Shown: positions 1-64,000 of the stretch, in pieces | Position numbering within the stretch: position 1 is the first letter of the stretch | Layout of the letters: each line of letters opens with the position of its first letter | Assembly (NCBI GenBank): GCA_030267565.1 | Contig: BRXU01000012.1 | Coordinates: forward strand, 42,501 to 106,500 | Direction of reading: 5' to 3' | Length of the DNA: 64,000 bases | Source: Pleodorina starrii | Taxonomy: Eukaryota; Chlorophyta; Chlorophyceae; Chlamydomonadales; Volvocaceae | The notes under the pieces: model-generated | Database searches by the model: none | The model's input: the letters and a program-made list of their open reading frames with translations, nothing else | What the model was told of the DNA's origin: nothing | Made by a program: the position numbers and the translations under genes

Positions 1-3792
<3,792 letters not shown>

Positions 3793-3932
3793 CGACGTCG
3801 CTGTGTGCCGGCCGACATTTCAATTGCGTGCTTGCTGTACCTGTGCCTGTTGGGAAGGCGCTTAGGGTTGCCGCCACCCGTGCATCTCATACCCCCGTTG
3901 TTGGTCTCCGTGCTTGCATCCTCATCCCGCAG

Positions 3933-5141
3933 CGGCGTCGGCGGCGGCCGTCAGCGGCACAGATGCCGTACCCGATCCGACGGTCCATGGTGGCGGCGGC
4001 GGCGGCGGCGGTGGCGGCGGCGGTGGCGCCTCGGCATCTTCCACCGTACCGCCGACGCCGACGGCGGCGGCGTCCGCAGCCGGCGGCGGCCTGTCGGCGG
4101 CCTTCTCTAGCCCCATTGCGATCCCGCCGACGCCGACGAGTACGGCAGCGGCGAGTACGGCATCGTCCGTCACCGTCTCCATGACCTCCGCCGCCACGGG
4201 CTGGATCTTCGGCTCGTCGCCGCCGGCGGCCGGCGGCGCCGCGGCGGGCGTCACCGCCGTCGGCGGCAGCGAGTGGACGGTGCAGCAGCAGCTGCTGCTG
4301 CAGCGCGGCGGCGGTGGTGGCGCCGCCGGCGGCGGCGGCGGCGCCGCCGCCGCCACGCCGGGCGGCGCGGAGGTTCCCAAGGATCCGTTGGGGGCGTTAC
4401 GGCAGCAGTACGACCACATGGTGTACTTTGGGTTGCGGGTTCAAAACGTGCTGGACAACATTGCGGGTTTCATGGAGAGGGTGCAGGTACGATGTGCGAT
4501 GTGCGACGTGCAAGCTGATAAATACCGGTATTTCGGAAGTACCTATTTTGGGGAATGCGACGCGAGCGCGGATTCGACGACGACGCAAGAGGGAGGATGG
4601 TCGACATGGAAATTTCGAGAGTGTGCGACAAGTACTGTGCCTGTTGTTTTTCGAAACGAACCTTGTCTGTACAAGTGCCCCCGGGGGGCTGCGCTCCCAG
4701 AGCTTAACGCGCATCTCGATTCACTCCGCATCCCAATCTGCCGTTTCGCGTACCGGTATTCCCCTTCCACTCCCCTGGCGCTACTACATTACTCCAATGC
4801 TGCTGCTCCCGACTACTCGCTACTACCGGTACCCTTAAACCCTTCTCCCTCCCTCCCCTTGGCCGCCCCGACTGCTCTGCCTCGCCGTGTGGCCGTCATT
4901 GCTGTGCCGGTCTTGACCCGCATGGCAGGCGTTGCTCAGTTGGCGCGACCCGGTGGCCTCGGGCTGCTTCGTGCTGGGCCTGGTGCTGACGGCGGCGATG
5001 CTGTGGGCCGTCGGGATGCGAGTCGTACTGGGTGTCGTACTGCTGTACGACCTGCGGCCGCCGCGGTGGCGCGATCCGTGGCTGCCGCCGCCGGCGAATG
5101 CCTTCGCGCACCTGCCCACACGGGCGGACCTCATGATGTAA
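3933..5141 (+). CDS. MCTP: MCTP-like C2/transmembrane protein, C-terminal (PRT_C) exons, 5' partial
   Basis: Two exons, 3933-4486 and 4929-5141 (stop TAA), join in phase 0 across a 442-bp GT-AG intron (CAG|GTACGA ... GGCAG|GCG). The joined end reads ...QYDHMVYFGLRVQ (then ...ERVQ) followed by ALLSWRDP and a hydrophobic segment (GCFVLGLVLTAAMLW), ending LPTRADLMM. This matches the plant PRT_C domain of multiple-C2-domain transmembrane proteins (RYDRLR...GERxQ, LLSWRDPRAT, two membrane helices, RLPxRxD near the C-terminus). MCTPs are ER-anchored tethers that bind the plasma membrane through C2 domains. The C2 domains would lie upstream, beyond the microsatellite and off the window. The first visible exon is mostly Ala/Gly/Pro/Thr low complexity before residue DPLGALRQQYDH. 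The acceptor at 3931-3932 (TCCCGCAG) is my best choice but uncertain. Confidence 0.8.
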
Positions 5142-5963
5142 TAATAACTAAAGATAGATAGGAAAGATAGATAGACGGATAGATACAGCTAGATATAGCT
5201 AGCTAGAAGGTTACTTGGATGACACAAACGAGGGGAGAATGTATAAAGCAGCCAGCAGATCGACGGCGGTGGGGAGAATGGGATGGCAGCTAGGTAGGCG
5301 AATTGGGTAGATGGGTACGGAACGTGTGGGTTGTACCGTCTGGTTGCGCATACATACACACAAACATACATACGTGCAACGACCAGCCGGGCGTCACTAA
5401 AGAGTCAAGTATCAAGTGGATGGGGATGCGTCACTCGCATGTGTGTGTGTGTGTGGGGGGGGGGAGGGGGTGGCCCCTGGCTGGGCCCATCTGGATGGAT
5501 GGATGGATGGATGCGTATCACACACAGAGAGAGGCGTCATGGATTACGAACTTCTGATGGAGAAGACTACCGTACTTGTGGCAGCGGACTGACTGAAGAC
5601 TGACTGATCGACGCGACGCAGTGGCATGCATACGTGTACGGCAAATGTGAGGACTGCCGATGGGGGCGCGGGTGTGTGGGGGGCCGCGGGTGTGTGGGGG
5701 TGGGTGTGGTGGGGGGTTCATTTTCGGGGCCAGCAGTACACTAACTTAATGACAGCTAGCAGCAGCAGCAGCAGCAAATGCGGTGAAAAAAGGATGGCCC
5801 CTGCTTATTGTCGGGGGGGTGAGGACCCAGCAGCAAATGCTCCTCCTCCACTGCTGCTGGGTCCGTTCCGCGACACTGCTCCTGGCGGCTGCTGCGGCGG
5901 CGGCGGTGTCGTTACGGTTACGGTACTTCGCGAATTGTTTCGTACTTCAGGATACTGCTGACT
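5142..5963. other. Spacer 3' of MCTP, no gene seen
   Basis: Contains GATA-type short repeats (5150-5205), TACA and GT runs, a GGAT run near 5500 and a CAG run at about 5759-5776. The reading frames are short and compositionally arbitrary. The MCTP 3' UTR must lie here, but no clear processing signal beyond the TGTAA that overlaps the stop codon was found. Confidence 0.6.
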
Positions 5964-6315
5964 GACTGACGGGCTGACTGACGGGCTGACTGACGGGCTG
6001 ACTGACTGGCTGACTGACGGGCTGACTGAGGGACGGGCTGACGGGCTGACTGACGGGCTGACTGACGGGCTGACTGACGGGCTGACTGACGGGCTGACTG
6101 ACGGGCTGACTGACGGGCTGACTGACGGGCTGACTGACGGACTGACTGACGGACTGACTGACGGGCTGACTGACGGGCTGACTGACGGACTGACTGGCTG
6201 ACTGACGGACTGACTGACGGGCTGACTGACTGGCTGACTGACTGGCTGGCTGACTGACTGGCTGACTGACGGACTGACTGGCTGGCTGACTGAGGGACTG
6301 GCTGACGGGCTGGAC
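5964..6315. repeat. CTGACTGACGGG minisatellite
   Basis: About 350 bp of a 12-bp unit (CTGACTGACGGG) with 4-bp CTGA/CTGG variants. Open frames across it encode only Ser-Val-Ser-Pro/Gln repeats in several frames on the minus strand, which is expected for a unit length divisible by three. Confidence 0.95.
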
Positions 6316-9086
6316 CACCGCTTGGACACGGTGGCACATGTTTGTCCGTGAAGATAATATAAAGCCGATGGTGGGCAGAGTGTGAGATAGGGTTGAGTCT
6401 GTTGGCGGTTGGGAAAGCGGAGAGTTGATTACGGTTGTTGGAGGGCGGTTATTAGGGTAGTTGGAGGGCGGTTTGGATGCGGAGAGGGCTCTGCTGTGCG
6501 TGAGGGTCATACGTTGCCCTTGCAGGAATCGGACCATGTCGATTGATTGCTCCCATCCGCATCGCACTTCTCCGCTAGCACTGCATTCATTGTTTTAGGA
6601 CGGTATGTTCTCTTGTGTCCAACCTTCGTCTTCAGGTTTGGGGACGCTTACTAGCATAGAGGTTCGACTGATTGGCTGAGTGGTGGGCAGCGTGAGTGGC
6701 GCCTCGCTCTTGCTTGGGGCCACATACCGGGTTGTTCCTTCGAACATACAGTTGGCAGTTGGCGGTTTCGTTTGTAGTTGGCAGATTACATGTACCTGGA
6801 CGTTTCCGGTAATCCTGAAAAGCTACGTACCGTATGCAGATAGAGGGCGGGAACGAAGGGGCGAGACGGGTTATTGCGCACTGAACGATGCAACGGAAAT
6901 GGTTGTGCGTTGTAGTAGGAGGTAGTGGGCCAATCCAACGAAGGAGGCAAGGAGGCGGCGGATCGATGTCGGCACGTGGGCTTGATAGCTGAGCCACGGT
7001 AGCGAGTCCGTTTGGTGCCCTGATGACGCTGCTACCTTGAATGCATGCAGCATCGCCGGCAGCAGGCGGCGTGTATGCATGTGTGCATACGGTACCAGCA
7101 CTGCGGCCGTCACCTACCCAACCTGCTGCTGCCACCCTCGCTCGCTTCCGTCCCAGACAGACAGCAGTTGTGAACCTAAGCCCGCCCAAGCAAAGTAACC
7201 AAGCTATACAACTGACAAATATGTGCCCATATATGCACCGACGAGCACCCAGCAGAGTACCTACGAAGTCACTGCGCTGAAAGCAAACATCACGCACCAC
7301 CGCAGCTAGCTAGGTGCTCACGCTTCGCCCAACATCGATCGCATAACATGTATGTGCACATACACACCGACCGATTTTTGCCAGGTAAATATACATGTGT
7401 GTGTTGTGTGAGGCCATCGGGCCCGATGAACCAAGTATGGTAGGGGCCGCACCTCGGACGGCCTGGGTGGCGAGCAGCTTGGAGCTAGCGGCCTGGCGTG
7501 GGCTCCCTGGACATGGCGCGTCGTCGTGGCTGGCACGTCGTGGCGCTAGCGGCCGGGAGAGGACTTGGCTGGAGTCAGCGGCTCGCACAAATGCTCTTCC
7601 AAGTGAGTACAGCCGCCGCCAAGTGGATTTTTAGCCTTAGGGTAGTTCAGTTCACGGTTTGGCACCCGAGCTGAAAGGAACTCATCGCATACGGTGGTTT
7701 TTACCGCCTTGTAACTCTGGACATGGTTCTATGCGTATGTTTGCCCAGTATGGGAGCCGTATGAGAGCCGTATGGGGGCCGTATCGGCCCAAATCGCGAC
7801 CGTACGGGCTGTACCCTTCATAGAGATCTACGGCTCTTTGTGGCGAATCAGGAAGATTCATGGCGCTCTTCATGGCGCTCTTCATGGCGTGGTTATTAAT
7901 GGCAGATCGGGAACCCTTCATAGGGCTCTTTGTGGCGAATCAGGAAGATTCATGGCGCTCTTCATGGCGTGGTTAATGGCAGATCGGGAACCCTTCATAG
8001 CGTCTTTTGTAACATCCCAGGAAGGTTCATGGCGCTCTTCATGGCGCCCCATGAACGCTCTTAATGAATCCGTCCGCATGGCAAACGTTCCCATGAAGCA
8101 CGCCATGAAGTGCGCCATGAACCAGCCAATGAAGAGAAACCTGCCTCCGCCATGAACCAGCCATGAAGTGGCCATGAAGAAGTGGCGTTCCCAGAGTGAA
8201 TGCAAAGGCGGGGTATGGCATACATGCACCCACCCACCCACCCACCCCAGAAACAGCACTGATATAGCGTTTGAAGCTGATGCCGTGGGCTTGACGTCCG
8301 CGTGAGTAAAATAAGCAGTCAATCTGTCTGCCATCGACACCTTTATTTCGCACTAGCTCAGCGCGCGTACACAAGCCAGCAGCCCGCCCGCTGCTATCCC
8401 CACGGCGGCAGAATCCAAGCAACCCCTGCCTGCTTGCTTGGTGAACGACTAGGACTCTCGCAGCGGCGGGCCGCAAACACACAGGCTTCGTTAGTTCCAC
8501 CATCCACCGACTGTTTCAACACGCATTACCGCCCGCCCGCCACTTCGTTGCACAACGAACGAGAAACTCCTTGCTTGCCCTGAATGGCTGCTGCCAGCCA
8601 GTGCCCAGTGGCGGTGCGGTAGGTGCGGTAGCATAGGTGGGCCGGGGCTGGTACATACGTGTTACGTGTTTCTCCCGCGAGCAGCAACAAAGCTTCGTTG
8701 TCCGCGCGCAGCAGTTCATTGATTGATTAATTAATTCATTAATTCATTCATTCATTCATTCATTCATTCATTCATTCATTCACTGCTTCGTTCACTCCGG
8801 TCGCTCAGCGAGTATACACGGGAGCGAGGCGAGAGGCTCTCTCTCCATACAGCCCGGTGGCGGAGCGTCGCCCGCCGCTGTGCATATGCAAGATAGGGTA
8901 GTCCTGCCTGCCGCCCAATGTCGATATACAACCCAATAATACAAAACCCCAATAATACGTATACAGCAGCAGCCGTTCTGCCCCACCTCGTCAATTCCAC
9001 CTAGCCAACAGACGTCGACCGGTCCCCGTCGTCACGCACCCACGGTAGCTAGGTTGTAGATAGATAGGTTGTAGGTAGGTTGTAGC
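6316..9086. other. Intergenic region with dispersed short repeats
   Basis: No supported gene. A segment beginning CTCTTTGTGGCGAATCAGG is near-duplicated at about 7833-7925 and 7926-8000, with a degraded third copy to 8050. 8712-8783 is an ATTA/ATTC run. The longest minus-strand frame (6632-7300) shows no recognisable motif or exon signature. The 3' UTR of the NLR gene (stop at 9087) should lie in 8900-9086. Confidence 0.6.
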
Positions 9087-12000
9087 TTATCCGTTGACCA
9101 GTTCCCGAACCATATCATGCTGCAGAGAGAGCAGCTCCTTCGTGACTAGGTGTTGCTCTCCGTACCTCTCCTTGCTGATACGGGTGAGCGCCTCCAACGA
9201 CAGCCCTTTCATGGCCTTTCGTAACCTGCGATGTGCGCAGGGCTGACGGCTCTCTGGCACATCCCACTCCCACCACCTCAACTCAGGCCTGGCCGCGTCG
9301 TACAAGCGCAGGGAGGTCTTGAGGTCATCGCCCTCCTCCTCCTCACTCTCCTCCTCCTCTTCCCCCTCCTCCTGACTCTCCTCCTCCTCCTCCCCCTCCT
9401 CCTCCCCCTCCTCCGCACTCTTCTCCTCCTCCTTCTCCTCACCCTCCTCCTCCTCCTCCCTCTTCTCCTCCTCCTCCTCCTCCTCACCCTTCCTCTTCTC
9501 CTCCTCCTCCTCCTCCTCCCTCTTCCCCTCCTCCTCCTCCTCGCTCTTCTCCTCCTCACTCTTCTCCTCCTCCTCCTCCTCCTCCTCACTCTCATCATCC
9601 TCACCATCATCGGCCGCCGCCCTGCGCTGCGGCCCAACCTTCCAGTCCATGTACCCTCGCCCCAAAAGGAAGAAGGCGTACCTGGTTCCCACCACCATTG
9701 TGAGCAGGTGCTCCGCGCCGTGCACCTGCCTGCCCTGGTGGAGCGCCTGGCGGAACAGCCGGTCGGCAAACTTGCCCATGCGGTCCTGGTCGGCCCTGCG
9801 CGTGTAAGTGTGGAACTCGTCGCCGACAGTGTCCGCCAGGTTGCAGAGGGCGCACAACGTTTCCTCATGGCCCTTGCCGAGGCGCTCGTGCAGGATGTAC
9901 AGGCAGGTTAGGGCTGCGATGGGTTGACTGTGGAGGCTGCTGCTCACGAATTTCTGGCTGCTGCTGCTCTCGCAGAACTTCATCAACCTGCCGAAGCTGT
10001 CTGTGTGGAGTCGGTGCCAGAAGATGAGCTCGGACAGCGTTTGCGCGGCCTCCAGTGGGTCCCAGTCCACCCGCCGCCGCTGCTGCTGGCTCGCATACCC
10101 CTTCAGGAGCTCGAACAGCTTGCCCAAATCCGGCTCACGGTCCTGGATCATCATCTCAGCCAGCCTGCAATGAGTGAAGTGCATGCGTGCGTGGATGAGG
10201 GATGGAGTAGATATATATGATGAGGAGAAGGAAGATGGGGATGAGTTATGGTGATAGGGTGATTTATAATGTTGATTATTATTATTATTAGCCGGCGCTT
10301 TCGTACGCACGTACCTCCACTCCTCCTCCCGCTTGGGCAGCGCCGTAATGTCTTGCAGAAACTTGATCAGGTTGCCCACGAAGCGCCCCTCCGCCAGGCG
10401 CTGCTGCTTGGGTGAGGCCAGCTCCGCCACCTGCTCGCGAACAAGCATGTGCATGACAAAATCCTGACCGCTGGTGCGCTGCAGCACGCTGTACCGGCAC
10501 AGAGCCGTCAGGTAGCTGCGGCTCCCCATCTCCGATTCCCGCAGCACGGCAGTGGCGCTCTGGGCGTCGAACTTGGACGGGAAGACGGCCAGCTTGATCG
10601 CCGCCTGCTGAAGGCTGCGCTCCAGGCTGCCCAGAACCAGCCCCACAGTGGCCTCTGTAGTGTTGCCGCCACCGCCACTACTGCAGCTCCGAGGAGCACT
10701 GTGTGCTTTTACATCCTGCACGCATACATACATATACATACATACGAAGGACGGATGCATATATATGGGGGATGCATATGGGGCATAGATGCATATAAAT
10801 AAAGGATGCACACCTATCGTACCGACCTCCGCACGCACGGCCATCAGACAATCGATCAAGTAAATGTACCGCCAACGAATACCGAAATAGCGCCTGTGGT
10901 TTGACACCCTTTATCTCAGGTGCCACCTTTGAAGGTAGGGGATCGACACATATTATATACGGCGGCCTCGCTGAACGAGCAAGTGGGCGAGTGAGGGCCA
11001 GATAGAGGTCCGTCGTCCGGATGGATGGACGAGCTCACTCAACCTCCAGGCTCCAGCTCAGTCAGCAGGCCGTACACCCTGCTGTTTCACTTCTAGGCAG
11101 CAGCAGGATTGTTGTAGTGAGATACGTAGGTAAATACCTTTGTCTCAGGCCGGCACTGCCCCGGCCACGGTATTTACTACCGTGCTCAGAATCGAATCAG
11201 AACTTAACGTCCAGTCATCGTTCTTTCTGTGAGCAAAGACGGCTTCGAGATTCGTGATTGTCGTACAGATTCTAGAATACTCGTTCAAGAGATATTCTAT
11301 ACTATTCGGAAGGTTCTGTTATCGGTAATTCGATAATCATAATCATATTCAATAATTCGTATAAGTACTGTGTAGCCATCACGCTACAACAGCTGCCTCC
11401 CCCCCCGAGGAACCAGCGTCCGCGCTGTGTTCCGGGTGAGTTTTCCAATATTCGTTCACCAATTCGTCTGGAACGTCCTTCGAATCAAGCCACGTGTTGT
11501 GTTCGTCACCGTAGCCTTGCCACTGTACCAGGAAACGATACAAAGTCCGTCGGCGTAACTTCCGTTCTTCGTGTTTCACAATATTCGAAATAACCCAAAC
11601 GGGTCGGGAAGTTTCACCATCGATTTCCAAAGGCGGAGGTGGATTCGTAGGTCCATTCGACACGTCAGTACGATATGGACGTAGCAGAGACACATGGAAG
11701 ACATCGTGGAATCGATATTCAGGAGGCAACTTCAGTCGAAACGCAACGGGATTGATGCGTTCTGTGATCGTAAAGGGTCCAATGAATTTCGGCATCAATT
11801 TTCGTGTTCCTGCTTGCAAAGAAAGGTTTCGAGTGCTCAACAGGACTTGTTGTCCAACAGAGAGAGTGATTTTTCGACGGTTTCGACTCTCCTGTACCAA
11901 AGCGCGATCTTGAGCAGCTTCGTAAAATCGTTTCGCAAGTTTCAACCGATCGTGTAGTGTATCAACGTAATCTTTCGCGACGGGAACGGCATCACCCAGT

Positions 12001-15000
12001 TCCAACTGCAAAGGAGTTCGAGGGTGGAAACCGTAGTTCAAGAAGAAGGGGGAATGTCCCGTTGTTCGATTTTTCAGATTGTTAATCGAGAACTCAGCAG
12101 CGTCGAGATGCTGATCCCATTCGTGCGGATCATGCGTCGCATAGTGTCGTAGCATGTCGCCGAGAACGCGATTAATTCGCTCCGTCTGTCCATCGGATTC
12201 GGGGTGAAAAGCCGTACTGGTATGTTGCTTCGCACCAGCGCGTTTCAACAACGCAGGCAGGAAATGCCCTTTGAATCGTGGATCGCGGTCGGAAATAATC
12301 GTTTTCGGCATTCCATGAAGTCGTACCACGTTATGGAACATCAAATCCGCAGTTTGGATCGCGGTTGCGGTCGTACGGCACGGAGCTAAATGTACCATTT
12401 TCGTGAGGCGATCTACAAAGACGAGGATCGCATCAAAATGCCGTTTCGTCTTCGGAAGTCCCACAACGAAATCCATGGACACACTGTCCCAAGGCATTTC
12501 AGGAATCGGCAAAGGTCGTAATTCCCCAAACGGCAAACCGGATGCAGGTTTAGTCCGTTGGCAAGTATCGCACTTCGCAACGAAGTCGGTCACATCAGCT
12601 CGAAGGGTTGGCCACCAGAAATTTCGTTGGACGAGTTCGATAGTTCGGTCACGACCTGGATGGCCAGACAACGTGTCAGCATGGGCTCGAGCGATGATTT
12701 CGTGCTTCAATGCAGGATCGTTAGGAACAACGATTCGCCATTGGTTCTCCTCCTCTTTCAAAACGTAAAATCCGCCAGGATGTGTGATCAGTGGACGAGT
12801 GTTTTTCGGATTTTGGAAGTAAGCGTCGCGCTGCGTGGCTTCAGCCAGCCGAGTGAGGAGGGGCGAATCAGAGGAAGGTTCGACCGCACAGAGAATCGTG
12901 GCCAGATTCGGGTGCCGGGATAAAGCGTCGGCAACGACGTTCAATTTGCCAGGACGATAAACCCAGTCGAAATTGAACTGTTCGAGAAATTCGATCCATC
13001 GGGCCTGTCGTCGACTGATATGCGTCTGCGTCTTCAAGTATGTCAGGGGGTGATGGTCAGTCACCAGAGTGAAGGGAATGTTACTCTGCAAGTAACAACG
13101 CCACTCACGTAGTGCGTTCACAACGCCAAGAAGTTCTTGTTCGCCAGTCGCATAATTTCGTTCAGCCGGAGAAAATTTGCGGCTCGTGAAGGCAACGGGA
13201 CGTCCGTCCTGAAGTAGGACAGCGCCAGTGCCGTTCAAAGAGGCATCGGAAACCACTTCGAAAGGTCGTTCGAAATCAGGGTATGACAAAAGGACGTCAG
13301 TCGACAGGCGGTTCTTGATGGATTCAAAAGCAGCCAACGCCTGTGGTGGCCACTGGTCCGGGAGGCGCGAATTGGAGAAAAGATCCGTGAGCGGCGCGGC
13401 CAGAGAAGAAAAATTTCGGATAAATCGGCGAAAGTAATTCGCAAGGCCAACAAAGGCCCGCAACTCGCTCAGGTCTTTGGGTAACGGCCATGTTCGAATC
13501 GCTTCCACCTTTTTCGGATCCATTCGAATTCCGTCCGCACAAACCACGTGACCAAGGTATTTCACTTCAGATCGCCAAAATTCGCATTTCGATAATTTGG
13601 CTTTCAAGTCGTGCTTACGGAGAGTTTCGAGCACCAATCGTAGATGATTCGCATGCTCCTCTGGTGTTTTCGAGTAGATGAGAATGTCATCCAGGTAGAC
13701 GGTTACGAATCGATGCATGTAGGGTGCGAAAATTCGGTTCATCGTCGCTTGGAACGTTGCGGGAGCGTTCGAAAGACCAAAAGGCAGCACCAACCATTCG
13801 AAATGTCCGAGCGGCGTGTTAAAAGCCGTTTTCGGAACGTCGTCGGGATGAATTCGCAGTTGGTGGTAACCAGAGGCCAAATCAAGTGCCGTAAAAAGAC
13901 GTGCGCCCGACAAACGATCAAGCGTGTCATCGATTCGAGGCAGAGGATAGCGGTTCTTAATCGTGATTCGGTTCAGGGCTCGATAATCGATACACATTCG
14001 AAGCTCTCCAGTCTTCTTGGTCACGAAAAGGATCGGCGCACCGTAGGGCGAAGTGGAGGGTTGGATCATCCCTTTCGCCAAAAGTTCTTTCACTTGTTTT
14101 TCGACCTCTTCCTTTTCCAGGAGAGACAACCGATATTGTGGTCGGAAAACAGGTTGCGCGTCAGGTTCGAGCGGGATAGTATGATGCACACCACGGTCAG
14201 GTGGCAACCCGGTAATGGGGGCAAAAACGTCCGCGTAATCGTGAAGAAGTGTCGAGAGTTCGCGATTCGCTTCGATATCGGGTGGAAGATTGATTTCGGG
14301 TTCGAGCGAATTAACCTGTGGAACGGGGCTGGGGAAAGATGCGGTCTGAGAATCGAGAGGGCGGACAACCACCAGCAACCCGCGAGAACCGGGTGACTCG
14401 CACAGGTCTCGCAATGCGCGTTCCGCGGATACCACAGACGTGCGCTTAGGCGCTTTTTCGAGAAAATTCGTTTCGATAGGAATCGGATCGTCGGTCGGAA
14501 TGGGAGGTGCTTGTAAAGCGCGCAGCACAAACTGCCCACCGTTCGGCCGTTGGAGGGTTAGCTCGCCACGCGCGGGCCTTAATCGCGCGTCGAAGCGAGA
14601 CAAGAAGTTCGAGCCAAGGATTACGTCAGCGGAGACAGTCATGCTTGGAAGGACGAGCAGACGTACGTCGGTTCCAAAACGGTCGAGGCGCAATCGAGCA
14701 CGACATTCGCCAAGAATGGGGCTAGTCGACTGATCCGCTAAGCGTACCGGCGCGAAAGGAGTAGGCAAGAGTCGTAATCCGAGCTTGGTAGCCAGGGTCT
14801 GGGAGATGAAACAATGTGTAGCGCCTGTGTCTGGAAGAACTCGTACCGCCGTGGCGCCAAGTCGACCCGCAAAAAGGTTCAGTTGCGCATTACCATCAGT
14901 AACGGCGCATTTCGGTTCGACGGGTTGACCTTTCGGAGGATCCCACCAGAGTTCATGGCTAGTCGTTTCACGTGTCGGATCGGGAAAGTCGAGTCGTTTC

Positions 15001-18000
15001 GATTTGTACAGCTGAGTCCCCTCCGGCAGGGTCATAAGTCGTGTCATGCCATGAAGAAGGCTACGAACGTTTCGCAGATCAGCCGGAACAAGGATACACG
15101 CTGAGATGCTCGGATCGAATGCCTTGCAGGTTCGGTAGTGTCGTAAGAAAGACGCGAGAAGATGAACGGGAGGGTTCATCCAGATGGTGTGGCCGGAACA
15201 ATCGAAAGTAAGGAAAGAGCGGGTCGGAGAAGCGAAAACCTTACAAATCGAGTTACTGCCGTCATCGTTGGCAGCGGCGTCCAAGGTAAATGTTCGTCCA
15301 ATGCGCTCCTCAAGCTGCGCAATTAGGTCAAGGTCAATCATGCGCGAGTCGTAATCGGGAGCTAGTTTCGAAACGTGCGACCCAGTACGTCCGCCACACA
15401 AAAACGACTGGGCAACTCCCTACTTCGGCGGATTCTGCGGAATCCCCGGGCACGCGGCCTTAATGTGCTTAGCCTGCTGCCCGCACTTAAAGCATCGTCC
15501 CTGGTCCATCCATTCGAACTTCGCCTTGTTCGTCAAAAACGTTCCGGGAACTAGGGGGTTCGGGACGTTCGACGGTTCGTTGGGCTTCTCTTCCGCCATC
15601 CGAAAGGCCCACTGCATCGCTTTCGACATGACACGCCCAGGCCGCGCCGGAGTCGCCTCGTCAGTGCGCGCCTGGTTCGCAGCGGTCGAGTCGCGGTTGT
15701 GGCCCTGACGGTCCTGTCGAGATCGCTTGTTGACAGCTTCAACCCACGACGAGGTCGATGGTCGTTTGCCGTTGTCGTTGGCGTCCTGTCGGGAGTTTCG
15801 GGAACGTTTCTTAGAACCAGAGGCCGCGTAATGCAAAGAAGCGCGCGACTGGCCCTGGGCCCGTGCCTTAAGCTTCTTTTCTTCGCCAATGGCATAGTCG
15901 ACAAGGTCGGTCAAGTTCGCGAATTCGTTGCCATTGCTATCGACACGGCACTGAGCTTGCAGTTCGCGAATCAGGCCCTTACGAAACATCTTCGCCAAGG
16001 CCTTCGAGTCAGTAAATTTCGCACGGCGAGCGATTTCCCGAAAACGAGCATTGTATTCGGCAACACCCTTCGCCGGATCCATTCGCACTTGACCCTCAAG
16101 CAACTGTTCGAGCGCTTCGTCTTCCTTCGTGCGCACCTTGGGGTCGAAGCGGTTCAGAAAATCGCGGAGGAGTTCGGTCAGATCGAACGGCTTGCCGGAC
16201 TGCTTCTGCTCCCTTCGCCAGTCAGCCAGCCAGTCCTGAGCACCGGGCGGGTACTCCTTCACCGCCGTTCGGAACTGCCAAACGGAATCTTCGAGCTGGT
16301 TCGGAATGAATCGCACAGCCCACTCCTGGAAGTCGTTCACAAAGTTGTCGAGGGATCCGTCCTTCGATGGCTGCGGGGGTTCGTTTTTCAAGTGAGGTCG
16401 CAGTTCAGTCCGGTTCGAAACTCCATTCAAAGCAAAACGATCAGCATCAGAATCGTTTCGAGTGCTTACCGATGGCACTGGGGGTCGCGATCCTGATGCG
16501 CTCGCGTTGGCCAAATCGGCCTGCGCGCGAACCAGTTCGAGTTCGGCCTGCTTCAGCTTCAACTGCGTTTCAGCGAGCTGAATCTGAGCAGCAATATCGG
16601 GGTTCGAAGGTCCAGTCGCCGCCTCGGCGCCGGTCGGAGTCGGAGTCGGCGCGGTCCGAGCAGGCGGCGGCTGCTGCCGTTGCTGCTGTTGCCGCTGTTG
16701 CTGCTGGGCCGTGTTCGCAGGGTTCGAAAGGTTCGTAGGGTTCGTAGGGTTCGTAGGGTTCACGTTGTTCGTGTTGCCATCTACGGGCATAGGATCGTTC
16801 GGCAAAGTGTTCGTCTCTGTCGGGTCGGTCATAGCTGAACGTTAGCGTATTGCAAACCTGAGATGCAGAGTCGCGCGAGTAGCTCGCGGATGAGCACTGC
16901 GTCAGTCAGACGGCTTGCTGGCAAGTCACTCAGCATGAACCACTCTGAACCGAAGCCGTAGCGACCTAACGCGTGGAGCACCGCCGACGACTTGAGACTA
17001 GCAAGTCGTGCGGCTCGTTCGTCTGGTGTAAAGTCGAAGCGAGTCAGTGTTGCTGAGACACCAAAGATGTTGTAGTGAGATACGTAGGTAAATACCTTTG
17101 TCTCAGGCCGGCACTGCCCCGGCCACGGTATTTACTACCGTGCTCAGAATCGAATCAGAACTTAACGTCCAGTCATCGTTCTTTCTGTGAGCAAAGACGG
17201 CTTCGAGATTCGTGATTGTCGTACAGATTCTAGAATACTCGTTCAAGAGATATTCTATACTATTCGGAAGGTTCTGTTATCGGTAATTCGATAATCATAA
17301 TCATATTCAATAATTCGTATAAGTACTGTGTAGCCATCACGCTACAACAAGGATACTTATTTTCCTATATACCGACCGGCCACGCACGCACGCAGGTGAC
17401 TAATAACGAAGCAAATGGATGGTATTTCCTCGCGCGCGCACCTCCAGCGTCAGGCGCCCTGTGGTCACAGCCTCAGCCACCATGCGTAGCACCAGAGGAA
17501 CGCCACGGCACGCCTCGGCCAGCTCCTCGGCCTGCTGCAAAGCCACTTCCCCCAAGATGTCCTTGACCATCAGGGCCGCCGCCGCATCACTGATGCGCTC
17601 GACCTGGTGCACCAGCAGGGGTCCGTCCCACGCAGAGCGCCTGTCGTCGAGGTCCTCGCTGCTGGTGGTGGCCCAGATGTGCTGGCGGGATGTCACCAAC
17701 AGGCGCAAGCCGATCGCCCGTCGAATCAGCTGCGGGAACGAATCATCACGCATCCGGCGGCGGCACACGCGCTCAGTATTGCATGCAGGGAAATGCGTGG
17801 AACGGCAGTGCGGGGTAACCAGCACGCAGCAAAGTACAGTACAGTACAGTGGCCATCCAGTTCATTCTGATCGAAAAACGATTGTCGGTCGCCGGGCTTT
17901 AATCTCGCTCAGCTCACATTCGTTCCGTCTGCTTGCTTATGATCCTTACATATCTAGTGTTAGTGACAACAATGAACACATGACTATGAGTACTTCTACT

Positions 18001-20581
18001 AAAGGGATGGAGCATCAGGAAGTTGAGACAGATGCATGGACTATTGATGAGATGGGACGACAGGAGAATCGCTATCTACCTATCCAGATCTATCTATCTA
18101 TCTACATACCTAGCTAGATCGTGCATGACGATTGCCAAGGCTCTCCTCCAATCATTTTGCACTAAAGTTCCGACGTATGTACGTGTAGCATATTTCACGC
18201 ATGCATACGTTATAAATGTCTCGCTGATGCTTCAGGCAGGTACGCCCGCCCCGTTGCAAACTATGTGATTCCTAACGCTGTATCATGCCTTATATATTAA
18301 TAAGTACCGGCCGTATATATTAATACCGGCCGTATATATTAATACCGGCCGTATATATTAATAAAAGTACCGGCCGGCGATGCATGCATGCCAGTTCGGT
18401 GCATCTTTCATGATATACCCGCCCGGGATGGACTCTACATACATATATACAACGGTCCTTGCCTTGTTGAGAAGGCCTCGCAGCTCCTTCGCCCCACTCT
18501 CCTCTGCGAGTGCGTCCTCCGCATTGTCAATCACCAGTAGCAGAGGGCGGCCAAGCGGGGTTCTGCTGCCATCACTGCCGGTGACACTGCTGCTGCCGCC
18601 ACCGGCAGCAGCAGCATCGGTGCTCTGATGATGAATTGCCATGCAGGCGATGACCGTCTTGATGATTTCGCCGGCGATGTCCTTCCTGTCCTGTAGCACG
18701 CAAAATAATAATGCATGTGTCAAAATAAATACTGTAAAACGAAGCAAACCTGAGTTAAGAAGGCATACATGTGTCGTATATATCTTGCTGTGCAGCCCAA
18801 CACCGACAGGCACCGACAGCGTAAGCTTGCGTACGCGCATTTATTTATTACGTATTATACCTGCTGCTGATCCCGCCGCGCACACAGGCAATGCGTGCAC
18901 GAGCGCTAGGCTGTTGCAGGTATATATCGTACAGCCGCGCGTGCGTACCTCGCTATATACTTTTATTTACACTGGTGGCTGCGGAAAATGGCTGGGCCTG
19001 AGAAGAACGCTGGGCACTATGCAAACGACCTTAACCGCGGTATCGAGTCCTTGGTCAGCCCGGAAACGCACTCGGGATACACGAACGAAACAGATTACAT
19101 GAAATACGTCGCCAACACTCTGCCCGACCTCGACATAAGCACCAGCACTCGGACTCTACAGCGCAAGGCGGGCCGACACAAGCACGTTAAACGGTGCTTC
19201 GACTACCTATACGGCCAGCTATGGAGCGCCAAGCTTGCGAGGCGATTTAAAAAAACCAGTGGCACCTGGCCGCCCTGCGTCGTCGGGACATTGCCCCCTA
19301 TGCAACCAACTCGACTCAGGGGCGCACATCCTCGGAGGCTGCCTTCACCCCCGCATGCGAGCCCTATACATACAGCGGCACAACAAGGCGGTCCAAAACA
19401 TTACCAGTACGCTAGCCCGTGGGTCCAATGGAGGCTGTTACACTGTAATGGACGCCGGCCCCGCGGACACCCAACCAGACTACGTGGCCGGCACACGCCT
19501 GCCCAAATGGCTGCTCCCGAGTATTGAGGATGAGAAACGCCTCAAACTCAGGCCCGATATACTCCTTATACCCGACATCCCCCTCCATGAAACGCAAGCG
19601 CAAGGGTACAAGGGACCTCAGGACCCTAGCCAGCACACCGTACACATTGTTGAGGTCGGCTACACCGCCGACACCAACCACACACAGAAACAGCACGACA
19701 AGGCCGTACAACACGCAGAACTGGCCAAACTCCTCACGGAAGCCGGATGGAAGGTCCGCTACACAACACAGGAAGCCATCAGCCTCGGCTTTGCGGGTAC
19801 TATCAGGAAGGACCTACGCCCTCTACTGCACACCCTAGGCACGGGCAGCAAGGAAGCCCGAGCATGCTGCAACGACCTCCACGACCATGCAGTTAGGACA
19901 CTCAACACTATCGTTATAACCCGCAGACAAATGGAACGCAACCCCCATGCGGAACCGACACCGGCCGGCACGTAACCAACGTGGGACAAGTCTTAAGTTC
20001 CTTGCGGTGGTGGGGGCGGGGGGCTGGGACCGGGGAAACCCGTCACCCCACCCCCTCTGCTCCCATAACCCACGCCTCGGCTACCGGCCGGGCGTATCAT
20101 TATTATTATTATTATATACTTTTATTTTGCAATGCTCTAGAATCGATCCTTTTCTCGTCATTCTACAAACAGCCTGCTGGGCCAGAAGAAAAGGAAACGT
20201 CCGTCTAGCGCGCGTCATTGTGGGCATTCTGTGCGTGAGGCACAGCTGCGTGCGTGTATGTATGTATGTATGTATGTATGTATGTATGTATGCTGATGAA
20301 ATCGATTTTTGCAGTAACACTCGCTCAGAACCAAATTACCAAGCCTTAAGCAAACGCAGCCTACTACCGGTAACCTGAGACATCATTATGCATCATCCCT
20401 TCTTAAGTGCACGGCAGCAGCAGCTAGAGGTGTTTGGGCGCAGACGTTTTCTCCTCCGTCCCCAATAAGTCGATCAATATTGAGTGTTACCATTCAAATA
20501 TATATATACATATATATATACATATATATATATGAATGGTAAATATGGAATGGAAAATATGAATGGTAAAATATTTTACCA

Positions 20582-20623
<42 letters not shown>

Positions 20624-23600
20624 TGGTAAAATATGAATGGTAATATATATATATATATATATATATATAATTGATTATATATATATAATGATGATAAATT
20701 ATTGAGATATTTATACAACTATTATTTTGCATCACCAGCCGCGTGACGTGGCGTACCAGGGCGTACCTATCGAGATACCGAGAGCCGAGCTAATCTGAAT
20801 AATGACAACATTTTATGTCGGAGCATCTCCCAGAGAAATCGCGGTCTTGAAACGAATATGCGGACTTTGCCAGCTTCAATAATAAACCTACTGACACTTC
20901 GTTTTATGCCTTCAACAATAACATTGATGAACTATATGCAAAGGATGGATAAAGGGACCTAGCTAGCTCCTTGGTTCGTGTGTGGCCACCCCGCCCGCTA
21001 CCCACCTTGCCCTCCGCAAGCTTCACGCCCAGCGCAGCGCAGAAGCGCGCCTTCACATCCTCTGCGGTGCTCGCCTCGCGCAGGTCGACCCACCGCACGC
21101 CCGCCGGCACCTTACCCGCCTCCACTAAGCGCCGGCCAACGTCGGTCGCCAGCGTTGACTTTCCCATTCCGCCCTCCGCCAGCAGCAGCATTGCCTGACG
21201 GCGGATCATGACCCTCTCAACCACAGCCCTGGCATCCTTGTCCCGGCCGGTGTAGTTGCTGGGTAGCTCTGGCAGTTGCACGCGCCCTGTCAACATGACA
21301 GCTGCTGAGCCCATACCGCCATGAACCAGCTTCTCGACCTGTTCTAGCAGCGGCTCGTTTTGGGTGAAGGCCTGCCTGAGCTCCCAAACGCTCACTTTGC
21401 CATCCTTGCCGGTCTCCGCGCACAAGGCACGTTGGAACCTGTTGCGCTCCACCGACCCGGGTGACAGCAACCGGCAGAGCCGCTCCACAGAGGCGTGGTC
21501 AGCTGTGATCCGTGACAGCTTTTCGGGGAAGGACTCCCAGAACACGGTCCAGGGCACCTCGTAAAGCTGCCGGTACTCGGTTCTCCACAGCAGCTGCAGG
21601 TCAGCTTGTACAATGTAACGCTGCGGGCCCTCATCCTTCTGCGAGCCCAGCTCTGCTTTGACCTGCTCCAATAAAGCGGTCACCTGAAGACAGCCGGCGA
21701 GCGAGGGCGGCGGGGTGTACGTATGCGTGCGTGTTAGTCGACGCTGCGTGCTGCTGTGGCATCCGCGGTCATTAAGCGAGCGAGCCTTTGCTGGTTACAT
21801 ACAGCGTGGCAGTGCGGGTGCGTGCGTGTACACGCCGTCGAGTACAAATATTAAAGTAAGCGCCAATAAATAATAATGATGCATGGATGCACACAAGCAA
21901 TACGTGTTTTGTAAAAAGACAGCTAGCTAGCTATGTCGCAACTGGATGTCGTCTTATATATGTATTTTAATTAAGGAGGAGAAGAACCAAAAACACGATA
22001 GATGTACATACCGGTAACGAAAGCAAGGCTTCGCTACTTCGCAACTAACTATATCTAACGACTTTTATATACGTCTATAGTGGTTCATTGCATATCTGTA
22101 AGTAAGACTTCGTATTTAGCTGTCACATACAGGAAAAATCTACCATCATGTAATACGGTTATTAGCTAGGTGCATGAAGTAACAGCAGCAGTACACTCTG
22201 GGAAAGGATTTTCTCCGTAATGGTATTTTTCTCCGTAATGTGCAGTTTGGACGCCGTAACCTTCAATTTGCCTAATTTACGGAGTTTGGGGAGCCAGCCA
22301 AAGCACATACCATGTTTGTGCAAGTATTCAATACATAGCATTCTTGTAGATACTCAGAAGTACGTATGAAAGATACATAGCGCAGGCACAGCCCATCACT
22401 TTCCATGTACAACTTTTCCGTAAACTTCAGTTCCCCGCCGACTTTACGGGGTTCTTAGCAGCCAGCATATTCGCCATACCCTGTTTCCGCAAGTATAGTT
22501 ATACAGATCAATATAGGATATGGTCAGGATAGCGTACGAGGAATATGTAGTGCAGGCACAGCCCTTGTGTACACTTTTCCAATAAAGGGCAGTTCACCGG
22601 CTTCATCTTAAAAGGCATGAGTAATGTTGAGCCGGCCCTGGATGAACCCATTTCCGCATCACACGGGTAAGGCGTGCGCTGTCACAGTTTCCGGGTTGCG
22701 GGCTGTTGTTTGGGGTCAGTGCCAGAACCGCCGCGCTTGTTGTGCCGAGTATCCCATTAGAAACACAGCCGGCAGACTCCGGAACGCACGGGTGCTGCGG
22801 GCGTGGAGAGCAGCGGCTGCACGGGTGGTTGCAGCGCTGAGCCGGCCCTGGATGAACCCATTTCCGCATCACACGGGTAAGGCGCGCGCTGTCACAGTTT
22901 CCGGGGTGCGGGCTGTTGTTTGGGGTCAGTGCCAGAACCGCCGCGCTTGTTGTGCCGAGTATCCCATTAGAAACACAGCCGGCAGACTCCGGAACGCACG
23001 GGTGCTGCGGGCGTGGAGAGCAGCGGCTGCACGGGTGGTTGCAGCGCTGAGCCGGCCCTGGATGAACCCATTTCCGCATCACAGGGGTAAGGCGCGCGCT
23101 GTCACAGTTTCCGGGGTGCGGGCTGTTGTTTGGGGTCAGTGCCAGAACCGCCGCGCTTGTTGTGCCGAGTATCCCATTAGAAACACAGCCGGCAGACTCC
23201 GGAACGCACGGGTGCTGCGGGCGTGGAGAGCAGCGGCTGCACGGGAGGTTGCAGCGCTGAGCCGGCCCTGGATGAACCCATTTCCGCATCACACGGGTAA
23301 GGCGCGCGCTGTCACAGTTTCCAGGGTGCGGGCTGTTGTTTGGGGTCAGTGCCAGAACCGCCGCGCTTGTTGTGCCGAGTATCCCATTAGAAACACAGCC
23401 GGCAGACTCCGGAACGCACGGGTGCTGCGGGCACGGAGAGCAGCGGCTGCACGGGAGGTTGCAGCGCTGAGCCGGCCCTGGATGAACCCATTTCCGCATC
23501 ACACGGGTAAGGCGCGCGCTGTCACAGTTTCCGGGGTGCGGGCTGTTGTTTGGGGTCAGTGCCAGAACCGCCGCGCTTGTTGTGCCGAGTATCCCATTAG

Positions 23601-26600
23601 AAACACAGCCGGCAGACTCCGGAACGCACGGGTGCTGCGGGCACAGAGAGCAGCGGCTGCACGGGAGGTTGCAGCGCTGAGCCGGCCCTGGATGAACCCA
23701 TTTCCGCATCACACGGGTAAGGCGCGCGCTGTCACAATTTCCGGGGTGCGGGCTGTTGTTTGGGGTCAGTGCCAGAACCGCCGCGCTTGTTGTGCCGAGT
23801 ATCCCATTAGAAACACAGCCGGCAGACTCCGGAACGCACGGGTGCTGCGGGCGTGGAGAGCAGCGGCTGCACGGGAGGTTGCAGCGCTGAGCCGGCCCTG
23901 GATGAACCCATTTCCGCATCACACGGGTAAGGCGCGCGCTGTCACAGTTTCCGGGGTGCGGGCTGTTGTTTGGGGTCAGTGCCAGAACCGCCGCGCTTGT
24001 TGTGCCGAGTATCCCATTAGAAACACAGCCGGCAGACTCCGGAACGCACGGGTGCTGCGGGCGTGGAGAGCAGCGGCTGCACGGGTGGTTGCAGCGCTGA
24101 GCCGGCCCTGGATGAACCCATTTCCGCATCACACGGGTAAGGCGCGCGCTGTCACAGTTTCCGGGGTGCGGGCTGTTGTTTGGGGTCAGTGCCAGAACCG
24201 CCGCGCTTGTTGTGCCGAGTATCCCATTAGAAACACAGCCGGCAGACTCCGGAACGCACGGGTGCTGTGGGCGTGGAGAGCAGCGGCTGCACGGGAGGTT
24301 GCAGCGCTGAGCCGGCCCTGGATGAACCCATTTCCGCATCACACGGGTAAGGCGCGCGCTGTCACAGTTTCCGGGGTGCGGGCTGTTGTTTGGGGTCAGT
24401 GCCAGAACCGCCGCGCTTGTTGTGCCGAGTATCCCATTAGAAACACAGCCGGCAGACTCCGGAACGCACGGGTGCTGCGGGCGTGGAGAGCAGCGGCTGC
24501 ACGGGAGGTTGCAGCGCTGAGCCGGCCCTGGATGAACCCATTTCCGCATCACAGGGGTAAGGCGCGCGCTTTCACAGTTTCCAGGGTGGGGGAAGTTGTT
24601 TGGGGTCAGTGCCAGCACAGCCGCGCTTGTTGTGCCGAGTATCCCATCAGACACACAGCCGGCAGACTCCGGAACGCACGGGTGCTGCGGGCGTGGAGAG
24701 CAGCGGCTGCACGGGAGGTTGCAGCGCTGAGCCGGCCCTGGATGAACCCATTTCCGCATCACAGGGGTAAGGCGCACGCTTTCACAGGGTGCGGGCTGTT
24801 GTTTGGGGTCAGTGCCAGAACCGCCGCGCTTGTTGTGCCGAGTATCCCATTAGAAAAACAGCCACCTATCTCCGGCCCCGAGCCCCTGCCTCCCACGTCA
24901 GGCCCCGAGATTGGTAAATCAGTCTCCGGCCCCGGCCCCCTTGCACCCATGTCCGGCCCCTAGCCCCTGCCGCCTGTGCCCAGCCCCGAGCTCCTTGAAC
25001 CAATCTCCGGCCACCAGTTGCAGCCACCCATCTACAGCCCCCAGCCCCTGCCTCCCATCGGCCCCGAGCTCCTTGAATCAGATCAATCTCCCGCCCCGAG
25101 CTCCTTGCACCAATTTCCAGCCCCCGAGGTCCTGCCACCAATCTCCCGCCCCAAGCCTCAGCCACTCATGGGCCCCCCGAGCCCCTGCCACCTATTTCCG
25201 GTCCCCGTTCTCCTTGCACATCTCCAGCCCCGAGCCTCTGCCACCAATGTCCGGCCCCGTGCACACGCATTACACTCATGTTCCCATGGCCCAAGTGTTC
25301 AATTCCAACCCCCGCCCCCGCCCCATGAGCCCCGGGCCCGAGTTCCCAGACAGCCGTCACCCAAGCCCAGGCCCCAGCTCGAGCTCCCAGTCCCCACCCC
25401 CAGCCACCCCCAGACGCCAAAGCCCAGCCCTCCAGCTTTAGGCCAAGTGTCCAAGGATCAGCTCCAGCCTCAATGCCTAACTGTGTTAGCCCCAGCCCCC
25501 AAACAAAAGCCTTGAAGCCTCAGACCCTAGCCCCAGCCCCATAGCCTTATGAGCCAGTCTGCCCCGGGCGGAAAGGGAAGAAAGACAGGGTGCGTGGGGG
25601 CCTTGGGGCACTTGGGGTATGGCTGACAGCTGTGCTGTCGCAGTTCTATTGCAACGCAATAATGCAAGAATTTGCTTATTGAGATTCGGGACCGTAAACA
25701 TTACAACAAATGACGACTAGCGTCATTTTTCGTTGGGATGCATGCAGGCATGCACCGACAAAACGCCGCAGGAAGGCCTTGCGCACCACATTAACGCCAA
25801 TGACGGTAAGAATTTGCGTTGTAAAGGTGTCCTTTCAAGTGTGAATGGCTTAGAAGAGCGAGCAGCGAGGAGCCCGATGTCAGCCGGCAGACTCCGGAAC
25901 GCACGGGTGCTGCGGGCGTGGAGAGCAGCGGCTGCACGGGTGGTTGCAGCGCTGAGCCGGCCCTGGATGAACCCATTTCCGCATCACACGGGTAAGGCGC
26001 GCGCTGTCACAGTTTCCGGGGTGCGGGCTGTTGTTTGGGGTCAGTGCCAGAACCGCCGCGCTTGTTGTGCCGAGTATCCCATTAGAAACACAGCCGGCAG
26101 ACTCCGGAACGCACGGGTGATGCGGGCGTGGAGAGCAGCGGCTGCACGGGAGGTTGCAGCGCTGAGCCGGCCCTGGATGAACCCATTTCCGCATCACACG
26201 GGTAAGGCGCGCGCTGTCACAGTTTCCGGGGTGCGGGCTGTTGTTTGGGGTCAGTGCCAGAACCGCCGCGCTTGTTGTGCCGAGTATCCCATTAGAAACA
26301 CAGCCGGCAGACTCCGGAACGCACGGGTGCTGCGGGCGTGGAGAGCAGCGGCTGAACGGGAGGTTGCAGCGCTGAGCCGGCCCTGGATGAACCCATTTCC
26401 GCATCACACGGGTAAGGCGCGCGCTGTCACAGTTTCCAGGGTGGGGGAAGTTGTTTGGGGTCAGTGCCAGCACAGCCGCGCTTGTTGTGCCGAGTATCCC
26501 ATCAGACACACAGCCGGCAGACTCCGGAACGCACGGGTGCTGCGGGCGTGGAGAGCAGCGGCTGCACGGGAGGTTGCAGCGCTGAGCCGGCCCTGGATGA

Positions 26601-29600
26601 ACCCATTTCCGCATCACAGGGGTAAGGCGCACGCTTTCACAGGGTGCGGGCTGTTGTTTGGGGTCAGTGCCAGAACCGCCGCGCTTGTTGTGCCGAGTAT
26701 CCCATTAGAAAAACAGCCACCTATCTCCGGCCCCGAGCCCCTGCCTCCCACGTCAGGCCCCGAGATTGGTAAATCAGTCTCCGGCCCCGGCCCCCTTGCA
26801 CCCATGTCCGGCCCCTAGCCCCTGCCGCCTGTGCCCAGCCCCGAGCTCCTTGAACCAATCTCCGGCCACCAGTTGCAGCCACCCATCTACAGCCCCCAGC
26901 CCCTGCCTCCCATCGGCCCCGAGCTCCTTGAATCAGATCAATCTCCCGCCCCGAGCTCCTTGCACCAATTTCCAGCCCCCGAGGTCCTGCCACCAATCTC
27001 CCGCCCCAAGCCTCAGCCACTCATGGGCCCCCCGAGCCCCTGCCACCTATTTCCGGTCCCGTTCTCCTTGCACATCTCCAGCCCCGAGCCTCTGCCACCA
27101 ATGTCCGGCCCCGTGCGCACGCATGTTCCCATGGCCCAAGTGTTCAATTCCAACCCCCGCCCCCGCCCCATGAGCCCCGGGCCCGAGTTCCCAGACAGCC
27201 GTCACCCAAGCCCAGGCCCCAGCTCGAGCTCCCAGTCCCCACCCCCAGCCACCCCCAGACGCCAAAGCCCAGCCCTCCAGCTTTAGGCCAAGTGTCCAAG
27301 GATCAGCTCCAGCCTCAATGCCTAACTGTGTTAGCCCCAGCCCCCAAACAAAAGCCTTGAAGCCTCAGACCCTAGCCCCAGCCCCATAGCCTTATGAGCC
27401 AGTCTGCCCCGGGCGGAAAGGGAAGAAAGACAGGGTGCGTGGGGGCCTTGGGGCACTTGGGGTATGGCTGACAGCTGTGCTGTCGCAGTTCTATTGCGAC
27501 GCAATAATGCAAGAATTTGCTTATTGAGATTCGGGACCGTAAACATTACAACAAATGACGACTAGCGTCATTTTTCGTCGGGATGCATGCAGGCATGCAC
27601 CGACAAAACGCCGCAGGAAGGCCTTGCGCACCACATTAACGCCAATGAAGGTAAGAATTTGCGTTGTAAAGGTGTCCTTTCAAGTGTTAATGGCTTAGAA
27701 GAGCGAGCAGCGAGGAGCCCGATGTCAGTACGGAAACCAATGACCGTTCCACTATACGCGTTGCTGGCATATACGCTTTCCTTCTACATTCAATATATAC
27801 ATAGCATAATAAATAGACATTGGGAATAGCGCACTACTTTCGCCCTTGCCTATACGCTTATTCTTGACTGCCGATAGCAAAAGTCAAAGCAACACGAGCG
27901 CTTCAATAAGTTCAAGATTTGCTCGCAGGGTTGCCACAGGTAACTGATAACCATGTGACAAAAGCTTCGGAAATTATCAGACTCAACGACAAGGTCCCGC
28001 TGTTCGCCGAGTACCAATCGACATTGTGGGCAGTCGCTTCCACGCCGGAACTTTGGCAAGGGACCGATTCCAGGAGCGAAACATGTAAGGATAACAGTCT
28101 TAATAACTGACGCCAATGGTCTTCAACAGCTGTGTAGCTAAGCGTTTTCCGTCCCTAATGTAATCAACCCATTGCCCTTACACAACGCAGTTCAGCACGG
28201 AGTGCACGGAGATGGAGCTAACGGCTTTGGAGTGAACACGTGGATGGACTAGCCTTGGAGTGGACTTGGAGCTAGCGGCCGGGAGTAGCTGTGCTGGGGG
28301 AGCTATCATGGACATGGACTAGCGGGCAGGAGCAAGACCAGCAGCATGTCTGCGGCCTCCCAAGTAAGTAGGGTAGGGGTTACCGTGGGCTTCAGACCGC
28401 AAAACGGGAGATCCAGCGGGCCAGCTGGCCGTGTACTGCAGCGGAGACACGAGGACAAGGGAAAGACCAACCAGCACAGACAGCACGAGCCACCCAGACA
28501 CTAAAAAGCGAACCTAGGGGAAAAGCGCAAAGACGAGCGACCACGGGGCGCGTATCTCTACCCGTCTGGCACAGTCCGGCCCGTTGTTGCCCAGTGTATG
28601 GACGGGGCTGCAGCGGTCTGAATTATCCGTCTGGCCCAGGCCGACCTGAACTAGCTAAACCCAATTCCTAGCTAGGTGAAAAGGGATCTTGTCACTGATC
28701 ACTGAAAACTTTGCCACCTACGTACCAAGTGGTTGTCTACTTGAGAGGATTCATTCAGTCACGTATTCGGTGGTTTTCACTACCATCGTACTGGATATAC
28801 CTCTCGGGGTCTGGATCCGCGGCGGCGCAGTTTACGGTTTCCGTAATATACGGTTTATCTTCCGTAATATACGGTTTGTCTTCCGTAATATACGGTTTGT
28901 CTTCCGTAATATACGGTTCACATTCCGTAATATGCGGTTTACATTCCGTAAAGACCCTCCGTAGACTCTCCGTAATGAAGTTTTGGGGTTGCCGGCGTCT
29001 CCGTAAACTACAGTTTATATTCCGTAAAATACTCTCCGTAGGGTCTCCGTAGGGTCTCCGTAATGTACGTTGTCATATTACGGAGACCCTACGGAGACAC
29101 TTTACGGAGAACCATCCTCCGTAAAGTGAGGTTACTTTACGGAGAATAGGCACCTCATTTTACGGAGTCTAGACCCCCCCCTTTTCCCAGATATCTATCT
29201 ATATATCGACATGCATACACAGTATATACACATCTCTCTCTACATACACCTATACACATATATGTATCTTATTTTTATATCTTGTATATCTATATTTCGA
29301 TATATAGATATCTGTATTACAGGGGTTGATTGATCCATACATACATGACTGACGCACCAGCTCGACAGTCAGCCGCGCCCCCGGTTCGAGCTTATCGATG
29401 ACCTTGTTGAAGAGCTGCTCATCGTCGAGCACCTTGTCCATGCCACCCAGCTCCCGTACCGTTTGCATGGCGGCAGGTTCCTGCGCATATGCATTTGCGT
29501 GGCGCCCAAGCCATTCAGCAGCACGCACGCACGCAGCAGCAGCGGCGTCCATCTATCCGTATTGGACTCGATCAAAATTGGCATCAGCAGCACGTACTGT

Positions 29601-32071
29601 TTCACATATCCACTGAACATACATGAGGAAGGGCGGCGGGTGGCACATACAGGAACTGGGGGCCTTGCTGACGGACCTCTGCGAGCACCAAAACTACATG
29701 GACTGATGAGCGGCCTTCCGAGCCCCTGCTACATACAGGAGATGCTGCTAATGCGTGCAATCGAACTCATTGTCCACGAAATTACCAGCAGCAGCTATTT
29801 AATCAATCAAGCCCTGCCACACATCGATTGACACAGACGATTCATTTGGCGGGAGCCACCGTGCGTGTTACGGGAGGTGCATGGTGGCGTGAATGAAGGA
29901 CTGCAGGCGACAGGCATGCCTGCGTGCAAGGCTCGCTCGCCTGTCTGTAATGTGCACCATTCATCATCACTACTAATGACGCATGCATTCTCTGGCGCTG
30001 GGGGCCCCTCACTGCTGTAAACCAGCCATTCATCCCGCCCATGCATACATGCACAGCAGCTCCACGTAAGCACCTGCCTTGTATTTCGTCTCCATATTCA
30101 GCTCATCCAGTGCCTTCAATATGTCCTGCTTCGCCTGCTCCTGCCCATTTAGGATCGAGCGGCCCTGCCCCACCACCAGTGAGTGCGTGTCCGCCACCAC
30201 GGCTAGCAGGAGGGCGCAGTGAAGCGAGTTGAACTTGTCCTTCAGCGCTTCGAATTGCGCCTTGTCCGTGGCCGTTGTAATAAACCGCATCACGATATTT
30301 CGATTGCCGAAGGACTTGGCGTATTTATCGAACTCCTGAAATTTATTTAAACAGAAATAATTAATTAATTAGAACACATACACATACACATACATACATG
30401 CGTGTACACATACACACATACACCAGATACACCATCCACATTAACACATACACGTACGTGCACATACACATATATACACGCACGTTGTATATATTACCAG
30501 CTATATATACGTATACACATGGCGGCATTAACCAACCTGGAGGAACCTGGTGAAGTCGGTTATGATATGTTTGTACTTGATGGTCTCCAGCGAGGTATGG
30601 TACGTTTCGATCAGCGCCATGAACACCGCGGCACGCTTTGTTAGCGTCTGCAGGTTATCCTTGTTGTCGGCTACACCTTCAATAGTCTTCAGGACCGCTA
30701 GCAGCCCCGACACAGCTTGGGAGCCTGCGGTCATCATCATCATACATAAGTAGTCGGCAGGCGCTGCAAGCCTGGCTGCTGCATGTTGCCCGCGCGCAGC
30801 AATCCCTTGCTTGCTTGTTTGCTTGGCAATGGCTGGAAAGCAATACCTACCCTTGCCCGTGAAAGGGCGGGCCCAGACACCCGCCGTGTGTGCGTGCTGC
30901 TACTAATTACCTATAATTTCGTTGCGCCCGTGGCCACTCCTTCGGCGGGGCGGGTTTATTGTGTGAACAACATGCATGCCCTATCTATTTATAGCTAGAA
31001 CTACTACTCACTATCCAGCTTTCCACCCCGCCCCGGCGGCGGGCGGGGTTACCCCCACTTTTAATGCCATGTAAAAGATAGATGGGGATGGTGACGCACA
31101 CCATATACATATATGGTTTCTTTATTACTATGTGTCGGTGGAAATATATGTATGCTATATACACACACTTGCCGGGTGAAGGCAAGACGCCAGACAGCTT
31201 CTCCAGCCAGTCAGTGGTGTTCGTGAGGCAGTCTCGCGCCAGTTGCTGCGTGCGTGCAGCAATCGTCATGCACGCATGATGGACGCGCGGATGGAGATAG
31301 GGCATTACGTAAAACACGTTCGAAGTGCAGGCAGGCACGCATGGGGACACGGCAAGCAGTGCTGGGTCCAGCAGGCATGTCATCCCGCCCGGCACAACAA
31401 GACCAGCCATCCTGCCGCGCGTACAATACCATACCACGCACCCAAGCCAGTCACATGGAATTGCCTCTGCGTGCGTGCATGCAAGAGTCAGACGGAGGTA
31501 GCAGCATGCAACACTCTCGCTCCCGCCCAATAGAACGTGATAACATGCATGCAAGCATCGACGCAGGAAGCAGGCTGGCACGGCAAACATACATCTGTCG
31601 CGCCAACGTACGTCGGTATAGTATACCGACTGAACTCTACGTAATAAGCTGTATGTACGTCGGTATGGGAATACGCACCCTGAACAAAGCAGCTCGCTCG
31701 CTTACCGCCCAAGTTCTGCGGCCATTTGGCGACGGCAGCAACGACGGCGGCGGCTCATCAGATGGATTATTACATGGGTTGCTTGCCAACGCCAGTGGTG
31801 GTGACTGAGGTGGCAACGACAGCGGCTGGTGGGCTGGAGCTGCTGGCTGCTGGTCGTCGCTTATCCCAGCAGCAGCAGGCTGCGATTGCACGGCGGGTGG
31901 CGACTGCTGAGGGCTACCAGGCGTCTGGTTGTTTCTCCCTGACTGCTGCGGCAGCGACCGATTGGGAGCAGAACCAGAGGGCAACTGCGGAGGTGGCGAC
32001 GAGGAAGCGTCATCAGGTGGAGGAACCCCTGATCCTCCACTTCTTACGCAGCGTGCCATCAGGGCTCCCAT
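9087..32071 (-). CDS. NLR/STAND receptor: MLKL_NTD-like bundle, NB-ARC, helical repeats
   Basis: Proposed exons (5'>3'): 32071-31706, 31245-31173, 30724-30537, 30335-30074, 29693-29651, 29612-29525, 29480-29358, 21683-21006, 18690-18454, 17771-17442, 10715-10315, 10164-9087. All phases agree, giving ~1288 aa. Residues 1-122 are Pro/Gln/Ser-rich. Residues ~123-296 follow the MLKL_NTD/HeLo pattern (LPSPG, then [19 protein letters not shown], later [11 protein letters not shown]). Exon 8 has an EF-hand-like stretch ([15 protein letters not shown]) and Walker A GGMGKST (~552). Exon 9 has Walker [11 protein letters not shown]; exon 10 RNBS-B LLVTSR and a GLPL-like CRGVPLVL; exon 11 the winged-helix LAVFPSKF and an MHD-position MHM. 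The last exon has TPR-like helices, a long Glu tract and a short basic C-terminus. The role inferred is an ATP-switched intracellular immune or cell-death receptor. Weak points: exon 6 end (29525), exon 9 donor (GTTGTA at 18453 or GCAAGG at 18462) and the alternative exon-10 start at 17729. Confidence 0.75.
9330..9600 (-). repeat. Coding GAG/GAA triplet tract (acidic region of the NLR)
   Basis: About 270 bp of CTC/CTT triplets on the + strand, read on the minus strand as Glu with interspersed Lys, Ser, Gly and Arg. It stays in the NLR frame and is followed by a normal-looking C-terminal 80 residues ending RELVNG, so it is coding and probably variable in length. The opposite-strand Leu-rich frame (9231-9911) is a shadow. 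Confidence 0.85.
11110..11391 (-). repeat. LTR (3' LTR of the chromovirus)
   Basis: 282 bp, bounded by TGTTG...CAACA inverted ends and identical to the copy at 17068-17349. Because the element lies on the minus strand, this is the downstream LTR. The last codons and stop of pol (TGA at 11381-11379) lie inside it. Confidence 0.97.
11379..15419 (-). CDS. pol: Chromovirus Pol: Dam-like domain, PR, RT, RNase H, integrase, chromodomain
   Basis: Open from the codon after the gag TAG to TGA at 11379, ~1346 codons, with no ATG in the first ~25 codons. Residue numbers count from 15401. Residues 30-110 have an adenine-methyltransferase (Dam-like) look: [21 protein letters not shown]. Protease has DTGATHCF (~191). 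RT has [20 protein letters not shown] and YLDD. RNase H has [13 protein letters not shown] and [10 protein letters not shown]. Integrase has an HHCC zinc site (CDTCQRT), a D,D-35-E-like core ([28 protein letters not shown]), then a GPFTI module and a chromodomain ([18 protein letters not shown]). Expression is presumably as Gag-Pol by UAG readthrough. No frameshift or internal stop is seen, so the element looks competent. Confidence 0.94.
11392..11406 (-). promoter_or_regulatory. Polypurine tract
   Basis: Minus-strand purine-rich run (eight G, then AGGCAGC) immediately before the 3' LTR, the expected plus-strand primer site. It is simultaneously coding, specifying the end of pol (...GGEAAVVA). 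Confidence 0.65.
15420..16832 (-). CDS. gag: Chromovirus Gag
   Basis: 470 aa starting at ATG 16832. An N-terminal Asn-Pro-Thr/Gln-rich stretch is followed by a coiled segment ([18 protein letters not shown]) and the retrotransposon gag core, with W-rich helices and the [17 protein letters not shown] and YNARF signatures typical of Ty3 Gag. The C-terminus has a zinc knuckle read as [15 protein letters not shown], spacing C-X2-C-X5-H-X4-C, one residue longer than the usual X4 before His. Gag forms the cytoplasmic particle and packages element RNA. The frame ends at TAG (15422-15420) and is collinear with pol. Confidence 0.93.
   Translation of the reverse strand: MTDPTETNTLPNDPMPVDGNTNNVNPTNPTNPTNLSNPANTAQQQQRQQQQRQQPPPARTAPTPTPTGAEAATGPSNPDIAAQIQLAETQLKLKQAELELVRAQADLANASASGSRPPVPSVSTRNDSDADRFALNGVSNRTELRPHLKNEPPQPSKDGSLDNFVNDFQEWAVRFIPNQLEDSVWQFRTAVKEYPPGAQDWLADWRREQKQSGKPFDLTELLRDFLNRFDPKVRTKEDEALEQLLEGQVRMDPAKGVAEYNARFREIARRAKFTDSKALAKMFRKGLIRELQAQCRVDSNGNEFANLTDLVDYAIGEEKKLKARAQGQSRASLHYAASGSKKRSRNSRQDANDNGKRPSTSSWVEAVNKRSRQDRQGHNRDSTAANQARTDEATPARPGRVMSKAMQWAFRMAEEKPNEPSNVPNPLVPGTFLTNKAKFEWMDQGRCFKCGQQAKHIKAACPGIPQNPPK
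17047..17063 (-). promoter_or_regulatory. Candidate tRNA primer-binding site
   Basis: Minus-strand TGGTGTCTCAGCAACAC begins four bases inside the 5' LTR. It starts with TGG, the complement of tRNA CCA ends. The tRNA identity cannot be assigned without the genome's tRNA set. Confidence 0.55.
17068..17349 (-). repeat. LTR (5' LTR of the chromovirus)
   Basis: 282 bp, identical to 11110-11391; followed on its outer side by the TSD AGGAT at 17350-17354. It should contain the promoter of the element. About 235 bp of leader separates it from the gag ATG at 16832. Confidence 0.97.
18303..18372. repeat. CCGGCCGTATATATTAATA short tandem repeat
   Basis: About 3.5 copies of a 19-bp unit with a palindromic CCGGCCG core and an AT-rich half, in an NLR intron close to the exon 9 donor. 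Confidence 0.85.
18969..20112 (+). mobile_element. 5'-truncated non-LTR retrotransposon copy
   Basis: A 1144-bp insert antisense to the NLR gene, in its intron between exons 8 and 9. It is bounded by a perfect 15-bp target duplication TATATACTTTTATTT (18954-18968 and 20113-20127), and its 3' end is an ATT microsatellite (about 20099-20112), as expected for target-primed reverse transcription. Only the C-terminal part of the ORF survives. It is dead: RT is missing and the frame is broken. Confidence 0.92.
18988..19975 (+). pseudogene. Non-LTR ORF remnant: zinc finger plus restriction-like endonuclease
   Basis: Frame 18988 to about 19250 ([14 protein letters not shown]...) continues after a one-base shift in an A-run (about 19249-19255) in the frame that ends TAA at 19975. 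The C-terminal part has a C-C-H-C finger ([17 protein letters not shown]), then a PD-(D/E)XK-type pattern: LRPDILLIP, a spacer, [11 protein letters not shown] and [12 protein letters not shown]. That order is the one found at the C-terminus of restriction-like-endonuclease (RLE) non-LTR elements, whose enzyme nicks the target DNA. Family assignment within RLE elements is not possible without the RT. Confidence 0.72.
20251..20292. repeat. GTAT microsatellite
   Basis: About ten copies of GTAT just beyond the non-LTR copy, in the NLR intron. Confidence 0.9.
20489..20700. repeat. AT-rich array with TACCATTC/GAATGGTA inverted repeats
   Basis: TA dinucleotide runs separated by TACCATTC and its complement GAATGGTA in alternating orientation, able to fold into several nested hairpins. 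Intronic (NLR). Confidence 0.85.
22210..22455. repeat. Left CTCCGTAA/TTACGGAG cluster
   Basis: TTTTCTCCGTAATGG, TTTCTCCGTAATGTG, GCCGTAAC, TTTACGGAGTTTGGGG and, further in, TTCCGTAAAC and CTTTACGGGG. The 8-mer occurs in both orientations, mirroring the cluster at 28842-29167. Confidence 0.75.
22624..24856. repeat. 210-bp satellite array, about 10.6 units
   Basis: The word GCCGGCCCTGG recurs at 22631, 22841, 23051 and every 210 bp to 24731. Units are nearly identical, with single-base variants (acgggtggtt/acgggaggtt; gcgtgg/gcacgg/gcacag). The last unit is truncated and fuses to a different sequence. Because 210 is divisible by three, both strands stay open for more than 720 codons; I treat these frames as by-products. 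Each unit contains GGGTAAGG, a latent splice-donor-like word. Confidence 0.97.
24857..25880. repeat. Pro-rich-looking GC segment plus unique tail, copy 1
   Basis: Irregular repeats of CCGGCCCCGAGCCCCTGCC-type words (24860-25440), then a less repetitive tail with a palindrome GACGACTAGCGTC (about 25710) and TGCATGCAGGCATGCA (25738-25753). The whole segment recurs at 26712-27735 with a few indels (for example an extra TACACTCATG-like stretch near 25271 in this copy). Confidence 0.9.
25881..26711. repeat. 210-bp satellite array, second block, about 4 units
   Basis: GCCGGCCCTGG at 25956, 26166, 26376 and 26586; same unit as the first array. The last unit shows the same truncation and fusion point as copy 1, so block and tail were duplicated together by about 1.85 kb. 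Confidence 0.96.
26712..27735. repeat. Pro-rich-looking GC segment plus tail, copy 2
   Basis: Near-identical duplicate of 24857-25880; after 27735 the copies diverge. Offsets of 1855 bp before and 1845 bp after the indel show a single segmental duplication. Confidence 0.93.
28842..29167. repeat. 21-bp TCCGTAATATACGG tandem repeats and right TTACGGAG cluster
   Basis: About five 21-bp units each with the near-palindrome CCGTAATATACGG (28847-28955), followed by CTCCGTAGGG words and then, in inverted orientation, TTACGGAGACCC and TTTACGGAGAA words to 29167. The cluster can form a large stem. Confidence 0.88.
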
Positions 32072-35000
32072 CCGTCTTCAGTGCGGTATCAGGAAACAAT
32101 GCACGTTCCAGAAGGAAATGGATTACATCCACTCATTTTGCGGGATGACAGTAATTGCCCAGAGCAGCAGAAAGATGCATGCATGGGCCAACCCCCCTCG
32201 TCGGACAAAAGTAGCCCAAAGCCGTTTTCAGCCAGAAAATGTAAATATTTTTGCTGTGAGTTGCAACTATTATGGGAAGCAAGGCGTTTCGTTGACCTAT
32301 GTTCGCCACCGACCGTGGGATGCCTACGCGCGGCGGCCCTAGATTGCTGAGCGATGGTCGCAACGACAACGGGATAATTATTTATTAATAAGTTAGAAGG
32401 ATATTTCTGATGTCCAATGCTTTAAAGGTGCAAGTAGCTCGGAGTTCTACGGCTATATACGTAGCGCTTAACTGGGCTCGTTTCAAGCTTTCGGTTGCTA
32501 TCCGGCGGATAATATTTCCAGCGGTGACGAATGTTTCAGGTGATGCTCCGGGCGATTTCATTCATCTTGTACGGCACCTTTTTGGGCGGGGCCCCAGCGC
32601 GAAGCGCCCAGGGGGGCCCCGCCCTGTAGGATTGCCCATGTCCGTGCCCGGTCTGATGTCTAATGTAAAACCCGAAGTGCAGAATTTCGGCCAACAGAAA
32701 GACTCCATAAGTAAAATATTACGTTCTTTATTGCATGGTAAATTTATTATAGGAACCCAACCTCGTATGAGTAAAAGCCAGTTTGGCAGTCTCCATGGAC
32801 CGAGGCCGAGGTCAAACCAACGCCTCTCGGCCTATAATTAATTCCAGAAGCTCCATCATTCCTCAAAGTGGATTTCTGACATGACGGCGTGAAATGAATC
32901 TTCGTTTCGGCAACCAACTATGTTTGCATTGCGAACATTCTTACCGCGACCACACCACAGCTCTGCTACCCGGTCCGACCGACTTGACGCACATTTCGAT
33001 TACAAAGGTTGCAAGGAGCAAACCATGAGGGGCAAACTGCTGGTTGTTGGACGCCAAGCCGCAAATGCACGCATGATGCAGCGGTCTTCAGCGGGCCGCC
33101 CAACAAGTCCAGTCGGCAACCTAGGGGATGGACTTCTACATTCCCTGTCCTAATGTTAAAGCAGTCAAGCCTCCTCTACGGCGAATACCTCAGTAGCGAA
33201 GCCTGTGCACTCTCGTCGGCAACTGCACGTCGTCGCAACCCTCGCAAACAGTTCCGCTGTCCTTCTATTAGCAAGTCAGCCTGCGTGATGTGTAAATGAT
33301 ACACTCCATGTCTACTGTCAAGTAACTTCAGCCAATGCGCTGGCCGGAAGAGTTGCACAGTGCCGAGACGGCGCGCGATGCTAAACATGGGTCGGATTGC
33401 TGAAGCCGCAGGCATTTCAGATATAAAGCTCTGGCTGCCTATCAGCAGGAATGTCGACACTCTCACAGTTGACGCCCTCGCCGCTCGCTTTGGAAATGCC
33501 GTATTTCGGTCGATGCGCACATGCGCTCATGCACCTGACGGGATGACGCGCTTCGCGCGGCGCCGGCAGGCCTTGCTAACGACTCGGCTAGCAGGCATTT
33601 CGGGAAAAAGCTCTGGCTGTCTATCAGCAGGAATGTCGACACTCTCACACTACTTCGCGCCCTCGCCACCCTAGCACTCAACTTAACCCGTACGGATTTA
33701 GTGGGGCCCCGCCCTTTTTCCGGCTTCAAGGAAGCCGACACCAACCCCTTGTCCACAACTTCTTTCCCAGAAGATAAGGAAAAATGCTTGGGCATTATGT
33801 TTCAGCTAGGACGTGTCTACGGTGTTTCATTGATCCCCACCTGGGACTTCCAGCTTCTTAATCTTCATCAGGCTCGTCTAGGCCTTACGAGCCATACAAT
33901 ATTGTTCTCATAATTAAACATTATAATCATGTTTAAGGCTCCACACTGCCATTTTGCGATAAAATTTTACATTAATTACTTGCCGCCATATATAGCTACT
34001 CCCAGAACTGATGACCGCCGCAATTTGCACAAGGTTCGATCGTCGTTGTCCTCCATCGCCGCTCGTGAACAACCCTCACAAGCAATGTCACGGCCCCACA
34101 GACACCCTACTGCAAACAATAGTGCGGAACACGCCCACGGCCCACGGTTCACGGCCCACGGTAAATGGACGCGAACAACAAGACCTCTTTCACGTCGGAT
34201 CTGTCCCCGCCAGCGCGCCCTTACTTTACGTGCCATATCTATCAAGGGGCAACTTGCCTCTGAACGCCTTGGACGCCCAGAACTCCTTGAACATCACAAC
34301 TGCACTGATATACCGTACACTGATAATGATGATGGCATGCTCCCCACACCCCGCCAAAGCGTTGACTAATCGTTGACTCTTAACATCGCGGCGCCCCATG
34401 CGATCATGTGACTGCTGTCGACAGCAGCGAACACTTTCCTAATATGGGTGCAACGTACCTTGACGGGACGAGCAGAGATGATTCGTCCATGCCGTGCATT
34501 CGTACTGTCGTCGTCCCACCGTATGGTGAGTGGTACGGCAGCAGTTGATATGTGCGAGTCAAAAGCACGCGCGCGTCACACCCGTCACCGCCGGGGACTT
34601 CTTTGCCAGTCTTTTGTCGCACGCGTTGCAAGATACAAGATAAGGCCCGATGATGAGTCATCACGCAAGGGAGGAGTGGAACACGCGTGTGTGCCGCCGT
34701 CCAACACGTTGTGGATGTTTCTGCAGCATTGTACGAATTTGTACGGCAGCATCCTCGGGCATCCTCTGCATCACTGTGATGATGAAACGAACAAACTGTT
34801 GTCTGTCGTGCCCAGCTGCCCACATAAGCCCGCCCAACAATCGACACAGCCGCCCGCATGGTCATCGATCGCAGCCCTAAACACGTCGCATCCGCTTCTC
34901 CAGCCCGGCACAGCCCAGCCCAGCCCAGCCCAGCCCCTCAGCTCAACAGAATCTACAGATTCAGTTCCACGCAAGGCCCACATACACGCGCGTCGCACCC

Positions 35001-37500
35001 ACATACATACAAGCGCGCAATCAATCAAGCAAGGCGCACCACACACACACACACAGCGGTTAAGGCAAGAAACCCGCTGCAATGGGAGGCCGCGGCCGCC
35101 ATCGATGTGCGGGAATCGAAGCTGGACGAGCGCGCAGGACCGCGGTACGGAAACTCCATCCAACATCAGGAGGAAAGGAAGGTGCAGTACGGTCTGGAAA
35201 GGGTGCAGTACGTACGTAGTGCTTTCCGCCAAGCAAAGCCGCGCAGCAGGCAGGCTCGACGGGCAACCGGACGGGTAGTCCGACGGGCGGGCACACACAG
35301 CAGACGATCAAAAGCAGACGATCAAAAGCAAAAGCTGAATGTCGCGCCTGCTATATACGCCCCCGAACCGAAAAGCCGAAGAGGTATATCCATCCATCCA
35401 TCCACCACCGGCAAAAGAAAGACGGCCATGCCAGCAGCAATGGGGGAAACAAGGCAAGACACTGAGCACATGCACGGCGGCGCGAGAGCAGATCGTGCCG
35501 GCCTGGATGGGTCGATGAGACCAATGGGTCGCTCACGGCGCGCAGCACCAGTGGGCACGTGGACCTGGGATGGAGTAACCAAGGGGCGGGCCGCCGCATC
35601 ACGCCCACGCAGCAGCAAACGGTAAATGATTGCGTGTGAGAACCGCCGCGACCGACATTCGTTGCCAAGCTCTTGCTTGATAAGCGCTTCCGTCGTAACG
35701 CCAATCAACGCTAGCTTGACATGCATGACGTCTCCGTACGTCCTCAGCTCGAGCGCCCCTACCTGCCTATCTTGAGGAACAACCCTTGAGGACGTACGAC
35801 GATGCTTCTTAGTGCATGCATCTAAGAAGCGTGCACTAGACATTGCCCCCGCCGGCGGCGGCGGCGGTGCTGGCGGCGCCGTCGTCCGGACAAGGCGCCC
35901 GCAGAACAACGAGCCACGAGCAGCACACAAAACACAAACCGAAAACCGCTCTATCTCGTTACGCGGCAACCCAGACATCCGGATCGTCCATTGGGCTCGA
36001 GCGACTCTGTCCGGATTGTCGACCGGCGGGGGGTTTGAGACGACGTTTCCGCTGCTGGCGGGAGGACACTGCATCTATCAGCATTTCTGCACGCACCATT
36101 GGCACGTTTGACACGCGCTTAGGAAGGAAAGGAAGAAGCAAGACGCACGGATGATAAGAGGTCGAATTCCCTCGGAGAGGAGATTGAACGAACGAACGAA
36201 CGCGGCTAGCTACCGATGTTTGCGGCATGCAACCCACATCACGTTTTTATAAAAAAAGACAACAACAAACGAACACCGCAGGCAGGTGAACAGTCAGCCG
36301 CCCTGGCCGCCGCTGCGACCCCGTGGCTCGCTGGCCTCCGTGGCCACATGTACGGGGGTACGGCGGTACGGCACCAGCCCAGCTACACCATCCACACCAT
36401 CCCGTGTGCCGCAGCCGCTCACGCAGCTCACGGCCCTGAAGGCACCCACCCACCCACCCATGCGCACACACACACGCACACACGGGTATTCAGCTCTCCC
36501 GCCGCCCTTGCTGGAGCAGGTCTATCTACGGTAATAAACACGTGGGGAAACCCATCTGTCAGTCAGTCACTCAGGAAGTTGGCCAGTAATAACCCTGCCT
36601 GTCGTCCCAGCCTGGCCCTGCCTGCCCCAGCCTAGCCTGGCAATCTGTAATAACCCGTCGCTGCCGCCACTGCCCCGTTGCTGTGGCCGAGACGGGTTTG
36701 TGGCAGAGCCTGCTTTTTTTCCCCACAGAACAGTGAGCCAGCGCGGCAGGCAGGCAGGTAGGCCGCCTTACGTATAACCCGCACCAGCCATACATGCCAC
36801 CCGAGCCGGGCCGGGTCAGTGACGCTGGCCACCATGGTGGCAACGCATGCTTATACTTATCATGCCAGTCATGTGGGAGAGGGAGGCTGGCCCGCCCTGC
36901 GGGTAGCTGCACCGAACTGCTGGCGCCCTCCCATTTTCATTCCGGCTGTTGGTTCGTTGGTTGTCGCCGCTGCGACTGCCCGGCGCCACCGCCTCCGCTG
37001 CTTCCGTCATCGCCGCCACCACCACCGCCGCCGCCTCCGCGGCATCGATCCATCAGCGCGGCACCGATCAGCGCGGCGTGCGATGTACGGCTAGTGACGG
37101 CGCTGGCCGCTACGACGCTGTCAACCCGCTCTACGCAGCCCCGCCGCAGGTCCAGCGAAGGTGCCCGGAATGAAAGCGCACCACCGGCGGCGGCGGCGGC
37201 GGCGGCAACCCGCGGCAGCCACGGCGACGACGGTGATGGGGCGATGCATGACGGCCGACCGGCGCCCTCCGAACGCGCAGCCCGACGAGCACTGACTCTA
37301 GCCGGCTGCGCCTTCGACCCCAGGCCTCCGACACGCAATGCTGGAACTCCAACTGCTGCCAACTGCCAACTGCCAACCCCCATAGCGTTTCGGTTGGAAA
37401 CAGCGGCGGCGGCGGCGCTGGCAGGGGCTCCCGTGCGTCGCACGCGTGCAGTTTAACGGCCAACCGCTAACCGCCACCACTACTCTGGTATTGGCGACAG
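32072..37500. other. Gene-poor region upstream of the NLR gene
   Basis: No convincing gene. The NLR promoter should lie just right of 32071, but no clear core element stands out. Contents: GC palindromes GGGCGGGGCCCC/GGGGCCCCGCCC at about 32584-32630 and 33702-33714; a ~75-bp near-duplication with AATGTCGACACTCTCACA at 33409-33483 and 33591-33668; a CCCAG run at 34911-34937; GC-rich Ala/Pro/Gly-coding low complexity at 36950-37450. Open frames up to 276 codons (32410-32841, 34448-35278, 35322-36074 and others) overlap on both strands and show no family motif or paired splice sites. Confidence 0.5.
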
Positions 37501-39026
37501 CTAAGGCGGCGACGGCTCCCGCCGCACGTGCAGCCCCACCGCACTGATGCTTGGCAGCTGCGCCTTCCTCTCCACGGGCCCGTTGTTGGTGCTGATGCGC
37601 ACCCCCAGCATCATCGCGCCCTCCAGGCTGACGATGGTTCCGTTGCCGATGTCGATAGGTCGCTCCAGCTTGTCGGGCTGGATGGGAAAGACGTTGAAGC
37701 CCGGGCAGACCAGCTCGTCGGCGTCGTCAGCCGTGTAGATCGGCAAGGGGATGATTCCAGGGAGGTTGGGCAGCGTGAGCATGTACTCGATGACGGTGAT
37801 GGCGGGGCGCAGGACGCCCGTGTACAGGACCTGGACCTGCAGGATGTGGGGTTCGATCGGGTGACGTGGGCGGAAATGGTGGGTTGGGGCATATGCGGCT
37901 CGTATGGGTTATTTTTGTTCATGTATGGGGCACGCACGGACACACCCCTACCCATGTAACCCCCCCCCACCCCACCCCACCCCTCCACTCCCCCACTTCA
38001 CCCCCACCCCACCCCTCACACACAGCAGATACGGCAGACATCCACACAATTGGCGTCCAATGACAAAAGCACTTGCAGCGTTTTGCTCGTCCAGCCGCTC
38101 GTCCAAACCGGCCTTTTGGGCCGTCGGATGATGGCTCGGAGCTGCTGGCTCTACCTGTCGACCGTATGCCCTTTGTGACACCTACTCCTGTTGTGCTGGC
38201 CCGCCCAGCGAGACGCACGCACCTCCACGGCTAGTCCGCGGCTTGCCAAGATAGTGGGTCTTGGGTCGAAGCGGACGTCCACGTAGCGAGGAGTCTGCGG
38301 TCAGTGATGTTCGCGAACGATGAATTGTTGTTCCGCTTTTCAAGCGGCAGCAAAATCGCAATCCGGGGACCGCCCCACTCGGAACCAACACGAAATTCGC
38401 GGAAGCGGAATGGCACGCCTGTTGGCGTGCCGTTCTGTCAAAAATATGTTCGGTTGCAAGCGTACAAAGAGAACATTGTGTTGAAGTAACGGCAGTTGCT
38501 GGCGACAGCTAGGCATTGCGAGATGGCGAGCCGAATTTACTCCCAGTTTCCGTGGACGTCGGGACATATTTAATTAGAGCCAAACTTGTGAATCTTAAAC
38601 CAATTTTAGTATACACGTAAAGTCAAGCGCAGCAACAACAAATGGTTACTAAGGATCGCGGCGACACAGAACTCGGGACAAGCCTGCAGACTGCAATGTC
38701 ACAATAATGACACAATTTGCTTCAATAGTAATCACTTTCCTTACCTGTAGGGCTGGAACCCAGGACATGACCATCTCGGCTTTGCACTGCTTGCGCTTGT
38801 AAGCTTCGGAATTAGGTGCCCCTAGAAGTCTTTTACAAGCTCCTGCTGTTGTGCTGTCGCCAAGGGGATCGGTTGGTGTGCGCGATGCCAATGCCCACAA
38901 GACATCGTAGTCTCGGTCCACAGGAGGCGGTGGGCTGGGCCTCTTGGTGCGCAGAGGCGCACTAAATACAAATGGAATGATTGTACAAACTATGAAAAGC
39001 GCGAATGGTCGGCCAACTACCGCCAT
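37501..39026 (-). CDS. Predicted secreted protein of unknown function
   Basis: Three phase-0 exons: 39026-38745 (donor ACAG|GTAAGG), 38294-38223 (acceptor CCGCAG, donor GAG|GTGCGT) and 37836-37501 (acceptor CTGCAG, stop TAG); 229 aa. Residues 1-23 form a clear signal peptide (basic MAVVGR, core PFALFIVCTIIPFVFSA). The mature part begins with a Pro/Lys stretch (RTKRPSPPPP), then a Cys-containing segment (GACKRLLG, KRKQCKAEM). The last two exons look beta-rich (RYVDVRFDPRPTIL, VQVLYTGVLRPAITVIEY, PGFNVFPIQPDKLERPIDIG, MMLGVRIS). No family was recognised. An extra exon in 38000-38175 is possible. Secretion to the cell surface or matrix is inferred from the signal peptide only. Confidence 0.6.
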
Positions 39027-39690
39027 GGCCAGCGCGGTGCGCCTTACGGCCCTGTGGCTCGATTCCGAGTATCAAACGTACTACTATCCTCCAAGTGTTC
39101 GTGAATGAATACGCTGAAGAAAGCGACTAAGGACACGGTAAAGGACGAACTGCTGGAGGCGGGCGGCCGTCGTGCCTAGATCGTGCTGCATAAGCTGATT
39201 GTAAACAATTGATGCACAAAGCTTGAAAATACTGATTGTGCTGAAGATGTTCGGAGGTCTTACTATCAAATGCTCCAACCACTGCTGCATTTCAGACTTC
39301 CGGTACGGCAGCCATACTCATGAAATATAAAAATGTGATAGCAGATTTAGTAGCCAAGTTTGAGCATATAAACACCTATAATTTAACGAGGAGGATCTTG
39401 TATGTAAGCCGCATTTGGTATTGCCGAATTCAGGGCGAGCACAACAGCGATGGTGGTGCGCAATGCTGCATCAAGGCCTGATGGAGGGAGCAACCATGAA
39501 GCAATACTTCGTATCTACATGTATATTCTTCGGCGGCAGCTATGCCCTTCAAGGCCGCCTGGGCCGCGACATCGTAGATCGTCCCAGCAAAGAAAGGGCG
39601 GGAACGGATCATTCGGAACCAGCGGCACCCATTCGCAACCACTAGTCCAACGGCATCTCGCATATCTCTTGAACTGACATTGTTTTTTAC

Positions 39691-39860
39691 CTCCGGGTTC
39701 AGCCAGATGCGCGTGATTTTGTAGGTGCCCGCCGGAACTTGGACGGACCATTAGTTGGCGGGGTTGCTCGGCGCGGTCCACTTTGGTTGGTTGGGGCACC
39801 CGATGATGGTGATGAGCGCCCATCCGCCTTCTGCCTTCACCTCCACCACAGCTCCCTTAT
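39691..39860 (-). pseudogene. Possible broken exon of an unknown protein
   Basis: The minus frame reads VVEVKAEGGWALITIIGCP, then an in-frame TAA (39753-39751), then WSVQVPAGTYKITRIWLNPE followed by GAG|GTAAAA. Both halves look protein-like and continuous around the stop, so a decayed gene or a sequencing or splicing subtlety is possible. No family recognised. Frames at 39430-39663 could be a downstream exon. Confidence 0.3.
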
Positions 39861-40980
39861 AGAGTCCAGCGCACTACCGACATACCGGTAATCCTACAAC
39901 GTTTTTAGGTGTCCAAGCGACCGACGTCGCAAACGATTCGCCTTCCTTTCCGCCAGCCTTACGGCCGCCCGCCCCTTCGAAGACGCGCAAGTGGGCCCAC
40001 ACCCGGCAGCGCGATCGCCGCCGATTCATTATTTAATCTGTTGACCCGCGCTGCCGCACTGATTGCGCGCGGCTCCATCCGGTGGTTTGCAAATGAAACC
40101 CCGCTGCGTGCAAAACATGGCCCCGCCAATTGTGGCGCCGCCAGGGCGCCCGCGGGTCTTGAGGTTCGACGCGTCCCCCCCCGCATTCATGACATTCAGC
40201 CTCTGCTGATTCCCGCTGGCCTGTATACGTGCAGGCGTTGCTGCGTCAGTCAGCTGACGAGCTGAGGAAACCCCAATCAAGGAAGAGGTGGCTCAGCAGA
40301 GTAGCTGGTAGTCCGGCAGGTTCACGACGGTGGGGGGCATGGAGGGCGTTGGTTGCTACAACTGGTGTAGTCGTTACAGTGGGCTCCAGAACCTCGCAGC
40401 AGTAGAGCCAGCGGGCCGGCGGGGGGCCATGTAATAATTGCCCTGGAGACGGCCAGGGCAGAATAGCAAAGCGCACCAAGCAATCACCAAGACCAGACAG
40501 CAGACGTCGCCTGGGCAAGAATAAGCGTATACAGAACAAGAAACAAGTAGAGGACAAGAATGAACGTTTCTGAGCCCTAAGCCCGGGGTGAAGGCTCCGA
40601 AACCCGTGGCCACAGGAGGCATTAGCCTACAGCCATGAGGCTCTCCCAAATTGGCGACCGACCCCACCCCACCCCCCACCCCCCACACACGCACACACGC
40701 ACACACACAAGCAGGCGCACCAGTATAACTGAGAGCAGCTCGTGCGCTGCTCATGGACAGGTGGACCCTGTATGTCCTGGACATCGTCCCAGTGACAAAC
40801 CAGGGCGCGAATCGGCGTCTGGATTATTGGCGTTGCCGATGACGGCGCTCTGCCTGCCGATCAGCTGCCGACCAGCAGCGTGGGAATGAGGGATTGAGGG
40901 CCTTAGGGTTTTTGTGCATTCCATACCTTCAGGCCTTTTGTGCCACTGCTGCAGCGCGCTTCACGCACACCAGGCGCCTT
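39861..40980. other. Spacer, nothing supported
   Basis: Short frames only. 40370-40560 shares AGCGGGCC-containing words with 28410-28500, suggesting an old dispersed repeat. CA-rich run at 40680-40715. Confidence 0.5.
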
Positions 40981-41832
40981 CCTTCCTTCCTTCCTTCCTT
41001 CCTTCCTTCCTTCCTTCCTTCCTTCCTTCCTTCCTTCCTTCCTTCCTTCCTTCCTTCCTTCCTTCCTTCCTTCCTTCCTTCCTTCCTTCCTTCCTTCCTT
41101 CCTTCCTTCCTTCCTTCCTTCCTTCCTTCCTTCCTTCCTTCCTTCCTTCCTTCCTTCCTTCCTTCCTTCCTTCCTTCCTTCCTTCCTTCCTTCCTTCCTT
41201 CCTTCCTTCCTTCCTTCCTTCCTTCCTTCCTTCCTTCCTTCCTCCCTTCCTTCCTTCCTCCCTTCCTTCCTTCCTTCCTTCCTTCCTTCCTTCCTTCCTT
41301 CCTTCCTTCCTTCCTTCCTTCCTTCCTTCCTTCCTTCCTTCCTTCCTCCCTTCCTTCCTTCCTCCCTTCCTTCCTCCCTCCCTTCCTTCCTTCCTCCCTC
41401 CCTTCCTTCCTTCCTTCCTTCCTTCCTTCCTTCCTTCCTTCCTTCCTTCCTTCCTTCCTTCCTTCCTTCCTTCCTCCCTCCCTTCCTTCCTTCCTTCCTT
41501 CCTTCCTTCCTTCCTTCCTTCCTTCCTTCCTTCCTTCCTTCCTTCCTTCCTTCCTTCCTTCCTTCCTTCCTTCCTTCCTTCCTTCCTTCCTTCCTTCCTT
41601 CCTTCCTTCCTTCCTTCCTTCCTTCCTTCCTTCCTTCCTTCCTTCCTTCCTTCCTTCCTTCCTTCCTTCCTTCCTTCCTTCCTTCCTTCCTTCCTTCCTT
41701 CCTTCCTTCCTTCCTTCCTTCCTTCCTTCCTTCCTTCCTTCCTTCCTTCCTTCCTTCCTTCCTTCCTTCCTTCCTTCCTTCCTTCCTTCCTTCCTTCCTT
41801 CCTTCCTTCCTCCCTCCCTTCCTTCCTTCCTT
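40979..41832. repeat. CCTT microsatellite (about 850 bp)
   Basis: More than 200 copies of CCTT with occasional CCTC interruptions clustered at 41241-41260, 41345-41400, 41474-41480 and 41810-41818. All long frames here are Phe-Leu-Pro-Ser or Lys-Glu-Gly-Arg repeats and are not genes. The opposite strand is a pure purine tract. Confidence 0.98.
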
Positions 41833-42726
41833 GTGGATACGGCCTTGCTTCCGGCTGCCGCTTGGTCTGGCGGGCGCGTTGCTGCCCTGGGCGCCCAGCG
41901 CCCTGTTCTGCGATTCGTAGGGCCCGGAACCGGGAGCGGCGTTTCAACTGATTTCAACTGCTGAGCTTTGCGGAGAGCGCAGATGGCCCCCTGCCCGCTG
42001 CACTGTCGCACCTCTCACCTGTCGTAGTTTTTACTTGGCGCCGGGAGTAGCTACCGAGAGCGTCTCAAATCGTTCGCTGGCGGGGAGCGCTTTTGCATGG
42101 GCAGGCATGGGCGCCAAGCACAGACGAAATGCGGGAGAGGCATGCGTTCTTGGGTAATGTTTGACTGGGCTCCTTAAATGTGTTACAATGGGGGTTAAAG
42201 GCTGTTTGGGCGCGGGACAGACGCGGCGCACCGCGTGCTTCGACCGATCGATGTCGAACGGTTTCGGGTAGGGCAGGTCGAACGTGTCGTAAAACGAGCA
42301 GAAATTTGTATTCCAGGGAAACATACAAGAACAGGAGTTTTATCAGAGAAATTTTACACATTATATACACAACCCCCTCCTCCCCCCCAAGATTTGGGCA
42401 TAGTTCACATGTGAACTACGGTATGGCGCGAACATGCTTCGTTCTTCCAACGTCATGGCATACTGAACTCATCCGTATAATATTTTGTGCACCCATACAA
42501 TATTAAGGAATTGATAAGCATTACCTTTTCGTGTCCATTAAGGCCTTTTCGCTTGTGGTTCGCCGGTCCTGTCCAGGTGCCGCGAACAGCCCGACATACC
42601 GCCAGCCAACCAACGCCCTCCATTGAATCCTGCCGTATATGCCTTTGCCTGTTTGGAACTCGCACTCTCATACACTCAACTCTCAATCACGCACGCAACT
42701 GGAACGACTTCTAACGGGACCGCAAC
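41833..42726. other. Spacer upstream of the acidic ORF
   Basis: Nothing beyond short frames on either strand. 42670-42726 would be the 5' leader of the ORF at 42727. Confidence 0.5.
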
Positions 42727-43320
42727 ATGGCCGACGAGGGACCAAACACCTCCAGCATGGTTACGGAATCGGAAAGCATAACAATTGAAGAATATACAAA
42801 TGCTGGAACAAATTTAGAGCCTTTGTCCAGGGAATCCCTTGTCGAGACTGCCGATCCAAATAATTCTGACGACATTGTTGCGGAGCCTAACGCTGGTCCC
42901 AACGTGCGCGAGATGATGAAGTCCACTGCTGATACTGAGCCTGCCTACGATCTGGCGCTGCTGGTCGGCGAAGGTGCTCTGGCACGCGCGCTGGAGGGCA
43001 ATGCAGAGCCCTATCCGCAGCTTCCAGAGACGGACGAGCAGAGGAACGCATTTGAATTGGAGTTCCAGCAAGCCCTCCGGGAGATGGGGCCCTCGGCGGC
43101 AGCACCCAGCACCGCGGACGGACCCAGCGATGGAGACGAGTCCATTGGAGGGGCCGGGCCCGACGGCGATGCGGCCTGGGGCTCTGCGTTTGATGCATGG
43201 CCGGCATCAGACTCTGGGGCCGCATCCGCAGAGAAAGATTCATGCGACGAGGGGACGGGGGCTGCGGATGCACCCATGGATACGGCTCTCGAGGCCGAAC
43301 CCGACGACGTGGCTACGTAG
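42727..43320 (+). CDS. Acidic, probably disordered protein of 197 aa
   Basis: Single-exon frame from an ATG in good context (CGCAACATGGCC) to TAG at 43318-43320. It is strongly acidic, rich in Asp, Glu, Ser, Ala and Gly, with one likely helical stretch (DEQRNAFELEFQQALREMG) near residues 102-120. No signal peptide or membrane segment. Family not recognised. A coding function is supported only by length, composition and start context. The overlapping frames in 42887-43586 look like shadows. Confidence 0.5.
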   Translation: MADEGPNTSSMVTESESITIEEYTNAGTNLEPLSRESLVETADPNNSDDIVAEPNAGPNVREMMKSTADTEPAYDLALLVGEGALARALEGNAEPYPQLPETDEQRNAFELEFQQALREMGPSAAAPSTADGPSDGDESIGGAGPDGDAAWGSAFDAWPASDSGAASAEKDSCDEGTGAADAPMDTALEAEPDDVAT

Positions 43321-44941
43321 CTTGCCCGTATCCGCGATGGGCTGGAAGGGAAAGAGAAATCTCGCGGACGCCGGTATCTCCCTCTCTCGTTCTTCATGTC
43401 AAAGAAGGAGCGGATCGGAAAGGGCGGAGCGAAGGGGTGCGAGCCCGCGGTGTGGCCTCCCCCTTGGGATTCGGGAGCGCGAGCGCTGCACGCGCTGTCG
43501 AGCATTCGGGTGGAGGTACGGCGGGGCCCCTCGATGACAGCATAACGCAAGGTCTGTGGGCGGCGGCGGGCAGTACTCAGCAGCAAGCAGTCCGCGAGCG
43601 AGGCTGGCGTTCGCCATACACCACACGACCTGCCTGTTACGACGTGGTTATGCGTGGGGGACTGGGGCTGAGGGTAGGGACAAGGATGAGCTCGCAGAGG
43701 GGGAACGGAGACAGTGTTGGTGAACGGGGCGCCGACTTATCTTGCTTTCGGTCTCGCTGCCGTCCCGCGGAGGTTGTGAAGGGGCGCGCAAGGTTGGGGG
43801 ATTTAGGGTTTCAGGGTTGTTTTAGGGTTTTAGGTGTTCCGTGCGGTCCGCCGGGATGGGCTGGGCTGGATGGCGCGACCAGGACCCCGGACAGCACGGT
43901 GGGGGCTGGCGTGGAGCTGGGGCCCCTTGGAGGCTAAGACGCCCTTGAGGGCGGGCCTTTACTCAGGCGGTGCCACTACTTGCAGGACCCGACCCGACCC
44001 GGACCCATCCCCGACCCGACTCGAGCCGCCCTAGCGCAGCGCCCCCCAGCCGTGCTGCGCTGCGCTGCGCTGAGCTGAGCTCCGGGACCTCCGACACCAA
44101 GCCCGTCCAACGACAATCTTGCTCAGGTTGTGTATCTCTGGGGATTCTCTCCCGAAAGATTTCACTCGCAGGGCAACGCAGAAGTGCGGGCGGGCGGACG
44201 TCCGCTCTCCCGTGCGCGGCGTGACACGTCATGGGTTCCTCTCATTGTAAAACAACCATTAAACCCCAAACCCTAAAACAACCCTAATCCCGGGACATGG
44301 GGCGATGGGGGTGTGGCGCCCCAGGAGCCAGGACATTAGAGAAACAGGGGCCTTATGCCGGCTGTTTACCCATCCGAGGATCTGGGGCCCAATGGAACAA
44401 CAGTGACACGAGGAGATCCCGGCGCCGCAAACCACACAAGGGAACAACCCCGAGGAGCACGAGGGACGCAAGGGACAGGGGATTGTTGGCCCCGGGTGCC
44501 AGGATACACCAGGGGGAAAGGAAAAAGACACCGCCGAAGCGAAGGGACGGAGACGGTGTTAGCGAACGGACGCACCAGCAGGGGACCGGCGACGCCTCCG
44601 CGCGGAGGGGGATAAGAAGGAAGATACCTCAGCGGAGAGGCGCGGAAGCGAGCGGAGTGGGTTCGGTATGCGACTGTGTCGCCGTATGCGCGTGTGTGGG
44701 TCTGAAAACGCGACGACAGGGGCCCGCGCGTACAGGGGCCCTTCGACAGTGCTTGTCACGAGTCACGTGGTAAAAAGGGAGGTGAGGACAAAGTAAATTC
44801 GACTACTGCCCCTCATATGCGCCCAGCCAAGCGTAGTGCATTGAAAACCGAACTTCAACTCTCCTTCGAGCTGGCTGTGTAACGCAGGGTAGCGCAAGTT
44901 GGTGTTCCGTCTCGGTTATACATCCTAACCCGCAGAGCGAA
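43321..44941. other. GC-rich spacer with telomere-like words
   Basis: 43795-43835 holds several TTTAGGGTT/TTTTAGGG words, and 44262-44290 holds AAACCCTAAAACAACCCTAA. 44040-44085 is a GCTGC/GAGCT run. Overlapping frames are arbitrary. Confidence 0.55.
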
Positions 44942-45370
44942 ATGTCCGCTCAGGTGGTCATATATGCTCTCTACATATCACATATGATCTTGGAAGGCCT
45001 GACGGGCCTGACCATGCTTGCTGCGCCGCGGCACCTTTTCCCGGGAGTTGCTGCCGCTGCCGGAGACTCTGGGGCGGAAGTGGATATGGCGCTGCGCGGC
45101 ATTGGCGTCTGCCACCTGGTACTCATCATCCTCTACATGAAGCACCTGGCGCCGATACACTCGCTCCGCTCCGGTCGGCTGGTCGCCGCGCTTTTCGCGT
45201 TCCAGCATTTGGCATCGCTGGGCGTCGTTGCGCACAGCTATGCCACCGGTGGCGCCCGCGATTGGGGACTCACTGGCATGGTGCTGCACGCGCTTTGGGG
45301 CTTCGGCATGGTGTACGCAGTTGGGCCCCGCCGCATCATTGCTGGCTTGTCGGACACGATTTGTGGATAA
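44942..45370 (+). CDS. Small four-helix integral membrane protein
   Basis: 142 aa, single exon, ATG in GAGCGAAATG context, stop TAA. Four hydrophobic segments: residues ~4-27 (YALYISHMILEGLTGLTML), ~50-66 (GIGVCHLVLIILYM), ~77-97 (RLVAALFAFQHLASLGVVA) and ~107-127 (GLTGMVLHALWGFGMVYAVG). Short polar loops; no cleavable signal. Resembles compact four-helix proteins of the DoxX/DUF4345 type in layout, but no motif proves it. A TGTAA word lies 37 bp after the stop, the usual chlorophyte poly(A) signal distance and sequence. Confidence 0.65.
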   Translation: MSAQVVIYALYISHMILEGLTGLTMLAAPRHLFPGVAAAAGDSGAEVDMALRGIGVCHLVLIILYMKHLAPIHSLRSGRLVAALFAFQHLASLGVVAHSYATGGARDWGLTGMVLHALWGFGMVYAVGPRRIIAGLSDTICG

Positions 45371-45407
45371 GCAGAGTTGACGAGAAAACCACTTTCCATT
45401 ACCTTGA

Positions 45408-45412
45408 TGTAA
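45408..45412 (+). terminator. TGTAA polyadenylation signal
   Basis: TGTAA 37 bp downstream of the stop of the membrane-protein gene. UGUAA is the standard poly(A) signal of volvocalean green algae. Confidence 0.5.
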
Positions 45413-46162
45413 CACGCGTATGTTGACATCAGTCGTTCGAACAGCCATAACCCACGTGCAACTCGGGTTCACAGAAGACATTTGCCTGCGCAGGTTACAT
45501 ATGGTGACATATCGCTGAAAGCTATGCAACTCGAAACAAGTTATGAAGAGCTTGAAAGCTTATGACCTTGTTGATGGCCCAACCCAAGTGGTCTCGGAGC
45601 GATGTATTCTATTCGCCTTTGAAGAGCTCTTGACTATGCAAAAACTTACTTTATAATACGCTTCTTCTCACAAAGCGAGGCACATTTGTAATTAGATGCA
45701 GACGCGGCGCGTAGCCGCCAAAGGTCTCGGCCTCCTGCCGACACCGCAGCTGAGCAAGCTTTAGGCGTTGACAATTTGCGTGCTGTAAAAAGTAAAACCA
45801 AACGCATACGTAACACAATTCGAGAATTACCACCACCCGTCGCCCCTCTTCATCCCGCAGCAGCAGCACACCAGGCCGGTCAGGCACAAACCCGCTCCCC
45901 CCTTGGGCCGCGTCCGGGCACCCGGACCGCTGGCCCCGTGCCTTGAGCCAGCCCTCGGGGGGCGAGCGCACACGCAACCCTAAGCTGCCGCGGGGCGCCG
46001 GCTGCAACACCGCCGCAGGCGCTGGCACAAACCCCAGTGGTCGCGTCGCGAACCTCCCACCCACCCACCCCCCCCGCCACGGCGACCTGAGTAGCGAGGA
46101 GCCTCCCAGCCAGGAGCCGCGCGGAGAGGAGCCACGCGGGCAGAAGAAGAAGAAGAAGAAGA
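45413..46162. other. Intergenic spacer and 5' leader of the helicase gene
   Basis: No gene supported. 46142-46162 is an AAG run directly before the chosen helicase ATG. The long minus frame 45651-46214 begins with poly-Phe from that run and is a shadow. Confidence 0.55.
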
Positions 46163-49100
46163 ATGGTGGACGCTGTGGCCTCGCAGCAACAGCTGCACAA
46201 GATTCTGCTGTCATGGGACTACTTTGACCTGTGGAAAAAGTGCGAGGGGGGCGGAGGGGTGTTTGATGAGCTCAAACCCGTGCCGCAGACGTTCGCGAGC
46301 GTCAAGGTAGGCAGGGGAGGGGAGGGGAGGGGAGGGGAGGGGGTCCAGGAGGTTGGGCGGAAGGCGGGAGGCGGGCGGGGGGGCTATCGAAGGTTAAGGG
46401 TGTTTAGGGTGTTTTGATGGGCTGATGGGCTGATGGGGTAGGGGTGGGGGCCCGACGGGTGGGAGTAACAAGAGAAGGAAAGCTCCCGCTGAGGAAATGG
46501 AGTGGGGTGGGGTGAGGTGGGGTGTCAAGGCTGAGGGGCTGAGGGGCGCTTGAGGGGCGAGGGTTGGGGGCCGAAAGTGGGTGAGAGGGTAAACATTACG
46601 GCACATGGGGCGATGGGGCGGAGGGTCGCGGGTGAGCTGGGACTGGCGGGATGTCGCCCTTTCGCCTCTCTCCGCTACCCCCTCGCCTCTCCTCCACCGC
46701 TGCCACATCACTCTTTTCTACCACCATCACCACCACCACCACCACCACCACAACGCCCACAACCAGCCAGCGTCGAGAACGCGCCGCACGGGCGTGCATC
46801 CCTGCCCCACGTGAATGCAAACCTTGCCGTACACCGTACCATTGTCGTACTTGCCCTGCAGGACTATCAATCGATTATGGAGCCGTTGCTTCTGGAGGAG
46901 TGCTGCGCGCAGATCATGAGAGGAGTGGAGGAGGGGGAGGTCATGACGCCACATCCAGCGGTGGTGGCGAGTCATGAACACGTGGGTTTGCCGTACATCG
47001 TGTGTGTCGTACGCTATGCGTTTGATGTATACCCCGTGTGTATACTGCTCTTGGTGCCACTTCCAAACGGTGGTGGCTCGGCGAGGTACGGCAGACACGT
47101 GCTGTATTGTAGATCTGGATCTGGTGCCGTACCGCTGCTGCTGCTGCTGCCGTGGGCGAGGCGGGGTGGCTGAAAAGGCGTGTTACGGTGGTTTGGGGGG
47201 GGGGGGGAAGCAAACCCGCCGCCCGCGCCTTCCCGAGCCTTTCCCATCCCTTCAACCGCCGCCTGCTTTCTTCCCGACCATACGCCCAATAAATTAATCA
47301 ATCAATCAATCAATCATTGCTGTTAGAGTCATTATCGTAAATTAAGAAGTGCTGTTCGTCGTTGCGCAGAGCGTTTAACCCACATTCCCGCACATGTCGC
47401 CGTACTGTACTGCAGAGAGACGACTTCCTGATCGTACGATTAGTGCTGCAGGTGGGTCGGCCGGAGAGGCAGGGAGGGTCGGTGGGGTCCGGTGGGGGAC
47501 GAATCACCCGAGGGCCGAAAAAGGAAGGCGGAGGAGAGGACGGATTCCCTCCTGCCTCTCCGCTGCGGTATCGTTTCTCTTAGGGTATCGTTTCTCCGCT
47601 GCGGTATCGTTTCTCTTAGGGTATCGTTTCTCCGCTGCGGTATCGTTTTCCCTTACCCCCTCCCCTCTCCCCCCTCGCCCCTCGCCCATCCCTTTCCCCC
47701 CTCGCCCCTCCCTCTCCCTCCAGGCGGGGGTTACGGAGAGCTACACGGACAACGACCTGGTGCTCATATGCAAGGAGAACCCGGAGGTGAGGGACCTGGG
47801 GGGGAGGCTGGGGGCCGACCCGGGAGGGGGGCCGGGGGGGGGGAGGCGGCCTGGGGGGCCGGGAGGGGGGCTTGGGGGGGCGGCCTGGGGGGTGTGGGGC
47901 CCAACGCCCAAGGGAAGGGAGGCAGCGTGGGGGCGGGGCGGGGGGAGATAGGGGAGGGGCTGGGTGCTAATGCGAGGCGGGGGCGGGTAGCAAGGCTGGA
48001 GAGGGGCGGGCAGCACGAGTGGGGGGCGGTGAGGATGGAGTCTGGGTGGGGGCTGGCTGGGTGGGGGAGGGTGTGGCCCGCCCGCCCTCTCCTCCCCCAC
48101 ATGGCGCATTGCCCTCCATACAAGTTACAACCCCGCTCGCCCACCAGCACGCCCGCCCGACCGCACGCCCGCCCTTTTGTTTCCACGCAACGAGCCAGCA
48201 GCGCCTCTTTTGCACCCCTGCCCTCCCCACCCCCTTACTGTCCTTCCCTCTTGTCGTTAACCCCCACCCTCAACCCCCCCCTCACCCTCAACCCCCCTCC
48301 CCCCCCCCCTCCCAAGGCTGAGAACGTCAACACCAGCCTGCACGCCCTGGGCTTCTGTGAAGCGCACGAGGGGCAGCAAGTGAGCGGGAAGGGGGGGGGG
48401 GAGGGGAGGGGAGGCAGGGGGGAGGCAGGGGGGGGCGAGTCAGGGGGGGTACTGGGTAGGGGTTTGGTTCGCGGCTGGGTCGTACATGTGCACACAGGCG
48501 AGCTCGCGGTGAACCCTGAAACCCCAACCCTAAAAATACCCTAAAACTCCCCTAAAACCCCCGTTTCCTCTTTCTTCCGCAGATCCTTCGAGTCAAGTTC
48601 TTCCTGGTGCCCTCCAGCCAGACCGGCGGGGCGCGTGGCGCACAGAGGTACGGCAGTACGGTAGTACGGCGGTACGGCATCCGGGGGGGGCATGAGAGGG
48701 CATTCGGGGGCGGGGCGGCGCGGGGATGTGGGGCCTTAACACGGGAATTTTAATCATAGGAATAATGGGTACTGAAATAAAAATAAAGAGGAGATGCGCA
48801 GCGAAGTAGTATCCCCAAGGCAACCCAGGCGGGTTCCGGGGTGTCCGCTCCTCGCCAACACGCCCTGCTCTCCGTGCCTCTCCCTTTCGCTGCTGCTGCT
48901 GCGATGGTGTCTTTCCAAATCCAAATCTTTTCAAACCCTCCCATTCCCGCCATTCCACCCTTCTCCCTCTCGCATCCACCCCCATCCCCCCCTTTCTGTA
49001 TCATTTTCTACCCCCCTGCTCTTGTGCAGGGCCAAGGCCATGTCCGCCGGTCTGACCAGCCCCTCCTCCTGCTGGTGGCTTCTGCGGCTGGGCAACATCT

Positions 49101-52100
49101 CCACCATCACCCGGGAGTGGACCGCTCTGCAGCACGCGCACCTGGTGCCGTTCATGGACATACTGCTAAGCGGTGAGTATACCCGTTTCAAGCCGGTTGT
49201 ACACTGTAGCGGGCGGTTGGTTGTACTGTGGCGGTTGGTTGTACACTGTGGCGGGTGGTTGTACTGTGGCGGGCGGTTGTACTGTGGGGGGCGGTTGTAC
49301 ACTGTGGCGGTTGGTTGTACTGTGGCGGGCGGTTGTACTGTGGCGCGGGCGGTTGTACTGTGGTGGGAGGTTGTACTGTGGGGGGCGGTTGTACTGTGGC
49401 GCGGGCGGTTGTACTGTGGTGGGAGGTTGTACTGTGGGGGGCGGTTGTACTGTGGCGCGGGCGGTTGTACTGTGGTGGGAGGTTGTACTGTGGGGGGCGG
49501 TTGTACTGTGGCGCGGGCGGTTGTACTGTGGTGGGAGGTTGTACTGTGGGGGGCGGTTGTACTGTGGCGCGGGCGGTTGTACTGTGGTGGGAGGTTGTAC
49601 TGTGGGGGGCGGTTGTACTGTGGCGCGGGCGGTTGTACTGTGGTGGGAGGTTGTACTGTGGGGGGCGGTTGTACTGTGGCGGCAGGTTGTACTGTGGCGG
49701 ATGTCCGGGGGTTGCACTGTCTTCCCAGGCCCTGCCCCCGCCCCCAGCCCCTGCCCCTGTCCCTGCCCTCCCCCAATAACCCCACTTCCCCCCTTCCCTC
49801 CCCCCGCCCCCCCTCTTCTTTCTAACCCCTCCCCCCTTCCCCCCCAATCCAGGCAAGTCCCGCGCCGCCCCCGCCTCCAAGCACCTGGACATCCCCCCGG
49901 GCATGCGGGCGGCCATGGAGCGAGAGTGCAACCCGTCGCAGGTGTGTGTATGTGTATGTGTGTATGCGGTGTCGGCTCCCCCCAACCCCACCCCACCCCA
50001 AGCCCACCCCATCATTGCCCACATGACCCTCACCACTTCCGTCGACAATTCCTCTGCTCTTTTACGGAATCAAACCAGTTGAAATTTGGTTTCGACTTTT
50101 TTGTGGAGTCGAAATCAAATCGAGGAATTTGATTTCAACTCCCCCCCCTCAAAACCGCCTCCTCCGCAGATGTCGGCTCTCCAGGCGGGGCTCGACGGCA
50201 CGCCCGTGGTACTCATTCAGGTACGGAATTATCGTACAGTACGACGGTAATGTCATGCGTGAAAATTGTACGACACGTTTATCTTTTGGAGCTGTGTGCT
50301 GCCGCTGCTGCTGCTGATGCTGCTGATGCTCACGCGACTTAATCATGGCATTAATCTAGGGCTTCGTACGACACTGTACGGCACCACTGCCACCACTCAC
50401 CTGCCCGGCAGGAATACCCTGCTGCTGCAGTAACCCCAACTGTCCAACGCACCCACTCCACAGCCCATGTAGCCCCCCCCCTCCCTTTTCCCCACCACCA
50501 CACAACTCCTCCTCCAGCCCCGGATTCCCCCTTTCCCCCTCCTCTTCCCGCCTCATACCTTCTCCCTCCCTTCCCCCTCCCTCACCCCTCCTCTTCCCCC
50601 CTCCCCCCTCCTCCCGGAGGTTCAGCGGCTGTCGCAGCTTGATCATCAACGTCCGCAGTGACTCATTATTTTATAAAGGGGCATATCACTCCCTGAACCC
50701 CCCTCCTCCCCTCCTCCCCTCCAGGGTCCCCCCGGCACCGGCAAGACCCGCACCATCCTCAACTTGCTGTCCGTCATCATGAACTCGGCACACAAGGGCA
50801 GCATCGCACTCATGAACAGTGTCGCGGCCAGCGCGGACAAGCGGGCCGAGGGTGAGAGAGCTGCTTGTACGGGTGTGTATGTGTGTGTATGTGTGTGTAT
50901 GTGGGGGGGTCATGTGGGTGTGGGTGTGCTCCGCGTTCCCTGTTTCGTTCCCCAGTAACTCGGCTCGTCTCCACTGCTGCAGTACAGTGCAGTACAGTGC
51001 AGTGCAGTACATTACAGTGCAGTGCAGTGCAGGTGCACAAAACGCCAGCTGACCCCACTGACTGGCCCGGTATCCCACCCAACCTCGCCAGGGGTCTGTA
51101 CTCTGTAGCACCCCTCCTCAGCCAGTGATCGCAAGTACGACATACACACACACACACACACCAACACCCCCATCCCACCCCACGTATTGCACTGGTACCT
51201 TTCCTCCCCCCCACCCCACCCATCCCCGGCCGCTGTCCTCTTCGCCACTCATCCCTCGCCCCTTCCCCGCCCCTTCCCCGCACCCCCCCCCCGCTCCCTC
51301 CCAAACGCACACACATTCACACATTCACACACATACATACACATACATACACATACACACATACACGCATACACATCCACGCAAAGCCAAAAGCGGTCTG
51401 GCTGCGCTGCTGCCGCCTTCCACCGCCGAGCGCGAGCGACTGCGCGCCGCTCAGTGCCCCTGGCTGGAGGGGATGCTGCTGCCGGACGGGTCAACCGCCA
51501 ACTGCCGAGATCACGTGAAGCCGTACGACCCCATCCCGCAGGGCGCAGGTGTGTCGTTTAGACAACCCAATCGCGTCGGTCGTTACGTACGTAATGATGC
51601 GTGGCAATGACCGCGAGAATGTGCTATGTGCCGTACCGTTCCGTAAGCGTTAGGGTACGGCCTTGTTTTGGTTTTTGTACCGCCGCGTCCGGGGCACGTT
51701 GCCGTGCAGTAAACTAGTCGCTGCTGCCTCAGTTTGCTGACCCTAGTAACGGCCCGCCTCATCATCATATTGTGTTTGTGGTCGTACCGCCGTACAATCG
51801 TACGGCTAGCTGCCCCGCACACGCCCATGCTCGTGCCGATCCGCGCATGCTCGTCATATCGTTGCTGCCGCCGCTGCTGCCCATACGATATATTGAAAAT
51901 AATTACGGTTCATGTCGTACAACTACTATGATTCGTACTTGTACTACTGCTGCGCTCTGTCGTACTGTGTACGGCAGGTGTGCACGACGATTGCTTCGGC
52001 CTGCTGCGCCGCGTGGCGCCTCATCGGTTGGGTCGCAACATGGGTCCCAAGGCGCACGTGCTGGTGTGTGCGCCGTCAAACTCAGCGCTGGACGAGATCG

Positions 52101-55100
52101 TGATGCGGTACGGCAATGGGGGTACGGCAATAATGAGGGAGCTGCACAGGGGACACTGCACGGCGCAACTTCTCATGCATTGACGAACGGGTGCGTTTCA
52201 AAAATATAATCAACGGCCTCGCGTCATCCTACCCTGCTGTTGGCACATCTTCATTGCCGCCCTCCTCCCTTCCCTCCACCACTTCCCGCGGTCTCCATCC
52301 CTTCGCTGCCGTATCTCTTTCCGTACACCCTCCTCCCCCTACCCACTACCCCCTTCCCCTCCCCGCCTCACCCTTCTCCCCCCTATATAGCATCCTCCGC
52401 TCGGGCCTTATGGACAAGGACGGCGCCAACTTCGCCCCCTCTCTGGTGCGAGTGGGGGTTCGCTCCCACCACAGTGTGGCGGCCGTGTCGCTGGATACCA
52501 TTGTGGAGTCCCGCCTGGGAGGGGCGGCGGACAAGGTGAGTGGGTGGGTGGGTCGGGGGGTGGGTCGGTGGGGGGGTGGGTCGGTGGAGGGGTGGGTCGG
52601 GCCCTCACCTTTCCGTGTGAACAAATCTCACCCACCCACCCATGCACACACATACACACCCATCTCCACCACCACTGGCCCCTCCCGCCCCCCTCCCTTC
52701 ACCTTCCCTCCCCTTCCCCCTTTCCTTCCTGTCAGGGCGGCAAGGGCGGCAGCGGCAGTGCTGGTGCCCAGGAGCGGGACCGCATGCGGGTGGCCATTCT
52801 GGATGAGGCCAACATTGTGTGCTCCACTCTGTCATTCGCGGGGAGCTCGGTGTTCTTCAGGCTGACGTGAGAGGAGAGGGGGGAGGGAGGGGGGGGAAGG
52901 GGCTGGGAGGCTGGGGGGGAGGGAAGGAGGGGGGGGGAGGGAGGGAAGGAGGGGGGGCTGGGGAGGGGAGGCTGGGGAGGGGGCTGGGGAGGGGGCCTGG
53001 GGAGGGGGCTGGGGAGGGGGGTTGTTGGGTTTGATTAGGGTGGTACAAGGGTTTAAATCCCCAGTCAAATCCCCAATCAAATCCCCAATCAAATCCCCAA
53101 TCAAATCCCCAATCAAATCCCCAATCAACCCCAAGTCTCCCAACTCCTTACGCCGCCCTCCCCCCTCCTGTCCGCCACCACCCCCACCCCCACTTTCCTT
53201 TCCCTTCCCCCCCCTTAGTCGCAAGTTCGATGTGGTGGTTATTGACGAGGCTGCTCAGGCGGTGGAGCCCTCCACACTGGTGCCGCTGGTCATGGGCTGC
53301 AAGCAGGCGGGTGGTGGGGGGGGAGGGGGGACTAGGAGGGGCAGGGGGAAGGGAGGGGGGGGCAGGGGGAAGGGAGGGGGGGCGCAGGGGGGAGGGAGGG
53401 GCAGGGGGGAGGGAGGGGCAGGGGGGAGGGAGGGGCAGGGGGGAGGGAGGGGCAGGGAGGGGCAGGGAGGGGCAGGGAGGGGGGGAGGGGGGGGAGGGGG
53501 GGGGGAGGGGGGGAGGGGCAGGGGCAGGGAGGGGGGGGGAGGGAGGGGCAGGGGCAGGGAGGGGCAGGGAGGGAGGGGGTTATGGTGGGATCGGGTTGGG
53601 GTGGGATGGCGATGTAGAAGACGTAGAAGACGAAAGCAAGTATCGTTTAGTGTAGCTTGACTAGGGGCTTTGGTGGCAGGCCCAACCACCCTTCTCCAAA
53701 CCATCCTCCTCCCCCATCTTCTTCCCATCCTCATCCTCCTTCTCTAATCTCTATTCCTCCGTCCTCCCCTCCGTCTCTCATCTCCCCCCTCTCCCCCTCC
53801 ATCTTAAAACCCTCAAACCCTAAAACCCAACCCTAAAACCCTGTCCCCCTCCCCCCAGGTGTACCTGGTGGGTGACCCGGTGCAGCTTCCCGCCACCGTC
53901 ATCGCCACCCGGGCAGTGGACCAGGGGTACGACTGCTCGCTGTTCAAGAGGCTGCAGGCGAGTGGAGGGGGGAGGGCAGGGGAGGGGGAGTGGGGACAGG
54001 GGATAGGGGAGGGGAGGGAAGGGGACGGGGGGGGGCGGGGGCAGGGGGCGGGGGCAGGGGGCGGCAAGGGTATGACAAGAAAAAAGTTACCGCGGCATCA
54101 TTAGCAGCAGCGAAGGGAGGGACGGAGAGACGGCGTGTTAGCGAGCGAGCGCGGGGATGTGCACCTCGCCCCCCCCCCTCTCCCCCCCTCCTGGCTCTGT
54201 TGCTTGTGAGCGTATGGAGGCAAGGGGGGAGTGTTAGAGAGCTGTCGCAACCTCCCCTTCCTGGACCCCCCACCCCCTAGCAATCTCCGCAGCAATCTCC
54301 TCAGCCCCATCCTTCTTCCCCGCAATAGTCAACACCTCTAAAACCTCTAAAACCTCTAAAAGCAACCCTAAAACAACCCCTAAAACCCCAAATCAGACCG
54401 CCGGCTACCCGGTCAAGATCCTGGACACGCAGTACCGGATGCACCCCGAGATCTCCGCCTTCCCCTCCCTGGAGTTCTATCAGGGCAGGCTGCTCAACGG
54501 CGAGGCGAGTGCTCGAGGGAGGGCGGGTTGGGGGGTATGGGGATTGGGTTTGGGATTTGGGGGGAGGGGGCAAGGAGGAGGGAGGATTGGGGGGGAAGGG
54601 GGTTAGCGTGTGGGGTACTGAGGGACGCGTGTGTGTGTTTGTGGTCTGGTGTACAAGTTCGGAAGGGTAGGGTAGGGTATGGGCGTGTGTGCCTTCACCG
54701 CGCGGCTCTCTGCGCCCTCTCTGACCTCCACGCCCTCTCCCACCCTGTCCGCGCCCTCTCCCCCTCCCTGCCCCTCCCCCCTCCCCCTCCCCCACCCCTC
54801 AACCCCCTCCCCCACCCCCGAACCCACAGGGTGTTCAGGAGGAGACCACCCAGCCCTGGCACCAGCAGCCCGCATTCGGCCCCTTTGCCTTCTACGATGT
54901 GGCGGGTCGGGAGTCCACACCTCCCGGGGGGGCGTCCATCATGAACAAGGCAGGGAGGGGCGGGGGAGGGGCGGGGGGGTGGAGGGGTGGGGAGGAGGGA
55001 GGCGGGAGGGGCGGAGGGGCGAAAGAGAGGGTAGAGATGGAGGGCGGAGCGACGGAGGGGCGGGGGAGGGGAGAGCGGGGGAGAAGTGAAGGCCGTTGTG

Positions 55101-55181
55101 ACGTCCCTATTTGGGTTTGGAAGTTGTGCACTGTACATGATGAAAACCGACCGAATGGGTGGGGATGGGGTTGCCTTTTTC

Positions 55182-55228
<47 letters not shown>

Positions 55229-58200
55229 CTTCTTTCTCTTTTACCTGCCGAAACATGCACTTACCCCGAAATGTTAACCTTCTTCCTCTCCACCTGCCGA
55301 AACACATACATACACACACACGCCCCCATAGGCGGAGGCTCACATGGTGCTTGTGGTGTATCGGGAGCTGGTGCACGCCTTCCCGCAGCTTCGGCGTACG
55401 GCAAGTGTGGCCGTCATCTCGCCGTACAAGGCGCAGGTGGGGAGGGCTGAGGGGGCGGGTCGGGGGGAGGGCCCAAGGAATGGAAGAGTGTGTGAGGAGG
55501 GGGATTGCGGATTGGGGTCACCACCTCGTGTGTTTGTGTATGTGTTTGTGGTTGTGTGTGTATGTGGCTCTATTGGGGCCCCTCTGCCTTGCTTTGCTTC
55601 GCCTGTCGTGCGGCGTTGAAATCCAGTGCAAAGCCCAAACCCAAATACCCGGGATCGAAACCCTGGGGATCAAAGATCCATTTAGCTTCAGAAAAGTAAC
55701 CCGAGGCGCGGGTTGGGGGGTGCTTCCGCCCTCGCACGTCAGCCTGTCGACTATGTTCCGCCTATCCACCGACCCCCGGCCCCCGGCCCCCCGGTTCCCC
55801 GGCCCCCCCCCCCCCAATACACACACATACATACGCGGGCGTTGCGCCCCGCATGTACCCGTGCGCAGGTGAAGCTGCTGCGTGACTCATTCCGTACGGC
55901 ACTCGGGGAGGATGCGGCGAGACTGGTGGACATCAACACGATCGACGGATTCCAGGTGGAGGGGGGGGGTTTGGGTACGGGGGGGGAAGGGGGAGAGGGG
56001 GGGGTGAAGAGGGGGGAAATTAAAACGGCCCGGGCCGAAGGGGGGAGAGGGAGGGGAGAGGGGGTGAAGAGGGGGGGAGAGGAGGGGATTGGGTGTGGGG
56101 TGAGGTGGCCGTGTGTGCCGTCATCATTAGTAAACTTGCGAGTCGTGCATGCCCGCTGCCCCACCCCCACTCTCCACCCTCGCTGCCTCTCATTTTATCT
56201 GGCCCGATCGGACCTGATCTGATCGGATCTTTGATCTTATCTGATTGGATCTGACTTGGTCTGCTATAATCCGATTGGATCTGATCTATTTGGATCTGAT
56301 CTGATTGTATCTGATTGTATCTGATCTGATTGAATCTGATCTGATCTGATCAGGGCCGTGAGAAGGACATCTGCATCTTCTCCGCGGTCCGCTCCCCCGC
56401 CGTCATCAAGAAGGGAGGCAAGCGGCCAGGTGAGTGGGGGGGAGGAGGAGTGGGTGGAGTGGTAGAGTGGAGTGGTAGAGTGGAGTGGTAGAGTGGAGTG
56501 GCGGGTGGGTGGAGTGGGTATGGGTGGGTGTAGGAGTGGGCCAGCGGTGACCCTCCTGGTCCGATGGGTGTTGGGGCTAATGGCATTTGGCGGGGAGATG
56601 GAGAGGGTGATGGCGGGGCTTGAGGGAGTGGGGGAGGGGGTGACTGAGATTGCAAGGCTCTCTGCCTGTTGTTGCTTCTTCAGATCTCTTTTCTCTCTTT
56701 CTCTTTCTCTCTCTCTCTCTTCCTCTCTCTAATCTACTCTCAGCTCAGCTCTCACACACATGTTGAGAGGGGAGGGGAGGAAGCGTGCATCACAGTTCTT
56801 ATTTGATCTCACCCCCCTTGCACATCCACATACACACACGCACATACACACACGTTTCACCACCCCTACCTCCCTCCCTCCTGCCTCTTCCTTCCCCCCT
56901 TCCTCTGCAGGCATCGGCTTCGTGGCCGACGAGCGGCGCATCAATGTGGGCATCACCCGGGCCAGGTGCAGCCTCATCGTCATCGGTAACATACGGGCGC
57001 TGCAGGTAGGGTTGGGTGCGTGTGCGTGTGTTGGGGGGGAGAGGGGAGGAAGAGGGGAGGGAAGGGGACATAAGGGGCGGGGAGGGAGAGGGGGAACGAG
57101 GGGCGGGGGGGGGGGCGGGGGTGGGGGGGTAAGAGATAGCGTGTGTGTATAGTGTGTTGGGGTTCGGGAAGGCGGGGGGTTAGCACCCCAGTATGCCATC
57201 CCGTTGACCCCCCTCCCCCCGCCCCCTGGCCCCCCCTCCTGCCCCCCCCCCTCTGACCCCCCCAGGTGGACGGCCACTGGGCCAACCTCATCCAGTCCGC
57301 CATCGAGCGCCGCTGCCTGTACCGCCCGAAACCGCCGTACGCGGACTGGATGGCGGGCGTTTTGGCGGGAACCGTGGTGGGCCCGGTGGAGCTCAGCGAA
57401 AAGGAGTTTGCGGCGCTGGAAAAGGTGGGTGTACCGTACGGCATTCACGCGTGTATGGAAATTGCGGGCAGTACGAATGCCGTACAGGACGTGACTGCAA
57501 TTCTCCTGGCCATTGCCCCCCCCCCCCGATTTCTGACCGTCCCCACGCCGCCCTTTCCCCCGCCCCGCCCTTCCCCCCCGATACCCCCCCCCGCAGTCCC
57601 GCGCTCGCGCCGCTAAGAAGGCGGAGGCGGCTCGTGTACGGGCGGGAGACTACGCCTCCCTGGACATCAAGGAGGAGCTGGGTTTGGACGAGCAAGTGGG
57701 CGAGCGTGGGACGAGCGGGGGCGCCGGCGAGCTGGAGAACCCGGGCGCGGACGAGGGCGCGTTTGGGCCAGACGAGGAGGAGGGAGGCGAGGAGGAGGGT
57801 GAGTGCGGGTCCGCGAGCGTGTGTGTGTGTGTTTGTGACATTATGGGGCGCGAGCAGCATAAGGCCCTTTCTTTCAGGGTTTCTGCTTTCCTAGGGTTTT
57901 TGTTTGTTACATCGTGGGGTAGTGTAACATCGTGGCGGTAGTGTATATCAGGAAGGGGGGAGGAGGGAAGGGGTGGGTACTTGACTTCCGAGGGGCAGCG
58001 AGGAAGGGACGAACGCATAAAATTGGTACGAACTTTGCATGACCTTGTACGGATGCAGGTGACAAGCCGATCCAGTTGGACGCGGCGGCGGCCATCACGG
58101 CGGATCAGCTGGCGGCGGCGGCGGGTGGTGGTGGCGGGGGGGACGGCGGCGGCGGCGGCGGCGGCGGCGAGGCAGCTGGCCCCGCCGGCGTACAGGGCGG

Positions 58201-58495
58201 CGGCGGCGGCGGTGAAGAGGCCGACGAGGCAGCGAGTGGAAGAGAAGACGGCGACGCTGGGGGGGACGACAGCGACGGTGACGGAGGCGACGACGACAGC
58301 GAAGGAGGCGGCGGCGGCAGCGGCGGCAAACGCGGCCGAGGCGGCCGGGGCGGCCGGGGTGGCAGGGGTGGCAGAGGCGGTAGGGGCGCTGGCGGCAAGC
58401 GAAAAACGGCAGCGGCGGCGGCGGAGGGTGGCGGCGACGGCGGCGGCGGTGGTGCCAAGGCCGGCGGTCGGGGCCGCAAGCGCGCCAAGGGGTAG
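46163..58495 (+). CDS. SEN1: SEN1/MAA3-family superfamily-1 RNA/DNA helicase, complete
   Basis: 25 exons: 46163-46306, 46862-46981, 47416-47451, 47724-47786, 48317-48379, 48583-48647, 49030-49172, 49853-49941, 50170-50220, 50725-50851, 51387-51548, 51978-52107, 52391-52535, 52736-52866, 53219-53306, 53859-53957, 54397-54504, 54830-54949, 55332-55436, 55869-55955, 56354-56429, 56911-57005, 57266-57424, 57597-57798, 58059-58495. Total 3045 nt, 1014 aa, all phases consistent. The start matches the MAA3/SEN1 N-terminus (LLSWDYFDLW...YQSIMEPLLLEE). Motifs: Walker A GPPGTGKT (exon 10), Ia VLVCAPSNSALDE (12), II VVIDEAAQ (15), III VGDPVQLPAT (16), IV LDTQYRMHPEIS (17), V INTIDGFQGREKD (20/21), VI RRINVGITRAR (22). 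The tail is Glu-rich, then Gly-rich with GRGGRGG repeats and a basic end (GRKRAKG). The family unwinds R-loops in transcription termination in the nucleus; this role is inferred by homology. Introns 15-18 are GC-AG. Confidence 0.93.
49186..49712. repeat. 56-bp minisatellite in helicase intron 7
   Basis: Built from 18-20-bp subunits GGTTGTACTGTGG plus a variable GC end. From about 49330 the three subunits form a 56-bp higher-order unit repeated about six times. Confidence 0.93.
53053..53129. repeat. 12-bp TCAAATCCCCAA repeat in helicase intron 14
   Basis: About six tandem copies just before the pyrimidine tract and acceptor of exon 15. Confidence 0.93.
55183..55227. repeat. CT dinucleotide run in helicase intron 18
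   Basis: About 22 CT units; produces Ser-Leu frames that are not coding. Confidence 0.95.
56198..56353. repeat. GATCTGATTG-type repeats ending at an exon acceptor
   Basis: Irregular GATCTGAT(C/T)(T/G)GAT words fill the end of intron 20. The last word supplies the 3' splice site itself (GATCAG|GGC at 56354). Confidence 0.9.
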
Positions 58496-59248
58496 TGAGT
58501 GTGCGTGTGTCGGAGAGGGGCAGCTGTGCTAGTGGGGGGGGGGGCATGGGGGGGGACGTGGGCTCATGTCGTCGTCCAGCGTGGAGGCAGGAAGCAGAGG
58601 AAGCAGGAAAGGCGCCACCGCAAAGGTGCCGCTGCAGCAGCGCCTCCCGGCTGATGACGCAGCGCGCCCTGCCCCCTCACGCGTGTGCGGTAGACGGCGG
58701 GCGGCGTGCGGTCTTGCAGGGTTGTTCAGGGTTTTTATAGGGTTGGCGTGGGTGCCGCTTTGCTGCAGCACACGGTACGCCAAGACTTGCCTTATTAGGT
58801 GGGAAGAACTTCTGGTGGGTTGGTATGGCTGGTATGGCCGCCGTCCGTCGTGGCGATGTGCACTACACAGCGTGTGTGTTTTGCCCCCTGGAGGGCTGTG
58901 GGCGAGCGACCCGAACGGGTTACGCTACGACATGAATTACCGCAGGTGGCGGTCATGAAGTCATGGGGCGAACCACCAGCTGGCGGTGTCGCGGCGAGAG
59001 CAGGAAGGGCAGGGTGGCAAACTAGGCACTCCACCTCCCAAAAACCTCAAGAGGACACGGCTCCTGTCTCTGTCCCGCCACCGGCGCCGTCGTGCGTGGC
59101 GCTCTTGCCTGCGCTGCGTGCAGTGTGCAGTTTGCGGATTCTGAAGGAGGCCGGCCGCGCACTTGACCAGGACAGGACGGGACGGGCCGACGGGACGGGC
59201 CCTACCTGCCGGGACCCAGACACGGCACGGGAGTCCCGGACTCCCGGT

Positions 59249-59313
59249 GCTAGGAGATGGCTGGGCTGGGGCCCGTGATGGGTGAACCCCGGTTCGAATC
59301 CCGGTCCTAACCA
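59249..59313 (+). ncRNA. Truncated tRNA-like sequence (SINE or tRNA relic)
   Basis: GGTTCGAATCC (59291-59301) is a perfect RNA polymerase III B-box in a T-arm-like hairpin (CCCGG-TTCGAAT-CCCGG, one mismatch). TCCTAACCA follows, and GCTAGGA at 59249-59255 pairs with TCCTAAC except for one position. An A-box-like TGGCTGGGCTGG lies at 59258-59269. The space between the arms is about 20 bases too short for a normal tRNA, so this is a degenerate or rearranged copy rather than a functional tRNA. Confidence 0.35.
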
Positions 59314-60768
59314 ACGATCGATTTGAGGTAACAGCCTCGCCACGGATGCCCAGAGGACCGTCCATATCATGTTGCGCAGCAGGATTCCAGCAGCGGCTGT
59401 TACGCCACCGGTACGTATGTACGGCGACGGAAGTCGTTTGTCGTACTGCTTTGGTTGGTAACGGTCGAGACGTAACACTCGTCCCAGCGGCGGCAGGTGG
59501 GACGACATACAGGAACTCCAACCGCCAAAGCATCACCAGAGCCATGTGAACAGGGGGGGCGGGCGCGCTCACGGCCGCTAGCTAGGCCGGTCAATAACTT
59601 CCAACTCGCAACTACGCACGGTAACGCTAACCGAAAACGCAAGTTGGGTGACTGATGGGGGCCCTGGTGTGGGACGGCAAGCATGTGATTGCACGACCAG
59701 CAAGTGTCGTGTCCCTGTCCCCCCTCCCACACTGGTACATACGTAGAACTCAGGCACGGTTGAATCTTCAACAATAATAATGTGTCCTGCTGACATCGAT
59801 ATCTGCGTGGGAAATTCATCATACCTAGGCTAAGGTAGGTCATCAGCCCCGCAACACCGACACCACGATCACGCCGGGCACGCACAGTGCATTATTGCGT
59901 GATAAGTCCAAAGAGGGCGACACCCACTGTCCATTGTCATCATCGAATCACGAAAAACGTGAGATAGGGGATCAGCCGGCCCGCCCTGAAACGGATGGGC
60001 GACCTGCTATTCCCACCTTAAACACCACGTCCGCCGGCCAGGGCTGCCGTGCGCGCTAGTACGGCGAGCTGCCGCTTCCATTGACATTCATTTCGTTACG
60101 ACTTGACGACGCTGCAAAAGGCGGCGGCGACCGACGACCGCAAGTAAAGCTGCTCACCGAAACTTTCGTCATGGCATCGTGCGTGGGCCGACTGCTAGCC
60201 GCCGACCCGCGGGTCAGTGGTTCGGCTGCTGTCCCAACGGTGAGACCCACGGGTCGGCCCTCCTCGAAAATGCCGCCTCCGTAATCCGTCGGTCACCCAC
60301 CGATCGAGCGACACACGGCGGTGGTTAGCTGCGTGCAGCAGCGCCGGAACATGAAGACGCGCTTCGGAGAGCGTCCAGATAGCGCTTTCGTTCACGATAT
60401 TGCGTCGGAGGGGCCACCGTGCTCGGCGTCCAAGGTCGTCGCACGCAGCCGTCTGGCATGGATAGGTCGTTTCAGACATTACGTCGTTTGGCCGATGGGC
60501 GTGATCCTATATATCTAGGACGCCTTTGGGAGCTGATGCAACCACCCGTTGATCGAACGGATCCACCGTTACAGCCCCTTTCGTTCATTACTACCGTAAT
60601 GTATGCAGTAAGGAAGTAATAAGTGGTCGTGCAAAGCTGTTTCGGTACGGTGCTTTCATCAGGTGCTTTCATTCGATTCAGCAGCCAGCACGCAGCGCGC
60701 GGCACACACCATCGCTCGGGCAGGCAGCAGGAAGTTTGTTCTCCGTTGGAGGTGCCACATAATAAGCA

Positions 60769-61026
60769 TCACGCGAAAAATTGAAGTCCAAGGACAGCGC
60801 TCGTTGGTGACAGCAGCAGCTGCACGCATGCCTTAAGTTCTGTACTACTTGCCGACTGTATGTACATCCTTGTACGCACGTGATCCTTAGCCAGCCTTTT
60901 GGTTGCTTTGGATCCGAAATCATCTTCTATATATTCAGCCTCTTTCATCAAACACTGATGAACTGAAAGAATGTCGGGTCCAACAAAGCTTGTTAGCGCC
61001 CTGTTAGCATAGCGCCTCATACGCAC
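60769..61026 (-). CDS. Possible exon of an unrecognised protein
   Basis: The frame reads LTSFVGPDILSVHQCLMKEA, then a Glu/Asp/Lys segment (KATKRLAKDH) ending at a donor-like CAC|GTGCGT. The composition looks protein-like, but no partner exon or family was identified. Confidence 0.25.
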   Translation of the reverse strand: MRMRRYANRALTSFVGPDILSVHQCLMKEAEYIEDDFGSKATKRLAKDHVRTRMYIQSASSTELKACVQLLLSPTSAVLGLQFFA

Positions 61027-61170
61027 GGGTATTCAAGCATACATGGCATACCGCTAGGGTACCGCTATCGGTCCCGACGCACGGAATCGAACTTTTCACT
61101 CCAATATAGTTGCGCCTCGACGTGAACGAACCTGCTTATTAGTGCTGCTTCGTTCAGACACCGCAGATAG

Positions 61171-63205
61171 ATGAAGGAGATATATGGCACAGTGCATGGG
61201 GTCCCTCCGCCGGGCGTGCCTTGTCAACCGCTTTCATCAGGCGTCCTGCAGCAGCTGCCTGCTGCTGAAGTTGCGACATCGATTGCGACGACGTCGCCAA
61301 CGCCGCCATCACCGCCGTTGTCGGCGGTGGAAGGCAACCCGCCTGCTGCTGCTCAGCCACAATCCTTATATGTGCGTGGGTTTTCCTTTTCGACGATGCG
61401 CGACTTGCCGAATCATTAATAATGTACATGGTGACAAGTGCAAGCAAATGACAGGTGTACGTACGTGCGTAACCTTGTACGTTGAATTAATACCTGCCTG
61501 CAGCAGAGCAGTTCAACCCGTTTTGCACGGACGGATGGACCTACCTGGGTGTATATATATATGTATATAATTGGCTAGCTTTGCTTGCTTGTTTGCTTGC
61601 TTACTTGCGCCCAAGTATCCATCCAAAGGGCGTGTCGCTCGGTCCCTGAACGCACGCACGCACGCGCAATCAATGGTATTGTTGTATGTGTGTGTCCGTG
61701 CGTCATCATCCGTCGCTCGCTCGTGCACATGTTAGCACGTGTGCAGACCTGCACGCGCGCGCCCTCTTCTGCATGCGCGCGCTTCTGAGTGAAATGTATG
61801 CCGTTGCCCTTGCTTCCTGGATATACAATGCTGCGCAGCGACTGGCTTGTGATGGTGCCACCGACGCCATCTGCAGAGCCCTCGAGATTCTGGCCCCCGC
61901 CCTGCCGGCGCCCGGTATGTATCGTATCGCGCGCATGCCATGAAGTGGCCACGAAGGGATTTCGCGCCATTAAGGCCTGGCCGTTCCCAGAGTGCATTGG
62001 GCCGCAGCGGACACGGCTTCGTTGTTGCGTTTTGCGTGCGTGGCATGGTAGAACGAGCCCCCACGCACTTGGGCCATAACCCAACCCTCGCTTCAAACGC
62101 CGCCGGGCGTGGCTGGGCCTCAATTAATTACCATATTCGATGCGCACATGGTTGGCATTATGTAAGTTTAGTATGTACGTGCATAATAAACCCCAGACCT
62201 TCACCTATCGCTTCGATTAGACGGAACAGGCGGGCCCGGGCCCCAGGTTAACACGGCGGCAGCCATACCACGCATACCGGTATATACCGGGATATATCTT
62301 TATATATAAAGTAATATATATATATATATATATATTAAATACGATTAAAACGGCTCATCTTACTTGATTGGGTTGCAACGTTCTGCGTGCGACCCCACTT
62401 CAGCGAGGGGCGATCGATCGAACATACAGCTAGCAGCAGCGTCAGCTTGCTTATTTTTTGAGCTGTCGAGCTTTGCACTCAGAACAAACACAGCATGCAT
62501 GGCTGAGTCTAGCTACTGAGTCAGTCGTGTAAACTGCGCTGCGGGCTGGTGTCATCAAGGCGCGCGAGCGTTTTTGGCTCGCTACTAGGTCTTCCCCTCC
62601 GGACAATCAATCATATATAGCAGCACTACTTGCGTATTACTGGCGAAATTGAGTCTTTGTCGACACACAGGAAATCTTGCGCTCTGTCCCTACCTCCATG
62701 CATCCCGCCCAGCCGAAACGCCGCACAACGGAAACCTACCTAGCCTTGCTTGGCACTTTACGTACATTATTTTTAAATACTGTATACATGACGTGCTTGC
62801 CACCACGGCAAGCAAGCAAGTGTATGTGTATGCCCGCGTGCCCGATAATACATTAAAACCGCGCGCGCCCTACTACGTAAACAAAACAGCATGAATGACA
62901 TCAATGCACAGCAGCTAGCCTTCTCCTCGGAAGTATGTGGATGATTCCCCACGCAACGGCGAATCGAACATATATATATGCGTATGTGTATATGCCTGGC
63001 TGATCCGCCGCATGCAGGCCCCGGTGTGGTGAAGGTGCTGCTCGCCATCCTGCACGCAATTGACCAAGCGGCGGACAACAAAACGAATCTGGTGAAGCTG
63101 AGGGATCGCGCGCTGGCGTACATGGACATCCTACTTGTGTACCGGGCGTCACTGGACACTATGAAGTATCTGCAGGTCATGACCGAATTCAAAGAATGCC
63201 TTGAG
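61171..63205 (+). CDS. Second NLR-family gene, 5' exons only (runs off window)
   Basis: Exons: 61171-61371 (Pro-rich, MKEIYG...; donor TAT|GTGCGT; least certain), 61839-61914 (acceptor GCGCAG; LACDGATDAICRALEIL...LPAPG; donor G|GTATGT) and 63018-63205 (acceptor ATGCAG; VVKVLLAILHAIDQAADNK...; donor GAG|GTGGGA). Exon 3 is 188 nt in phase 1/0, the same length and phases as exon 3 of the NLR at 9087-32071, and the residues align (LLAILHAIDQAADNKTNLVK against [20 protein letters not shown]). It is therefore a paralogue whose MLKL_NTD-like domain starts here; NB-ARC and repeat exons are expected beyond 64000. Confidence 0.65.
62309..62337. repeat. AT dinucleotide run
   Basis: TA repeats in intron 2 of the second NLR gene. 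Confidence 0.85.
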
Positions 63206-63268
63206 GTGGGAACGTGCGTACGTGCGTGTGCAGCAGCACTCCATGTGTAGAAGTGGACAGGAACGGAA

Positions 63269-63640
63269 ATGACTGCGCCGAGTCATAGTGTGCAGCTGCG
63301 GGTCATGGGGCGCAGGCGGGGAATGACTGCGCCGAGTCATAGTGTGCAGCTGCGGGTCATGGGGCGCACGCGGGGAATGACTGCGCCGAGTCATAGTGTG
63401 CAGCTGCGGGTCATGGGGTGCAAGCGGGGAATGACTGCGCCGAGTCATAGTGTGCAGCTGCGGGTCATGGGGCGCAGGCGGGGAATGACTGCGCCGAGTC
63501 ATAGTGTGCAGCTGCGGGTCATGGGGCGCACGCGGGGAATGACTGCGCCGAGTCATAGTGTGCAGCTGCGGGTCATGGGGTGCAAGCGGGGAATGACTGC
63601 GCCGAGTCATAGTGTGCAGCTGCGGGTCATAGGGTGCAGA
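63269..63640. repeat. 54-bp minisatellite with 162-bp higher-order period
   Basis: ATGACTGCGCCGAG recurs at 63269, 63323, 63377, 63431, 63485, 63539 and 63593. The variable end cycles CGCAGGC, CGCACGC, TGCAAGC and repeats that cycle, so the array is two 162-bp triplets plus a partial unit. Open frames on both strands result from the unit length and are not genes. Confidence 0.96.
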
Positions 63641-63659
63641 CACGCTAGCAGAACATGGA

Positions 63660-64000
63660 TGCAGAAAATGACTGTGTGGACCGAATGACTGCACGGAATG
63701 ACTGAAAATCAGTCATAAAGTGACATCCCAGTCATATCCCAGTCCCACGGTGACACGTTATGACTCGTTTCCAGTCATAATTCCAGTCATATATGCAGTC
63801 ATAAAAAATATGACTGTGCTTTATATGACTGGCCCCAGTCATATCGGGTGCTCTCCCTGCCCGCTTTCCATGACCAGGGGAGCACGTTATGACTGGGTTT
63901 ATGACTGGGAATATGACTGGCGCCCCCGTTATGACTGGGTTTATGACTGGTTGTATGACTGGGTTTATGACCGAGATGACGCTTTATGACTGGGCCTTTT
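63660..64000. repeat. Dense TATGACTGG/CCAGTCATA cluster
   Basis: The word (T)ATGACTG(G) and its complement occur more than 20 times in both orientations, spaced irregularly to the window end. The layout resembles the CTCCGTAA/TTACGGAG clusters in the other NLR gene. Confidence 0.85.

What the first reader, a model, noticed from the sequence alone, without database searches (positions are those of the whole stretch)
9087..32071. Algal NLR with an MLKL/HeLo-like death-domain N-terminus
Exons 2-4 give a helical region with the MLKL_NTD signature: P-x-PG lead, [18 protein letters not shown], then a later K..F..L...L segment. It is followed by a full NB-ARC and helical repeats. Plant CC_RPW8 and fungal HeLo proteins show that such bundles act as membrane-disrupting executioners. 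A chlorophyte receptor joining this bundle to NB-ARC and TPR-like repeats would be a notable, possibly undescribed immune or cell-death system.
Basis: partly seen in the sequence, partly recalled or inferred. Interest (0 to 1): 0.85.

Follow-up and report, generated by a model that had tools for sequence, protein, structure and literature searches.

The report
Algal immune-type receptor with MLKL-like bundle
A colonial green alga carries a small family of immune-type receptor genes whose front end pairs a helix bundle resembling the animal cell-death executioner MLKL with a module resembling part of the animal protein Cbl, which hints at a membrane-attacking cell-death response in green algae that is apparently undescribed.

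The parts
31706..32071 (-). Putative exon 1: Pro/Gln-rich, 122 aa; doubtful
   Evidence: Open frame with GT donor; no convincing homologous segment; an alternative start ATG lies at about 31269 (read)
31173..31245 (-). Exon 2: extra helix before the bundle, ending LPSPG
   Evidence: Aligns with the LA.KGL..EKLGPSLPFPG segment of relatives (A2); a similar stretch (..ALEILAPALPAPG) lies in L015 downstream of base 361
30537..30724 (-). Exon 3: helices 1-2 of the MLKL-like four-helix bundle
   Evidence: Part of the MLKL_N match of joined exons 2-4; paralog piece L015 1509-1706
30078..30335 (-). Exon 4: remaining bundle helices, the segment most like animal MLKL
   Evidence: MLKL_N E 0.021 for this open frame alone; the MLKL matches of the family profile lie mostly here
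29358..29480 (-). Exon 5: linker helices between bundle and EF-like module
   Evidence: [15 protein letters not shown] aligns with YQDPAAAARELVSELGG of relatives; paralog piece L015 3996-4118
21006..21683 (-). Exon 6: Cbl-type EF-hand-like module, then P-loop (GGMGKST) of the NB-ARC
   Evidence: Family profile: CBL/CBL-B in 31 of 31 PDB matches, weak; Cbl_N2 in 4 of 13 rows, not in the window's row; AAA and NB-ARC matches; 61% identical paralog
18463..18690 (-). Exon 7: Walker B ([10 protein letters not shown])
   Evidence: Sequence; a GC donor follows LLxK in the paralog too
17442..17729 (-). Exon 8: LLVTSR and CRGVPLVL motifs, helical domain 1
   Evidence: Weak NB-ARC match alone, over the cut-off when joined
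10315..10715 (-). Exon 9: winged-helix domain with MHM motif
   Evidence: Aligns with relatives and with L015 8612-9019
9087..10164 (-). Exon 10: helical linker, eroded TPR, acidic low-complexity stretch, stop
   Evidence: TPR_12 E 0.0068; BLAST to TPRs of relatives
11110..17349 (-). LTR retroelement (Ty3/Gypsy type judged by eye) in intron 8, on the gene's strand; LTRs 11110-11391 and 17068-17349
   Evidence: 282-base direct repeat at 100% identity; gag-like and pol-like open frames
22628..26718 (.). Two arrays of a 210-bp satellite in intron 5 (22628-24863, 10.7 copies; 25881-26718, 4.0 copies)
   Evidence: Tandem Repeats Finder

Best explanation
The locus encodes a STAND/NLR-type receptor of a volvocine family with the order [some members: MGC start and SAM-like region] - extra helix - MLKL-like four-helix bundle - Cbl-type EF-hand-like module - NB-ARC (NBD, HD1, winged helix) - TPR superhelix. 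Most likely working: at rest the ADP-bound NB-ARC and the TPRs hold the bundle shut; a ligand or partner bound by the TPRs allows nucleotide exchange and oligomerisation; the bundles are brought together at a membrane, where they permeabilise it or open a cation channel, as the MLKL bundle and plant CC domains do. The EF-like module most likely serves as a rigid coupler between bundle and switch, in the place it has in Cbl, and in most members not as a calcium sensor. Shown by calculation: the domains, their order, their relatives, an intact reading frame. Inferred: sensing, switching, membrane action, cell death. This particular copy, with eroded TPRs, no detectable MGC/SAM exon and a retroelement with identical LTRs in intron 8, may be a specialised or decaying member, and exon 1 is uncertain.
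Confidence: 0.68

Rival explanations
1. A Cbl-like adaptor front end on an NLR chassis: the bundle plus EF module is a protein-binding platform that recruits signalling partners on receptor clustering, without itself attacking membranes.
For: The order four-helix bundle then EF-like module is that of the Cbl TKB domain (c-Cbl 51-259 aligns over model 26-325, with different domain orientation, rmsd about 18 A); in Cbl these modules bind partners (recalled knowledge). Plant NLRs annotated as Cbl-N type are on record (PMC11218826, passages seen).
Against: The bundle sequence points to MLKL; Cbl_N is not among the 11 families matched by the bundle rows, and no Cbl is among the 16 PDB matches of the bundle profile. 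No SH2-like or RING family was listed for the model or for the five relatives. Three members start MGC, which by recalled knowledge fits membrane attachment.
Confidence: 0.2
2. This copy is a decaying or neofunctionalised paralog: the family is real, but the window gene no longer makes a working receptor.
For: Eroded TPRs and an acidic insertion; no MGC/SAM exon found; introns holding satellite arrays and an LTR element with identical LTRs; three GC donors; no identical annotated protein among the hits, which admits lengths of 0.55 to 1.75 times the 936-aa query.
Against: Ten exons without a stop over 1227 codons; P-loop, Walker B and MHM present; dN/dS below 1 over 658 codons, though 0.58 by one method is mild; one GC donor also in the paralog.
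Confidence: 0.3
3. The bundle is a generic helical domain whose likeness to MLKL is convergent.
For: The reversed-sequence profile reached 1.2e-4 with designed helical proteins; Foldseek E-values are weak; FUSC matches 3 of 14 rows.
Against: The forward profile has one family at the top, about 300-fold better in E-value than the control's best (14 rows against 8); MLKL appears in neither control search; sequence and structure point to the same family.
Confidence: 0.1

Closest known systems
Basidiomycete NLRs with MLKL_NTD (BaMLKL) and fungal HeLo-like/Goodbye-like NLRs (Wojciechowski 2022, PMC9815663; passages seen)
   Same: MLKL-like bundle N-terminal to a STAND ATPase; an extra helix before the bundle (model H5-26) and a short helix between helices 3 and 4 (H108-114), both described there for BaMLKL
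   Different: No Cbl-type EF module reported (the word Cbl occurs 0 times in that main text); different kingdom
Animal MLKL N-terminal executioner domain
   Same: Bundle sequence and predicted fold of a relative
   Different: No pseudokinase; bundle sits on NB-ARC-TPR instead
Cbl TKB domain (4H, EF-hand-like, SH2-like; architecture recalled)
   Same: Bundle followed by EF-hand-like module in the same order
   Different: Bundle sequence closer to MLKL; different domain orientation; no SH2-like or RING family listed; followed by NB-ARC
Cbl-N type NLRs of non-flowering land plants (Chia 2024, PMC11218826; passages seen)
   Same: NLR with a four-helix bundle annotated as kin of Cbl-N
   Different: Survey covered land plants and two streptophyte algae (the word chlorophyte occurs 0 times); no EF module in the passages seen
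NB-TPR proteins of Klebsormidium and NLRs of Chromochloris (Andolfo 2019, PMC7145615; PMC10952240); NB-ARC with tetratricopeptide in Ulva (PMC8891106); passages seen
   Same: Green-algal NB-ARC proteins, some with TPRs
   Different: No MLKL-like bundle in the passages seen; Volvox, Gonium, Tetrabaena and Chlamydomonas occur 0 times in PMC7145615

Membership tests
Pfam MLKL_N (PF22215) | Score over the curated cut-off of 27 bits | tested here: met
   28.1 bits, E 1.6e-6 for joined exons 2-4, a margin of 1.1 bits; relatives with reported bits lie below the cut-off
MLKL protein proper | C-terminal pseudokinase domain | tested here: not met
   No kinase family for the model pieces or the five relatives; the list is capped at 25 families; NB-ARC follows instead
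MLKL-type executioner | Oligomerises and permeabilises membranes | not testable with these tools
   Needs expression
NLR / STAND (NB-ARC class) | NB-ARC profile over cut-off, P-loop, Walker B, winged helix with MHD-like motif | tested here: met
   28.1 bits against 23.5; [20 protein letters not shown] in the sequence; relative's model matches NRC2, NRC1, Apaf-1
NLR / STAND (NB-ARC class) | C-terminal superstructure-forming repeats | tested here: inconclusive
   TPR_12 in 13 of 14 relatives; in the window copy one weak match, E 0.0068
Cbl family | EF-hand-like domain (Cbl_N2, PF02761) | tested here: inconclusive
   4 of 13 rows, best E 0.005, not the window's row; 31 of 31 PDB profile matches CBL or CBL-B but weak; structural match of a relative
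Cbl family | SH2-like domain and RING finger | tested here: not met
   Not among Pfam families of the model pieces or of the five relatives; the list is capped
HeLo (PF14479) | HeLo profile match | tested here: not met
   1 of 14 rows at E 0.097, not the window's row
RPW8 / CC-R | RPW8 profile match | tested here: not met
   In 0 of 14 rows at E <= 0.1
SAM domain (relatives only) | SAM profile match in the region before the bundle | tested here: inconclusive
   SAM_2 in 1 of 7 rows, E 0.063; PDB profile found no SAM among 2 matches; V. carteri P0023 is named SAM domain-containing by UniRef but got no SAM match in Pfam at E <= 0.1

The most novel reading that the evidence does not exclude
The MLKL-like bundle plus Cbl-type EF module is an ancient eukaryotic effector cassette: the executioner domain of animal necroptosis and the 4H-EF part of Cbl are both offshoots of a module that served on NB-ARC receptors, and volvocine algae keep it whole, tethered to membranes by acylation and a SAM-like region, as a necroptosis-like defence or self-recognition system.
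Probability: 0.25. Interest if true: 0.85.

Novelty: new variant of a known kind. Interest (0 to 1): 0.62.

Why it matters
If the bundle kills, regulated MLKL-type cell death controlled by an NLR reaches into chlorophyte algae, beyond land plants, fungi and animals, in the group that serves as a model for the origin of multicellularity and that includes the experimentally tractable Chlamydomonas and Volvox. The joined MLKL-like and Cbl-like modules also give a concrete lead on how two animal domains of like fold may be related.

Tried and rejected
HeLo and RPW8 membership: looked for and not supported. An MGC/SAM first exon for this gene: tblastn of seven SAM-like regions over the window gave only weak matches (best E 0.008, on the other strand), and a motif scan of the minus strand one MGCG at 50468 not followed by a SAM-like stretch. 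Confirming the SAM-like region by PDB profile failed. Calcium binding as a family trait: the second EF loop has 3 of 5 canonical features in the window, 5 of 5 in P0018, 1-2 of 5 in the other 11 of 13 rows, so not claimed. A strongly cationic membrane-inserting first helix: the extra helix has hydrophobic moments of 0.42-0.59 in the 8 sequences tried but is the top window of none (rank 5-20 of 147-157), and the window's copy has net charge -1; not used. Relatives in bacterial/archaeal genomes (20 pattern matches, 0 confirmed) and viral contigs (26 pattern matches, 0 confirmed): none; the scans rest on one and two peptide patterns, so they show little. Pfam scans of the six-frame genome (PF22215: 3 sub-threshold matches, one of them in the C9 family member; PF02761: 0, and 0 in its 14 controls) are uninformative because introns split the domains. 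The Lipase_3 domain of relative P0015 may be a gene-model fusion and was not used. The third protein search gave only 5 proteins, 4 of them unnamed, of 204-310 aa. The tree is poorly resolved (4 of 17 inner branches starred). No profile-profile comparison with Cbl or MLKL alignments was made.

That no paper describes this rests on eight searches of the held open library, of which only listings were seen (10 of 187 papers, 10 of 30, 14 of 15) plus passages of seven papers (PMC11218826, PMC8891106, PMC10197012, PMC10256686, PMC9815663, PMC7145615, PMC10952240). No paper was read whole. Subscription papers and bioRxiv preprints are not held.

Recalled, from no call: the architecture and role of the Cbl EF-like domain, MGC starts as an acylation signal, the names MHD and GLPL, the Ty3/Gypsy label, and the mechanism of MLKL and plant CC channels beyond the passages.

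Full report
WHERE IT IS. The window is C12:42501-106500 of an assembly of 136,057,477 bases in 95 contigs. P0016, annotated in Pleodorina starrii (PLESTB_000816200), is listed on a contig of 3,556,314 bases, the length of C9, and its pieces match C9 at up to 100%. P0003, also annotated in P. starrii, matches C22 with several exons at 100%, although its listed contig length (2,166,832) is not that of C22 (2,135,000). The genome paper gives 95 contigs and 136.1 Mbp for the bisexual strain NIES-4479 (PMC10256686, passages seen). So the host is P. starrii, a colonial volvocine green alga.

GENE MODEL. On the minus strand ten exons between 32071 and 9087 join into 1227 codons without a stop. Three introns need GC donors (after exons 2, 4 and 7); two of these joins are backed by alignment (LPSPG|SQAV against [23 protein letters not shown] against YQ|DPAAAAREL..LGG), and a GC donor stands at the same place after exon 7 in the paralog. 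The model aligns collinearly with single annotated proteins: residues 16-890 with P0002, 124-1020 with P0017, 124-1049 with P0016. A paralog at C12:109400 on the other strand, 61% identical in exon 6, has the same exon order. Between the two, 658 codons give dN/dS 0.58 (NG86) or 0.24 (YN00): constraint, by the first method mild. Exon 1 has no homologous support; an in-frame ATG at about 31269 could start the protein just before the extra helix.

BUNDLE. Joined exons 2-4 match MLKL_N with 28.1 bits, cut-off 27, E 1.6e-6; the next family is V-ATPase_H_C at 0.015. Aligned with 13 sequences from relatives (A2), 10 of 14 rows match MLKL_N at E <= 0.1; FUSC matches 3 (best 0.0057) and HeLo 1 (0.097). 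In scans of whole proteins MLKL_N is weaker: P0003 0.0028, P0016 4.5e-5, P0017 0.0097, P0018 0.019, P0008 0.024, P0015 none, and at E <= 0.01 it is not among the 25 commonest families of 14 relatives. As a profile A2 finds 16 PDB sequences at E <= 10; the first seven are MLKL, 4.1e-7 to 1.3e-4, and the eighth is unrelated at 0.071. Control: a profile of eight reversed rows finds no MLKL; two designed helical proteins reach 1.2e-4, and MLKL_N matches 0 of 8 rows. Helical composition can thus produce 1e-4, and the case rests on 4e-7 and on a single family filling the top.

EF MODULE. Aligned with 12 sequences of relatives (A3) its profile finds 31 PDB sequences at E <= 10, all CBL or CBL-B, E 0.044 to 0.16; these are near-copies of two proteins, so they are close to one observation. 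Four of 13 rows match Pfam Cbl_N2, the EF-hand-like domain of Cbl, best 0.005; the window's own row matches only EF-hand_6 at 0.13. The matched core is ADL..LWR..Y....VPW..FW against the Cbl sequence printed.

FAMILY. The three searches returned 23 proteins; those with names come from Tetrabaena, Edaphochlamys, Pleodorina, Gonium, Volvox and Chlamydomonas schloesseri, and four fragments are unnamed. In P. starrii exon 6 finds 12 places on six contigs, by my count about eight genes with the window's own (C12 two, C9, C22, C3, C30, C61 two in opposite orientation); the tool calls such counts lower bounds. P0001 carries bundle plus EF module twice. Of the 18 proteins, P0003, P0004 and P0016 start MGC, and P0001, a partial record, has an internal MGCS. 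I aligned a SAM-like region before the bundle from seven of the 18 (A4); support for it is weak. TPR_12 matches 13 of 14 relatives scanned, NB-ARC 4 and nSTAND1 7 at E <= 0.01. The C12 pair groups at 98/96, next to Gonium P0010 at 80/93.

HOW IT WORKS. The anatomy is that of an NLR: effector bundle, switch, sensor repeats. From established knowledge of Apaf-1, plant CC-NLRs and MLKL, the likely course is release by the TPRs, nucleotide exchange, oligomerisation and concentration of bundles at a membrane. The MGC start of some members would place the receptor at a membrane beforehand. The EF-like module lies where it lies in Cbl, between bundle and next domain, and mostly lacks canonical calcium loops, so a structural coupler is the plainest role. 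None of these steps was tested. What it detects is unknown: microbes, viruses or non-self algae are all possible.

COMPARISON AND NOVELTY. MLKL-type bundles on STAND receptors are known from basidiomycetes, including an extra N-terminal helix and a short helix between helices 3 and 4 (PMC9815663, passages). Four-helix-bundle NLRs annotated as Cbl-N type are known from non-flowering plants (PMC11218826, passages). For chlorophytes the passages seen mention TIR-NLRs of Chromochloris (PMC10952240) and, in Ulva, an NB-ARC with tetratricopeptides and one with LRRs (PMC8891106). Eight searches of the open library showed, in the listings and passages that I saw, no account of an MLKL-like bundle on a chlorophyte NLR, nor of a Cbl EF module on any NLR. 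I therefore call it a new variant of a known kind: receptor class known, effector superfamily known, combination and lineage apparently new.

LIMITS. No transcript evidence; exon 1 open; this copy has eroded TPRs, no MGC/SAM exon found and a retroelement with identical LTRs in intron 8, so the family is the firmer object of study and this gene may be on its way out.

Noticed in passing
11110-17349: LTR retroelement with 282-base LTRs at 100% identity and long gag-like and pol-like frames, inside intron 8 and on the gene's strand: probably a recent insertion.
   Followed up: partly
22628-24863 and 25881-26718: Two arrays of a 210-bp satellite (10.7 and 4.0 copies) within intron 5; they open long, probably spurious reading frames on both strands.
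   Followed up: no
1-3793: Tandem array of a 24-bp unit CTGCCTGTCTGTCTGTCTGTCTGT, 158 copies, with no A on the + strand in its first 2000 bases (AT skew -1.000).
   Followed up: no
40900-41900: Simple repeat of about 1 kb reading SFLP or GRKE in the various frames.
   Followed up: no
52866-53660 +: Open frame with VVIDEAAQAVEPSTLVPLV, by recall a Sen1/Upf1-type helicase motif: probably part of another gene.
   Followed up: no
19139-19975 +: Open frame in intron 6 on the opposite strand that looks, by eye, like part of a retroelement protein.
   Followed up: no
L019 (C61:82500-92400): Two seemingly near-identical family members in opposite orientation, with long open frames over the ATPase and TPR parts.
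   Followed up: partly
P0015 (Edaphochlamys, 2408 aa): Relative annotated with an N-terminal Lipase_3 domain (E 6.3e-26) ahead of bundle, EF module, STAND and TPR; could be a gene-model fusion or a real lipase-armed receptor.
   Followed up: no
P0001 (Tetrabaena, 1547 aa): Carries the bundle plus EF module twice in tandem before one NB-ARC.
   Followed up: no
whole window (C12): The genome paper places the sex-determining region on 'bisexual contig_12'; if that numbering agrees with C12 here, this receptor pair lies near one end of the sex-chromosome contig. Not verified.
   Followed up: partly
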